NCBI GenBank assembly: GCA_964036195.1
Contig: OZ038450.1
Location: forward strand, 8,930,701 to 8,994,700
Reading direction: 5' to 3'
Length of the DNA stretch: 64,000 nt
Source: Sphaerolaimus hirsutus
Taxonomy: Eukaryota; Nematoda; Chromadorea; Monhysterida; Sphaerolaimidae
Below the pieces are notes generated by a model. That model was not told where the DNA came from and searched no databases. It saw only the letters and a list, made by a program, of their open reading frames with translations. This document shows positions 1-64,000 of this stretch, one piece after another. The first letter of the stretch is position 1. Each line of letters begins with the position of its first letter. The translations under genes and the position numbers were made by a program.

Positions 1-153
1 AAATGAGTTGATAGAAACATGCTTGAAAATTTTGACGATGATAATAATTCCCCCCTTGAATAATCCCCCCCCCCCCCTCGAATAGTTCCCCCCTCAAAAA
101 TGTCTGACGAAATAATATACCCCCAGAAGGATTATTCAAGCAAATACGGTAGT
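1..153. mobile_element. CCGTATT-type MITE, right part cut by window edge
   Basis: The stretch has alternating C-runs with TCGAATA and TTGAATA words and ends with AATACGGTA. This is the same terminal repeat and interior as the fuller copies at 36936-37266 and 45137-45565. The left end lies outside the window. Confidence 0.7.
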
Positions 154-965
154 TGGGGTGCAGCGCCAATGATCTGTGGGCGTGCCAAGCCAATCGCCAC
201 CCACTTTCTCTCTGTGTTAATAGGGGACAAAAACAGCAATTATATGTATATAAATAACTAAGACATGCAGAAGCGGGAAGTCGCTTGAAGTCTCGGCTGA
301 CAAGAAAATTGCTGTTTCTATAGCCGCCTACTAAATCAATCTAATCTATCTGTCTCTGTCATTTAGAAAGGAAATTATGGCAATGATATTTACATTCGTA
401 AATATCAGCCTTTTCATTTTGAATTTGATCTGACCAGATGGAATTTGGGCTGGGATAAAAATTGTAAACTAGCACAGACTCTTCTTACATAGTAAGGCAG
501 ACAGAGCGCAAAACTTGTTTGCAAATTGGTTTCTTGAGATATTAGCAATAGTAAAATATGAGCAGTATCTACCCCACAAAATGTTTGCATACAAAAACTA
601 TCGGAAACGTAACTATTAGCGGATTTCATCAAAGCCATCAAGTACAAAACTTGTAAATTTGTCACACTTAGTCGACACATTCCAAACGAACCGTATTATA
701 CGCACGAATTCTTCGGTGAAGAGCGCGTCAAAATAGCCAAAAAAAGTCTCGCAAGTCAGAAGTCAAGAAACAGAACTGCAACAACTTATGCCTGACGAGC
801 ATGTGACGGACGCCGGATGGAAATTCAATCAGTTCTCAGCCGCTGGCCGACTGTAAGCAGTGCGCTGCAGCCCCGTTTTATTAGGGCGAGCGGGGCGACC
901 GGCTCGTTACCGATGCCTTTGTGACCCCACTGGCGGCGGTGGAGGCTACGCACCGGTGCGCAGCT
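154..965. other. No gene seen; AT-rich with a short GC-rich patch
   Basis: No exon with splice sites and consistent codon usage was found. A GC-rich patch at about 830-960 lies against the repeat that starts at 966 and has no open frame worth calling. Confidence 0.5.
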
Positions 966-1445
966 GACGATGGCAAATAAAAATTCTAAAACGTTCTTGA
1001 ACTTTTTTGATTTTTTGAATTTTTATTTCACCTCTAGAAAAAAAACACTTACAAAAAAATTTTTTAGAAGAATTTCGAAAATTCAAAAGTTTGTATGAAA
1101 TTTTTGTATTTTTAGTTGAAAGTGCACATTTCATGTGATGATTAGGTACGTCAGATTTACCATGGATCTATGCATAGCGGCAGGCAAAAATTTGAAGATG
1201 TATCTGCTGTAATAGCTTGGAAGGCAGTAAATCATAAAATGTATTCAAATTCTACAGAAAAAAATGAAAATTCAGTGATTCGGTGCAAAAAAATTTGAAA
1301 AGTAGTCAAAAATATTCTAAAATTGGTAAACTAATCAAAAATATTCTAAAATTTGAAAACAACTTTCGAAAAAAATGATAAATCCGAAAAGTCATATTAG
1401 AAAAACACTTAAAAATTGAAACATTTTTCCAGAGGGTTTGCCATC
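966..1445. mobile_element. GATGGCAAA-ended MITE
   Basis: The left end reads GATGGCAAA and the right end reads TTTGCCATC, an inverted pair. The interior is rich in AAATTCGAAAATTC-like words. Related elements are at 11960-12440 and 35424-36175. I could not define a target-site duplication. Confidence 0.55.
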
Positions 1446-1801
1446 CTTCTGCGCAGTTGCGGCTGCAGTGCAATGCACTTGGGGCGTCTCGATGCGACCT
1501 GATTGCATGGTCACACTCGACGGCAAACCGGCGGCACGCGGCCCCGCCTTTGCTCGCAAATTCACGATTACGGACAATTATGGATAGTAAAAATGGTTGA
1601 GATGTGGATGATGATGTGAAAAAGCGATGAGGGAAAGTGTAAACGGGTCAAATGCGGAATCAGGGGAAAATTTTTGAATGGTTTTTCCACCAATCACAAG
1701 CCACATCTTCACGTAAAGTCGGCAGACGTATCGCCCTACAAACATTTGCGTCAATCACTCCAGTGGAGAGTGAATGACGGCATTAGGTATTGTGACGCAA
1801 T

Positions 1802-2002
1802 TAGTGATGGAAAAAGCGCCAGGCTTTCGGCGCCAAGCGCCAAAAGCGCCATGGCGCTTTTCTGATCCCGGCGCCAAGCGCCAATGGCGCCAGAGCAAAA
1901 TTGCGCCAAAAGCGCCATGGCGCTTTTCTGCACCTCAGCGCCAAGCGCCAATGGCGCCAGAGGGTAATGGCGCCAAGCGCCAATAGCGCCAGCGCCAAAA
2001 AA
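1802..2002. mobile_element. hAT-like MITE fragment filled with GGCGCC words
   Basis: It begins with TAGTGATGG followed by AAAAGCGCC, the same left end as the complete element at 23082-23435. The interior repeats GCGCCAAGCGCC and GCGCCATGGCGC. The matching CATCACTA right end is missing, so the copy is truncated. Overlapping open frames of 63-116 codons here are by-products of the GC-rich repeat. Confidence 0.75.
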
Positions 2003-2698
2003 ATTGTTCTGCAATTTGATGGTAGAAAAATGTGTGCATAACTGTGTGTGACGTACCGCTGAAGTCCTAATAGTCCATTGAACTTTTGCCCATTCAAACA
2101 ACCACTACAATGTTAAAAATTGTTTAAATGCCCAGAGATATATTTTTCAGTCAAACATCATGACTGGGGAACTTTCAATGGGGAGATCTTTGTTTCTCAC
2201 AGCTAAAAGCTGGAGTGATTTAAGGGGCGTATATAGCCATAAACAGTTGAAAATAGATGATAATACACGTTAAAGATGATGATTTTGAAGTCTGAAAAAG
2301 TATGAAAATCAGCATTTTTTTGTGAAAATTGGGGCAAAATTTCTCTAATAATCAGTCCATATCTGGTTGCAGGTTGATTGGGGGGCCCGAGGGATAGTAG
2401 CCTAAATTATGTTTCAGGTTAGATAGATAGATTCCACCCTGGGGGTGGATAGATAATTGCAGCATTTAAGGGTAACTCCACCGTCCCCTATAACCCCCCG
2501 CCAGACTGAACCCCTGATTTAGACAGCAAGAAAGAATTGCGAGCAAAGCATAAAATGGGATTTATCGCCAGCACATTTGAACACCTTTGCTTTTATTGGA
2601 TGTAGGTACCTATATAAAGGCTGCCCTAAAATTAACTTATATTTATTCATTTGTCCTCAAAATTGATCAACTGGTGTGGCGATTTCACCGTATTGGCG
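2003..2698. other. No gene seen
   Basis: AT-rich sequence without a supported exon or a repeat I could delimit. Confidence 0.5.
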
Positions 2699-2935
2699 CT
2701 ACACACACTAGTTTTCACCGTGACCGATGTGAAAACTGAAATGGCGACATGGCGACATCCAGCCTACTCTTTTTGTATGCTATATGTGTTTTTGTTTTAA
2801 AATTTTCAAATTTTAACTTTCATTAATTTAAATTCCAATATCAATTGAAAAAAATAATTCAACCGTGTTCATTAATTTGCATTTGAAAAAATTTCAGTTT
2901 TCACACGAAGTCACGGTGAAAACTAGTGTGTGTAG
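2699..2935. mobile_element. Inverted-repeat MITE, CTACACACACTAG ends
   Basis: The left end CTACACACACTAGTTTTCAC is mirrored by the right end reading GTGAAAACTAGTGTGTGTAG. The unit is about 237 bp with an AT-rich core. Related ends occur at 62097 and, in altered form, at 56673-56816. Confidence 0.8.
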
Positions 2936-2962
2936 GCACATTATAACAATTTCATATTATCA

Positions 2963-3186
2963 TGGTTGGCGCTTTTTTGGCGCCATTTAAAATGCCAGCG
3001 CCAGGCGCCAATAGCGCCACCGGAAAATGGCGCCAAGCGCCAAAAGCGCCATGGCGCTTTCGCAGACCCCAGCGCCAAGCGCCAATGGCGCCAGAGCGTT
3101 TTAGCGCCAAGCGCCAAAAGCGCCATGGCGCTTTTTGCTTTGGCGCTAGCGCCAGGCGCCAGCGCCATGGCGCTTTTCCATCACTA
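2963..3186. mobile_element. hAT-like MITE fragment filled with GGCGCC words
   Basis: The interior is again arrays of GCGCCAAGCGCC and GCGCCATGGCGC, and the right end reads TTTTCCATCACTA. The left TAGTGATG end is absent, and the copy abuts the inverted-repeat element ending at 2935. Open frames here are low-complexity artefacts. Confidence 0.75.
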
Positions 3187-3990
3187 GACGCAATATTTTA
3201 ACGATTGGAATAGATCGGGTCACGTATGAAAACTTGGCCCTTATCCCAGTTACCAGTTGCGTATTATACAAATGAGAGTGAAAACTGAAAGTTAGCTAAA
3301 AATCGTTAAAATTTGCTTCGCTTTGCCAATTTCCACCTTCATAATCGCTATTTTTGTTTATATACATGGTTATATAGCTATTGTGAGCCTATTTTATTCA
3401 TATTAATAGCGAATTTCGAAATTTTGGCCGGCTGCCAAGTTCTCTTCTGTTGGAACGGAGCCAATGAATGAAAAATAAAATAAAAACAAAAATGGTAGTT
3501 TGAACGGTAAAACGGTAGTTTGAACGGTCAAATTCTTCACGAGCAACGTTGAAAATGTAGATAACTAGGGCGTGGCACGCGCGGACGCAGCGAAATGTCC
3601 ATTTTTTTAATATGATTTCCTTTTCAATTTCTAGCGTCCGCGTGGGACACTAGTTTCGTTGTTCGCTCTATTCACGAGCGAATTCTAACTCTCCGATTTT
3701 GTAGGGTGAAATGTCCGCCGACTTTATGTGTCAATTCGAAAATCGTGTTACCTATCAGCTTTCCCAATGTCAAGTATATTTTACAGAAATAAATGCACTT
3801 CCAAATTTTACTCGTGTTTTCTCTGTAAAAGGTACAGGAAAATGCTTAAAGAACGTAAAGAAAAGTGGGAAAGTCGTGGCTGGCACCGACCCTGGGCTAT
3901 ACACACACGCATCAAAATTGCGGCCGCGTTTCAAACTAATGATTGCGTGGTAGAGCGACCAGTAACCAAGAAATGGCTCTCGTAATGAAC
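3187..3990. other. No gene seen
   Basis: AT-rich spacer. A GC-richer patch at 3560-3650 shows no splice-bounded open frame. Confidence 0.45.
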
Positions 3991-4420
3991 GTTCCACAGC
4001 GGGCCGGCGGTCCCGTAAGGGACGCGTTTCCGTGCCGCCGCCGTCCGATGCTTGTTGCATGTTTCGGCCGCTTGAATCATGCGCCGTCCGCATGCGCTCA
4101 AAGAAATGAACTCGACAGAACTTGGGCCGGGCGGCGAGCGACTCCATACCGACTTCCAAACACTCATTTCCCCAATCCACTCTGGCGAAAAAATGGGAGC
4201 CGAATGCCAATAGTGGCTGGGTGCAATTCGATACGGTCGCGTCAAAGTTTCGAACGATCGCGCAGTCATAACGCGGTCGTTTTCGCACCTCGTTTCCGCG
4301 CGCGTGTTGCAATGAAGCGAGGCAATAAATGATAATGGAAGCCGCCGAAAGCACTAGCGGCGCTCACATGCAGTCGGTAAGTCTCACCACGTGCCGCAGC
4401 GGCATCGTTTAATCATCCTG
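3991..4420. other. GC/CpG-rich block, possible regulatory region
   Basis: The block is clearly richer in CpG than its flanks. A minus-strand frame of 194 codons (4354-3770) begins with a hydrophobic stretch that resembles a signal peptide, but a competing 129-codon plus-strand frame covers the same bases and codon third positions are only mildly G/C-biased. A CpG-rich promoter or UTR explains it at least as well as a protein. Confidence 0.3.
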
Positions 4421-5979
4421 CATGATCGTGCGACGCGGAAAAAGTTGCAGGGTTGCTAATATGTGTGTTATATACATGAGCATAATATGCATGTAGCCGT
4501 GAAACGTTCAATGCGCTGTCTAACGCAACTTCTGGCTACCTAAAAAGTATGGGCGCGCGGCAATCGAGCTAAGTGTCAACGCCAATGTCTTTATTTGCCA
4601 TGTTAATGTATTTATTTGCACGAAATACCGTTATGTGGTTTATTTTTGCAGAGTGCAAACTTTGAGATGGGGTTGATCGAGGGAGCGCGTTACTTGAGGA
4701 GGGGGGAATTTTTTTGCCAGAACTTTTTTTTTGCCAGAGCTCTCCCAGTCCTAACGTAACTCAGTCATTGTTTTAACGTGATTTCTGCATTACACAGATC
4801 ACACACTGCTGTTTTTTGCAGTTACATTCGCTTTACACTCATTTCGAGGGGGTATTTTTCATAAGCTCGCGCAGACCTGGGGGTATTTCGAGGAAATACG
4901 GTAATTATTTACATTAACAGCTGGACTCAGTTTCTCAGGTTTTCATTCCTCCCGGGTAGCTAAACTTCATTTCGAACCAGTTCATTTTTTTGTACAAAAC
5001 AATTTCGATGCCTGTGAATACGATTACGAACAAAACTTTCTTTGAACTCTGAACAAAACGGAAAACAGACGGGGAACGATATGTGTGTGTTTTTTCGTTT
5101 TGAATCTTTTAAAAATGAATGGAAACGATTCGAAAAAGCGCGAGAAAAATGCAAGCGGCCGGGGTGCAAGTTTTGCTACTAAATAAAACATGTCGAGCAA
5201 ATAGCGCACTGCCGACGAAACTGCGAAAATAAAGATACATAAATATGTAAAGCACTTTTCATGTTAGGGAATGCATGGGCGTCGGATTTGACCGCGGCTG
5301 CGCAGCGAGCATGGAAAATTCAATTTCCATAATGCATGATGCATTAGGATTTAGGCCCGTCGGAATGCTGTCGCGCTCCAACAGTAGTAGGTAATCGTGC
5401 TAAAAGCACACCTCGTAAAAGCACAACTATCGTGTCCTTGCCGGTGCTTACTTTCGGACGCCCGACTTGCTTTTCACGCGGCTTTTTTCATAGTTGACAA
5501 ATATATTTATGATGAAATGGTGATTATTTTCGATGTGAATCCGTTGGGCAGCCTGGTTTACAGAAAAAAACGTGTCGGGTTTATTAAATTGAGTTCCAGG
5601 CGCCTCTCTCTGCCCGTGTCACCGCAGACTTCAGCCCCTAATACCCTCTAAATTGAGACAAATAGAGAAAGCTAGCGATTTTGTAAACGGGAGGACAATA
5701 TGTGGCCTAAAAGCGAGCGCGCGGGGATTTGGGCTAAAAGCAAAATCCGATTTGCGCAATGACGTCATTTAAGCGGATGCGCGGATAGGCGAAAGACGCG
5801 AACGAACCGATTTCGGACGGCCGTGAAGATAGACGACCGCCGGGCGCCCGGCTGGGCTGCTCGCTGTTGCTCCTGTTCGCACCGGTCCACGAGCACCGCG
5901 TCGTACACGGGCGCGCCTGCCGCAGAGTTGACGGAGTTTTTGAGTTGACGAGATGCAAGCCGAGACACGAGTGGGCGAA
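4421..5979. other. No gene seen; small MITE remnant
   Basis: A remnant of the CCGTATT family lies at about 4655-4903 and ends GAGGAAATACGGTA. The rest downstream of the minus-strand stop at 5980 is unannotatable. A minus-strand AATAAA at 5580-5585 lies about 395 bases past that stop and could serve as a poly(A) signal. Confidence 0.4.
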
Positions 5980-6131
5980 CTAACCCAGCGTGGAGCATCT
6001 GAGCGGCGGTCTGGGCGGCAGCGACCTGTCCGCGTGCGACGGGCCCGGGTTGCCGCCGCTGCCGCTCATTGACGGCTTGCTGTGGCCGCGCGGCTGGCCG
6101 TGCGGTGATGGCGGCCATTGCTGCAGCGATT
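5980..6131 (-). CDS. Last exon with stop codon (unknown gene)
   Basis: After acceptor CATCGTGCAG two bases complete the split codon from the exon at 6506, and 49 codons follow to TAG at 5982-5980. The product is Pro/Ser/Gly-rich and ends PPRPPLRCSTLG. A longer minus-strand open frame over these bases (6202-5765) is in another frame and lacks the splice and phase support. Confidence 0.65.
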
Positions 6132-9100
6132 CTGCACGATGCTTTTGCGTGATGTACGGAAATAAAAATTATATACCTATGTAGTTTATATCCTATCATC
6201 AATCACAAAAAAAAAATGTATCGTGCACATTGCTGTGTTGTATGCGATGATTGATGAGTAGTGTTGATTTTTAAAAATTAATGTTTCTTTCCTAGATTAA
6301 ATATTAAACTTGTCTTCTGGAAGACAATTTTTGAACTCATTATACCTTTCACAAAAAATATATTCAACCATTAGCGAATATCCATCCATGACAAGGGGAC
6401 GCTACACTGGCTGAAACACACTCAATATTTACCACCCAAGTAAATACGTTCCAACAACGGCACCACTAGCAGCCTCATCCCCACCACCCATATCCACCCA
6501 CCAACCATGTCGCTTGGCGGGCGCGTGCGAGTGCCTGGGCGAGGGCACGTCGGACCCGGAGTGGGCGGCCGCCACGGCGGCGCACCCGTCCATGAAGGTG
6601 CTGGGGCCGGCCGACCCGCCCGACGCCGCGTCCGCGCGCAGCTGGTCCAGCTCTTTGATCAGCACGCTGCTCGTTTCTGTGTGGGGGGTAGTTAGTTGGG
6701 GTCGATGATTGGATTTAGTGTGTGTTGTGCCTACATGCAGTAGTGATCCACTGAGTTTTTTGAACTCATAAATCAACTTTGAACTCTTGAGCTTTGGATT
6801 CTGGAGAATGAGGTGTCTACCAACTACTGTTGATGCAGAGTCAAAAAAGTCATTCCAGGTAAATTCAAATGATTTCAGACCTGATTTGTAAGTTTTCGGA
6901 ATTTAGAGTTCCACCAAAATGTTTGAACGTTCAATTTCTCTTAAATCTTATCAATTATTTTGATTTGTCATGACGAAATCGCTGAAATGGGTAAATTGCA
7001 GCACGCAATCATTGCCCTAAAATTTCGCTTTCTGTAGTTCCATGACAAATTCAAACTTTGCACGAATTAGCTTCATCTTGAACTTGACGTAGAACTTGAT
7101 AGAAAGTTGACGTGCCATGATATCAAATTTACTGTAAAATTGAGTATGTTTTATTATGAAAGAATGTGGGCATGTACACTAGTACATAACTGGCGTTGGG
7201 AAACTCATAAATCTGTTTTGAACACATTTTAGTTTACCAGAAAGCATTATATTTGATCACCGGCAACAGTAGTTGACAAACTCCTCAGTCTGGTCAACTC
7301 AAATATGTTCAAAATATATTTGTGAGTTTACCAACTTCAGGTGGTGTTATTAGTTTACGCTTAAAATTGGGTCGGCAATTTGTCCTAATGGGAACGTAGA
7401 TCCGGGGTCGAGGACTCGAGAGTATGATGAATGTGTAGGCGATTTCGGATAGAAGTAAGAAGTGTGTAAATATAGACTTGAACATTATATTACACACATA
7501 TTTTTAGAAAGCCGGCGAGAAATCGAATCTCAACAAAAAAAATCAGACTTTTCCACGCGTCGACACATTCGCCGTAGGTGGTGTCGTCGCTGCTGCGACT
7601 GTCGGGGCTGTCGACGCCCTTGCGCGATCGCCACATGCCTCCCCAGCTGGACTTTGAGCTGACGGAGCTGGCGGCCACCGTGCTGCTCGTCGTATAGTCT
7701 TCCAGTTGGATCGGCTGCATCTGGCAGTACGAGTTGCGCCGCAAGCTGCCGCACTGCCGTCTGGCGTCGCCGCTGCACGAAGGCTTGCCGTCGGGCATGT
7801 TCGAGTGCTCGTCCAAGCCGGTCACCAGAACCGGGTGGTGCACATCGTATAAAGTGTCCAATTCTTGTAGTTTTCGTTGGCGTCGGCTGGCGCGCCTCTC
7901 GAGCATAGTGCAAAAATGCGAATTCTCTATGTCCCGGTCATTGAGCTAGGAAAATACGATGAAATGAATAATTACAATAATTACACACAGACAAACACAA
8001 ATAGGCAATCGATGATTTTATAAAAAGAATTAAAGACGTAAATAGAGGTGAAAGCTGAGAGGGCAATAAATAAGAGATGAAAATGAAGCGAGATGAAGAG
8101 AGCCTACAATCAATCAGCCCTGTTTCAGACGTCGTAAACAAGAAACAACTGTTGACCATCGGTCAGTCGCTCAGTAGGACACGCGCGGCAAGCGTTGCAT
8201 TGCTGCTCTCATTAATTAAACTTTACTCTGACCTAAGCTTATTTACACTCCTTTGCAGTGAGAATTATTAGAGTTATTTAAAACGGAGGCACATCTACAG
8301 GGAACCAATTAGAGAAATCAGATTTATTTATAAATATACTTTATCTGATGCTGAGTGTATAATAATTGTGCAATTGATTTCAATCACGCGCAAGTGATTA
8401 GAGCAAGTGTTTTAGCAAATGACGTAGAGCAGAGGAGTGATATATTTAGATTTTGTTGAAAAAATCCACCTTGAATAAACACTATGGAGTGTGGTATACA
8501 CAGAATAGTTATTATTTGCAACTAAAAATATTAATTGAAAACAACAAACAAACGAAAGTAAACGTGGCATACAGATCGTGTCAATGACGGTCATCATATG
8601 GTTGACTTAAGTTAAGTTTAGTTCATTAGTTTGACTGGTAAATAGTTTAGTTGACAGCGTGATTTGCAAAAATAACGATTTAAGTTGAGCAAAATTACCT
8701 GACTCCCATTTTTCCCTGGAATAACCCCTCTCAAAATTGATAAACGATAAAGGTCCCTTGGGATTTAATGAAGAAAATACGGTAAAATGAACCGAGTGCC
8801 CGAAAAAAACACGTCGACCTCACGAAATTCGTTGACAGAACAAACCGAGACTTTCCGATCCAAGTGAGCAGCTGTAGGCCGTCGCACCGCCGTCGGTGGT
8901 GATCGACATGATTTCGTCGCCGCCGCTCAGAGCCTGACGCAGTAAAAAAACATTACTCGGCACCTTCAAAGACACTTTCCATAAGCACTACGAGCGCACC
9001 AAGTTGGCCCGCCGGCCGCACAGGAACAGGCAGCCGAAATCGGACGAGTCGGACGCGGAGCGCGACTGCGACCGGCGCTGCGACTGCGACAAGAGGCTGC

Positions 9101-12100
9101 CGCGCGGCCGCCCGGCGACGGCGACTCGCAGCGGCAGCGGCAGAGGCGCCGCGTCCACGTTGTACGGCGCGACAGCCACGTTGTATAGCTCCGGCGCGGG
9201 GTGGCGGCCGCACGGGCAGCTGGATGGACGCGCGTCGCGCAGCGACATGGCTGCGACGAGCGGCACTCTTTGAAGTGTGTGGTGGAACGGTGCAGTGCCG
9301 CCGCTTCTCACCGGGAGCGATGTCGTTCCGGCAATCGGTGCTGTCGACTGACGACATGCTCAACTGCATCGGTGCTGGTGTAGGAATTTGCAAGGATAAT
9401 TTTTATTGTCTGGTATGCTTCGTGAATATAGGTGTCTCGTATATGCCTATGTATATGTATATAACATTTTATAATGCAATTGCATTCAGCCGAGCAAAAT
9501 TCTTTCGAACGATCGCGGCGTACTAGGATCTGTATGTAATTTATGTGGGTATGTATGTACTTAGGTATTCACTTTCCAAGCGAAAATAAGCTCAACAGTA
9601 CGATTAAATGAACACACCTATTTACAGCGGTCTACAGTTGTCCGACAAGTACAGGCATAGCAGATAAATTGAAGCCGGGGGATTCAATACACACCCAGTA
9701 ATCATCGAATGTGCAATCGCTAGTGCACGGCTTGCAGCTGCGCCAGACTAATCTAATTAGCCTACAGTGGAGGTACGGAGTACATGACATACATACCTAT
9801 TTAAGTATAATTTTTCTTTCTCTAGAAATCCCTTAGTTGAAAGGATAAATTTACAGGAAAATGTCATTAAGACTGGAAACGATGTATTCCAGACAATTCG
9901 AACAGTACATAAATACCAGACAATCTGAACAGTATTTACATAAATACATGTATAGTGGGAGTCATAGCTTGACGAAACATTAGAGGTGAAACGACAAATT
10001 CAGTGTCTACAAATTAGAAATACACAAGAATGCTTAGAAATGTGAATCCCTAAATTGAAGTCAAAAGCATTAACCGATCGTGTCTATCGTGTCTCTATCG
10101 TGTCCAAAAATTAGGTATACTCGGTGGACCGCATGCAATGCATTTTTCCGATGGAAACACTCCACCATGACGTCATCGTTAATAAAATAAAAATTGTTTC
10201 AACAAAAAAGAAAAAAACGTCTCAGGAAAATACGTTCGTCGCTTGCACGCGACTCCGCCTTTTTATTTTGAAAATATTTTTCTTTTTTGTGAAAGTGCAT
10301 ACATAAGTATCCCGCTGGCGCGTTATCGACTAAGACATAAGTAATTTTGGGCGCATACTTTGCGGTCCGCCGTATATACCTATCCAAGAACGTCAAGCAG
10401 TTATCGAGATATGAATTTTATGTCAAGATTTCACAATTAGGTAGTCACAATCAGATTTCACAAATTGTGAATTGTTGTTGACAAAATGTGATTAAAATTT
10501 TGGTCAAGCTGTACATATGTAAATGATCCTGATTGAACTGTTCGACACTGCGAGCAGAGCAGAGGACATTTTAGTAAATACAGGATGATAGGAAAAATAC
10601 AGATCGTAAATGCGGATTGTTAAAACGTGTGATAAGATGTGTGCACATGAACCCAGGGACCACCGCATGAAGAACGCTTAATGCGATAGCTGAAAACACG
10701 CCCCAATCCCATGACCATTCATGCAACTTTTTCTGGTGCAACATAAGTTGCAACATTAGTTGCAACGTAGCGTACAAGTTGTACTGTAGGGTTCGAAAAG
10801 GTCATTTAAGCGCTCGATTTCTTATAAATACGTCTTTAAACTTACATTAGGACCAGTATAAAGCAACATTGAGAGTAAACATGTGAGGTGAAGAAATCAT
10901 TTCCGACGCGTCTCAAAAGAGGCGCCGTTTTAAAAATAATTTAAGTAAATAGGTATAAAAAAACGAGAAAATGATTTATCAACCCATATTACTAATTTAA
11001 GAAAAGCAATGATTGAGCCGGCAGTTTTTTGTCTTTATGCTTATTTAAGTGTTTGTCAATTACATAAATAAAAAGGAAAACAATTCACTACCCAAATATA
11101 TTTACCTCTACCTTTGATAGAATCGAGACCGGTGCAAGTCAAATTGCAGACTTTCACTGCCTAACGAAGCTGAGATAAAATGCACCTTACTTGGCGAGGC
11201 AGATTGACAGATTCAAAATGAAAGAAAACTGATAGCACCTTGAAACTGCATAGCACCTTGAAACATAAATACCTACATGAATATATGAATGTATAATATT
11301 TATTTATTTGATGCGGCGATCAAAAGAAGCTTCGTGGTCGTGCGACTGCCGCTGCGTTAACACCGTGAAAGTGCGCTTTATTTGATTGACAGCTCGGTTG
11401 ACAGCAGAAATGGCCGCATTTTCTAGTCATCTCATCACCAACTACCGTATTACCTCGAATTATCCCCCCTTGAATTAACCCCCCCTCAAAATGGGCTGGG
11501 GAAATAATAACCCCCCCCCCCCCTCGAAATACCCCCCCTTCGGAATGATGTACGTCATGTACATAAAAAATACGTCATGTATGCAATGTACATGATGTAT
11601 ATTACTGTTAATTTGAATTGCAGCTACACATAGACTAGTTTGTGTAGCTATCTACGTTTTTATGTCCAAATATATCATGTTTGGACACATTTATTACCTG
11701 TTTTGGGTATACAAATGCCTACTATTTACTACGATCCTTACCAAAATTTCTGACGACATAATAAAAAAAACCCTCGAATAAACCCCCCCCTCGAATTACC
11801 CCCCCCCCCTCAAATTTTGCTGGCGAAATAATAAACCCCCATGGGGGTATTTCGAGGTAATACGGTACGTATACACATTGCAGTATGGCAGCTTAGCGCC
11901 GCAAATGGCATTAGGCTTGCGATTTCGATTCGCTGCGAGTGCGCTGGTGCCTCATCTGCTGCCGCTGATGATGGAAAACCCACTGGAAAAGTGTGTAAAT
12001 TTTCAAAAAAAATTTTCTTGAATGTCTTCTCAAATTTCGACTTTTTTAAACCAGATTATGAAATTTTGAAATTTCCTGTACAATTTGGAATACACCTTAA

Positions 12101-13515
12101 TATTTTGCGGCACCCGAGCTTTGGCCGCACAACCATAGGCACATTTTCATTTTTTATTTTTTTTAAATTGTTAAGTAAAGCTTTATACGTGTTGCAATGT
12201 TGTTGTTGTTGTTGTTTTTGCATTTTACACACATTTTCGAATACGGATACCGAAAAAGTTAAAAAATCCTTTTCGAATTTTTCTCGAAACAAATAAATTT
12301 TTGACCGTTTTTTTCTCCTGGTTGAATAAAAATTCGAAAAATGCGAGAGAAAAATATTTTCAAATCTTTGGTTACAATCGCAATCTGTTCTCGACTAAAT
12401 AATGGCAGCAGTGCGCAGCTGCGTAATGCCGCGAAGAAATTCGTCCAGCATCTATAGGTAACTGCATTTTGTTAATTACATTTCTGATTACACAAAGACC
12501 ACAATAGGCCAATTACTTTTCAAATGTTCGTTAAAATGGCTGAAAAAAAGTGGTTGATGAGGCGCATCGTAATGGTCAACAGATAGAGTATCAAGTGAAC
12601 TCTAGGATATTTTTCATTTGAACTCTGTTGGACAGGTAATGAGTTATGAACAGTAAATATTCTAATGAAAACAAATTTCGAATTAAATATAGATTCAAGA
12701 AAATGAACAGAGGCACAATTGACTGGAAATAGTGATAATCTGATTAATATTTATACGAGGATCATGGATAGACCTTTGCAACTGTGTGTGTGATTATAAG
12801 TATCTACGTGTGGTTCATGCTTGAAATCTTATGCACACATGAAATTGGAGATTCTGCGGTATTAAGTATCAGAATAATTGCTGAGCCTAATGAGTGTAAC
12901 TCAAATGATGCGTGCAATTCAATGTCCCCTGCCCTCAAAGACAATTTATTGCGTCACACTGCGAGCAAAATGATGCATTTACATTTAAATACAGACACAG
13001 AGCACAAACTTAGATTACCAAAACCCAGGAGTACATATAGGTAGGTTAATATGATAGAATATTTATAGGAGAGTGAATGGTGAACCCTCGCTGACATATG
13101 GCCATACTGAAAACTGGTTGTATTGCAATTTAACAAAATAAAGCATGGATGAATATGTCCATATCAATGACCACCGAACCAACCGTGATCTCTAGCACTA
13201 ACAGCGCTACGTTGTTTGCAACTCCCATTTGGCAACGCGGACAAATCCTTCAAACTCCTCTGTCCACATCGAGCGCACAGCAGCCCGTGGCCGTGTTTCT
13301 GGTGTTGGCACGATGCCAACTTGTTAGAATGCATAAATTCGTTGGAACATCGCCAACACCTTTCGATGCTGAAACCGCTGGGCGTTGCGTTGTTGTTGTC
13401 GAACACGGACAAGCGCTGTAAGTCCTTCTTGTGCACGAGCAAACTTAGACGCCGCGTAGGTAACAACGGCGACGCGTAGGCGGATGAAGTCATTTCGCCT
13501 TTGGGTGGTAAATTT
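5980..13515 (-). CDS. 3' part of an unrecognised multi-exon gene with a Cys/His-rich module
   Basis: I joined at least seven exons: 13515-13184, 9374-9312, 9265-9000, 8933 to about 8863, 7945-7549, 6676-6506 and 6131-5980 (stop TAG). Most flank phases agree. In most of these exons nearly all codons of the chosen frame end in G or C, and the opposite strand does not fit as well. The encoded protein has a Cys/His-rich stretch (CWRC, then C, H, H, H, then CARC) in the first exon of the chain. It is followed by Arg/Ser-rich and low-complexity Ser, Pro and Gly segments and ends SLPPRPPLRCSTLG. The layout suggests a long, largely disordered scaffold or cytoplasmic tail. I do not recognise the family. 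The 5' end is not located; the exon at 21311-21437 is a candidate, but its phase (1) does not fit the next exon (2), so at least one exon would be missing. Confidence 0.6.
6506..6676 (-). CDS. Exon, Ala/Gly/Ser-rich (unknown gene)
   Basis: The exon is bounded by a pyrimidine-rich acceptor (CCCCCCACACAG) and donor GTTGGTGG. It encodes SSVLIKELDQLRADA, a short helical segment, then a low-complexity tail. Nearly every codon ends in G or C on the minus strand. It ends in phase 1, matching the last exon. Confidence 0.7.
7197..7345. mobile_element. AACTCATAAATC-type MITE copy
   Basis: The segment has GGGAAACTCATAAAT at the left and TTTGTGAGTTTACC at the right, with a shared core around CAGTAGTTGAC. 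Related copies lie near 6755-6865, 19237-19380, 48985-49085, 54045-54190 and, in palindromic form, 56673-56816. Confidence 0.55.
7549..7945 (-). CDS. Long exon, Ser/Arg/Asp-rich (unknown gene)
   Basis: A 397-base open frame follows acceptor TTTCCTAG and ends at a weak donor (GTCTGA) in phase 1, which fits the next exon. It encodes MLERRASRRQRKLQELD, a DVHHPVLVTG stretch, then a Ser/Thr-rich tract with SKSSWGGMW and DSPDSRSSDD. Codon third positions are mostly G/C. An acceptor inside (GACATAG) is an alternative start. Confidence 0.65.
8863..8933 (-). CDS. Short exon (unknown gene)
   Basis: After acceptor TGCGTCAG the frame encodes ALSGGDEIMSITTDGG and continues to about 8863 with strong G/C third positions. 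The donor is uncertain: candidates lie at 8853-8863 and just beyond, and the phase into the next exon depends on which acceptor near 7918-7945 is used. Confidence 0.5.
9000..9265 (-). CDS. Exon, Arg/Ser- and Pro/Leu-rich (unknown gene)
   Basis: Almost every codon in this frame ends in G or C, including a Cys-rich patch (CPCGRH), a Pro/Leu run and an Arg/Ser block, then FGCLFLCGRR near the end. The Cys pairs beside bulky hydrophobics could be lipidated, but this is conjecture. The plus-strand frame over the same bases is weaker. Confidence 0.6.
9312..9374 (-). CDS. Short exon (unknown gene)
   Basis: Acceptor CTACACCAG and donor GTGAGAAG bound 63 bases. The frame carries the phase (1 in, 1 out) that links the Cys/His exon to the next one, encoding a short Ser/Asp-rich segment. 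The next intron would be only 46 bases, so a retained or mis-joined segment is possible. Confidence 0.45.
9375..11442. other. No gene seen
   Basis: This is intron or intergenic AT-rich DNA within the presumed span of the unknown minus-strand gene. No further exon with both splice sites and biased codons was found. Confidence 0.45.
11443..11867. mobile_element. CCGTATT-type MITE, complete
   Basis: The left end TACCGTATTACCTCGAA mirrors the right end TTCGAGGTAATACGGTA. The flanking TA fits a TA target-site duplication, as for mariner-like elements. The interior is filled with CCTCGAAATACCCCC-like repeats of the subterminal sequence. Confidence 0.85.
11960..12440. mobile_element. TTCGAA-rich MITE
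   Basis: TGATGGAAAACCCACTGGAA starts a segment of alternating TTTTCGAA and AATTTTGAA words like those at 966-1445 and 35424-36175. It includes a TTG triplet run. A plus-strand 151-codon open frame across the left boundary is not a credible gene. Confidence 0.5.
12441..13183. other. No gene seen
   Basis: AT-rich intronic sequence of the unknown minus-strand gene; nothing further recognised. Confidence 0.45.
13184..13515 (-). CDS. Exon with Cys/His-rich module (unknown gene)
   Basis: The frame runs from acceptor CCTCAG to donor GTTGGTT. It encodes a basic stretch (TRRLSLLVHKKDLQRL) and then CWRC, a spaced Cys and His cluster, and CARC, the spacing expected of a zinc-binding fold. It is not a clear FYVE, RING or C2H2 match. 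Upstream, a dispersed repeat begins about 10 bases away, so the longer open frame to 13613 is partly repeat-derived. Confidence 0.6.
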
Positions 13516-13524
13516 CTGAGGTTT

Positions 13525-14115
13525 AAAAATGATCGGGTGGGCCCGCCAGCGCCATCCCTCGCTGCCGAGGGAGGGCGCAGGCGACCCACCCATAATATGG
13601 TCAGAGACAGCAAAATACGGAAATTAATAAATTAAAACCCAAATAACTCTAGAACGCCATGAGCTACAAGGCAACCGTATACACCGTTGGAAAGCCCATG
13701 TCAGATAGTACCTTGACACCAATTTTCAGATCGATTGGTGGAGTTAGAAAAAAGTTATTCAAGATTTTATTTCTGAGGTGGCATTCTTGTTGTTGTTGTT
13801 GTTGTTGCCCGTGATACTTAAAAGTGCAATAACTTCTTTGCAACTCAACCGATTTTGATGTGTAATGGCTCATATGAAAATGCATATGATGCCATTTGTT
13901 ATTTGAAAAATATTTTTTCACAAGCTCCGCCCACTTTAGGACAGTAGCCCGTAGAAATTTTTAAACTGGATAAATTAAAAATTTGAATACATATCTGGCA
14001 ATAAAAAAAATTTGTTGATGTGTGCAGTGGCAAGAGATTTCAAATGAGCCCTTTTTTGTCAATTTTGGTTGACATTATGAAAAGTTATTTAAGTTTGCGT
14101 GTTTTGCGTAATTTG
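13525..14115 (+). repeat. Dispersed repeat, copy 1
   Basis: This roughly 600-base unit recurs in the opposite orientation at 25305-25915. Shared landmarks in order are a GC-rich CCATCCCTCGCTGCCGAGGG hairpin, CCATATTATGG-like text, a TTG/CAA microsatellite, GGGCTTTCCAACGG-type text and AAGTTATTTAAGTTTGCG. Both copies differ by scattered substitutions. Confidence 0.8.
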
Positions 14116-14159
14116 CACAATACAGACTGCTGGTATATAAAAGCATGTGAATTTGAGGA

Positions 14160-15110
14160 CTCTTATCAGATTTTTATTTTTGAATTATTATCATTTTTTC
14201 ATTATTATATCCATATTTTTTAATTTAATGATATATATTTTTATTTTTTTAAATAAATAAAAATGTAAAGTTTTACTTAAATGTTTACTTTTGATTAAAT
14301 TAAAATATTTTTATCATGTTATTTTATTATTTTATTTCATTTATATTAAAATATATATTTTTTAAATTTTTAAATTTAAAATTCAAAATCAATGTTTAAA
14401 TGTTTGATTTTAATTAAATTAAAATATTTTTATCATGTTATTTTATTATTATATTTCATTTATATTTAAATAAATTTTCATTTTTGTTCCTTTTACTTTT
14501 ATGTTTATACTTTTATTTGTATACATTTTATTTTATCAACTTGATCTTTTTATTAAATTATTTTTTCAACTTTTTCATTGTATTTTTTTCAATGCTCGAT
14601 TCATTTATCTTTTTATCTATTTTTTTTATTTTTTTATTTTTTTATTCTATTTTTTTTTTTATTTTTTAACTGTTTATTTTTTATTACAATGTTATTTTTC
14701 ATGTTCTTTTGTCATTTTGAGTATTTTTATCTCAATTTTATCTAAAATTCAATTATTTTTTTAAAATTTATTTTTTATGCTGTTTTTTTATATTTGTATT
14801 TAACTGTAAATTTTATTTTGTAATTTTTCATATTTAAATTTCATTTTTATGTAAAATTTAATTTTTTTTTTAAAGTTATTCTTTTTATGCTGTTCTTTTA
14901 TATTTGTATTAAACTTTAAACTTTTGCTTTGTTTTTTTTCATATAATTGTTTGTTTTGTTTTACATTTCTTTGCTATTTAAGTTTTATTTATTATTTTAT
15001 TCATTTTTAGATGATTTACATAATTTTATTTCTATTAAAAAATTCTTAATTAATTATATTTTTTATATTTTTTTGTTCATTTTTGATTTTATGTTATACT
15101 TTGTGGAGCA
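14160..15110. repeat. T-rich low-complexity block with internal duplication
   Basis: The plus strand is dominated by T with little G or C for nearly 1 kb. A segment containing ATGTTATTTTATTATTTTATTT is duplicated at about 14290-14350 and 14410-14470. Phe/Tyr/Ile-rich open frames here are compositional artefacts. Confidence 0.75.
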
Positions 15111-15204
15111 CACATTATAAAGTTTTCTGAATGATGACATCATTGTTTATATAATAATAATAAATACACATCTTAGTGGGCCTGTGGCCCCCCAAAAGAA
15201 GTAT

Positions 15205-15756
15205 ATCTCATAAAAAATGGCTCACGCCAACAAAAAGTGGACACTGCACCGATGTATTGCACTCAGGTGTATGCATTTGAATGCAGAAAAGAAGTATATC
15301 ACTTACTATCCTACAGTGTGTTTGTCAGTTTGAGCTATGAAAAGGAGTATATCACTTAATGTTACATAGTGTGGTTGAGCTCTTAAAAGAAGTATATTAA
15401 AGGTTTCTTCAAGGAACAGTGGTGAAATGTAGTACAATTTCACCCAACTTTATCACACCAGTAGAAGTGATGCACACTCCAGACATACAAAAAGCTCACG
15501 CTGGTGTGATAACGTTGGGTGAAATTGTACTACATTTCACCACTGTTCCTTGAAGAAACCTTTAATATACTTCTTTTAAGAGCTCAACCACACTATGTAA
15601 CATTAAGTGATATACTCCTTTTCATAGCTCAAACTGACAAACACACTGTAGGATACTAAGTGATATACTTCTTTTCTGCATTCAAATGCATACACCTGAG
15701 TGCAATACATCGGTGCAGTGTCCACTTTTTGTTGGCGTTAGCCATTTTTTATGAGA
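15205..15756. mobile_element. Foldback element with about 265-base arms
   Basis: The sequence from TCTCATAAAAAATGGCT at the left is repeated almost perfectly in inverted form up to AGCCATTTTTTATGAGA at the right. A spacer of about 35-45 bases lies near 15465-15505. A transcript would form a long hairpin. One diverged arm recurs at 24757-25060. Confidence 0.9.
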
Positions 15757-16217
15757 TTAAACAATTGAGTGATAGATTTCTAAATCCTAAATTCCGATTT
15801 ACTCAAATAAAAGGTGGTTTCAATGTGTATTGAAGATTGGCAACATTACACGCGGGCGTTTTGTATGATTTTGTATAAAATACAAAGAATATAAATAAAC
15901 AACCTTGAAGAAAAATGCATGCAGAACAAATCGATGGCATAAGGTGAAAATGATTTTATTGTAACATGGACCACAGAATGTAAAGTAAGGTGAAATGTGC
16001 GTGCTGCATCTCTCAGGCTTATTTTTCCCTAGCAACAGATCCATTGATTCTTGGGATTGAGGATTTAAGTATCACAGTTCTACATGAAAAGTCAAATCAG
16101 CAGAGTTGCAGCTCTATGGGCCAATGCCTCTAAATATTTATTCAAATGCCATATGAAAATGTAAAAAAATCTTTATTTGATTGCTTAGGCACGCAATGAC
16201 TACCGCAGACAAGAATA

Positions 16218-16681
16218 TACCGAATTTCCTCCAAATACCCCCAGGGGGGTTTTTTCCCTGCCAAATTTTGAAGGGAGTTAGTTCGAGGAAGGGGGTGGAT
16301 TATATCGTCAGAAATTTTCGTTAAGTAACATAGCAAAGAATAGGCTTGTACATACCCAAAACTAGTAATATTTAAATGTGACAAAGTTTGATACCGTGCT
16401 TCCTCGAAATACCCCCAGGGGGTTATTTTTTCAGAGTGGAAATTTTGAGGGGGGTATTCAGAGGGGGGCTTATTCGATGGGGGGTATTATTTCGTCAGAA
16501 ATTTTTACGAAACTCATAGTAAGGAGTATGCTTTTAAATCGGTAATCAACGTGTCCAAGTAGGATATATACCAGACGGGGGGGTATTTCGAGGGGGGTAT
16601 TTTTGCCCCAGCTTAAAAACACCTGGGGGTTTTTCGAGGGGGGTTTATTCAAGGTGGAGGGTATTTCGAGGAAATACAGTA
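16218..16681. mobile_element. CCGTATT-type MITE
   Basis: Ends TACCGAATTTCCTC and GAGGAAATACAGTA are diverged forms of the family termini. The interior has GGGGGTATTTCGAGG words and TTTCGTCAGAAATTT spacers. Confidence 0.8.
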
Positions 16682-17129
16682 TATTTGGACATATACCTAA
16701 ATAGGTATGTATACATCTATCTATACAAACTAGTCTAGGTATGTGGAGCTGCGATTCAAATTGGCAGCAATTAATACATCATGTAAAATTTTTCATGATG
16801 CACATTATCCGGCATTTCGAGGGGGTCAATTCAAGGGGGGTTAACTCGAGGCAATACGGTAACCACACAGTTTACGTAAAGTCAAGTGATAGTTAACGTA
16901 AAGTCAAGTTTCTTAAAAGAAATGTTGGTGGCGATTTGGCTGATTTCATACGGTATTGTGAAGTTTAAAGCTAGGTATGTACATAGATGAAGCTATCGGC
17001 ATGCTTTGCGGTGAAGATCAGAAATAGTGCGGCACCATTCAAAAGAAGTTATGCGCACAAACACAAATATGTACACAAGCTCCCACGAGCACATTATGCG
17101 TTGCACCGCGGTGATTTCAAGCGGCTTTT

Positions 17130-17960
17130 TCTATTGCATCGCTGCGTAACTTGCCGCCTGCAGCCGCACTGCACTGCAACCTCGCTACCACCTCACAGCC
17201 GCATTTCGCATTATCATTGCACTTAGGCGGCAGTGTGGCCCCAACGGCCCATTATGTGTGCCGATGTGGCAGCTACGCGGCCACCGCAGCCGACCCACCA
17301 CACCAACACCGCGTACATATGATGCATGGCGGGCGACGCGCGCGCCGCACAAACCGCTGTGCGGCGTAACGAAGTTTCCACTGGATGGCCCACGGCCGGG
17401 GGACCCGCCGCCCGCCGCGACGGCACAATGGACACAGTGATTTGCCGCGGATAGCTTCCGCAGTGGCGCGGCAGGAGTTAAGCGCGTCGGCGGCAATATC
17501 CGCATCCGGCGCTCGGTCTCCGGGGCCTCGTCACAGTCGCAAAAGGCGGGCTGGATGGGCGGCGCGGGCCCTGCGAAGCGGCAGATAACCGGCCAGTTTT
17601 TCGACCGGCCGGCCGGCGGCCGCAACACGCGTCAATAAAGCGACGGAACGCAGTAGGAACGCTGCAGCGGCAGCCACCTGCACTTAAGGACAGTTCAAAG
17701 TATTTAGTTCAGAGCAGCGCAACGCACGGCGATCGCGTTTACTGAACTGTCGTCGATTTGCGTGAAACTGCGTGTCAGTCAACCAACGGTCGGCGGCCGC
17801 GGCACTAGAACTTTTTTTCAACAATTCGAACACTTTTTCCGTCGCCAATCAGCGTGTCGCGGTGAAATCAATGCGGACCGCCCGCGCATGATAGGGGCAC
17901 TTGGAGCGCGGCACTCGGAAGAAATGTCTCTTAACTGAGCACTGCCGCCGGGTTGATTTG
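17130..17960. other. GC/CpG-rich block, candidate promoter region
   Basis: High GC and many CpG dinucleotides continue for about 800 bases with open frames on both strands. No frame has a convincing splice-bounded exon. The block resembles the CpG-rich 5' regions seen near 40.1, 42.2 and 55.7 kb, so a promoter or 5' UTR is the likeliest role. A coding exon on the minus strand (frame 17628-17185) cannot be excluded. Confidence 0.35.
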
Positions 17961-17996
17961 AGCGCAGCGGCGAGTGGCACGCAGACGTCCGGAGTG

Positions 17997-18529
17997 CATA
18001 GTTGTTAAAACGTATCTACGTTTACTCAAAAAGTACGTACCTATACTCGAGTACTGAGTAAATACGTTTACGTATACTTTAAAAAAGTACCTGTACTCGC
18101 TTTTACGTATGCTTTTTGAAAGTACTCGAGTACAGAAAACGTATTTCAGATAGGTTTTGTTATAGGCTTTTTCAAGGGATAGATGGGGGAAAAGGGAGAA
18201 AAAAAGCGAAAAATAGGGAAAAAGTCTATATATACTATAGTCTATATATATTAGTCTAAAATGGCAAATGACACATGAACTAGTGAATTTGAGGGTAAAA
18301 ATGGTCAAAAGGTACAAAAATTAGTAATTTTGAGCGGAAATTGGGACAAAATTCCTCCAAAATACTCACTTTTACGTTTTCAGGGTGGAAAAGTATTTTA
18401 CTCATGTTGACTCTTGAGTAAAAGTTAAAAAAAATTACTTGACGTTTTCTGTACTCAGAGTGTGAGTAAAAAGAAATACTTTACATTTACGTATACTTTG
18501 AAAAAAGTTCAGTACTTTTAACAACTCTG
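17997..18529. mobile_element. hAT-like MITE, ACTCGAG family, 8-bp TSD
   Basis: The left end CATAGTTGTTAAAA pairs with the right end TTTTAACAACTCTG. The 8-bp direct repeat CCGGAGTG flanks it exactly (17989-17996 and 18530-18537). The interior is built of TACGTTTACTC, AGTACTCGAGTA and TACTTT words that are often self-complementary. Confidence 0.9.
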
Positions 18530-18756
18530 CCGGAGTGCAGTCGCGCAGTGCGCGGAAATTCGTCGAAGACTGTCCATGTGACAATGATAGATGTTTTTGC
18601 GTGCTGCTACATGAACACGAGAACTCACGCGGTTTGTTGTGATTCCCCATTCGCATGTTCCTGGGCAAAACCGATAAATATATGTAAATACAATGTTGAA
18701 CGTTCGCTGCTCATGGCATAAAAGAACGTGATCTAGGCCAAACAGACTACAGCGAA

Positions 18757-19215
18757 TACCGATTTCCTCGAATTACCCCCCGGGGGGTTTATTTTTTCAG
18801 AGTGGAAATTTTGCGGAGGGGTATTTCGAGGGGGTGGGTTATTATTTCGCCAGAATTTTTTTGAAATCCCAGTATATACTAAATTGTTGTTTGCAACCGT
18901 CAAAAAATGCAACAAAAACCGTCATGTATAATACTCTATAGACCTATAACATAACACAGTCATTGGTTTTAACGTGTATTCTGCGTTTCCCAGATTACTA
19001 ACAGCAGCTTTTGTCACTTACATTCTCTATACACTATATTTGGGGGAGGGGTATTTCGAGTGGGGGTTTATAAATTCATAGTGTCCATTTTGAGGGGGGT
19101 ATTTCGAGTGGGGGTTTATAAATTCATAGTGTCCATTTTGAGGTGGGTATTTTGAGGGGGGTATTTCGAGGGTGGGTATTTGGAGGGGAAGGGGGTATTT
19201 CGAGGAAATACGGTA
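18757..19215. mobile_element. CCGTATT-type MITE
   Basis: Ends TACCGATTTCCTCGAA and TTTCGAGGAAATACGGTA are inverted. The interior includes a direct duplication of GTATTTCGAGTGGGGG text and several GGGGTATTTCGAGG words. Confidence 0.8.
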
Positions 19216-19417
19216 GTTATCAACCGAAATTTCAAAACTGTTGGGAAACTCGCAAATCAGCTTTGAACGAAGTTGAGTTTACCGGAATAGGTCATTTTTA
19301 ATCTCCGTCAGCAGTAGTTGACGGACTCAAATGCTTTCAACGCTGTGTACAGCGATTTCGAAGAAGTTCAAATCATTAAGCCGGAATTAGAGCTCAGCGT
19401 CGATTCGACGTAAAATG

Positions 19418-20690
19418 ACGACGACGTAAAATAACGTCGTAAAATTAATTACACAAGTGTGGATCATGCTACGGGTCTACAATTTTCTAAGGATAATATA
19501 TGAATCAATACCTTAATCGTGTCCAATACTGAGTGTTATCAGCCACAACTAGAGCGAATTGAAAAATTCATTTTTATCATTTCACGTCATCATTTTACGT
19601 CAGGGACCTAACTTTACATTTCACGTCAACGGTTGCTTGCAATCATTGACGCGAAATGTAAAGTTAGTTCCCTGACGTAAAATGATGACGTGAAATGATA
19701 AAAATTGAATTTTTCAATTCGCTCTAGTTGTGGCTGATAACACTCAGTATTGCACATGATTAAGGTATTGATTCATATATTATCCTTAGAAAATTGTAGA
19801 CCCGTAACATGATCCAGAGTTGCGAAAGTGTATTTACACTTACCCGAAATACTTGGGTAAATGGGTATTTATATTTACACTTACACTTACACTTTCATAA
19901 AATACCCATACACTTTTTTTACACTTTCCTGAGCAAAATACCCGGATACAGAAAGTGTATTTTTTTCTTTCAAATGGCCCTATTTTATGCTTTTGAAAAA
20001 GCATAAAATAGGGTCATGTACAAAAAATAACTGCACAGTGCACACATGTAGTTATGCAGTGAATGTAGAAAATATGGCAAATGTACAAACTGGCCTTTGA
20101 TCTCCAACCTTTGATCAGTACTCATGGCATTCTACAGTTTCATAATACTTTTGTAAAAAGGACCATAGAAAGATCAATGGAAATTCACCAGCTGGACACA
20201 AAGTCGACTGGCTTTTGCATTGACATTTGCTGCATGTCCATTCTTGCATTTAAACTGTGTGTATAGCATTGCTTAATCAGTAAAATATCAACACTGAAAA
20301 AGTGTCACTATTAAGGAACTTCATACCACTACAGTATTTGTGCCAGTACGAAATTTTTCATAAAAGGCAGTAAAATGTGAAATAATGCATGAAAATGACA
20401 AATAAATTTATCTAAAGGTGAAAACAGTGGTGTTTTCTAATGCTCAACAGTGAGAGCTCTTTCTAAAGAAAATTTTTACACTTTCCTAGGTATTTTTAAA
20501 ATACCTTACACTTTTGGTATCCATACTCAAAATTTGGAAAGTGTATTTACACTTACACTTACACTTTCCAAAAATACCGGTATTTTAACAACTCTGGCAT
20601 GATCCACACTCGTGTAATTAATTTTACGACGTCATTTTACGTCATCATTTTACGTCGAATCGACGCTGAGCTCTAATTCCGGCTTAATGA
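19418..20690. mobile_element. Foldback element split by a hAT-like insertion
   Basis: The sequence AGCCGGAATTAGAGCTCAGC near 19380-19420 recurs inverted as GCTGAGCTCTAATTCCGGCT at the right end. Long arms contain TTTTACGTCATCATTTTACG words. The right arm is interrupted by the element at 19815-20596. Confidence 0.85.
19815..20596. mobile_element. hAT-like MITE nested in a foldback, 8-bp TSD
   Basis: Ends CAGAGTTG and CAACTCTG are perfect inverted partners. Flanks are ACATGATC and GCATGATC, an 8-bp duplication with one change; the intact left arm of the host foldback shows GCATGATC was the original site. The interior near the ends carries repeated TTTACACTTACAC words. Confidence 0.9.
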
Positions 20691-21029
20691 AGGTTAAAAA
20701 AATTTACAGGCAGGAAAGTGAAACGCTTCCGAGCATTGGCGGATATTCACTGACGGATTGACGGATAAATATTTTTTAGATGAACAAATGAACTGAGAGA
20801 ACGCAGATAATAAAAAAACGGTCGAAGGCAGCAATGTACAGAAATTAGGTAGGTATACTGAACTGACAGAACGCTATACATTTAAGCCTAGCGTATTTTG
20901 ATGAATAAAGTTAATTGCTAAACTGTGCAACGAATTCACCGAACGCAAGAGCTATTTGATGTAATAAGAAGAATATAAAATGTGTGTTCTTTTATTCGGA
21001 TGTGATACGGTACAGTTCATTGTAACGTG

Positions 21030-21275
21030 TATACTTGGCGTACATGATACTCTGCCCTCGCACTAATTTATGTTTCACGTTGGAAGCGTGCCAATGACGA
21101 TAAAGCATGCGATTTTTGTATAAAAGATCAAAAAATGATTCTTGTCAATAAGTCAACGTATAGCGTTAACGGAGATGATTTTTTTCAACTTTGTATGAAA
21201 ATCGCATGCGTAAAAAATAGTTGGCACGCTTCCAGCGGGAACCACGCGTGCAGGGTGAAAAGTAACTGGAGTATA
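21030..21275. mobile_element. TATACT-ended MITE, copy 1
   Basis: About 245 bases that recur at 36232-36476. Both carry GGAAGCGTGCCAA near the left and TTGGCACGCTTCC near the right as inverted repeats, with TATACT and AGTATA-like ends. A related element in a Lnk intron is at 51079-51275. Confidence 0.8.
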
Positions 21276-21310
21276 TGTAGGGTCAGTGGACTACACGCAA
21301 GAAGGCTCAC

Positions 21311-21437
21311 CCTCCTCCTTGTAGTGCATGTCGATGGTGGTGTGCCGTCTGAGCCAGGCGGTTTTGGGCATGAGCCTGCCGGTGGGCGTGTCCGCCTTCT
21401 CCCAGTGGTGCTCCTTGAGCAGGTACAGCCGGTGCAT
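21311..21437 (-). CDS. Strongly biased coding exon, gene unknown
   Basis: From ATG at 21437 the minus frame encodes MHRLYLLKEHHWEKADT, then a TAWLRRHTTIDMHYKEE end, before donor GTGAGCC. All but one or two codons end in G or C, which is not true of either competing frame. An acceptor GCTGGCAG lies just upstream, so the Met may be internal. An in-frame TGA a little further up limits the exon. I do not recognise the protein. It may be a 5' exon of the gene ending at 5980, but the phase (1) does not fit the exon at 13515 directly. Confidence 0.6.
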
Positions 21438-21533
21438 GGCCGCTGCCAGCGCCGCCGCCGATCAGCGCCTAGTGCGGGCGGCAGGCGACCCGGCCGCATG
21501 TTCCGCCCCGGCCCGCTGTGCAAGCCGCCAGGG

Positions 21534-21713
21534 GGCAATCCCAAACCTGGTAAAATGGCATGTGAAATGTCAAGCGTCAGTAAGTGTTAAAAGTCAAGTA
21601 AAATGCCAAGTAAAAAAATACCCTTTGTCATTCAGCCTTTTGGCATTTTACATGACTTTTGACACTTTACATGACATTTTACATGTTACAGGGTCTGGGA
21701 TTGGCACCAGTTT
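21534..21713. mobile_element. CCCTGTAAAATG-type hairpin MITE
   Basis: The unit runs from GGGGCAATCCCAAACCTGGT through ATGTCAAG and AAATGCCAAG words to CAGGGTCTGGGATTGGCACC. Ends and interior match copies at 29866-30046, 39299-39483 and 51484-51610. Confidence 0.75.
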
Positions 21714-22039
21714 GGACGCGCTTGCGCTATTGTCTTGTTCTAACATGTAGTTTATTAGCGACTAGAGAATATAGTTAATCTCACTGGATGCGTCATGCCG
21801 CGACGACACGTTATTTCTGCAATTAAACATAAAAACATCTGTTAGACGTGAATTAGGCGCTGAACGCAATGTCATAAATGAGCGAATCGCAATCACACTA
21901 ATCGTGCACTACGCGAGCATTCGATCGGTCTATTTTGATGTGTAAGCTAGTAATGAAATAGATAGAAAAAACCATGATGAGGATATTACAAACTGGACCT
22001 AAATATGAATCCCCCGTGTTTTTCACGCAGTCTCGTTGC

Positions 22040-22833
22040 CAACGATGGAAAAAAACAGAACTTGAACACAGAAACTCATTGAGTTTCTGTGTTTTTGTTT
22101 TACATTACTCAAATGAGTTTTTTTTTGGAGAACACAGAAACACGGAAACACAGAAAAGTTTTTTGAGTTTTGAGTCTTTTCAGCGAAGTGGTTGGACACA
22201 TTGTCAGAATGCACATGAATTCAGTTAAACTAAACAAGATAAGATATGCATGTATAGCATGTAAATATGTATTTTACATAATGTATTCATATTTTATGAT
22301 GGAACAAAAAATAAATTAAAGATGGCATGCACATCTCCTGGTGGACATGTTTAAATATATAGTTGTAGTTCAAATCAATCCTGTAGTCTTCCATACAGTG
22401 CACATCCATTGAAGAATTTTGGAGTACTGCATAAATTGTAGTTTGTGAGCATTTTGTTGATGCTGGTGCTGTGATGTGGGTGGGTGTCCTCATTGAGGAC
22501 ATTTTTATGGACTTTTTCGACACTTGAATGAATACACATATTTATGTTATGTGGGGTTAAAACATGTGCAAAACCAATATTTTATAAGAAAACCGCTGTT
22601 TCAACATCAAAATGCTGTAAATCAGAATTTTTTGGGGGAAAACTCGAGTTTTTCTGACAAAAACTCGAGTTTTTTAGAAAAAAAACTCAAAAAACTCGAG
22701 TTTTAACAAAAAACACAGAAATAAAAACAGAGTTACTCAAGTTTTTTTATTATAAAAAACTCAAAACACAGGTATTCTTTTATGAAAAACTCAAAACACA
22801 GAAAGTGTTTTTTGGAGAACTTACCCATCGTTG
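22040..22833. mobile_element. hAT-like MITE, CTCGAGTTTT family, 8-bp TSD
   Basis: Ends CAACGATGG and CCATCGTTG are inverted, and CTCGTTGC flanks both sides exactly. Subterminal zones repeat ACACAGAAACTCA, AAACTCGAGTTTT and AAACTCAAAACACAG words. The central part contains unrelated AT-rich sequence. Confidence 0.9.
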
Positions 22834-23070
22834 CTCGTTGCATCTGGAATTGTACCTATTTACCTACATATGTATGTTTGTAGATATACGTGTCCTTTGG
22901 TCATCAGCACCTCTCTGTATACTTGTGACCTATGTTTGAGGGAATGGTGTAATTTGTCTATTTTTTTCTCCGAGTGAATGCAGCCTCAATGCGTCACGCA
23001 GCAAGTTTTATATCTAGAAACCCATTGTGCTATCAAAACTTACAAACTCATGCTCACCTAAAATATGCAG

Positions 23071-23543
23071 ATGGTCACGGATAGTGATGTAAAAGCGCCA
23101 TGGCGCTGGCGCCTGGCACTAGCGCCAAGGCAAAAAGCGCCATGGCGCTTTTGGCGCTTGGCGCTATTTACCTGTGGCGCCATTGGCGCTTGGCGCTATG
23201 CCTATGAAAAGCGCCATGGCGCTTTTGGCGCTTGGCGCTATTTTTGGCCGGCGCCAGGAACAAAATGCCTGGCGCTGGCGCTTGGCGCTAGCGCCAAAGC
23301 AAAAAGCGCCATGGCGCTTCTGGCGCTTGGCGCCATTTTGCTCTGGCGCCATTGGCGCTTGGCGCTAAGGGTCGGAAAAGCGCCATGGCGCTTTTGGCGC
23401 TTGGCGCCAAAGTTCTGGCGCTTTTCGCATCACTAGTCACGGACCAGAAACAAGTGAATGTGCAGCTGCAGAAACGGGTGGAGGAGGCGGGTACACGACT
23501 TGCGAAATGTCGAGAATTTATCAAGAATTTGCTCATCCAACAG
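23071..23543 (+). pseudogene. Coiled-coil exon interrupted by a hAT-like MITE
   Basis: Without the insertion an acceptor AAATATGCAG is followed by ATGGTCACGGACCAGAAAC and a continuous frame to donor CAGGTTTGA. It encodes a heptad-like helix (VQLQKRVEEAG, then CREFIKNLLIQQ). The element at 23082-23435 plus its 8-bp duplication adds 362 bases, which breaks the frame; reading through meets a stop at the element's last CACTAG. Either this allele is inactivated, or a splice site inside the element is used. It could also be a degenerate exon copy. Other exons of this gene were not identified with confidence. Confidence 0.55.
23082..23435. mobile_element. hAT-like MITE, GGCGCC family, complete, 8-bp TSD
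   Basis: Ends TAGTGATGTAAAAGCGCC and GGCGCTTTTCGCATCACTA are inverted, and GTCACGGA is duplicated exactly at 23074-23081 and 23436-23443. The 354-base interior is almost entirely GGCGCTTGGCGC and GCGCCATGGCGC words. Long open frames rich in Ala, Trp and Arg on both strands follow from this repeat. Confidence 0.95.
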
Positions 23544-23742
23544 GTTTGATTTATTCACATGTATATATGTTGCACGTGTTATGGATAAATATTGTAAATC
23601 AGGTTAATCGAAAATTGTGGCCGGGGTAATCGACTTTCGCACTAGCTATAATCGTTGCTTCACTTGCCATCTGATATTTATGGAAGTAAATATACGGTAT
23701 TTATGGATTGAAATACCTCTTTATATATATATATATATACCT

Positions 23743-24061
23743 ACCGTATTTACTCGAGTAAATCCCCCTGGGAATTATTGCTCATCAGACTTTTTTTGAG
23801 GGGGGCACTCGATGTGGGAATTTTTCAAGTGGAAATAATAATTTGTCGAAAGTCATTCGCATGCTTCTAACAACTCATTTCATGAAATATGGTTTATTAA
23901 GAACATACCTAATGAATATGCAATTTCTTCCAAAAATTCTACTCAACAAATTTTTCATTTGACTAAGATGGGGAATGATTCGAGGGGGGAATCATTTTTT
24001 CCTCACTCGTCCGACAGGGGGAATTATTCAAGAGGTGGGAATTATTCGGGTAAGTACTGTG
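23743..24061. mobile_element. CCGTATT-type MITE
   Basis: The left end is TACCGTATTTACTCGAGTAA. The right end is decayed around GGGTAAGTACTGT. The interior has GGGGGAATTATTC words. Confidence 0.75.
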
Positions 24062-24188
24062 TCTCGAGTAAGTACTCATTTCTGGGTTTCGTGTCAAAAT
24101 AAATGATCTGCAAGAACTACACATTGATGTAACTCAATGGTTGAACGAGTTCCACCCACTTGTTACATGTACCTAATACATTATGCAG

Positions 24189-24209
24189 GTGCAGCACCAG
24201 CTTGACTGA
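24189..24209 (+). CDS. Possible terminal mini-exon after the coiled-coil exon
   Basis: Acceptor ACATTATGCAG precedes six codons (VQHQLD) and TGA. The phase 0 join to the exon ending at 23543 would give a short helical C-terminus. The evidence is only a splice-like acceptor and the phase match, so this is weak. Confidence 0.22.
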   Translation: MQHQLD

Positions 24210-25304
24210 AGCTTGTGACGAATGCCAGGTTTTTCAAGCCAAACAGTGGCACTTTGTCACCTTATTGCTGAACGCTTGTACAGATATTAAAATATTTACC
24301 AATGCACATTGCCAAGCAACCAAAACAAAGAAAACTTGTTTCAGAGAACGATAACTCGCGAAATATATATGTATGGTCTCTTTCTGATTCGAAAAAAATC
24401 TTTGAAACTTTTTACATTCGTAAAATCTTCTAATAGATCAAATTCTATCCTAGTTTTACAAATAGCTCTAAAATGAAAGTTGAACGTCATTTCACGCTAT
24501 AATAGGTAGTTCAAATCGGTAGTGCACTCGCGTCGATGCACTTGGGTGGAATGCACAGAATGGTCAAATTTACTTTAAACAATATGAGCATGTGAGCTAG
24601 GGCCACTCCCGGGTGCCAGTCCCAGACCCTGTAAAATGTCATGTTTCATGTAAAAGACCCTGTAAAGTGTCAGGTGTATCCAAATTGTAGTGTATGGTAT
24701 TCAAATCTTATGTGGTTGTATCCAAATCTTGTGCCCAAAAGTAAGATCTCAGTAAAAATGGCTAAAGCCAACAAAAAGTGGACACTGCACCAATGTGTTG
24801 TGGTGAGGTGTATGCATTTGAATGCACAATAGGAATATATGACTACCCTACAATGTGTTTGTTAGTCTGAACTTTGAAAAGAAATATATCATATAATGTT
24901 CCACAGTGAGGTTGGGCTCCAAAAAGAAGTATATCAAAAGTTTTTCCAAAGAACAATGGACAAATGTAAAAAAAAATTTAGCAACTAAAATGGCATCCAC
25001 ATTTTGTCAAATTGAGGCTCAGGGAAACAATTTCATCCAACTTTATCACACCAGCGTGAGCTGTTTGAACCTGCTGCACACTTCAGACACAGAACTTTTC
25101 TGTTTTTCCACCTCATTTTACCTTTTTGGCTCAACTTTCTGTGTTCTGTTCCAGCCAAACTGGGCAAAAATTCATGCAGATTGTGAATTATGTAAATTTT
25201 TCTGTTCCCAGCAAAATTTATGCAAATTTTTTCCACTTCCAGCCAAATTTCAGCTAATTTAATCCATTTTCTGGCAAAATTTCAACAAATTTTTCAAATT
25301 TCAA

Positions 25305-25618
25305 CAGGCATATTACTCAAAACACGCAAACTTAAATAACTTTTTGTCATGTCAACCAAATTTGACAAAAAATGGCTCATTTGAAAGCTCTCGCCACTGC
25401 GCACATCAACAAATTTTTTTTATTGCCAACTTTATATTCAAATTTTTATTTATTCATGTTTTAGGATTTCAAACGGCTACTGTCCTAAAGTGGGCGGAGC
25501 CTGTAAATTTTTTTTTGTAAAATAAAAAATGGCATCATATGCTCTTTCATATGAGACATTATTCAATAAAATTGGTCGTGTGACAGGGAAGTTATTGCAG
25601 TTTGAAGTTTTTCATCCC

Positions 25619-25656
<38 letters not shown>

Positions 25657-25915
25657 GAACAGCATCTCACTACGAAATTCTTGAATAACTTTTTTCCAGT
25701 TCAACCAATCGATTTGAAAATTGGAGTCAGTATACTTTACGACACGGGCTTTCCAACGGCGTCGAGGGTTTTTTCTTATATCTAATGGCATTGCAAAGTT
25801 ATTTGAGTTTGAATTTTCGGTTTTCCATATTTTGCTGTCTCTGACCATATTATGGGTGGATCGCTTGCGCCCTCCCTCGGCAGCGAGGGATGGCGCTGGC
25901 GCGCCCACCCTATTT
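25305..25915 (-). repeat. Dispersed repeat, copy 2 (inverted relative to 13525-14115)
   Basis: The copy carries the same landmarks as the first copy in reverse order: CGCAAACTTAAATAACTTT, a CAA microsatellite, GGGCTTTCCAACGGCGTC and the GC-rich CCCTCGGCAGCGAGGG hairpin. Confidence 0.8.
25618..25655. repeat. (CAA)n microsatellite
   Basis: About twelve tandem CAA units lie inside the dispersed repeat. The corresponding site in the copy at 13790-13806 has about six TTG units. Confidence 0.9.
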
Positions 25916-26332
25916 GGATACAAAAGCATAAAAGTTGAATATGATACAATAAGATGTGGATACACATGACACTTTTCAGTATATTTTACATAACATTTGA
26001 CACTTCATAGGGTATTTTACATGACACATGACATCTTACAGGGTATTTTACACTTTACAGGGTATTTTACACTTTACAGGGTCTTTTACAGGATCTGGGA
26101 CTACCCCCAGATCCTATAATATGTTGTGTAAAATGTCAAATGTCATGCAAAGTGTCAAATATCATGAAGAATGTCATAAAAATGGCAAGAAAAAGATTTT
26201 TCGACACTGCTTGACCTTTAACATTATTGTAAATACAGGGCATTTTACAGGGTCTGGTGTCACTTCCACAAGAGATCAAGTGAAATGGGAAAAAATAAAA
26301 GAAAAGTAATTTGACAAATTGCAAGTTAAGAG

Positions 26333-26959
26333 TAAGGTTGGGAACCCGACCCGCCCGACCCAGACCCGACAATTTCACCTGACAACATTGGATTTTGTTG
26401 ATCAGTTAGAAATGATGTCGATTGTTGTGATGCTTTTCCTATGTTTGAATTACAGGCAGGCAGGCAGCACGTATTTTCATCTGTGGACAGTTTAACTCTG
26501 TAAAATTTCATGTAAATTGTAAACAGTCAAGTAAAATGTCATGGAAAAAGCCGTGTCCTGTAAAAACATCAAATTTTACATTTTACATGACCTTTACTTT
26601 TTACAAGGCATCTTACAAGCTGTGGGAGCACCCCCTGAACATGGATAAGTCAATTTTATGAGAAAACACTGTTTTTACATTGAAACACTGCTTCTGGGTA
26701 CCGACTCAGTTTTTGTGCAAAAACTTGTGGTTTACGAAAATGAGTTTTCACAGAAAGAAAAAAACAGTAATAAAGACAGAGTTACTCAAGTTTTTTTTTG
26801 CGAAAAACTCAAAGCACAGGTATTCATTTTTGAAAAACTCAAAACACAGAAAGTGTTCATTTTTAAAAACTTTCCTATCGTTGAGCCGACCCGACCCGAA
26901 CGTTTTTTGAACCGACACCCGAAACCCGAACTTGTCCATTCTTTAAATTCCAAACTCTA
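26333..26959. mobile_element. hAT-like MITE with CCCGAC words, 8-bp TSD
   Basis: GTTAAGAG is duplicated exactly on both sides (26325-26332 and 26960-26967). Ends TAAGGTTGGGAA and TTCCAAACTCTA pair with mismatches. Subterminal zones repeat ACCCGACCCG and CCCGAACCCGA-like words. A CCCTGTAAAATG-type MITE fragment is nested around 26498-26635, next to ACTCAAAACACAG words shared with 22040-22833. Confidence 0.8.
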
Positions 26960-27089
26960 GTTAAGAGTAAAATCAAACGTTAAGAAAGAAGTGGCAAATG
27001 ACTCTTACCTTACTCTTACCTTTTTTACTCTTAAGAAATGGCAAATACCTTACTCTTCATTTTTTACTGCACTCTTACTTTGCCGTTAG

Positions 27090-27351
27090 TAGTGATGTAA
27101 AGGCACCGGGGCACCGGTGCCCCGGTGCTGGGCACCGAAGGGCACCAGCACCGGTGCTGGTGCGGTGCCATTGCAATCTTCAGGGGTGCCATGCCGGTGC
27201 CGGTGCCATTTTTTCCAAAAGGCACCGGTGCCGGTGCGGTGCGGTGCCATTTTCTGGCCGGTGCCCCAGGGTGCCAGGTGCCCTTTTCATGCGTTGGCAA
27301 AGGTGCCGGTGCGGTGCGGTGCCATTTTTCCCGGTGCCTTTAACATCACTA
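27090..27351. mobile_element. hAT-like MITE filled with GGCACC words, 8-bp TSD
   Basis: Ends TAGTGATGTAAAGGCACC and GGTGCCTTTAACATCACTA are inverted. GCCGTTAG is duplicated exactly on both sides. The terminal octamer is the same as in the GGCGCC element at 23082-23435, but the interior word is GGCACCGGTGCC instead. Confidence 0.95.
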
Positions 27352-27669
27352 GCCGTTAGTCTTTTTATTTTGCTATTATTATTTGCCATTTGTCACCCGA
27401 TATCCCCTTTCTCAAAATTCGAATTTGTGCAACTCTACCGAAGGTCTCTATGTTGGAAATCATATTTTGTATGAAATACTTGTCTGTATTCTGCCGCCTT
27501 ATTATTATCCAATTCAAAACACGACGAGAGTAAAATAAATTCCATTAACAACGATAAATAACGAAAAATTTCCACTAGATACTGATTCAGACAATAAAAA
27601 TGCGGCAATTTTTTTCAACGTCTGCGGATGTTCATCACGCCGTATTTAATAGGAATGCTATTAGGTTCG

Positions 27670-27761
27670 TTAAAGTGGAACGGCTCCCGATTGATATAGA
27701 TTCAGTGCGGATGGGAGCAGGGGCAGATAGTAGGGCATGTACGTGAACAGCCACAGTCCCA
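27670..27761 (-). CDS. C-terminal exon of a membrane protein, gene unknown
   Basis: After acceptor CCTCGTTACAG the frame encodes GLWLFTYMPYYLPLLPSALN and nine more residues before TAA at 27672-27670. It is strongly hydrophobic and aromatic, like a last transmembrane segment with a short tail. Third positions are mostly G/C in the first half. Partner exons upstream on the minus strand were not recognised; the exon at 39484-39676 is a distant candidate. Confidence 0.5.
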
Positions 27762-28391
27762 CTGTAACGAGGGCACGGTAAATAACCGGGAGAAAAGCAC
27801 TTTAAAATCTAATTTTTCCTACAATCATAAAGGAGGTGTAAATACTGACAACACTCAAAAGATATCAACAATTCCACCTGGTGGCAGTCCCGCATCCCGT
27901 AAAGTGTAAAGTAAAGTATCAAACGTCATGTGAAATGTCAAAAAAATTCGAAATTCGAAAATTCATTTGTGGAAAAACACTTAAAAAGTAAACACTTTTT
28001 CCAAAGTGATCGCCATCGTTTTCCCTGAGAGTGGAAAAGCAGTCGTACATTGAACTGGGTACACTGACGCTCGGCGATGCGCAATTTTATCTTTCCAATC
28101 AACACTGAATTCGCGTTAAAAGTGTTACTCGTAATTAATTGTGGAACCGACTGGGAATGCGAAAACTGTAAATAGTTAATGCAATTAAGATGAACCTGAA
28201 TCAGTTGAACACCAGTTTCGTTCAGCCACTTCAGAGCGTTACATTCACATACAAAGAAACTGTCTGAACTCTGAATCTACATCCATCGCTTTGGGTGAAA
28301 AAATCTCAAAGTGAGCGAGTGAATTTCTGCAGGACGGCACGCCATCCGCAGTCCGTGCCACAGCGGCCGCAGCTGCTATTGCAATGCGCAC
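27762..28391. other. No gene seen; MITE fragments
   Basis: Fragments of the CCCTGTAAAATG family (27884-27935) and of the TTCGAA-rich family (27940-28025) are present. Nothing coding was found. Confidence 0.5.
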
Positions 28392-29162
28392 CACAGTTGC
28401 GAAAACGTATTTACGTTTACTCGTAAATTCGTATACTCAAGTACCGAGTAAATACGTTTAAGATTCCTCCAATAAAGTACATGTAGTAGTTTTTTAGTAC
28501 TCTTTTTGAAGGTATTTGAGTACAAAAGAACGTATTTTTGATGCTGATTCACTACATTTTAGAAAAAAATATTGAACTCGTAGTAAACTGTGTTTACATC
28601 AAGTCCAGCAGCCTATTTATCAATTGACAGGTGAGAGTGACGAGACACCAAATATCTTGCTATGGGAATATGTAGATGTAATTTTGGGGGAATATAGTGA
28701 CTTCCCCACTACTATACTCTTACAGTGAGGTGAGGAGGGTCTAGCAATGGTTGCCGAATGTGCAAAAAATTGAAATTTTTGCAGTCTGAAATTGGTTCAC
28801 CATAACAGGTGAATCTCTAAATCTTCGAATGCCATTTTGCCATACCTTCAGCTAAGTGGGTTAGGAAGCTAAAATTTGGGGATGTAACGAACATCCATGC
28901 TACTGTAGCCAACACACCTAAAGTGTGATGTGAGTCACTGCATATAAGGCATTTTTAAACGGTTTTGGTGTCCACATCAAATGGAGAACCCATTCGCATT
29001 TTATAATAAGGCAGGTAAGCGATCCCTGCTTTTCGATTTTACAGCACCATACTGCACTGTCACAAATTTTACTTTAGGTTTTAGGTACTCAGTAAGTAAA
29101 TTAAACATATACTTTATGTTTATGTATACTTTGAAAAACCTTGAGTACTTTTAACAACTCCG
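28392..29162. mobile_element. hAT-like MITE, ACTCGAG family, 8-bp TSD
   Basis: Ends CACAGTTGCG and AACAACTCCG are diverged forms of the family TIR. Flanks ATGCGCAC and ATGCACAC match at seven of eight positions. Subterminal TACGTTTACTC and GAGTACTTTTAAC words match the copies at 17997-18529 and 42372-42854, while the centre is unrelated. Confidence 0.85.
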
Positions 29163-29865
29163 ATGCACACCGGGGCACGCGTGCACAACGCACCTTGAAG
29201 CCATTATTGATGGGCCGTCTCATGCTTTATCACATCATACTGCGACGACTAGACCTCACAGCGCAACCTCTGCGATTGCAGACACTATTTATTAGCTATC
29301 AATGCTTGGCTGCGGGCCATTTACGAGCTGGAAATCGTTCCTGCAGTACAGAGCTGCATACAAACTTACATAAATACAATACTTAGACGCAGCGCGTACA
29401 TGTGGTCAGAGTTTGCGAATGTACCCAGCCTTAGCGTACCCCTCTTTCCCTGAGACGTCTCTATACTATGGGTGGCGAGTATAAAACTTCCAAAAATTAC
29501 ACAATTAAACAAACTAATTTCATGCGTGACTTCAGTTCAGGAGGCGGGCAATGCCAATCGAATTGCACTTTATTACCTCCACCCATGCAGGTAATCATGA
29601 CCGGCTAGATAAAGCCGACCAGGCATGATGGAATGTAAATCAAATAAAAGCCTCCATCGCCGGCCGAATGCGATCGCATGCAAGGCGTATAGGTCGCTTT
29701 ACGACCGTTCAGGGGGCAACTTTGAAAATGAGACCAAATCCATGTGACGCAAGTTGGTGGCGCGGCACGGATGCGGTCCGAAATTTACCTACCTAATTAG
29801 AGGACATGTTTTATCGGGCAACCCGAATAATTTGTATCCAAAAATCTATACATGGTACACCAGGG
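29163..29865. other. No gene seen
   Basis: Mixed-composition spacer. Short open frames lack splice or codon support. Confidence 0.45.
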
Positions 29866-30046
29866 GGAAGTCCCTGACCCTGTAAAATGTCAAATGTCAT
29901 GCAAAGTGTCAAAAGTCATGTAAAATGCCCTGCAAAATGGCAATCGAGTTGCTATTTTGCAGGGCATTTTACAGTACTTTTGACACTTTGCATGACATTT
30001 GACATTTCACATGACATTTTACAGGGTCTGGGACTGGCACCAGCTG
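29866..30046. mobile_element. CCCTGTAAAATG-type hairpin MITE
   Basis: AGTCCCTGACCCTGTAAAATG at the left pairs with CATTTTACAGGGTCTGGGACT at the right. The arms are made of ATGTCAAATGTCATG words and meet at a short GGCAATCGAGTTGC core. Confidence 0.85.
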
Positions 30047-31079
30047 CCAGTCATAACAACAGTAAGTCAGGTCGCATCTTATTTCATACTTAGTAATTCG
30101 GGCTGCCCGTAGTAGCTTGTCGGGCAAATGCAAATACAGCCCAGAGCGTGGAGCAGAGCGGCATACGCGACGGCGACACCGGAAACAGCAATGCTCGTTG
30201 ATCACACGACACTCTGTGGCGCGCATGTTACCTACACTTCATCACATTGCTTACTCCGACCTACTACAGGATCACGGCCGCAATCAGTGCACCCGACTCG
30301 CTCTGATAAATAATCAGACAGCCGGCTGCAGCGAAAGAGTTCCTTTCGCTGTAGGAGTAAAAATATTTTCCACGATAAAATAGAAACACGACGCCAGTAA
30401 GAATGTCCGGATGAAGTGGGCGAAACAATAAAAAAGGGAAATGAAACTATCGAACAGTAGCTCATAGGCACTGAAACGGGAAAATTTGATGTGTCTGGCT
30501 ATAGGCAAGGGAAAGGGACATTTGCCAGTGCGGCAACATTACTTTGCGTGGATCGACGGCACGCGATTAGGCCGAAGTATTTCGAAACAAGTGCGCAATC
30601 GCTAATTCCGGGCGAGCGGTTAAGCCGAGAGAAAGCGCTGGCGCTCGAGCTTAGAGCGGTTGGATGCTGGTGAATCTGCGCAAGCGGCCGCGTGCAGTTT
30701 TGCTAAACACCGCGCCGTATTTACGTGTCAGCAGACAGTTAAGGAGTACCTAGTTGCCAGAGCAGAGTAAATCAATTCCTCGCTGCTGAGCATTTTTTTC
30801 ATGAGGTGTCCATCACAGAATTTCAGAGCATAAACACCCGTATACCCAGCATTAAACTGCCTTCATTGCAAAAAAAAATTATATTTTATTACTGAATAGG
30901 TATCGTATTTGCGGAATGCCAGAATCAATGCATAAGAAATAACTATAATCAATAACTATAACCAGAATCAATAACTACCAATCAATACTATCAATAATCA
31001 GACCTAACTACTTAAACTAGCATTTAAGTTTTTCTGATCAAATTATTATTTTTATTGATTTTCTGAGTTAGTTCACCTT
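30047..31079. other. Moderately GC-rich to 30700, then AT-rich; no gene called
   Basis: CpG-containing open frames on both strands at 30117-30670 lack acceptors or donors that agree with a biased frame. A promoter or UTR is possible. Confidence 0.35.
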
Positions 31080-31428
31080 CAAATTTTGAGGGGAGGGAGG
31101 GGTTCATTCTAGGAGGGCTTATTCGAGGGATTTTTCATTATTTTGTTAGAAATTTTCGTGAAGGCTCGTGGTAATGAATGGGCTTTTACATGCCCAAAAC
31201 TGGTAATACATGTGAATGTGACCACACAGGGTATATTTGGACATAGATATTTACGTATAGGTATATCTTACACAAGCTAGTCTGTGTAGCTGCGATGCTA
31301 ATTGGCAGCAATTAATACATCAGGTACATGACATAACATGATACAGGTACCTACTATATTCCAGACAATGGTTTTTCCGGGGGGGGGGGGTCAATTCAAG
31401 CGGGGGATAATTCGACGAAATATGGTAG
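31080..31428. mobile_element. CCGTATT-type MITE, degraded
   Basis: GGGGGAGGG and GGGCTTATTCGAGGG words and the right end GACGAAATATGGTA mark the family. The left end is uncertain and could lie near 30900. Confidence 0.55.
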
Positions 31429-31943
31429 GTAGATACCTACTCTACGGTAGAAATTTCATTCAGTACATTTTATTTTTTTTGCAAACAACAAGACTACTGA
31501 CTTATTAACCCTCTGGTAGTTATGGAAAAGCGCCACAGGAACAGTACTCCAAACCAAACGCCATTGGTGTCATCACGGCGCGGCACGCTTTGGCGCCCCC
31601 AAATAGCGCCAGCATTGTGGCGTGAGTTCACACCATTTTGCATCGAAGCTACTTTGCTATCGCATAAAACATTGCCTCAATTCACAACAGTATTTCACAG
31701 AACATTTGTGCCCTACTTTGCATAAAATAGTGTGTATAGTGACACATTTTCACACACCTACACATTTGATTCCAAATAGCATTCCAACAAATGGCTGATT
31801 TTTGAGCAAATAAAATTAAATGTAATCTCAGAAAATCTCTCTGAGGAAAAATATATAATTACATTTCTGAATCAATCTCCCATGTTTGAAAATTTTCAAA
31901 AAAATCTAAGCCCATAACATATCTATCTAAGGCAAGCCCAAAA

Positions 31944-32335
31944 CCCAGGTTTAGATGTGTGATGGGCTTAGATGTGTGGTGGGCAGAATTAGATGTGTGG
32001 TGGGCAGAATTAGATGTGAGGTGGACAGAATTAGATGTGTGGTGGGCAGAATGAGATGTGGGCCTGGTCTAGATGTGTGATGGGCTTAGATGTGTGGTGG
32101 GTAGAATTAGATTTGTGGTGGGTAGAATTAGATGTGTGGTGGGCATAATTAGTTGTGTGGTGGGCAGAATTAGATGTGTGGTGGGCAGAATTACATGTGT
32201 GGTGGGCAGAATGAGATGTGGGCCTGGTCTAGATGTGTGATGGGCTTAGATGTGTGATGGGCTTAGATGTGTGGTGGGTAGCATTAGATGTGGTCCTGGT
32301 GTAGATGTGTGATGGGTTTAGATGTATAATAGGCT
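31944..32335. repeat. 21-bp minisatellite
   Basis: Tandem variants of AGATGTGTGGTGGGCAGAATT continue for about 390 bases. A variant block with GTGGGCCTGGTCTAGATG recurs about 160 bases apart, so a higher-order unit is present. Confidence 0.9.
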
Positions 32336-33299
32336 TCAGTTGCTCAGATGTCTCTGGGTGCTCTTTGGTACCATATTCATGTGATTAATCCATGCAGTGA
32401 GGCTGATCAAATCACAATCAACCAGGGCACCCCATCTATTGACCAATCGATTTTCATCCCCAAAAATGGTTGCAAAGATTGAAAATTTTGTCATCACAAA
32501 ATAACTGTGTAAACACCAAACTAATGAGCAGGTCATTGTACAGTACATGTTATTGGTACAAACAATGTTATATGCTTTAAAAAATGATAAGTATTTCAAA
32601 ATTAATGTAGGTTTACATGTCTTATGTACTGTATAAATGTTCAACATAATTGAACAATTGACAAAATGTACTCCATTCACTTACTTGCATTGATTGTGCC
32701 CACTGCCCAGGTTCTACCAAAGCCACAAAGCATGCCGCTGACTCGCATGCATGCTTGTAATATTCATTTGTCATGACAGTAATATTGGAAACTCAGGCCA
32801 ACGTGACCCAAACCAGATATTTCACACATTTTGGAACCCAATACACAACCTCAACTATTTTGAACTGATACACCACACCTGAACCCAAACATTTTGAAAT
32901 TCCCTATATTGGGAGTGATGTGATGTCACATACTTTGGATGGTATCGTGAGCACATTGGCCTGATTTTATACCTATCTGTAGTACACTCATGCTTTCACA
33001 GATAAAAATTTTAAATTTTACTGATGGCACCTTGGCGCTATTTATGGTACCATCAAAAACAATGGCGACATGCACCAATTGGTGCCAGCAAAAATGGCGC
33101 CAAACACCAATTGCGCCATGGCACCATTCAAAATAAGTGCATCAGAGTATTCAAAATAACAGTGCTGGAGAACACCGGGCCAAGCGTCAATTGTGCCATG
33201 GCGACTTTTAGTATTGGACTTGTCGACTTTTAGTATTGGACGCCTCATTTTATATGTAACGTAGCGCTATGGCGTCATTCAAACACTACCTTGCTGCGA
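32336..33299. other. No gene seen; decayed GGCGCC-type remnant
   Basis: A minus-strand 114-codon open frame (32680-32336) has no codon bias. At 33017-33200 there are decayed GGCACC and GGCGCC words, and at 33210-33245 GGACTTGTCGACTTTTAG text related to 60546-61197. Confidence 0.45.
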
Positions 33300-33850
33300 C
33301 TGCATGACGAGTAATCTGGTCAGCGACAGGCGCACGTTACGAAAATGAAATCACGCAGCGCGCGTCGCTTACAGTCGAGACAGATCGTCCGCGACCGGGT
33401 GGGGCGAGCGGCGATAAACATTTGCAAATTCTCCGTGTGAATGTGCGTGGAATTTGAAATGATCAACGGACCGTGCGAGTCGCGAGCCGAGCTGAAAGAC
33501 TCGAAATCCATCTAGAAGGTAAGGCGCACGTGAGGCGCGTTGGGCGTCCAATTTCACGCTTGTCTGTCGGGCGCCTTGAGCGCGCCCAACCTTCTAATTG
33601 GATCTGGCCCCAGACGAAGCCAAGCTGGCTGGCCCGGCAACGGCGGCCAGTACCTAGAGCGGTGCTCAGCAGGGCGTGGTATCGCATTTCACCTTTCCGA
33701 TCGACAGGTTTGTGCTTTCCACATGCAATGAGAAGCTGTTTGGTTCGAGTGGTCGGCAAACGTAAATTTTTTTGGCTCACGGCAAATTCTGGCGCACGAC
33801 AAACTATTGTCGAGCAGTTTCAGAAATACGTTCTGTTCAACTAATTTTTG
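33300..33850. other. GC/CpG-rich block, candidate promoter or 5' exon
   Basis: CpG-rich sequence with a good donor (AGAAGGTAAGGCG) at about 33517. A plus-strand frame of 123 codons overlaps a minus-strand frame of 105 codons and neither has strong codon bias. A non-coding first exon feeding the plus-strand exons at 34.8 kb is a reasonable guess. Confidence 0.3.
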
Positions 33851-34742
33851 CTGTGATGTTTTTCCAACAACCATTCCAACACTACGTGGCAATGAAAGCA
33901 AAAGAACATTTGTAATTACTGCAGGACCTATTTCTGAAAGTGCGCGACAAAAGTTAGTCGTGCGCCGGATTGTGTTCAGTATTTTCAGCTTCTGATTCGC
34001 CAGATTCAGCTAATGAACCATTCAACAAGTGATATCGACCCACACTCGCCACTTCATCCATTTTATCGGCAAAAATCGGTTATCGACGGACACTTTTTTC
34101 TATTTTTTCACCTATTTCTATCTACCTAGTTTTTCATTCACGCAAACTCGCCTTGAAACCCTGCTGGCGCCATTTTAGCGCCGTTTTAGGAGGGGGCGCC
34201 AGGTGGGTGAGAATTCAACCAACTCAGAGTAACCGTTTCCCAGGAACAACAATAATACCTGAATAGAGAAATCATCAAAAAAATAACTCCACAGGACCCT
34301 TTTTTGAAGATTTTCGTCATATTGAATCAGAGAGATACACTACTACTTATATTTATGACATTCTCATCAACACAATTGCCTATGGAAATTTACGAAATGC
34401 TTTCAGATAAAACGTGTGTATAACATGAAAATTACGTAAAAATAACATGAAAATGGGATAGACATAAACACTATGAATTTCAATGTGAATATGATCAGAT
34501 AATAGTAGCATTCCCGCAAACAATGGGACTATAGAATACTGGACCATAGAATGAATAGAAACAAAACAATGTGGAGTTGAGAACATCATGTTTTAAGAAC
34601 GTTTAAAGATGCAATCTGTCAACGTGTTGCCACAGTACAAATAGCGGCGAAAGCATCAACACCTTCGTTTCAGAAATACTGACAACATATTTTGACCTTC
34701 TTTTCATAAATTCATATTCGTTGGACGATAAGAAATTGTAAA

Positions 34743-35138
34743 ATGATAATACAATTTTTTTGCATTGTGTCTGCATTGGCGAGCGCGCAGGTCTTCTACG
34801 GGTCGAGAAAATGCGACAGCTTGCCCACGAAACACGGCAGCCCCTTCCCCAAGGTAAACTAGCGCCATTTCAAACGTGTCGCGTACGTGGCATAATCTTG
34901 TGCCACTTCCAGACCCTGTAGCATGTCAAATATCATGCCATGTAAAGCCATGTAAAATACTCTGCATAGTGACGAGCACAAATGCGCTGCCGTTGCTTAA
35001 AAACGGTGTTCAAAATCAACACTGGTCTAATCGCAGTTCATGTCGCCGATCTGCGTGGTGTGCGGCACGGCGCCGATCTGCGCCGGAGCGTGCCCGCCTA
35101 AATATCCGAGAAAAATTTGCGCTACCTGCGGTAACTGA
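34743..35138 (+). CDS. Candidate small secreted Cys-rich peptide, two exons
   Basis: Exon one (34743-34853) starts with a hydrophobic leader, MIIQFFCIVSALASA, followed by a mature start QVFYGSRKCDS and donor GTAAAC. Exon two (35037-35138) follows acceptor CTAATCGCAG in phase 0 and encodes a Cys-dense stretch with CVVCGTAPICAGAC, ending CATCGN and TGA. Seven Cys lie after the leader. Third positions in both exons are mostly G/C on the plus strand only. The leader is AT-rich and could instead be intron, with the true exon starting at 34791 after a pyrimidine-rich acceptor. The stop could also be bypassed by donor GTAACT at 35131. The family is not recognised and the function is unknown. Confidence 0.45.
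34904..34975. mobile_element. CCCTGTAAAATG-type MITE fragment
   Basis: GTGCCACTTCCAGACCCTGT and following ATGTCAAATATCATG words match one end of the family. It lies in the 183-base intron of the candidate peptide gene. Confidence 0.65.
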
Positions 35139-35423
35139 GTTTGGACAAGTGCCTATGCCGTCCCACATCTGAACCCGTCCCACATCCCGGCCCATAAATT
35201 GGATGCCTGTCATATTTGATGCGTATTCCTAGCATTTCTGGTGGTTAATGGATGCAAAAAAATGTTGATGATGAAAAAGTGCTACATTATGAGCCACTTT
35301 CTGACTCGGTGATTTCGCAGGTCAAAGTTGTACTCAATAACACTGACTGCACTCAATAGTTGTCAACTGTCATGTTTTAACACATGTGGTGTCAAATTGC
35401 CTTCAAACACTCTCACATGTTAT

Positions 35424-36175
35424 AACGATGGCAAACCCTCCGAAAAAAAGTATTTAAATTTTTAAGTGTTTTTTCCTCAAATTAATTTTCGAATTTCTAA
35501 TTTAATTTTCAAATTTTTGAATTTTCGAATCTTTTTGGGCAATTTTCGAATTTTTAAGGGTAATTGTCGAATTTTTGAATCTTTTTCGGCAATTTTCGAA
35601 TTTTTGGTGTAATTTTCGGATTTTTTACATACTTTTTATATATTTAACGGTCCAAATCGGCCATGAAATGGCCGAGTTATTTAGCTTCAAAGTCAACTAG
35701 CCAGATCAGCCATGTAAAATTAACACCTTTTTATAGACCCCCCTTCTTGGGACAGGGGGACAATTCAAGGTAACAAAACAATTTGGTTGACGTGCAACAG
35801 AATGGGGCGACACAAAGTCTGGTGGACCCACCCCCTAAAATGCCTTCCCCGATTCCAGCTATGGGCCCGCCACGCCACCGATGCCATTTCAACGTTCATT
35901 CACGTTGCGTTTTTCATTTCGATAGACTTTTTCAGACGCACCGCATATCAATTATCAATCGATTTAGCACAGAACCTAAGAATGTGTTTTATGTCCTTGA
36001 ATTCCCTGACAAATTTGAAAACTATATTCGAATTTTTGAATTTTCGAATTTTTTATATAAAAAAAATCGATTTTTAAGTGCTTTTTCCAGTGGTGGAAAA
36101 AAATTCAAAGATTCCGAAAAAATTCGAAAATTGAAAAATATTTTCGAATTTTCGAATCTTTTTTTTGCCATCGTT
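35424..36175. mobile_element. TTCGAA-rich MITE, AACGATGGCAAA ends
   Basis: AACGATGGCAAA at the left pairs with TTTGCCATCGTT at the right. Subterminal zones repeat AATTTTCGAATTTTTGAA words. The centre holds a GC-richer unrelated segment. No clear target-site duplication was found. Confidence 0.75.
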
Positions 36176-36231
36176 AGTTAGATTAGATGGATTACCTTGT
36201 TTCATCATGAGTTTTTTGAAATTCCCTACAT

Positions 36232-36476
36232 TATACTCGGCGGACATGATGCTCTGCCCTCGCACTGATTTATGTCTCACGTTGGAAGCGTGCCAATGAT
36301 GACAAAAGCATGCGATTTTTGTAAGATGAAAATTTTTTGTTGTGAATAAGTTAACGTATAGCGTTATAACAGAGACGAATTTTCTCAACTTTTTATGAAC
36401 ATCGCATGCGTAAAAATATAGTTGGCACGCTTCCAGCGGGAACCACGCGTGCAGGGTGTCAAGTGACTCGAGTATA
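36232..36476. mobile_element. TATACT-ended MITE, copy 2
   Basis: TATACTCGGCGGACATGATG at the left and GACTCGAGTATA at the right bound a unit that matches 21030-21275 over most of its length. Confidence 0.85.
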
Positions 36477-36935
36477 AATAGTTTATTTGAGAGACAAGGT
36501 AGATTCTGGGGGCTGGGTTTAGATGTGGGATGAGCTTACGTCGTCCCTGACATGTTCCAGAGGAAATGTAAACATATTTACTCAGTACTCGAGTATTTTT
36601 CAAGTAAATGTAAAAACGTTTTCACAACTATGATTTGTACTGTACTAAAATCTGCCCCTCCCCGCGACCAGGAAGTGGCCAGAAATGCATGTGGGACCAG
36701 ACACCTTGCTCCTGGTCAGGTGAAAAGGTCATGTGCTGCCGCAAGTGGATCACACAAGATTGGTACTTTAAGCGTGAAAATCTTAAAAAATGGGGCTGCC
36801 ACGTTTAGTAGGTGTTCCCATGGCAGTGATTCCCGTGGCGTATTATGGACTTTTTCAACGCATAAATACGCCGGATGTAATTTGTGATTAACGTGAAGTC
36901 TGGGGAAAATCATTTGTGTAATGGTGGTTACTATA
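36477..36935. other. No gene seen; ACTCGAG-family fragment
   Basis: At 36556-36635 TTTACTCAGTACTCGAGTA and TTTTCACAACT text is a short remnant of the hAT-like ACTCGAG family. The remainder shows nothing. Confidence 0.45.
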
Positions 36936-37266
36936 TACCGTATTTGCTTGAATAGTTCCCCCCTTGAATAATTCCCCCCTCGAATAATCCCCCCCCTGTA
37001 AGACGAGTGAGGAAATAATAATTCCCCCTCGAATAATCCCCCCTTTAAAGATTTGATTAATTTTTTCTACCTAATTTTAACAAAAATGGCACGTTATTGT
37101 GTTTATAAGGCATGTTTCGAGAAATGAGTTGATGGAAACATGCTTGAAAATTTTGACGAAATAATAATTCACCCCTTGAATAATTCCCCCCCTCGAATAG
37201 TTCCCCCCTCAAAAATGTCTGACGAAATAATAATCCCCCAGGGGGATTATTCAAGCTAATACGGTA
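36936..37266. mobile_element. CCGTATT-type MITE, complete
   Basis: TACCGTATTTGCTTGAATAG pairs with TTATTCAAGCTAATACGGTA. The interior is CCTCGAATAATCCCC and TTGAATAATTCCC words. The partial copy at the window start matches this subtype. Confidence 0.85.
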
Positions 37267-37509
37267 GGTGATTTTGAATCTGCGAATATTTTTAATTACT
37301 TTTCTAATTTTTTTACATCAAATTATTGTATTTTCGATTTTTTGATGACTTTTTATCTCAATGCTGAGCATGCGGCTGGCAAAAATGCAAAAATATTGGA
37401 AGTAATTATTTTTAAAGAGCGGGTGTACCTAAAAATATACTTGCCTACGCAATAATTATTTGACACAAATGGCATAAAGAAACAATGGACACAGCTGAGC
37501 AGATGTATT

Positions 37510-37693
37510 TACCGTATTTACTAGAATAATTCCACCGGGAATGATTTTTTCGTCAGATCGTTTCAAAGGGGGAATTACTCAAGTGGAGGAATTATTTTCT
37601 GATACTCGTCTTACAGGGGAAATCATTCAAGTGGGGGGATTATTCAAATGGGGGAATTATTGGAGTAAGGGAAGTAATCGAGTAAATACGGTA
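37510..37693. mobile_element. CCGTATT-type MITE, short copy
   Basis: TACCGTATTTACTAGAATAA pairs with CGAGTAAATACGGTA. The interior has GGGGGAATTATT words. Confidence 0.8.
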
Positions 37694-39118
37694 TGTACAA
37701 ATGTATAAAGCAATGAATAGGTTGCAAATCTCGGCACTTGATTGGTGCCCTAAGGAATTCACTTGAGTGTTTTACCTACAAAAGAAGCATGCTATGCCTA
37801 ATACTAATACAATCAGTCAATATGCAAAATGCATGAGCCCGCTTATTCTGAGCTCTTTTGAAGACATGCACACATTTAAAATGAATGAAAGTATATATTA
37901 TGTACATGATAAATATGACAAATACCTACATCTAATACATACACTTTGCCGATATGTTTGTTAGGGTTATGTTCCAGTTGCACGTGGACTTTAATTGCTC
38001 AGATTAAAAAACAAGACACTTCAACAGATGTGTAAAGTGGTTTGAGTAAACGACGATTCAACAAAGTTCTTTTAAAAAGCTACGCTGAAATTTTTAGCCA
38101 GTGGAGCTGCGATTACAGATCGGCATGAAATTCGAATGTAAAGTTTCACTGCAAAATTTATTACATGAAAGTGGATGATTATACAAAGCGTGTCCAAAGC
38201 GTGATATTTACGTGTCGAAAGTGCAAACAGTCTAAAGCCTAGATCGAACGTTAAAAAGCGGCGTAAAAAATACATTTAATAAAATAATATTTCAACTTTA
38301 CAATGACCCAACGTAAATTGAGTTATTTCATCTGGCATAAAATTATAACGTAAAACTATTTTTATGAAATTTCTACATCCGATTTAGCTGTGACCGTTTT
38401 CGCCGAGTCTTGGACACGATTGCAGTATTGATTAATATATTGCCCATGAAAAATTGGAAACCTGAATTGTGGAACAGACATCGAATGTGTCATTAACTTT
38501 TATGTAATAACATTTTAAGGTTAAATTTTACGTTTGAATTGAATCGCAGTCTAATGCCAAAAAATCTGACACATGTTTGCTTGCAGAATTGAGCAGTGGG
38601 TGAATATTAAGTAGTAGAATAAAGGACAAATGATAAATCAACCTAAAAAATACTCACCGAAATGAAAAAAACGCATTTGCGAAGCGCTGTGTTAAAAACA
38701 AATAAATATGTAGGTACAAGTATCATGGCCAATCTGCATCATCTCAAACGAAAAAAAGTCACGCTGTCACTAAAAAGTCACCTTTACATGTGAAAATTGC
38801 TATATGGACAGCTAACTGCTGTGGCTGCTGAGTAAGAGCACCCGTGGTGGCTGTCTAGCTACATGCACTATTTCCATGTAGGTAATTAAAAAAATGGGAT
38901 TAAATGTTTATCTAGATTAGTAGGAGTCTAATCTACAGCTCCCTACGTATGGTGCCAAAATGCATGGTGATTTCTTTATAAATCAAAACAAGTCCGTTTT
39001 TAAACTCCATTGATTCATTGAATTCCCCTCCCACCCCCCCCCCCCACACAAAAAACCCCTAAAATACGTGACATTAAATCATCCTCTTAAAATCAGACAC
39101 GAGCAGAAGCTGGCACAG
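37694..39118. other. No gene seen
   Basis: AT-rich DNA without supported exons or a clear repeat. Confidence 0.5.
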
Positions 39119-39227
39119 GGCCAAGAACAACGACACCAACCAGTTGCCCTGTGAGCGCTCCACGGAGTGGCCGAATGTCGATCAGCGACGTGAGCGGCAA
39201 CGCAAGCGGCGGTGGAAGACCTCGTAA
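39119..39227 (+). CDS. Possible plus-strand terminal exon, gene unknown
   Basis: After acceptor CTGGCACAG a frame of 35 codons ends at TAA and is rich in charged residues (AKNNDTNQLPCERSTEWPN, then an Arg/Lys run). About four fifths of its codons end in G or C, better than the other frames, though three minus-strand frames are also partly open. Donors GTGAGC and GTGAGT lie within and just after it, so the exon may end earlier. Confidence 0.33.
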
Positions 39228-39298
39228 AGCTGGTGAGTTCCGTCTGGACGCACGTGGACGTGGTGCTGCCTCGCCGCCCATCGGTCGCCCAGTGCGTC

Positions 39299-39483
39299 TG
39301 GGGGCAGTCCCAGACCCTGTAAAATGCCCCGTAAAATGTCAAATGTCACGCAAAGTGTCAAAATTCACGTAAAATACCCTGCAAAATGGCAATCGAGTTC
39401 TGCAGGGCATTTTACATGACTTTTGACACTTTGCGTGACATTTGACATTTTACAGGACATTTCACAGGGTCTGGGACTGGCAC
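39299..39483. mobile_element. CCCTGTAAAATG-type hairpin MITE
   Basis: GGGGGCAGTCCCAGACCCTG and CAGGGTCTGGGACTGGCACC are inverted ends around ATGTCAAATGTC words. The unit lies immediately beside the minus-strand exon at 39484. Confidence 0.85.
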
Positions 39484-39676
39484 CTGGTCGGCGGCGGCGC
39501 AGCGCTGCGCGGGCTGCCCGCTGCCAGGCCGCGTCCCGTTGGCGAGCAGTTCGCCGCTGCAGTGGGGCCCGCCGCCGCCCACCACGGTGAGGCCGCGCTG
39601 CCGCCGGCGGCACAGCAGACGGGCGACCAGCGCGCGCCACAGCCGCACCAGCCAGCCCATGGGCACCGGCTTTTCT
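39484..39676 (-). CDS. Strongly biased coding exon, gene unknown
   Basis: After acceptor ACCCCTCAG the frame encodes EKPVPMGWLVRLWRALVARL, a basic/hydrophobic helix, then Cys, Arg and a Gly-rich segment ending AAADQ. Nearly all codons end in G or C. The donor GTGCCA is also the first base run of the adjoining hairpin MITE, so the transposon may supply or have displaced the splice site. The exon could start at the internal Met. Confidence 0.5.
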
Positions 39677-40039
39677 CTGAGGGGTTGGGGATTGGTGTAT
39701 TTAGGTGACTCGAATCATTTCGATTTCAGGAAAATAGTTTCCATTGAAATAAGGCAATTTTCCTGCGCTTGCTTAAATACGCTTTTACGGCTGCTAAGAA
39801 ATCGTAGTGGCCAGCTGCAGGCGGACACGAAAGGACACATATTTACAACAAATATCGTATCGGAGAGTGCGGCCTCGGGCGAGGCAAAAAATGTAGCGCT
39901 TGAGGATATGAGAATGGCTGCGCTCGGTAGCGACTGTTAGAGAATAAGAAAACCATAAACCATTTCCCACGGCATTTCATATAGCCTTCAGGCCAAACTC
40001 GCATGGTTTATGAATACCTGCCGCCCTACGCACCGGCGC

Positions 40040-40350
40040 CAAGTGTGACATCACAACAATGACAGCGCGGCGCGACCGTGGATCGGTTTGCTCTCGCGCA
40101 GCGGAGATGTTACGCCGTCGGCGAGCGCCGACAGCCGCCGCGCATATCAAGTCGACGCGCGGGTGCATGCATAGCTTATAATATCAGCTATCAAGTCCGT
40201 CCTGCTCTATTTTGCATGGCGCCGCGGCGACCGCCCGCGCTACTAGAGGTAAAAACTGAAACCGAACACGGCCAGAGCGCACTTCGCATCGGCGCGGCGG
40301 CGCTCGTGGCTCTCACACGGCACTGTGGACCATACGTGAAGACGTGATGG
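40040..40350. other. GC/CpG-rich block, candidate promoter or UTR
   Basis: CpG-rich with an 89-codon plus-strand frame and a 63-codon minus-strand frame, neither with exon-like boundaries. It lies upstream of the minus-strand exon at 39676 and could be its promoter. Confidence 0.3.
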
Positions 40351-42039
40351 GAGTACTTGGGAGGTTCTTGTTCACTGTTTCGCGTTTACATCAAGGGATA
40401 CTCTATTTTCGAGCCATGTTTGTTTACAAGGACTTGGTTTTATAGATTGGTATTTATCTACATAAATTACCATAAAAAATCAATAAGATTTCGCCTTAGA
40501 CGAGATAGGTAAAATACGCACATTGTACAGGTGTAATATAAACTGTTAATACATACCGTTCAGATGGAGTTAAACAACGGAAGTTACACATTTCATATGA
40601 GAGACATTGGCGCGAGCTAACTATTTTCACACATGACCAACATTGAACACGCTCATATTCAGACGCAGCTCAACGCAGTACTGCATTTAGGTGAAGAAAG
40701 GTGAGCAAAGGACCGAGATATTGCGGACACAAAGCTTGATCGCTGCCGCCGCAGCGGCCCGGCGCTATTGTACTGTACTGTTAGCTAAACATTGTGCCGA
40801 GCGCAGCGACAACGGGCAACTGCCGTGGCGCCAAAAGAATAAGCGTAGAAGATTTTGGTGTGGCACCATTGATCTTCCAAAAAACGCCATGGTGTTTTTG
40901 GCGCCTAATATACATCTCATAGGTATTTACATTTGTAAATACAAGTTTCGTCGATAATTTAGAAATCAGTAAACCGGTTTAGAAATCAGTAAAGTAAGTC
41001 ACTTCAGCTCATATATTTATATCCGGCTTATATACCCTGGCTGAAACCTCACTAGAATCGTCCCGGACGATCCGGAAACGGCAAAAACTCAAACAATACC
41101 AAGATACATTTTCTAAAAGTTAATTGATCTTCAATCTAGCTTGTAGCCTTTTGCACTTAGTCCATTTAGGTAATCAGGAAAAACGCCATGGCTCTGTTGT
41201 GTAAAAACGTTAAGCAAAGGCGCCTTTTACATTACTAGTCTCGGTTCCGCCGAGTTGCGGGGCACTCCACATGACACTTGACAGCCGAGCATTCCACACT
41301 GTGGCACCATTTACATACTGCGGCTGAATGAACCAACGAGTTTAAATGAAGTTTGGGTGAATTTTGGTGTGCGTTCAGGTAGTGTGACCTGGATATCATG
41401 TTTTTTCGGAATTCAACGTGTAACGGTTGCCGTAAAATGGTTCGCTATGAAAAGTATACATTCTTGTTTTTGAGAGTATAAGAATCTGTCCTTCAAAGCT
41501 TCACTATATGGCTGCTATCACACAGCTAAATATATCCATTGACATGTGGAAGTGAATTCACTGAACGAACGTTGCAAATCACCAACAATATCCGAGGTCA
41601 CGCACGAGCGAAAATGAACTGCACTGCGGTGTTCCATTTCTAAACAGTGTGCAGATACGGCGTGTCTACTGATTACTTTATTTAATAGCTGCAGCGGCGG
41701 TTCAATTTCAGCCCCGTTCGACGAAATATGACCATAACAGAGCAAACAAGCCATAAGTTCGAACTACCTAAGGATTTGTCCGCAAAAAACACTGCGTGCT
41801 GATAGGAATAGCCGAAAGCAATGCGATGCTATGAAGAGGTAAATATGCAGCGCGGCAGCTTTTTCCGAGAATAGTGCACTACATAAGAGCTATATGCTGT
41901 GCCACACACAATATGACCACAAAGTGTTCATAAATATCACGTCATGGCTATGAATATGCTATGCATTTCCCATTGATTTCGTGCGATGTGATCGCTCGCA
42001 GGCCGCCGGGGCACTACGCACAAATTGCCTTGTGAATAT
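40351..42039. other. No gene seen; decayed GGCGCC-type remnant
   Basis: A short remnant with GTGGCGCCAAAAG and GCCATGGTGTTTTTGGCGCC is at about 40825-40905. The rest has no supported exon. Confidence 0.45.
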
Positions 42040-42371
42040 TTATGTGAATCACGAACCCGCCGAAGCGTAGCAACAAGTGCGAAACGCATCGACAAATCAT
42101 CACTTCCACGAAGATGTACCCGTGTGGCGGTCAAAAACGGGCGCCGGTACGTCGCGGCGGCGGCGCGCGGCACTATTGCATGCATGCAGTGCACTGCGTC
42201 ATGCATCAACACGCAGTTTTCCGTGCCGCGGCTGCACGCGAGCCGGCCGCACGACCGAGGCGCGTGGTATATTGCGGTGATAACGGTGCGATCATATCAC
42301 AACTTGACGCGTTGCTCTTTGTTCGCGCGCAAGTGGCACGGAAAAGGCCGGCCGCGCTGCCAACCATGCTA
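42040..42371. other. GC/CpG-rich block
   Basis: GC-rich segment with overlapping plus- and minus-strand open frames of 67-135 codons and no clear splice structure. The hAT-like element at 42372 is inserted at its right edge. Confidence 0.3.
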
Positions 42372-42854
42372 CACAGTTGTTAATGCGTATTTACTTCCAC
42401 TCAAAAACTACGCATACTCGAGTACTGAGTAAATACGGAAATGCATACTTTGAAAATAGTATTTGTACGCTTACTTTTTGAGAGTACTCGAGTATGGTAG
42501 AGTAATTTTTGTGAGTACAGAAAGAGTATTTTTGCCATTTGAGACCCCCTGTTTTTCATTAAGACATATACTTATTTATAGAAAGAAAACAGATTTTTGT
42601 TGTCAAGGGTAAACATTCATAATGCTTTTTCTAGAAAGAAACTGTAATTCTACTTGCCCTTATGACTTCCTGAGGAAAAAATACTCGCATTTACGCTTTC
42701 TGGGAAAAGTCATTTTCTCATTCACTCGCGAGTAAAAGTAAATTATTTTTACTTTATGCTTTCTGTACTCGGGGCAGGGGGGGGGGTGAGTAAAAAGGAA
42801 ATACTTTACGCACACGCATACTTTGAAAAAAGTTCGATACGTTTAACAACACTG
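42372..42854. mobile_element. hAT-like MITE, ACTCGAG family
   Basis: Ends CACAGTTGTTAA and TTAACAACACTG are diverged inverted partners. Flanks CCATGCTA and CCGTGCCA agree at six of eight positions, consistent with an old 8-bp duplication. Interior words are ACTCGAGTACTGAGTAAATA and TACTTTTTGAGAG. Confidence 0.75.
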
Positions 42855-44033
42855 CCGTGCCAGACAGATAGCGATAGCGGCCCGTGCATTTTCCACGATG
42901 CAATTGACCAGTTTTTTCAGTGTGGCTGGGCGGTCGGATCGAGACTGAGTCGTTGTCACCGAATTGACTATCCGTGAAAAATTGCATTGTGGTAAATGCA
43001 CCGATCTTATTCTGTGGCTCGCGACCGAGATGCGCTTACATATTTAGTGCTAATAGGTAACCATAAAACTGCGAACTTCAACGCTTCAACTCTGAAAATA
43101 AATGTGAATGTGAAAAAACATGAATGTGGCACTTCGATGACGGTATGCTAAATGCACCACCACTATATTTAGGTATTATAGAAGTCATGCTGTTTTTATA
43201 ATTGAAACGGTCATCGGTAGGGCAATATAAAATAGCTGGGATGACGGATATCGTGGCACCTAAAGCTATTTTTGCACCTATTTACATACATAACCGCCTA
43301 GCATGCTCAGTTTATTTCGATCTGACACTTTCCGATGAATATTTATGACACCGATGGCAAAAACTTTGCGGCCATCTAGCCCATTGGCGCCCGTGCAGTT
43401 TGAACACAAGGCTTTATCTCGAGACAAAAAGCGGCGCCGAGAATAGGTAAACAGGGCCATGTATATTCGTATGTCTGCATCGCGCATTCACATACACACG
43501 CGTATATTTTACTGCCAGTATGCGAACCAACTGTAAACGATAATAGCAGTTTTCTCACTGACAGGGTCCCACTTGTGGCGTGCCGGGGAGTTTCAGACGA
43601 GCGGCCGATCGGCTTGAATGCTCCCTTACAAATTCATGCGCATTGTGCACATGCGCCGCGGCGCGCCCGCGCCGCCCGCCCGTATTTATGGTATGAATGA
43701 GGCTATTTGGAGATCGGAAAGGGGAGATTTGTACGTAAAAGCTGAAAGGTCATAGTCGACCTTCAACCTATGTATTTATGCGAGCCAATAGAGCACATGC
43801 ATGCAGAGAATGAGCCAACCATTCTACTGATAGCTCGTGTTGCACGAACAATCCAAAGTGCACCAAAAAGCAGTGCATCCTGGATGCAATCCCGCACCTT
43901 GTCAATACGTCGTGGCAAAACAGGTATTAAGAATATTACAAACTTGCGAATTGCGAAAATGAAAACTTCCGAAGTAACTTATTGATGCTCGACATGTAAA
44001 CTACCTGCAATATCACTTCATTGGCGGCCCACG
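42855..44033. other. No gene seen
   Basis: Mixed spacer with a CpG-rich patch near 43570-43690. No supported exon. Confidence 0.4.
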
Positions 44034-44215
44034 CACAAGTTGACACATGTGTCAACTCAGATTTCGGCTTCTCGTGTCACAGAACGATCTCCAATGCACT
44101 TGCCGTAATATTTATTTGTCATCATTGTCGCAGGTGCGTTTGGAGATCGCTCTGCGACACGTGAAGCCGAAATCTGAGCTGACACAGATCAGTTGACACA
44201 CGTGTGTCAACTAAT
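44034..44215. mobile_element. Inverted-repeat element
   Basis: AGTTGACACATGTGTCAACT with AGATTTCGGCTTC at the left is mirrored by GAAGCCGAAATCTGAG and GTTGACACACGTGTGTCAAC at the right, around a central loop. TTGACACNNGTGTCAA words are palindromic themselves. A TGTCAACT-bearing relative is at 57908-58125. Confidence 0.75.
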
Positions 44216-45136
44216 GTGTTGGCCGCCATTCTTGACACTCAAAACGGGAAGTGGCCCCAGACGGCTCAGAGTCAAAGGTCAAGCGCAGATTGGGTAATTT
44301 CACCAAGATTGCCATTTAGGAGAGCGCAGCCAAGGCACGCCCGACTGCAACATGTCATCAGTGCAGCGCCGCGCGTTACACACGCGTTATCTGACGCGCA
44401 CTGTTTGTGCATTTCATGTCCACTCAGCTCGCACAGATAAATACCATGTTCAAGTAGAATGGGTATCAATCAAAAATTTAAAGAAAAAGTAAGTTTTGGA
44501 GAAATGTTGGATTGATAATGTCGTACCAATTCCAGATTGTGATAGAATAATGTCATAGTATTATTTATTTACCTATGCCCACCGTCACCGAGCTCTATCC
44601 TCAATTAATTACATAGGACAAAAGACAACTAGTAAATGCACTCATGAGACCTTACTTTTCTAAAACGAACACTGTGTGGTTATGTTTTTGACAGGCATTT
44701 GGGGGGAGGTGTATTCGAAGATCCTACCATCTAAATTCTCGGAATTGGGGAAGTATTTTTGACGATTATTTTTTCCACTTGACAACGCTGTACTGAACTG
44801 AAGGTTGGAGATTTGAAGAAAATATAGTGTATCTTCATTTGGATGGAAGTAAGCTCATGTCGAACTGATCAGAGGAAGCAAAGGCTGAATAAAATCTGAA
44901 CAGATTGTAAGAAAACATTCAATGTACCTATGTACAATCATTAAAATAATTTTTGATCAAATACCGACCATCATAGATGCATAATAAAGAAAATATGTAA
45001 AAAGGAAATTAACGAGGACCACGCTCGTGCACCCATAAAATACCAAAAAGAAATAGAAATCGTAAAATACATCAAGTTGTAAACACTAGGTAACTGAACG
45101 CATACAAAAGAGTGGCAAGAACAGAATGAAGTTTAC
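44216..45136. other. No gene seen
   Basis: AT-rich spacer. Confidence 0.5.
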
Positions 45137-45565
45137 TACCGTATTACCTCGAATTAACCCCCCCCTTGAATTGACCCCCCCCCCTCGAAATACCCCCCCT
45201 AAATTTCGGCTGAGGAAATAATAAACCCCCCCCTCGAAATACCCCCCCTAAAACTGAGTGTAACGTGAACGTACATGACAAATACCGCAGTTTGTGTTCT
45301 GTACAATGCAGAACACACGTTAAAACTGATGATTAAGTGACGTTAGGGAAGGGTTTTGTGTATATACAGTTATAGCTGCCTATAAACACACATACATCTA
45401 TGTAATTGTTCGATTTTTCTACGTCTGCGTATGGGGAATTTTCAAAAATTTCTGGCGAAATAATAGACCCCCCCCTCGAATAAACCCCCCCCTCGAATTA
45501 TCCCCCCCTCAAATTTTGCTGGCGAAATAATAAACCCCCTGGGGGTATTTCGAGGTAATACGGTA
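45137..45565. mobile_element. CCGTATT-type MITE, complete
   Basis: TACCGTATTACCTCGAATTA and TATTTCGAGGTAATACGGTA are near-perfect inverted ends with TA flanks. The interior has at least six CCTCGAAATACCCCC-like words. Confidence 0.9.
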
Positions 45566-47457
45566 TATTACTATGGCACCAAGTAAATATTCACAAAAAA
45601 GTGTACATGTAGCATGAAAAAGCGCCAAAGTGCTGCGCATTTGCGCCCCTCAAAAAAGCCGTGTCGTGACAGTCACTTGTCACTTAGTTAGCTGTTCTAG
45701 CCACTGGCATTTGCGACAGACCTTTGAAAAACTTCATCGCAGTTTTGGCGCTCGGTGCCATAACTTGGCACTTTTATCATCATAGTGTGTATGCATTTAC
45801 ACAGTAAACTGTATCAGGCAATGATAAAAACGGACTTGTCAAAATAATAATAACAAACAACGATGGAAAATGAATTGGATAATAACAGAGCACTACCTCA
45901 ATCATACTGGCAAGGCGAAACAGGGATGAAAGCAAATCCAAAAAAATAACCGATATGGCGGCTCTAATTTAGCACATTTTGTACTCGGATTATGTCGAAT
46001 CAATAGCCTGACCATTTGGACTTTGAGATGGAACAAGGAGATAAAGCAAAAAGTAAAGCGTAAAATAAGGAGACGAGGAATCGGGCTTCTGCTTCTAAAA
46101 ATCGATAACTCCAAAAAGTTGATTTTGAAAAAGTGCATTTTAAGTTCCATTTCCAATTCTGTACCAGAAGTGCATGTCCAATGGACCTGCATGTTGTCTA
46201 ATATGGTGACCGATTCTAGATGCATAACTTAATTCTTCAATTTTTAGAGTTACCTATCGACTTTTAGAAGTGACGTCTTACATGTAAATTGGACAGTTTA
46301 AAAAAATACTCGACATCATAAATACACACCGTTGAGCTGGATGGATATACACACCTAGGTATGTAAATAAAATTAGATCCGAATTTCTTTAATTGCACAG
46401 GAATAATGAAATGTTTCAGAAGCAGTGACCGAATTCAACAGTGTGGCGACGCAGAAAATACTGGTCCATATTTACGAAGGTAGGTATAATACAGCGTCGC
46501 AGCGTCTATTCACATTTCACAGTATAATAACTTCTGTGATTTTGATTCAGAACAGATTTCAGAACAAGTGAAAGCACAATTCCGATAAGAACACGTCGGA
46601 CAGTCATTACGTATGTATGCAAAAATAAATATGTTGGTGTGACGAAAATGCGAAACAGTCAAGTTCAATGAATGAGTTACCTATATGTTTACAGTGACAA
46701 CCCTGCTCGATAGTACCGTATTCATGTAAATCAGGCAAGAAGGACACTCGGTGAAACAATCGAAGATATTTATCAAGTAATGTGGCGAGTAAAGTGTGAA
46801 ATAACCTGCTTTTTCAAATGATGTATTTATCTTATCCAGAAAGCCTTGCATAGAGACATAGAGAAAATTTTTTACAGTTAATGAACTGGAATAGTAGATC
46901 AAAATTGCAGGGACTTCCCGAATTCTCAGCAGTTCTATTTGAGAAAATATTTTCCAGTGTGTATCAAGTGGCTGACATAGAACGATTTTAGAAAATTTGA
47001 AAAACATTAAAAACTCTTAGAATCATAGAAATAATTGTATTCTTGAAAGTGTGATAAAAATACCAATTTTGATTTATCTACGCTGCACATCGTGCTCAAA
47101 TACAACCCTGGAACCCCCACCCGAAGAAACAGTTAAGAACTGAAACGGTGGATAAATTTTTTTCGAACAAACCTAAATATCTACATACCTCATTTAGTAG
47201 TAGTTTACATCACACTTTCATAAATATTAATACACATGAATTCACATGTATTTATTTACGTGACAAAAACCTATGCCTGAAATTTTCACAAGTCTGCATT
47301 ATCATCACAATAAAAAACAACAACAACAGCAACAACAGAAAACGACAAAGCACTTCAAATGAAATAGAAAATCTGACGAATAAAAAAAGCGAAATCACAA
47401 AAAATATATGCCGCTGTTCCGGTCATTTGAACAAGTCAAAATGACTAGGTATCTATC
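45566..47457. other. No gene seen; small MITE remnant
   Basis: At about 46080-46270 CTAAAAATCGATAACTCC pairs loosely with ATCGACTTTTAGAAG; this is a relative of the element at 60546-61197. The 108-codon minus-strand frame 47007-46681 has no codon or splice support. Confidence 0.4.
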
Positions 47458-47867
47458 TACCGCGTTACCTCTAATTACCCCCCTCGAACTCCCCCCGGGT
47501 CTGAGCGAACCTGAGGAAAAAATACCCCTCCTCGAAATCCCACCCGTCTGGCATAATGTATTATAAATACCTCATGTATGCAATGTAAATGATCTATTAA
47601 TTGCTACCAAATTGCATCGCAGCTACACATACACTAGTTTGTATAGATATACCTATCTCTATGTAAATATTTCCAATATATCCTGTATGGTCTCATTTAT
47701 TACCAATTTTGGGTATGTTGAGGCCTATTCTTTACTACAATATTTCACAAAATTTTCTAACAAAATAATAAAACCCGGTTGAATGAGGCCCACTCGAATT
47801 ACCGCCCCTCAAAATTTGCTGGCGAAATAATAACCCCCCATGGGGGTATTTTCGAGTTAATACGGTA
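47458..47867. mobile_element. CCGTATT-type MITE just beyond the Lnk stop
   Basis: TACCGCGTTACCTCTAATTA and TTTTCGAGTTAATACGGTA are the ends. The right end lies 20 bases beyond the Lnk stop codon, so the Lnk 3' UTR probably runs into it. A minus-strand AATAAA occurs inside at 47696-47701. Confidence 0.85.
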
Positions 47868-47887
47868 TCTAACTGTCATTCTCCATC

Positions 47888-48022
47888 TCAAGTGAAATGA
47901 TAGGTGTTCTCCATGCGCACGGCCCAGCTGGGGCTGACCGACCCGCCCGCAGTCATGCCTTCGTGAGCGCGGCTCCCATTTGCACTATCTGCAGTCGGTC
48001 GCGGATTTCCATCGGCTAACAC
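47888..48022 (-). CDS. Lnk: Lnk exon 11, C-terminal tail and stop
   Basis: After acceptor AATGTTACAG the frame encodes a Gly/Ser-rich tail ending [11 protein letters not shown] and TGA at 47890-47888. The AV..EN.Y.F pattern corresponds to the Tyr tail of SH2B1 and APS, which in APS recruits c-Cbl when phosphorylated (known for APS, inferred here). Confidence 0.92.
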   Translation of the reverse strand: MLADGNPRPTADSANGSRAHEGMTAGGSVSPSWAVRMENTYHFT

Positions 48023-51000
48023 CTGTAACATTGCGACGGACTGTTTGAGGTTACAAGCAATGACCTGTGGGCAATTCCGACCCCGTGAAGTGTAAAGTAG
48101 TGTGTGAAATGTCATGTAAAATGTCAACTAAAATAAAAAAAAATTTATTAGTAAAATTTTGACATTTTGCATGCAATTTTACATGCCATTTGTATTGGGT
48201 GAGCAGCCACCAGGCAAGTATTAGAAAACTGCACTTCACATGAAAAACTAAGATGATTGATGGCGATCAAAGGAAACTCTCAGATATTCCTAAGGTGACG
48301 TATTCATATGGTAAATACATCGAGCCCCCAAAATTTCACTCTGAATGTAAATATCCCTAGCCAAAATGCATACAAGAACATGATAAAAATGGTTTCCAAA
48401 AGCGTTATATCGGACCACGAACCTGCTGCCTAGCGAGCCTCTCCAAACTGGTCGCCCTGAGCCACACGCTGCCCGAATGGGTCATGTAGTCGCGCGGGTC
48501 GACGCGCGCGTGCGGTCCCGCACTTCGCCGGTGCCGACTGGCCGCTGCCGCGGACGGAGGCCACGCTGCGGGACGAGTCGATCAGTGAGCGCAGTCGGGA
48601 CCAATAATTTGGCACACAGCCAGCTTCTCGACTAACCAACAACGTAGTCGGCCAAAAGTACGGTGCCCCTGGCCAGGGCACCCTGAGAGTGCACTTGCGC
48701 ACCGGTTCTAGGATCAATTTGAGCGTTCGCTGCAGCGGCAGCGAACGCGGCAACTTGTTGCGCGTGCGCGCCGTCCAATGGGATGGCACTTCGGCGGAAA
48801 TAGTCGAGCATGTCGGGTACGCTGTCGAAATTGAGCCGCTGCACGCGACAACGCCCGCCGCGCTCCAGCGTAAGCCGCAGGTGCTGTAGCGTACGGATGG
48901 GATGTTATTTGAGCACCAGCCACGAGCTCAGCACAGGCATCAAAAAAATGTGTACGCACAATACTTTCCTACCGAAATTTTGAAAATTTTGAAAACTCAT
49001 ACGCATTTGAATTAAAACAGAATGAGTTATTGTTGATCTCCACCGACTGTAGTCGACAGACACCGTATTTTGATAAACTACAATGCGTCGAAAGCTTATT
49101 TATGAATCTGTATTTGCTCGGATAATTCTCCTGCAAAATTATTTTTTAGTCAGACTTTTATCGAGGGGGAACTATTCAAGAGAGGAAATTATTCAAGGTG
49201 ACCTTATTATCTCGTCAAAATATTCTAGCATGTTTCTATGAACTCATTTCACATGAAATATGCTTTATTAACAAAATAACATGCAATTTTTGTTAGAATT
49301 GAACACAACAAATTATAATAAGCCTAAAGGGGGAATTATTCGATGGGGAAGTAATTTTTCTCGCTCTTCGCACAGTGGGATTTTTCAAGATTGGAATTAT
49401 TTGAGGGGGAATTATTCAAGCAAATCAGAATGTGTAACGCCAATGCCCCGCAACCTCCAGTGGCTCCATCGAAAATGATGACCTCAGCTCATTTCCCATC
49501 CGACCCACCTTCGCCCTGGCGTGGCAGTTGAACGTGAGCACTAGCTCGCCGGCGCGCGTCTCGCTGCGGCGCACCAGAAACAGCCCGTGGCCCTCGACGC
49601 CCGCTTGCAGCACCAGCGCTGCTGCGTTGTGCCGCGACAGGGCGCCGTGGTACCACGGATACTCGAACAGGGCGCAGTCGTCGCTCGTCTGGGCCGTCTG
49701 TGAATCTGAATGTTTTTGGGAGGCATTTCTCAGGTAGCTGAAATTTTGCTCAATAAATTCTTGCCCTCAAAAATACCTTGCATATGAGTCATCTGATCGC
49801 TGTCTGCGTGCCGCACCGCGTGCTGCAAACTTCTACTGGAAGTTGAGCTGCTGAGACGAGCTGCCGCTGCCGAAGTTTCAGCTGGAGGTGTCTGTAAATA
49901 TTGAAAAGCATCAACTACGGCAAAAAAAATCAAAATTAATATACCTAGCCAACAAATACCCAACAAACCGGCGCATTGGAGCCCGGTCGACCGGCGGACA
50001 AACTTCTGGCAAGAACGGCGCCAACCGCGGCGCCAATAGACCTGGGTCTGGACACGGATCTGTGGCCATCGTTCGCCGCTGGCACGCTGCCGCTGCCGGT
50101 GGCGCTGGACATGAGCGCGGCCGACAAGCGGCTGTTGAGCGAGCGCCGCAGCGACGAGTTCTTGTTGCCGCCGGCCGCGTTCGCCCGCCGCAGGATCACG
50201 GGCTCGCCGGCGGACGGCGTGAAGGCGCGGCCAGCTGAGTCGACGCTGTCGTGCACTGCTGTGGGTGACGCGAGGCGAGAACGCACGGAGTCCCTGCGCG
50301 TGAAATGGGTGCTAATTGACATTCGAGAGTGTGCTGGGCAAATGCACCGTCTGAATTCGAGTGATGTAGAAGATACATAAATTCGCATGTCACAAAGAAA
50401 GAAAGAAATTGATGGAAAAACAAGTAAAAAATTTTTTAAATCGGAAAATTTGAAACCAGCAAATCGATATTTCCGTTCAGAGAAAAGTAATTGGACGGAA
50501 TCAAACAGTACATGCCGTATATCCTAGAATAACCACCCCCCCCCCAATAAGTTCCCCTCTTGGGAGTGTGAGGAAAGAAAAACTCTAACCTCGAAAAAAC
50601 TCCCCCCTCCCAATTTGATAGGTAGAAAACATTACACAACATTTCACATTTACAAAAAAACAACGTTTTATCTACATAATATGTAAATATATCCATTATA
50701 TTGTAGCTAGAGTTCACTGTCATTGACTGCACTGCTTGAATTGTGTATTTTGTATTCCTACAATTACATAATTAATATTCTGTTACCAAATTTACCCCAT
50801 TTGTGCAGTGAATTAATCATACATTTAACTGAAAATTCTGACGAAGTAATTACTCCCGGATGGCTTATTCGAGGATATGCGGTGACTCAAGACACAAGGT
50901 ACTGAATTCATTTTAGAAGTGACACTTACCTGACCGCGGTGGAATCAGCGGACCCCGGCATCTGCAGTCGACACGCGTGAATCACTGCCAGCCACTGGTC

Positions 51001-54000
51001 GCACTCGGCCGCTGAGCGTGCAGCCACCACGTATTCCATCCCATTGTCTGCCTGAATCGGACAAACAGTTTATATTTACTATGCTCGGCGGACAGCAAGC
51101 ACACCTAGTATGAAAACCTACCATAATTTTATGAATAAAATCTTGTGATAATTTTCGTAATTAATTGTTCCATAGTAAAAACGAATATTATTATGTAAAA
51201 AGTGTATAATTTTTGGTTCATTATTCAGGTGGGATTTGGTAGGTTTCCCTACTAAGTGTGATGTCCGCCGAGTATAAATATCAGTAGCTTTTCAACGTTA
51301 TAAAGAAGGTCACAAAGAACGATGATCAAAAAAATACCTTCAGCACAAAGGCGTATTCGTGATCGGGAGTTTCAAGTTGCGTAGTCCGTCTGGCTTCGTT
51401 GATAAGAATGCAGAACAATCCGGCGCACGGTTTAGAAGCCTGTGACGTGCCATGTAACCAGTAGCTGGAAAACATGGTAAATACACCAGGGGCCAGTCCC
51501 AGACCCTGTAAAATGTCAACGTACGTTTGCCATTTTACAGGGCATTTTACATGTCGTTTGACATTTTGCTTGACATTTGCCATTTTACAGGGTATGGGTT
51601 GGCACCAGTACCCTAGAGACAAAAACAACCCACCTTTTGCGGAGCATAAAACTCGAGCAAATGACCACCAATGGTCTTGACCATGCACATCCTGCACTGC
51701 TGCAACTGTCTCCCATCCAAATCCCCGCAGCCGGCGGCAAACAACAAGCCAGTAGACTCTTTCACCACCTGCACCACGGTTTTGGCGTGGGTGACGCCGT
51801 TGGCAGTGGCGCCGCCGTGGCCGACCGCGTGCACGGCCATGGTGGACAGAGACTTGCGAAGGCAGCGCACCGCCCGGTCGATGCTGCGGCAAAGTGGCGG
51901 CAGGTTTTTTTAGGCTGACGTTTTATGGGGTTGATTTGGGGTTGTGTGGTTCGGGTCTGACTTTCTTCGATCCATTGTAAATAATGGAATTTTTATTCAG
52001 TTGGACAATTTTTTATTATAAAAAAAAAAATTGAGCCACCAATCAAATCTTTTGTGTGCTTATATCTTTCTGGCACTGTTGCGACAATTATCGTCAAAGT
52101 CATTGGAAGTCCTTTGAAAGGCTTAATTGCAATGAGAAATAAAATTGACAAAAAAGTTCTTATTTGCTCGATCTCCTTGAAACGTTTTTTTAGTTCAAAA
52201 GAATGTACAATTTTCGTCACTGTAACTAATGAGGTCGAAATAGACAGAAGACTTCAAAAGATATTTTTCAGTTGACCGTCTGTCATCTAGAGTGCAACAC
52301 AAACGAACAAGACCCATCACAAAACTGCAGTCCACCAACCTCCGATCCCTGCGCGTGTTGTGACTCTCCACAGGCGCGGTGGCGCCGGCGTCGCAGTTGC
52401 GCTGCACCAGCTGCTGCGCGCCGCCGCCGCGACCGGCCCACGCGTGCCGCATCTCCTTGAGCGACGGAAATCGGCGCAGGAATCGCGGCCGTCGCTGCTT
52501 CTTTGCCGCGTCAGCGGCGCCGCCGACGCGCCCGTAGCTCGGCCTGCGCAGCGAGTTGCTGCCGGTGGAGCCGTCCATTTGCGACTGCGACCCGTGCGCT
52601 AAGCCCATGGGAGGCATGGATCGTCGAGAGTCGCGGTCGTGCGGGTCGATGCCGGGTTCACCTGCAAACGAATGCAGCAAAACTACCTATATGTTCCAGA
52701 GACAGTTCGAATTCCCGGTCAAATGCTTACATGGTGGCAGTCCCAAGCCCTGTAAAGTGTAAAGTAAAGTGTCAAATGTAAAGTCAAATGCAAAGTAAAC
52801 TGTCAATTGTCATGCAAAGTTCAGTAATAAAATCTTTTCTTTTTTGTTTTGATTGACACTTTACTTTGCATTTGACTTTACATTTGACACATTACTTTAC
52901 ACTTTACAAGGCTTGGGACTGTCCCATGGTATGGTATTCGACCATGTAAACATTTCATGTCAAGTCATAAATTATCATGTCAATTATCATGTCAAGTCAC
53001 AGTATTATCATGTCAAGTCACAAATTTTGGACAAACGTTCGAATTCCAGGTCAACGAGTGTGTAGATACTTCGTAGGACCAGTCAAGTGACAGCTTAAGT
53101 GCAAAATTAGTTTGAAATTTGTCAATGGACAGGGCATTTAGTGCGGTATGAGTGAGATTGATATAGCCGATCGTAAATATTTTCTCGGTGCCAACTCCGT
53201 AAGTGGAGAAGTACAAAAGTGGCAAGTAATTTTAGAAGTGACAGGTGAAGAGACATATAAAATTTGTAATTTGACTTTTGACTTAACACTTATATTTATA
53301 TGGAATTTTTATTTGACTTTTTACTTGCCTCTTCACTCGGCACTTCTCAAGTTAATTGCCACTTATGACTTCTACACTTACATAATAGACACGCCACAAA
53401 AAACCGCATGCTAATTTCGAAAAATAACGAGTGTCCAAAACATACCAACACTGCCCTCCCCCAACACAGCTGTGCAGTCATTAACCAACTCCTCATCAGC
53501 CACCCCAGAATCAGCCCTATCACAAGTAGCCAACCGCCGCCAGGCACACTCCGCACTGGCGGCGGCGGCACGGGCAAACAGCGCCAATGCGGCCGCGCGC
53601 CACGCCTCGTCCATGGGCTCGGAGGTGGACGGGCCGGCGGCGCCGCGCCCGTGGTGCTGCCACAGGAGGCGGGCGAAGCGGATGCCGGCGGCGCCGCCCA
53701 CGCTGACGCACAATGATGCCACCGACCCGTCCAGTTCCACTGCGAGCGAGTACGGGCGAATGGGTGTGACGAGGGGTGAGGTTCGGGAAATTGGGCATAT
53801 TGGGCATGTAAAATGCATGTGTTTTTATGGAGCCACCTCACCTCGGGACTGGGGTTTTATTCTATGGAAGTAATTTTTTGGCTGTAGCCCCAACCCCAAC
53901 ACACTTGAACAGCATTAAAGTTGGACAAGGTAATTACAACAAAATGGGAAGACGCTAAACTGTGGTGGATCTGCTGCAGCATCCACTTTATATATGAATA

Positions 54001-54472
54001 ATCCCAATTATTCTGCACGGCAGCGTAGTGTATGCACTAGTTGACTACCGGAATCCGAAAACTCATTATTCAGCTTTGAACCCATTTGAGTTAATCAGAA
54101 TGAGTCATTTCTTATTCCCATCAATAGCAGTTGAGGGGGGACACCTCATTCAGGTAATCTCAAATGCGTGCAAAGATGACATAAGCTTCCGAAATCTTCA
54201 TATGTCCAGTAGTAAACTAGTAAATGTGTACAGCTTTACACATATTTAGGTTGCTATGTAAACTACGTTTACTAACAAATAATATTCCATTTTCCTAACC
54301 CCACAACCTGGGGTAACACCCCCCCCCCCATTTAAGACCCATGCCAACCATTCTCCCTGCCGGATGCATCCTTGTGGGCGGCGCTGTGAATGGCAGTCGA
54401 CGCGACGCGCTCGTCGCTCTCGTCGTTGGACAACAAGTCGTCGGCGCTGTCGCAGCCCAGCCACGCCGACAT
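47888..54472 (-). CDS. Lnk: SH2B-family adaptor protein (Lnk orthologue), complete, 11 exons
   Basis: Coding exons are 54472-54349, 53739-53446, 52661-52340, 51883-51634, 51439-51338, 51051-50930, 50293-49969, 49891-49777, 49705-49509, 48883-48641 and 48022-47888. All phases close to 742 codons plus TGA, close to vertebrate SH2B1 length. Residues about 42-110 correspond to the dimerisation region, about 295-400 to a PH domain, and about 567-665 to SH2 (YPWYHG start, FLVRRSE with Arg597). The tail ends ENTYHFT with Tyr739, like the conserved C-terminal Tyr of SH2B1/APS. In the family these proteins act beside receptor tyrosine kinases, and insect Lnk supports insulin-receptor signalling. The start ATG has an in-frame upstream stop. 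At least six introns carry MITE sequence. The exon 10 donor is chosen by phase. Confidence 0.93.
48066..48190. mobile_element. CCCTGTAAAATG-type MITE in Lnk intron 10
   Basis: GGCAATTCCGACCCCGTGAA and ATGTCATGTAAAATGTC words at the left, with TTTGACATTTTGCATG words at the right. The ends are more decayed than in other copies. Confidence 0.65.
48641..48883 (-). CDS. Lnk: Lnk exon 10, C-terminal half of SH2 domain
   Basis: [20 protein letters not shown] and [14 protein letters not shown] match the SH2B signature closely, and the frame closes the fold at LLADYV. An Ala/Gln-rich insertion lies between IPLD and LLADYV. The phase requires the donor GTTGGT at 48640; a more canonical-looking GTTAGT four bases on would break the frame. 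Confidence 0.9.
49109..49430. mobile_element. CCGTATT-type MITE remnant in Lnk intron 9
   Basis: TGTATTTGCTCGGATAATTC at the left and GGGAATTATTCAAGCAAAT at the right resemble the 36936 subtype. A fragment of the AACTCAT family precedes it at about 48985-49085. Confidence 0.6.
49509..49705 (-). CDS. Lnk: Lnk exon 9, N-terminal half of SH2 domain
   Basis: [14 protein letters not shown] begins the SH2 fold. [20 protein letters not shown] carries the FLVR phosphotyrosine-binding arginine. The acceptor ACATTCAG is required by phase over the nearer TTCACAG. Donor GTGGGT. Confidence 0.95.
49777..49891 (-). CDS. Lnk: Lnk exon 8, PH-SH2 linker
   Basis: [20 protein letters not shown] and a short acidic end, donor GTATTT in phase 1. 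The intron to exon 9 is only about 71 bases. Confidence 0.88.
49969..50293 (-). CDS. Lnk: Lnk exon 7, PH-SH2 linker
   Basis: A 325-base Ser/Arg/Ala-rich linker with RRDSVRSR at its start and a donor GTTTGT. The sequence is disordered in character, with many Ser next to basic residues (possible kinase sites, inferred). Confidence 0.9.
50514..50883. mobile_element. CCGTATT-type MITE in Lnk intron 6
   Basis: TGCCGTATATCCTAGAATAA at the left pairs with TTATTCGAGGATATGCGGT at the right, with a C-rich patch near the left end. Confidence 0.75.
50930..51051 (-). CDS. Lnk: Lnk exon 6, C-terminal helix of PH domain
   Basis: [20 protein letters not shown] includes the conserved Trp of the PH C-terminal helix, followed by [11 protein letters not shown] canonical donor GTAAGT ends it in phase 2. 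Confidence 0.92.
51079..51275. mobile_element. TATACT-related MITE in Lnk intron 5
   Basis: CTATGCTCGGCGGACAGCA pairs with TGATGTCCGCCGAGTATA. The ends match the family at 36232-36476, while the AT-rich core differs. Confidence 0.75.
51338..51439 (-). CDS. Lnk: Lnk exon 5, central PH domain
   Basis: [20 protein letters not shown] then [12 protein letters not shown] corresponds to the [20 protein letters not shown] strand-loop-strand of SH2B1. It is 102 bases, phase 0 at both ends. Confidence 0.92.
51484..51610. mobile_element. CCCTGTAAAATG-type hairpin MITE in Lnk intron 4
   Basis: GGGGCCAGTCCCAGACCCTG and CAGGGTATGGGTTGGCACC are the ends, with ATGTC and TTTGACATTTTGC words inside. The right end is about 24 bases from exon 4's donor. 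Confidence 0.85.
51634..51883 (-). CDS. Lnk: Lnk exon 4, start of PH domain
   Basis: Acceptor TGCCGCAG, donor [26 protein letters not shown] matches the KCRLLLR...LEFFVPPK region of SH2B PH domains. The upstream part ([12 protein letters not shown]) aligns with the first PH strand. An in-frame stop just upstream limits the acceptor choice. Confidence 0.9.
52340..52661 (-). CDS. Lnk: Lnk exon 3, linker before PH
   Basis: Acceptor TCGTTTGCAG, donor GTTGGT, phases 1 in and 2 out. It encodes a Ser/Arg-rich linker with [20 protein letters not shown], a basic stretch of the kind found between the dimerisation and PH domains in this family. Confidence 0.88.
52730..52927. mobile_element. CCCTGTAAAATG-type hairpin MITE in Lnk intron 2
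   Basis: GGCAGTCCCAAGCCCTGTAA and TTACAAGGCTTGGGACTGTCC are inverted ends, with CATGGT on both sides as a possible duplication. The arms are GTAAAGTGTCAAATG words. Confidence 0.85.
53446..53739 (-). CDS. Lnk: Lnk exon 2, N-terminal dimerisation region
   Basis: Acceptor TCGCTCGCAG, donor [25 protein letters not shown] aligns by position with the FC..HARAAA.DFA signature of the SH2B phenylalanine-zipper domain, and a second Ala-rich helix with [10 protein letters not shown] follows. The match is loose: the His-Ala-Arg core is not kept and several zipper aromatics are Leu or Ala. Confidence 0.85.
54349..54472 (-). CDS. Lnk: Lnk exon 1 (start codon)
   Basis: ATG at 54472-54470 opens an acidic segment ([20 protein letters not shown]) and ends in phase 1 at donor GTTGGC. 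An in-frame TAA lies about 50 bases upstream with no usable acceptor between, which supports this as the initiator. No domain is recognised in this part. Confidence 0.75.
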
Positions 54473-55229
54473 AACGTACTTTTGTAGATGAGTCGTATTT
54501 ATTGGCGGTTATTGAAAGTAGAAAGAAGAAGCAAGTGCCATCATGACTGGAATGTGAATTGAATTATTAGCTGAGAGAATCGAAGTGTCACCGTTTTAGC
54601 CGAGTTCGTTTCGCGTTCGCACCCTTGTCGATCGCTGCTCGCTGCGAGATGGGCGCGCCATTTATTTGACAGGACAAAGTGAACACGTTCACGTGAGTGC
54701 GCCACGAGGCATCGATCAAAAGATGTACACACGGTTGCCACTATTCACTCGTTCGGATGGCTACTTATAAATCAATGTATCGGAAAGTGATGCATCAACG
54801 TACATAAATATTTACAATACATAAAAACACCACAAAGGAATGAGATGTACCTAGAGCAGAGGGCAAACATGCAAAGTGGCGCTGCAGCGACGCGTGTAAA
54901 TGCCACCTGTTTCCCATTCACGAATCGGAATTCACGCCTTCACCTGTACACAGAAATACGCGGCGTTTTCTAAATTCCGGACGCATTTAGCTAGCGTAAC
55001 GTGTTACATCGGGAAAAACACATTTACGAAGCGAGCGTAGATTGGCAGAAAAGTTTTTCATTTCGAAACGAGCTCATTTCTTAGCTAACAATTTACGTAC
55101 ATGAATGCATGAAGTGTACGCTTTGTAAATATGTTCGGAAATTGAAACGAAAGTGATCCAAGTTGAACATATTTTATTTATAAAGTAAATAGTAGGTATA
55201 ATGAGCAATGTGAGAATGTGAGAGCAGTA

Positions 55230-55237
<8 letters not shown>

Positions 55238-55280
<43 letters not shown>
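55238..55280. repeat. (TA)n microsatellite
   Basis: About 20 TA units follow a short CA run. Confidence 0.95.
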
Positions 55281-55283
<3 letters not shown>

Positions 55284-55394
55284 CGTAGTTGTGTATTTTT
55301 CTATCTTCTTCACACCCTACAATTCGCAGCACTTCCAAATTGCAACCTAAATAGCAGACCTCGACCATTTTACAACACTTTTTCAACGGAGGCG

Positions 55395-56100
55395 CGTATT
55401 CAACTCAACGACGCATCGATCCGCAGAGAGGAACGCATGTCGCCGCGGCGGCGGCAGACGGGACGTCGGCCTTTAGCGAGCCATTTCACCGCCCGCGTAC
55501 AGAAATACCAGACCGCATGAGGTGTATGTACACGCGGCCGGATAGCTTACGCTGCTGAGTCAACCAGCTAAGCTTACGCTTCCGTGCCGCCGCAGCCGCG
55601 AGATTACGTGCCGCGCCAGCGCGCTTCTGCAACTTTCTACCGCGGTCTTAGGCGGATCCTACTATTATTAAAGGCTTAATGAATTGTGCGGTGGGGATGC
55701 AGCCCAAACCGACTAAAGAATCCGACAGTCGGGCGTGAAACGTTCGCGAGGCGGCCTTAAAGCAACCTTAGAATTTCTACGGGGCGGCGAGGCGAGCCGG
55801 ACGGCAGCCGGATGCGACAACATTTCGCACCCGAACATAACACACGCGCACCTTTGCACTCGGGGCGACTAGCTGCAGGACAGAAGCTTATATAAGTGAG
55901 AGCTTGTAACTGCCGCGGCGAATGGCAGTTGCGCCACGCGGCGGCGCTGCGGCGAGAAAACGGACTGCCGCCGCCGCCGCGCCGCTGCTTCAGTGCCGCT
56001 GAAGGCAGCCGGCTTGGCTCAGTGAAATGCTTACACGGTGGCACGCTCAAAGTGCAGTAGGTCAACCGCAAAAACTTCACCGCCTTACGAGTAGGGCGGT
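55395..56100. promoter_or_regulatory. GC/CpG-rich block upstream of Lnk, candidate promoter
   Basis: A 700-base CpG-rich interval lies 0.9-1.6 kb upstream of the Lnk start codon. Open frames on both strands lack codon bias. It is the nearest GC-rich block and could contain the Lnk transcription start or a divergent one. No core promoter element was identified with certainty. Confidence 0.35.
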
Positions 56101-56672
56101 TGACTAGGGGCGAGTATCGTGGGGCTGAAAGTACTGTCAGACTTCGTGAAGTTCCACATGGGATATAGATACGTGTTTTTCATTGACTGAGACGGCCGGT
56201 CAGATAGACCTTCAGACACTGAAAGTCAGATAAAAAAAGTTACAAAAAAATTACAAGTGCTAAGTAGAACATGATGTGCAACGAGTTCAAACCGCTGCCT
56301 TCCGCTACTTGTGAAAATAAATACCGTTTCAAAGATATTTTTATCTATAAATACCTAGTACAGGACTTTGTGATTGGCACTGCCGGTCATCGTAACGACA
56401 ACGTGCATTTTTGCTTTATCTTATATCGAACAGCGGGCCTAGCCTTCATTATAGAAACATTAATTTCAATCCTTCAGACGCATGCAAACGTATTATATAA
56501 ACCATATTACCTTGAATAAAACCCCAACCAGGTGGCACGCATTTGAGGAAAAAGCCCCCTCGTATAATTCCCCAGTCAAAGTCGTTTCGAAAGAGATTGC
56601 AGTTGCTGTTACTGTCGTTCAGCGAAAATGACTCAAAAAGAAAAGCCAGGTTTCTTTTCAATATTGTTACAT

Positions 56673-56816
56673 CACACACTAGTTTACCGGCTCAGTAAAC
56701 TCGGATTTGACAGATAGTAGTTGACAGATACCTCATTCTGGTAAACTCAAATGCATTCAACGTCGATGTCAGAGTTTACCAAATCCGAGTTTACCGAGCA
56801 GGTAAACTAGTGTGTG
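56673..56816. mobile_element. Palindromic MITE, CACACTAGTTTACC ends
   Basis: CACACTAGTTTACC, then GGCTCAGTAAACTCGGATTT, is mirrored by AAATCCGAGTTTACCGAGC and GGTAAACTAGTGTG. The core contains the CAGATAGTAGTTGACAGA text shared with the AACTCAT family. Confidence 0.85.
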
Positions 56817-57907
56817 CCGCACCATCACCGACGCAAAATCTCAATAAATAAATATTCGATTCTGGCAAAAATCCGCAAAAAAACAACAACGTAACACTTC
56901 ATTGAACCGTTGAAAAATTACTTCCCGTGGGGATTACTAGGCAATGCAAAGGCAATCCCGTGGGTCTGAAAGTATTAGCTGCAAGTTGTTGTACAAATAA
57001 ATGACTGACACAAAAATGAGAATCTTTTTAGTGTCCCGGAAAAATATCGAGTCCACATATCCGAGAGTGATCCCGCCTTGGAAGCCGTGAAAGCGAAGCA
57101 GTACTATTTGAGTCAATCGAAGTGCAATTCATTCATAAATGCGGTAAATTTTCAACGAAAAAATAGGAACCTCTTTTCCATCAAATCGGTAAAACTGGAA
57201 TGAATGTGAATTGAACTTCACGCAACTTTCTAACCCTGTTTTCGGAAATGATAACCTAAAAGGGGAAGCGACGGATGCAAACTTTCGGACCCGCTCTATT
57301 GACAGTCCCATGGCACTCACTTTCCAAGCATCGGGGCATCACACGGCCGCTGAGCGAGTGAAACGCCTTATAACTCCGAGGGCAAATATTTGAGCAACAT
57401 AAAACGGCGCAGGCATCCTGGCGAATTTCCGCCGGAAATGGCTCATATTGTGAAAGCCTATACGCTATAAAATGAGCCATTCACAAATTCAGTTCAATTC
57501 ACACAAATGCCGCTTCATTCACAAAGTCATCGTGTTACAACAGCCTTATTTTGGGTGTCAGTCTGTCGGATGGAATTTTTGAAGAACATTGGAATTTTAC
57601 AGGATATGCTTACAGCTATGACTGTAAGAGAGAATGTGGAAAGTACTTTTCATATTTACATCCAACACAATATTCACGGGGTAAATATTTAAAGGCAAAT
57701 CAGAAATGCGCTGTTGCATGTGCCAGCTGAGCAGAAATTGAAGGTCAACTGCTATCGGCGCTTTCCATTCATAACAGTCAACAGTCAACACAAGCCAAAC
57801 TTAAATACGAGACACCACGAATGGCACTTTTATCTAGCCACTTTAAAATCAGTTTGCAAAAACTTCGCATGCAAGCACACATTTCCTCCCCACCAAACAA
57901 TTCGCCC
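56817..57907. other. No gene seen
   Basis: Spacer without supported exons or delimited repeats. Confidence 0.45.
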
Positions 57908-58125
57908 ACACACGCTAATTGACATCGTAAATTTGTGTCAACTCAATGTCAACTAAATAATATAACACATTTTTAAAGCATCACACTTTAATGAGAAACA
58001 GAAACAATGAACACTAAGTGTCATGATGTAAAATTAACTATGCTCTGTCAGATAAAAAAGTTGAAACCACATAAATCGGTAAAATTTTGTTGACACGAAT
58101 CCAGTTGACACCCAGCGTGTGTGGC
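57908..58125. mobile_element. Inverted-repeat element, CACACACGCT ends
   Basis: CCACACACGCTAATTGACA pairs with GTTGACACCCAGCGTGTGTGG. Internal GTGTCAACTCAATGTCAACT words repeat near the left end. Confidence 0.7.
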
Positions 58126-58522
58126 GTTGTCTGACTGCATGTCTTTATAAACACTTCGTCTCAACAAACACAGAAATTAAATGTTATCCTCCAGTTGCCA
58201 ACCCTATAGAGTTCTAAGCATTATACACAGTATATCAGACAAGTTCAGTACTTGGCGTCAGGTTACGGGTGAACATCTCATGAATGTGGAACCATGGGAT
58301 AGCATTGTAAGTGGTGATTTACAAAAAAAACACTATCCATAATTCACTCATGTAAAATCACCTTCACCAAACACTCATTATGGAGTAATCATTAAAAGCT
58401 ATAAAATCCTTGAAGAAGACACAGTGGATACGTTGAGTGATTCTTTGCACATCACAACCATGTCAAAGCACATTTAATGGATTTCATATGCTGCAAAAAC
58501 ATATCATGGATCATTATGCTAA

Positions 58523-58642
58523 TCACTGTGCTTTGTTGTTTTTGCTTTTCTGCTTCATCTTTGCCTTCATAGCATTGGCCCTCATGTTTGCATGTTCTTT
58601 TATTGGTTCAAAATCAACACCCCATTCATCTGTGCTAGAATC
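58523..58642 (-). CDS. Secreted Cys-rich protein, exon 3 with stop
   Basis: After acceptor CATTTCACACAG the frame encodes DSSTDEWGVDFEPIKEHANM and a Lys/Gln/Asn-rich tail, then TGA. The plus-strand 86-codon open frame here (58437-58697) is a shadow. Confidence 0.7.
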   Translation of the reverse strand, partial: DSSTDEWGVDFEPIKEHANMRANAMKAKMKQKSKNNKAQ

Positions 58643-59976
58643 CTGTGTGAAATGTGGAAAAAGAGACATAATGCACATATTAAGACCAATGATATGATTA
58701 TGACCTTATGATGGGGGTGAAAGACGATGCCATATTACAACAGGAAAATCAGCAATAACTATATAAAAACGTATAAATGCATTCATTCATTTATATGGGC
58801 TGTCTTGTAGGACTTTTAGACTTTCCTACTTGCTTGCTCCAAATAAAGTTTTGGCAATTGTTTGGTCATACAAAGACGTTCACAAAATCAAAGTATATAT
58901 ACCAAGCCAATAATTGTCCCCACTTTTGAAATTATACTATTTTATCTACCTTGAATGCTGTGACAGAACTCTGGCCTCGATTATGCCCCTGGTTGTAATA
59001 GATCTCAACCCTATTCTTGCCACTTTTATGCAGATGCACCAGTACCTTCCTTTTCATCTTCCTCTTAGTAAATTTTATGGCTACATTTAGTCCATCGCTC
59101 CTGCGTAATTTAAATATGATTAAAGGATTTGTTTGAAATTCAATAGAACAGGAATGAATAATAACACACTTTTCATAAGCTTCAGAGCAGAAGCTGTCAC
59201 AAAATACATTTGAGCATGCCTCCAGCCTAGACAGAAAGTTTGTGCCCGTAGTTGTATCGTTGCACCTGACAAGCATTGGGATGAGTGACATTTAGCACAA
59301 TACATTGGGCTCAAACGGGATCTCGAATCCCGAAAATTCCCGGGGTTCAGCGGTCCCGATCCCCACACACCAATCCCGATCCCAAAATCTGAAACCCAAT
59401 CCCAATCCGGAAAATATTCAAATCCTGATCCCGAAAAACTTCCCCAAACCTGTATCCGATCCCGGAAAATTTGAGCAAAAGATTAAAAATGATAGAAAGG
59501 ACCGTTTGCACTGAAAAATGAACCGATATATCCAGTGCGCATTGTAATCTCACCGATGTCAAATTCAAATGTGTTATTAGGCCTTTTTGTGTAGAATTAG
59601 AGCAAAACCCCTCTATACCAGAACATTCGCCAAACTCCCGATACCGAGACTTGGATCCCGGGATAATCCCAATCCCGAAAACTGAAAAAAAACGATCCCG
59701 ATTCCGATGCAGTGCAATGCCGATCCCGAAAATTCAAAATAACCTATCCGGATCTCGAAAAGTCAAACCCGTTTGGACCCTAACCACACAAATAAAAAAT
59801 TCTCAGAAATTATAACTCTATCATTCTCAAATGAAAACTTACTGTTCACTGACATAAAAACTGGGAGTATCCGAGGATTCATCTTCATCAGGTTCATCAT
59901 TCAGCTCCAATGAATTTGACATGCACACAATGCAAAATAGAAGAAATGAGACACTTAAAATATACCTGCAAAGCAT
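58523..59976 (-). CDS. Secreted Cys-rich, Lys-rich protein, three exons, complete
   Basis: Exons 59976-59843, 59265-58950 and 58642-58523 join with matching phases (2, then 0) into 189 codons plus TGA. Residues 1-22 (MLCRYILSVSFLLFCIVC) form a signal peptide. An acidic segment (NDEPDEDESSDTPS) follows, then a six-Cys block (CNDTTTG, EACSNVFCDSFCSEAYEKC, HSC), a basic middle (KRKMKRKVLVHLHKSGK) and a Lys-rich C-terminus (KAKMKQKSKNNKAQ). Donors are GTAAGT and GTAGAT, acceptors GCTTGTCAG and TTCACACAG. Six Cys suggest three disulfides. Codon third positions are AT-rich, unlike Lnk. The family is not recognised; an extracellular or matrix-binding role is only a guess. A repeat is inserted in intron 1. 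Confidence 0.72.
58950..59265 (-). CDS. Secreted Cys-rich protein, exon 2
   Basis: The frame is open for 105 codons after acceptor CAATGCTTGTCAG and holds all six Cys and the basic segment. It ends GQSSVTAFK at donor GTAGAT in phase 0. Confidence 0.75.
59305..59783. mobile_element. MITE filled with CCCGATCCCGAAA words
   Basis: TTGGGCTCAAACGGG at the left pairs with CCCGTTTGGACCCTAA at the right. Between them are a dozen or so ATCCCGAAAA and AATCCCGAT words at both ends and an unrelated AT-rich centre. It lies in intron 1 of the secreted-protein gene. No target-site duplication was evident. Confidence 0.8.
59843..59976 (-). CDS. Secreted Cys-rich protein, exon 1
   Basis: Start ATG at 59976, signal peptide and acidic propeptide-like segment, canonical donor GTAAGT in phase 2. 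An internal TTTGCAG six bases after the ATG could act as an acceptor if transcription starts further up. Confidence 0.7.
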
Positions 59977-60545
59977 AATGCGGCTATAGCGAACCAACCA
60001 AACAAAAATTGGACATTTGATTAGGTAGAAACTGGCTAAAAAGTAGAAAATGCAGTGTGTTCAATTAACCTGGAGATCATCTTTTTTTTTCAGCGCGAAT
60101 TGCGATCGCTTTGAACACAAACAGCAGCTGGAAATTCAGTTGATTGTGCGGCATTAGAAACCACCTTAGCGCACTTTATAGGTCGCGATTCCCTCGCGTG
60201 TATTGTTGGCATGGTACCAAACGCCAAAAGGATATACAGCCAATATACCCATACATCATGATGAGTATTACCGACGGTGTCCAACCAATATTATCCTAAT
60301 CACATGTGGCGCGGCCTATAACAAAGCTGATCACAAGCTGCTCTGCTTATTTGAAATGTTAAACCATTTTAAACCTATGAAGGATTAATGAACCTATATT
60401 TATTCATGCGGGGTAACAAATCTCAAGTTAATTTTTTGATCAAGCTGTGCCAATAGATGAAAATAGCTTATATGTATGAATGCAATAATCGCATACTAAA
60501 TGTATCCAACGCGGGGCTTATTTACCATGACTGAAAGTGGGAAAC
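59977..60545. other. No gene seen; upstream of the secreted-protein gene
   Basis: AT-rich DNA that should contain the promoter of the minus-strand gene starting at 59976. No core element was identified with confidence. Confidence 0.4.
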
Positions 60546-61197
60546 AATTGAGGTGTCTTATTCTAAAAGTCGACAAGTGCACAAAATGCGATTTTGAGTA
60601 AATCACATTTTAAGTTTCAGGCCCAATTCCAGGCCTGTGGTGCGTGTCCAATTTGGCTCTCTCATGCTTTCCATTAAGTTCCATATATTGACAATAAAGT
60701 GTCAAGTTTTCAGCCCCGCTCTCAACGTATATGTGAAAAATGAGGTGTCCATAAAATTCCATTCGGTCAGAGCAAAACTGTTTTGGGGAAGGGAACTGGA
60801 CTTGTCGCCTTCTTCCACGCGAGAACGTTTTTGTTCCCGGCGCCGATGGAGCTGCCTTATGGGAAAATTATGGACTTGTCGCCGTTTAGAAATAGGTGTC
60901 CACAGTGGACTTATCACATTTCTTGCGTTTCTTCCCATAACAAAAGGATGCGGAGGATAGACTTGTCGACTTTTAGCCCAAAACTAAGTGGACTTGTCGA
61001 CTTCTTGCCCAATTTTTTTACATTTTTCCCTAAAAAATGTCAAATTTGGCACTATGCCATATGGGCATGTGAGTTCAAATTTTTTTTATGTAAAATGCTG
61101 AAAAATGTGCGGGAGTAGCCCCAGATAACGTTACCGTGCCTAACTGGAAATTTTCATATTTTGGACTTGTCGACTTTTAGAATTGGACGCCTCAATT
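60546..61197. mobile_element. MITE with GACTTGTCGAC words
   Basis: AATTGAGGTGTCTTATTCTA with AAAAGTCGACAAGT is mirrored by ACTTGTCGACTTTTAGAATT and GGACGCCTCAATT. GGACTTGTCG(A/C)C and GTGTCCA words recur several times in the interior. Smaller relatives lie at 33210-33245 and 46080-46270. Confidence 0.8.
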
Positions 61198-62792
61198 GCA
61201 ATATGTATTTAGTTACAAATTTGGGACGTATCTTCGAAATGTACTTGATGAGCTGTGTGCGTCAAACAAGAAGCCGAGACGGAGAAAAGATGTTTTCATT
61301 TATGACCATTTCCAATTGAGAAAACAGCAATTACTTTTTTGACTGTAACAATCAACATAAATAACAGAAGGGTCGCCAATGGGTAACGCAACCATACGCT
61401 TTTGCCATCCATCTACGCCGGCAGGTCTCTGACACCGTGCCGCCCCAATCTACCGGCTTAATATTTACAGATGGAGTAAATTCGGTGATATTAAATTTTC
61501 AACTTTACAATCTATATCAACCCCCGCAAATGTCAAAATTATGTCGACCAATTACAATGACTTTAGATTCAAGTGGCGAAGCATGCCACATAAAAAAATC
61601 AGGTGTGCGATGGAATGGCTAACAAGTCACCACTAGTGATGGAATGGCGCCATGGCGCTGGCGCACTTTAATGGCGCCATTGGCGCTTGGCGCCCTTTTC
61701 TGTGGCGCCATTATTTTAAATACTGCAAATACGATATGTACATAGGTAGATACTTATGCATCTCTGTTAGTGTTGAACTTGTCTGCGTCTCACTGTATGA
61801 GTATGTTACAAGCAATGAATAGATACCTAATATAACTAATAGAAGTTCTGGCGAAAAAATAGACACCCCTCGAAAAAGCCCCCTCAAAAAGTTGCTGATA
61901 AAATGCCCCTGGGGGTACTTTCAGGAAATATGGTATAGGTATAATATTCATGATACGATGAGTTTTGTGGCTCGACGAGTCACCATCAGAAAAATGGTAT
62001 AGCGCGTTGCTCTTCTATCAATGCTTCCGTGATGATATACAGGCAGAAATAGTGAATTTTACTGTTGGCGCCATTTTGGCGCCCGGCGCCATTGTGCCTA
62101 CACACACTAGTTTTCCGCGTGACGCTTGTGAAAACTCAAATGGCGACATGTCGCCATTCAGTTTTCCCATCTTGCATGAAATAAAATTTAGAGGTGGAAA
62201 AAAGTGTGTGTTGGTTTCGGCAAGTCACAATTTTACCCAACATGAATGCAAAAGTGGAAATCTGAATGGAAAATGTTGCCATGTGGTATGGCAACACTTC
62301 TTGAATGTCGTCATACCACATGGCGACATGTCGCCATTGTCGCCATTGTCACCATGGACAACTATAATTATAAATTTTCGACATGTGAATGCAATAAGTG
62401 AAAACTGACAAACTTTGCTGTGTAAGCAACTCTGTTGAACTAGCAATATACCACAGCCATTTTTGACATGCAATGGCAATGAGGGCAATGAGGAGGAGGA
62501 GGGCAATGTGAACAAATGTGATGTTGTATCAACACAGTTTAATCTGTGAAAGTACTGAAATCATGCTTTATCAGATACATATTTACTATTTTTGTGCTTT
62601 ACATGTGATACAGTTGTTTTTGATTTTGTTAATTTTTCATGCTTGATATTTGTTACTGTTTTTCATTGTATATTTTAAAGAAAAATGTCATGTACACACC
62701 TGTTGTTTTCCATTTTACTTTTTACATATAAGAGAAATATTGCAGACAATACAATTGTAAAAAGACAGCAATGAATGTTTTTGAGAATAATG
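61198..62792. other. No gene seen; fragments of GGCGCC and CACACTAG elements
   Basis: A TAGTGATGG-led GGCGCC fragment is at 61634-61715, a CCGTATT-type fragment ends near 61935, a GGCGCC patch is at 62064-62093, and from 62097 a CCTACACACACTAGTTTTC end leads into repeated CATGTCGCCATTG words up to about 62420. Confidence 0.5.
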
Positions 62793-63179
62793 TACCGTAT
62801 TTCCTTGAATTACACCCCCCCTTGAATTAACCCCCCCTCGAAATACCCCCAGGTGTTTCCCAGCCAAGGAAAAAATACCCCCCCCCCTCGAAATACCCCC
62901 TGTCTGGAATGATATACATCATGTATGCAATGTACATGATGTATTTATTGATGCCAATTTGCATCTCAGATACACATATATGTTAATATGTGTTCAGATG
63001 TACGTCTAATTACCAGTTTTGGGTATGAAAAAGCATACTGTTTACTATGAATTTCCTGAAAATTTCTGACAAAATAATACCCCCCCCCTCGAATAAGCCC
63101 CTCCCCCTCGAAATACCCCCCTCAAAATTTCCACTCTGAAAAAATAAACCCCCTGGGGGTATTTTGAGGAAATATGGTA
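62793..63179. mobile_element. CCGTATT-type MITE, complete
   Basis: TACCGTATTTCCTTGAATTA and TATTTTGAGGAAATATGGTA are inverted ends. The interior carries CCTCGAAATACCCCC words and the TTTCTGACAAAATAATA spacer. Confidence 0.85.
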
Positions 63180-64000
63180 TGTGAATAATGCCATAGTAAA
63201 TGGAATCATGCATTAGGATCAGAATTTTGAAAAATGTAATGGGAACACAAACATTACAAACAAAAACATGATTATTGTATTTTGACCATTTTTCTTGAGC
63301 TTTTCATAGCTGTAATTGTATTGCACAAACTTCAAAAAGTGAATGAGATTGAATAAGTGACTGTATTGGGAATTTGCAAGTGTGTATGAAACTATATTGA
63401 TGTTGTAACAAGATAGGAACTAGTTACTCACTAATTGCACAACATTTAACTACTTAACTAAGTACTTCACAAACTACTTGCTAAACCAATTTCCAAATGA
63501 ATTAAACAAACTCAAATAAAATGACTTCAAAAGTAAACACTGCTATTCTCATTCACCAGTAATTACAAATAACACTGTTTGCACTGTTTAATAAAATGCA
63601 TGTTGAGTTTTCACAATGTGCCAGCATGTTGACAATATTCCTTGGCTCAATAGCAGTTTTTGCAATGCATGAAGCAGTTTTCCACTTTGTCTGTCATTAT
63701 GGGAACAGTATGCATACACGTTGTGAAAACTGGTGACACATGGCAACAGGTGGCGACAGGTGGTGACAAGAAATGTCGCCACACGTGTCGGCAGTTTTCA
63801 CAATATGCAAGCATCTGTGGAAAACTGTCGCCATGGCGACAAAAATGGTGTCAAAATGTTGCCATTTTTGTCGCCATATCGGTGAGTTTTCACACAGGTG
63901 GCCACTTTGAAAAAGTATCTTTAAACAAGACATTAATGGACCAGAGATGTGAAATTTGGAGGTCTTATGCAGAATTTTTTCCTCTATTTTGTGTAGAGAG
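63180..64000. other. No gene seen; GTGAAAAC/GTCGCCA repeat near 63717-63890
   Basis: TTGTGAAAACTGGTGACAC, GGTGGCGACAGGTGG and TTTTTGTCGCCAT words form an inverted-repeat-like array between GTTGTGAAAAC and GTTTTCACAC. This is another member of the word-array type, bounds uncertain. Confidence 0.5.

Follow-up and report, generated by a model that had tools for sequence, protein, structure and literature searches.

Word-array elements in the window

The 64-kb stretch of DNA analyzed here, referred to as the window, contains at least seven short elements that combine inverted ends, an 8-bp target duplication, and an interior made up of a reiterated short word. An earlier note had described this layout of terminal inverted repeats (TIRs) around reiterated-word interiors, and the design is real in the main. 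All five of the 8-bp duplications that it named are found as direct repeats around elements; an exact copy of CCCGATCCCGAAA, which it also listed, is not found anywhere in the window. The elements are given below in order of position, with the start positions of the two flanking repeats where these were located and with the highest count among shuffles in parentheses after each word count.

1802..3186: family A, long form, 1385 bp; GCGCCA/TGGCGC words in both end zones; duplication GACGCAAT; GCGCCA 39 times (11)
17997..18529: family C1; end CAGAGTTGTTAAAA; half-site word TACTC/GAGTA; duplication CCGGAGTG at 17989/18530; hexamer excess weak at 7 (7), 8-mer self-similarity clear; homologous to the ends of the complete hAT copy
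19815..20596: family C2; end CAGAGTTG; TACACTT class; duplication ACATGATC/GCATGATC with one mismatch; AAGTGT 14 times (7); in the two ends, TACACTT 13 times and TACGCTT or TACGTTT 0 times
22040..22833: family D; end CAACGATGG; words AAACTC/AACTCGAGTTTT and CACAGAAA; duplication CTCGTTGC at 22032/22834; AAACTC 13 times (10)
23082..23435: family A, 354-bp form; word array over almost the whole length; duplication GTCACGGA at 23074/23436; GCGCCA 31 times (8)
26333..26959: family E; ends TAAGGTTGGGAA/TAGAGTTTGGAA; word ACCCGA; duplication GTTAAGAG at 26325/26960; broken by other sequence; the hexamer that occurs most often differs from this word
27090..27351: family B; end TAGTGATGTAAA, also that of A; word GGCACC/CCGGTGCC; duplication GCCGTTAG at 27082/27352; GGCACC 16 times and CGGTGC 16 times (5)
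28392..29162: degraded C1 copy; right end assigned by eye
29872..30032, also 39309-39475 and 51498-51598: family I; ends CCCAGACCCTGTAAAATG; word TGTAAAATGTCA
35423..36176: family G; end TAACGATGGCAAA, word ATTTTCGAA; ends read by eye; matching 8-bp duplication not seen; copies elsewhere in the genome have PF05699 and intact duplications
42372..42854: degraded C1 copy; right end assigned by eye
45138..45564: family J; ends ACCGTATT, word CTCGAAATACCCCC; duplication TA at most; other window copies at 11444-11866, 16219-16680, 36937-37265, 37511-37692, and 62794-63178
59305..59782: family F1; end TAGGGTTCAAAC, degraded; word ATCCCG 8 times (8); clear duplication not found
60545..61198: family K; ends CAATTGAGG, word GACTTGTCGAC; 8-bp duplication looked for, none found

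A blind scan of the window for inverted ends with an 8-bp duplication returned 28 hits, including several nested or simple-repeat matches that are not elements, compared with 1 and 3 hits in two block-shuffled controls, and it yielded the additional elements at 1802-3186 and 19815-20596. The scans for inverted ends used ends of 12-14 bp; loose pairing is common because the word arrays stand in both orientations. Word excess was assessed in nine window elements, each against 100 dinucleotide shuffles. The share of 8-mers occurring at least three times is above every shuffle in all nine, and the count of the top hexamer is above every shuffle in five (A twice, B, C2, and D); in the other four, C1, E, F1, and G, it no more than equals the highest shuffle. 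In a wider test set, 41 of 43 rows lie above all shuffles by 8-mer self-similarity, and the excess is absent from C1 in L058 and C2 in L053.

The top words of several long elements are partly foreign because elements of other families are nested inside them, as is the case for C1 in L018, L005, and L012, C2 in L027, B in L063, F2 in L062, and K9 in L064. An apparent piece of transposase belonging to family B was dropped on these grounds, as the hit in L063 is an H element (4196-5255) nested in the B element (2919-5336). The insert that interrupts E (26333-26959) includes what appears by eye to be a D right end.

hAT affiliation

As one part of the overall explanation developed below, most elements of this word-array type are likely to be hAT transposons of the non-autonomous kind; they are not mutually unrelated. 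The hAT C-terminal dimerization domain (PF05699) lies within matching-ended elements of five families in the 348-Mb genome (C1, C2, F2, G, and H); it was not found in families A, B, D, and E. An 8-bp duplication, perfect or with one mismatch, is present in at least one copy each of A, B, C1, C2, D, E, F1, F2, G, and H, and a short motif is reiterated near both ends, as in hAT subterminal repeats. C1 and C2 have a common end, 60% of the last exon in common, and different words, and are the closest of ten pairs. The families had been called unrelated, which is wrong for most of them: TAGTGATGTAAA is the end of both A and B, at least four end types, CAGAGTTG, AACGATGG, TAGGGTTCAAAC, and TAGGGTTGGGAA, are each combined with at least two words, and the hAT domain is shared. 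On account of these shared ends and the shared domain, the hAT families are not accepted as a case of unrelated lineages that converged independently.

A complete C1 hAT copy of 6,006 bp, with the duplication CGCCAAGG and its own transposase, has a word array at its ends, which speaks for the earlier note in one of its proposed checks. Its words are restricted to ~250 bp from either end, with 20 and 15 word-like motifs in the end bins versus 0-3 per 250 bp between them. The BED zinc finger of this copy is split between exons and scores 22.6 bits against a cut-off of 20.6. The C1 words may resemble the ends of Tol2. The finger is known here from one class of one family, C1. A zinc-pattern search across the retrieved loci gave no convincing BED finger. 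When the last exon of C1 was used as a protein query, neither of two candidates scored, and the best E in a PDB sequence search with the BED exons was 0.17.

Conserved words in family A

In family A, words are held over drifting spacers. Units taken by rule (12 of 37) show a pairwise difference of 4.2% in word columns versus 31.8% in spacer columns, and with a fifth element (13 of 43) these values are 4.1% and 32.1%; the words are favored on two counts, as the rule admits only units that begin with an exact word and the consensus defines the word mask. Nine units picked by hand from 37 anchor rows give 3.1% for words and 30.4% for spacers. Array length had been expected to vary among copies with the same TIR, and the outcome is mixed. 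For the 354-bp form, which has 4074 first-look candidates genome-wide, 40 were scored, and among the 30 best-scoring copies, a sample chosen by similarity, both ends are recognized in 29, all of which are 345-355 bp long with one common interior. Other elements with these ends and this word measure 261, 972, 1213, 1277, and 1385 bp.

Concerted word switches

Homologous elements with the CAGAGTTG end carry TACACTT, TACGCTT, or TACGTTT at almost all of their word sites, on a conserved backbone. A pattern scan gives 4,569 word triplets, and among the first 100 listed 87 are uniform compared with 15.5 expected and with 30 or fewer in 20,000 shuffles of those 100; the uniform triplets are not independent, because they go back to a few ancestral switches and some elements are matched twice. 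In each of the three classes the triplet pattern picks up the right end, and in the TACGTTT class it picks up the left end too, which is why some elements are double-counted. In the comparison of the classes at both ends, a loose pattern misgrouped three C1 copies with the TACGTTT left ends, and most of the eight "mix" left rows of this comparison are C1. Between the TACACTT and TACGCTT class consensus sequences, 11 of 86 word columns differ versus 3 of 159 backbone columns, a comparison that is unaffected by the misgrouping and in which the intermediate L072 is counted as TACGCTT on the left. The right-end word AAGTGTA that precedes the triplet is identical in both classes.

L072 and L073 are intermediates between C2 word classes. 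Single TACATTT sites occur within TACGTTT triplets, and L074 and L075, left ends from a subfamily in which one site is odd, are among the three GT-GT-GC triplets. L074, L075, L084, L085, and L087 are left-end matches whose elements lie beyond the fetched stretch and are therefore uninformative on the rest of the element. A second switch, TACTC/TACGC, is seen in the sister family C1, again with intermediates, and ATCCCG/ATATCG/GTCCCG at the TAGGGTTCAAAC end is probably a third of the same sort. No description of a concerted word switch on one scaffold turned up in searches of open-licence papers.

Comparison with known transposons

Repeated words near hAT ends are already known as subterminal repeats bound by transposase, and the words held over drifting spacers in family A and the words switching in concert go beyond this. 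According to a paper on Tgf2, subterminal repeats are a defining feature of hAT elements, Tgf2 has 17 and 18 repeats near its ends, and the BED finger is required to bind the end (PMC4890040). Tol2 and Tgf2 are like the elements here in their 8-bp duplication, short ends, and many repeats near both ends (PMC4890040), but here the repeats occupy much of short elements and come in switched versions on one scaffold. Ac/Ds has AAACGG hexamers near its ends and cooperative transposase binding (PMC3260210), and the word of family H, CGGAAA/AAACGG, includes this hexamer. Unlike the elements here, Ac/Ds has other ends, a far lower repeat density, and, as far as the accessible text goes, a single word family-wide. 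According to the same source, elements in maize may fail to move despite AAACGG repeats, and some that lack these repeats are mobile (PMC3260210).

Hermes has short repeats bound by BED fingers, with a palindromic pair bound cooperatively (PMC10368747). Its AAGT/AAGC sites, unlike those here, are sparse, precisely phased, and on one side, and most inner sites were not seen bound; binding is reported at the first few left-end repeats only, with none at the right-end repeats, and auxiliary binding further inward is deemed unlikely (PMC10368747). The Hermes and maize observations speak for a limited part played by many sites and count against the array reading below. Among CGGBP-type hAT proteins, whose BED and Hermes DNA-binding domains are related, the motifs differ greatly and comprise both GCGC and AT-rich ones; in four out of four hAT-encoded cases the motif fits the ends of the element that encodes the protein (PMC8097297). 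That comparison is across species and host genes, and the excerpted text does not describe an array switch on one scaffold. Together, these two sources indicate that hAT BED fingers bind such repeats with diverse specificities (PMC10368747, PMC8097297). Galileo and Tetris foldback elements likewise have tandem repeats within their ends, which in Galileo hold extra transposase (THAP) sites (PMC4079207), but Galileo belongs to the P superfamily and Tetris to no assigned one, Tetris repeats are ~220 bp, and the inverted repeats are long.

Probable origin and maintenance of the arrays

Judging from sequence comparison, the arrays are likely candidate transposase-binding sites that have grown by local duplication, been held by selection, and been rewritten upon a shift in specificity, with the reiterated word probably acting as a transposase docking site. 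We infer that the BED finger binds the word and that selection lies behind the pattern, and likewise infer the sequence of events. The words would be subterminal repeats bound by the transposase BED zinc finger; local duplication of multi-word units would enlarge the arrays, and once the coding part is lost, the arrays would form much of the MITE. Words may be kept while spacers drift because the best-sited elements move best. When a transposase lineage shifts its DNA-binding specificity, its dependants would swap the word at almost all sites by way of mixed-state elements, and the TIRs and remaining scaffold would pass through the switch unchanged, being read by other parts of the enzyme. Selection for transposase-binding arrays, one of two processes suggested earlier, is in keeping with the conserved words, end-confined words, and concerted switches, all of them indirect indications.

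A joint reading of the switches, to which we give an even chance, is that sister hAT subfamilies have the same ends and scaffold and, within one genome, have had nearly all of around a dozen dispersed binding words replaced in concert. The ends would track the C-terminal part of the transposase and the word would be fast-evolving, probably with the BED finger, such that MITE populations split into separately mobilized classes and the arrays record specificity changes.

It is unlikely that the arrays reflect neutral expansion, in which slippage or gap repair multiplies end-near sequence and the words are the copied unit, without selection. Family A contains duplicated multi-word units with tandem periods of 169, 74, and 67 bp, which fit such expansion, as do the identical word runs in L005 and the fixed interior of the 354-bp A subfamily. 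However, even drift would be expected, yet words differ ~8x less than spacers, and scattered words have changed together across conserved intervening sequence, which block copying does not do. Repair slippage, the other process suggested earlier, is plausible as a growth step given the tandem multi-word units but alone explains neither conservation nor switching.

It is quite improbable that the words serve a host factor (an architectural or silencing protein), DNA shape, or hairpins instead of transposase binding. Such roles would suit the fact that most words are palindromic or pair into palindromes (GCGCCATGGCGC, TACTCGAGTA, GTGTATTTACAC) and the similar layout in I, J, and K, families that may lie outside hAT. 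A shared host factor, however, would give neither family-specific words nor a switch within a family, while hairpins could be strong without one identical word recurring from site to site, and repetition in the TTACACTTACACTT stretches is direct. Such repeats are also known to be bound by hAT transposases (PMC10368747, PMC3260210, PMC4890040). A mutational switch, with CpG decay or motif-directed deamination hitting the word everywhere, is very unlikely: TACGCTT to TACACTT is a CpG transition and the lone TACATTT sites in TACGTTT triplets resemble CpG decay, but the other-strand product TATGCTT is absent from the class consensus, 12 word CpGs are missing while 5 unambiguous backbone CpGs are kept (a sixth falls in a consensus column filled by the analyst), and TACGCTT/TACGTTT and TACTC/TACGC are not CpG changes.

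If the arrays are indeed transposase-binding sites rewritten with specificity, a joint change of transposase and dispersed sites becomes countable in terms of the order of change, the sites needed, and whether the finger comes first, as this single genome, with its thousands of matches, contains several scaffold states side by side with intermediates of mixed state. Orphan MITEs could also be matched to transposases by word instead of by end.

Additional word-array families

Among the 29 end pairs listed for family J, the 8-bp target duplication of hAT elements was not found, and most read T/ACCG...CGGT/A, a TA duplication at most. The CCTCGAAATACCCCC family is probably not hAT because its duplication seems to be TA at most. 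Families I, J, and K, which may not be hAT, have a layout similar to that of the hAT word arrays. The same design is also present outside 17997..61197, at 1802-3186, 11444-11866, and 62794-63178, and elsewhere in the genome.

Word arrays in and beyond the window

In an assembly of 348 Mb and 762 contigs, a blind scan of the window for inverted ends with an 8-bp duplication gave 28 matches, not all of them real elements; each of two block-shuffled controls gave far fewer (1 and 3). Letters stand for element families, and words are the short motifs reiterated inside.

Elements in the window with inverted ends and an 8-bp duplication
1802-3186, family A
17997-18529, family C1
19815-20596, family C2 (one mismatch in the duplication)
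22040-22833, family D
23082-23435, family A
26333-26959, family E
27090-27351, family B

The C2 element sits inserted in a long inverted-repeat element (19373-20690) with 51-bp, 98% complementary arms and reiterated GACGTAAAATGA/TCATTTTACGTC words.

An earlier note had described interiors made of reiterated words. This is borne out in 9/9 window elements tested by the share of 8-mers present at least three times, which exceeds all 100 dinucleotide shuffles, but by top-hexamer count in only 5/9. The highest counts are GCGCCA (31 and 39), GGCACC and CGGTGC (16 each), AAGTGT (14) and AAACTC (13). By the same 8-mer self-similarity measure, 41 of the 43 tabulated elements, from the window and elsewhere, lie above their shuffles; window pieces not covered by any listed element score a median of 0.005 (n = 165), and their maximum of 0.30 is due to unlisted repeats among them.

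The layout is also found outside the window, both at random genomic places and at other loci. The random sample covered 40 kb at four places, of 100 drawn beforehand, and its scan gave 10 rows, five of which were set aside by eye as nested or simple-repeat matches. The top word exceeded all 50 shuffles in 4/5 retained elements: one of family A (L068), one with ends TAGGGTGGCAGA and word ACGGTA (L067), one with ends CAGGGTTGGCAAA and word TACAAA (L066) and, by a narrow excess (5 versus 4), one of family H (L069). No top word above 50 shuffles was present in a 187-bp palindromic element in L067.

Transposases of the word-bearing families

Judged by encoded domains in C1, C2, F2, G and H, most families carrying word arrays here are hAT transposons; for A, B, D and E, the ends and the duplications are the sole basis of the hAT assignment. 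A profile search for PF05699, the hAT C-terminal dimerisation domain, gave 28 matches in the genome among 108 candidates. In C2, F2, G and H the domain lies within elements whose ends match and whose duplications are perfect or have one mismatch. The complete C1 copy is 6,006 bp long, with ends CAGAGTTGTTAA and CAGAGTTGTTAG and the duplication CGCCAAGG on both sides. It encodes an exon-split transposase with the dimerisation domain and an N-terminal BED zinc finger, the latter above the Pfam cut-off when exons are joined by hand at apparent GT/AG. Its first 250 bp contain 20 word-like motifs and the 250-bp bin starting at 5,750 contains 15; the bins between have 0-3 each. This copy (L065+L059, G000 contig C3) seems, from a translation judged by eye, to have landed within the reading frame of a mariner-like transposase. 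The family H word CGGAAA/AAACGG (L031, L051, L064 and others) includes the hexamer bound by maize Ac transposase, which may be chance or may reflect a similar finger.

Words replaced in concert

Family C2, with ends CAGAGTTG, provides the first case of a word switch. The words read GTGTATTTACAC and TTACACTTACACTTACACTT in the window copy and in L064, GCGTATTTACGC and TTACGCTTACGCTTACGCTT in L018, and ACGTATTTACGT and TTACGTTTACGTTTACGTTT in L060 and L027; these variants occupy the same sites on both palindrome arms, and the intervening sequence is conserved. A pattern of three neighbouring word sites permitting any mixture of TACACTT, TACGCTT and TACGTTT had 4,569 exact matches genome-wide, and its reversed control had 0. 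The 100 triplets at the head of the listing, which runs by position along contig C1, comprised 16 all TACACTT, 26 all TACGCTT, 45 all TACGTTT and 13 mixed; they represent fewer than 100 elements, as the pattern fits both ends of some TACGTTT elements. Independent sites would give 15.5 uniform triplets in 100, and none of 20,000 shuffles gave more than 30. The uniform triplets stem from a few ancestral switches carried by numerous copies and are not a large set of independent events.

Eighteen matches were examined in context (6/13 mixed, 12/87 uniform); five were left-end matches whose element lay outside the retrieved stretch, and nine had an exact left end within it, with perfect duplications in 6/9. 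Words beyond the triplet match its class in the examined elements. Four TACACTT elements have 9-12 copies of that word each and 0 of TACGCTT or TACGTTT, while one TACGCTT and one TACGTTT element each have 11 of their own word and 0 of the other two. L080-L082, with TACGCTT triplets and the left end outside the stretch, contain TACGCTT 4-6 times and other words at most once. Outside the triplet, two elements with one odd site in it (L070, L071) contain TACACTT 10-11 times and lack TACGCTT, and intermediates are found in L072 (three TACACTT, six TACGCTT, one TACGTTT) and L073 (five TACACTT, two TACGCTT).

The TACACTT and TACGCTT consensuses differ at 11 of 86 word columns and 3 of 159 backbone columns; one word preceding the right-end triplet is identical in both. 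CpG decay is unlikely to have produced the switch, since one class lacks 12 word CpGs present in the other, yet the 5 unambiguous backbone CpGs are kept, and the other-strand decay product is absent from the class consensus.

Family C1 shares the end type of C2. Its left ends are of a TACTC class in four window copies, L005 and L018, and of a TACGC class in the complete copy (L065), L012, L019, L025, L045 and a partial copy in L022. The two classes have a common scaffold, and L041, L067 and L087 contain elements of mixed state. The copies in the window therefore differ in word class from the complete copy that bears a transposase. In a third case, few copies, informally compared, place ATCCCG, ATATCG and GTCCCG classes with the end TAGGGTTCAAAC. 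The end TAGTGATG occurs with GCGCCA or GGCACC, CAACGATGG and TAACGATGG with AACTCGAGTTTT or TTTTCGAA, and TAGGGTTGGGAA with ACCCGA or GAACCG. Two palindromic window elements (56673-56816 and about 62100-62210) both start CACACACTAGTTT, one going on with GTTTACC words and the other with TGGCGACATGTCGCCA; they are perhaps another pair with the same end and a different word.

Words conserved within family A

Family A is young and abundant. Both ends were recognised in 29 of its 30 best copies; these 29 measure 345-355 bp, and 24 of them have perfect duplications. Variation in array length among copies with the same ends, which the earlier note took as a test of its idea, is not seen within the 354-bp subfamily, whose interior is fixed in these 29 similarity-chosen copies, an outcome that by the note's own terms speaks against the idea, but the ends and words of A also occur in elements of 261, 972, 1213, 1277 and 1385 bp. 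The array unit of about 74 bp consists of AAAAGCGCCATGGCGCTTTTGGCGCTTGGCGCTA, a spacer, TGGCGCCATTGGCGCTTGGCGC and a spacer. Pairwise difference was 4.2% at word and 31.8% at spacer positions in 12 units taken by rule from 37 anchors in four elements, where rule and word mask bias somewhat toward word conservation. Nine hand-picked, gap-free units gave 3.1% and 30.4%, with 5/41 variable columns in words and 25/43 in spacers. The words are the best-conserved part of the unit despite containing CpG. Three 354-bp copies (L002, L004, L007; G000 contig C7, ~1322039-1324151), spaced about 0.88 kb, apparently lie in a tandemly duplicated segment.

What ends and words may follow

The best explanation, and a probable one, is that word arrays are putative hAT transposase-binding subterminal repeats that are rewritten when specificity shifts. 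Four papers (PMC10368747, PMC8097297, PMC3260210, PMC4890040) describe hAT BED fingers as binding such repeats, and related fingers as having very different specificities, with motifs matching their own element's ends. The same papers report that the outermost left-end repeats of Hermes were the only ones seen bound, and that in maize the hexamer is not sufficient and not always required. C1 and C2, families with common ends but different words, show 60% identity in the last exon, which makes them the closest among ten pairs compared; the ends thus seem, on these sequence comparisons, to go with the C-terminal portion of the transposase. The words would follow something faster-evolving, most likely the BED finger, a link we infer with the finger known from one class of one family.

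A similar layout occurs in families I, J and K. In family J (CTCGAAATACCCCC) the duplicated target seems to be TA; no duplication was visible at the flanks of K, and none was assignable at the copies of I examined. Galileo, a P-type transposon, is likewise reported to have repeated transposase sites (PMC4079207).

Other repeats in the window

A minisatellite at 31948-32336 (Tandem Repeats Finder; unit of about 21 bp, TTAGATGTGTGGTGGGCAGAA, 12.4 copies) has no obvious transposon ends. The stretch 14001-16000 is very AT-rich (GC 0.24) and contains a 109-bp tandem repeat at 14707-14944.
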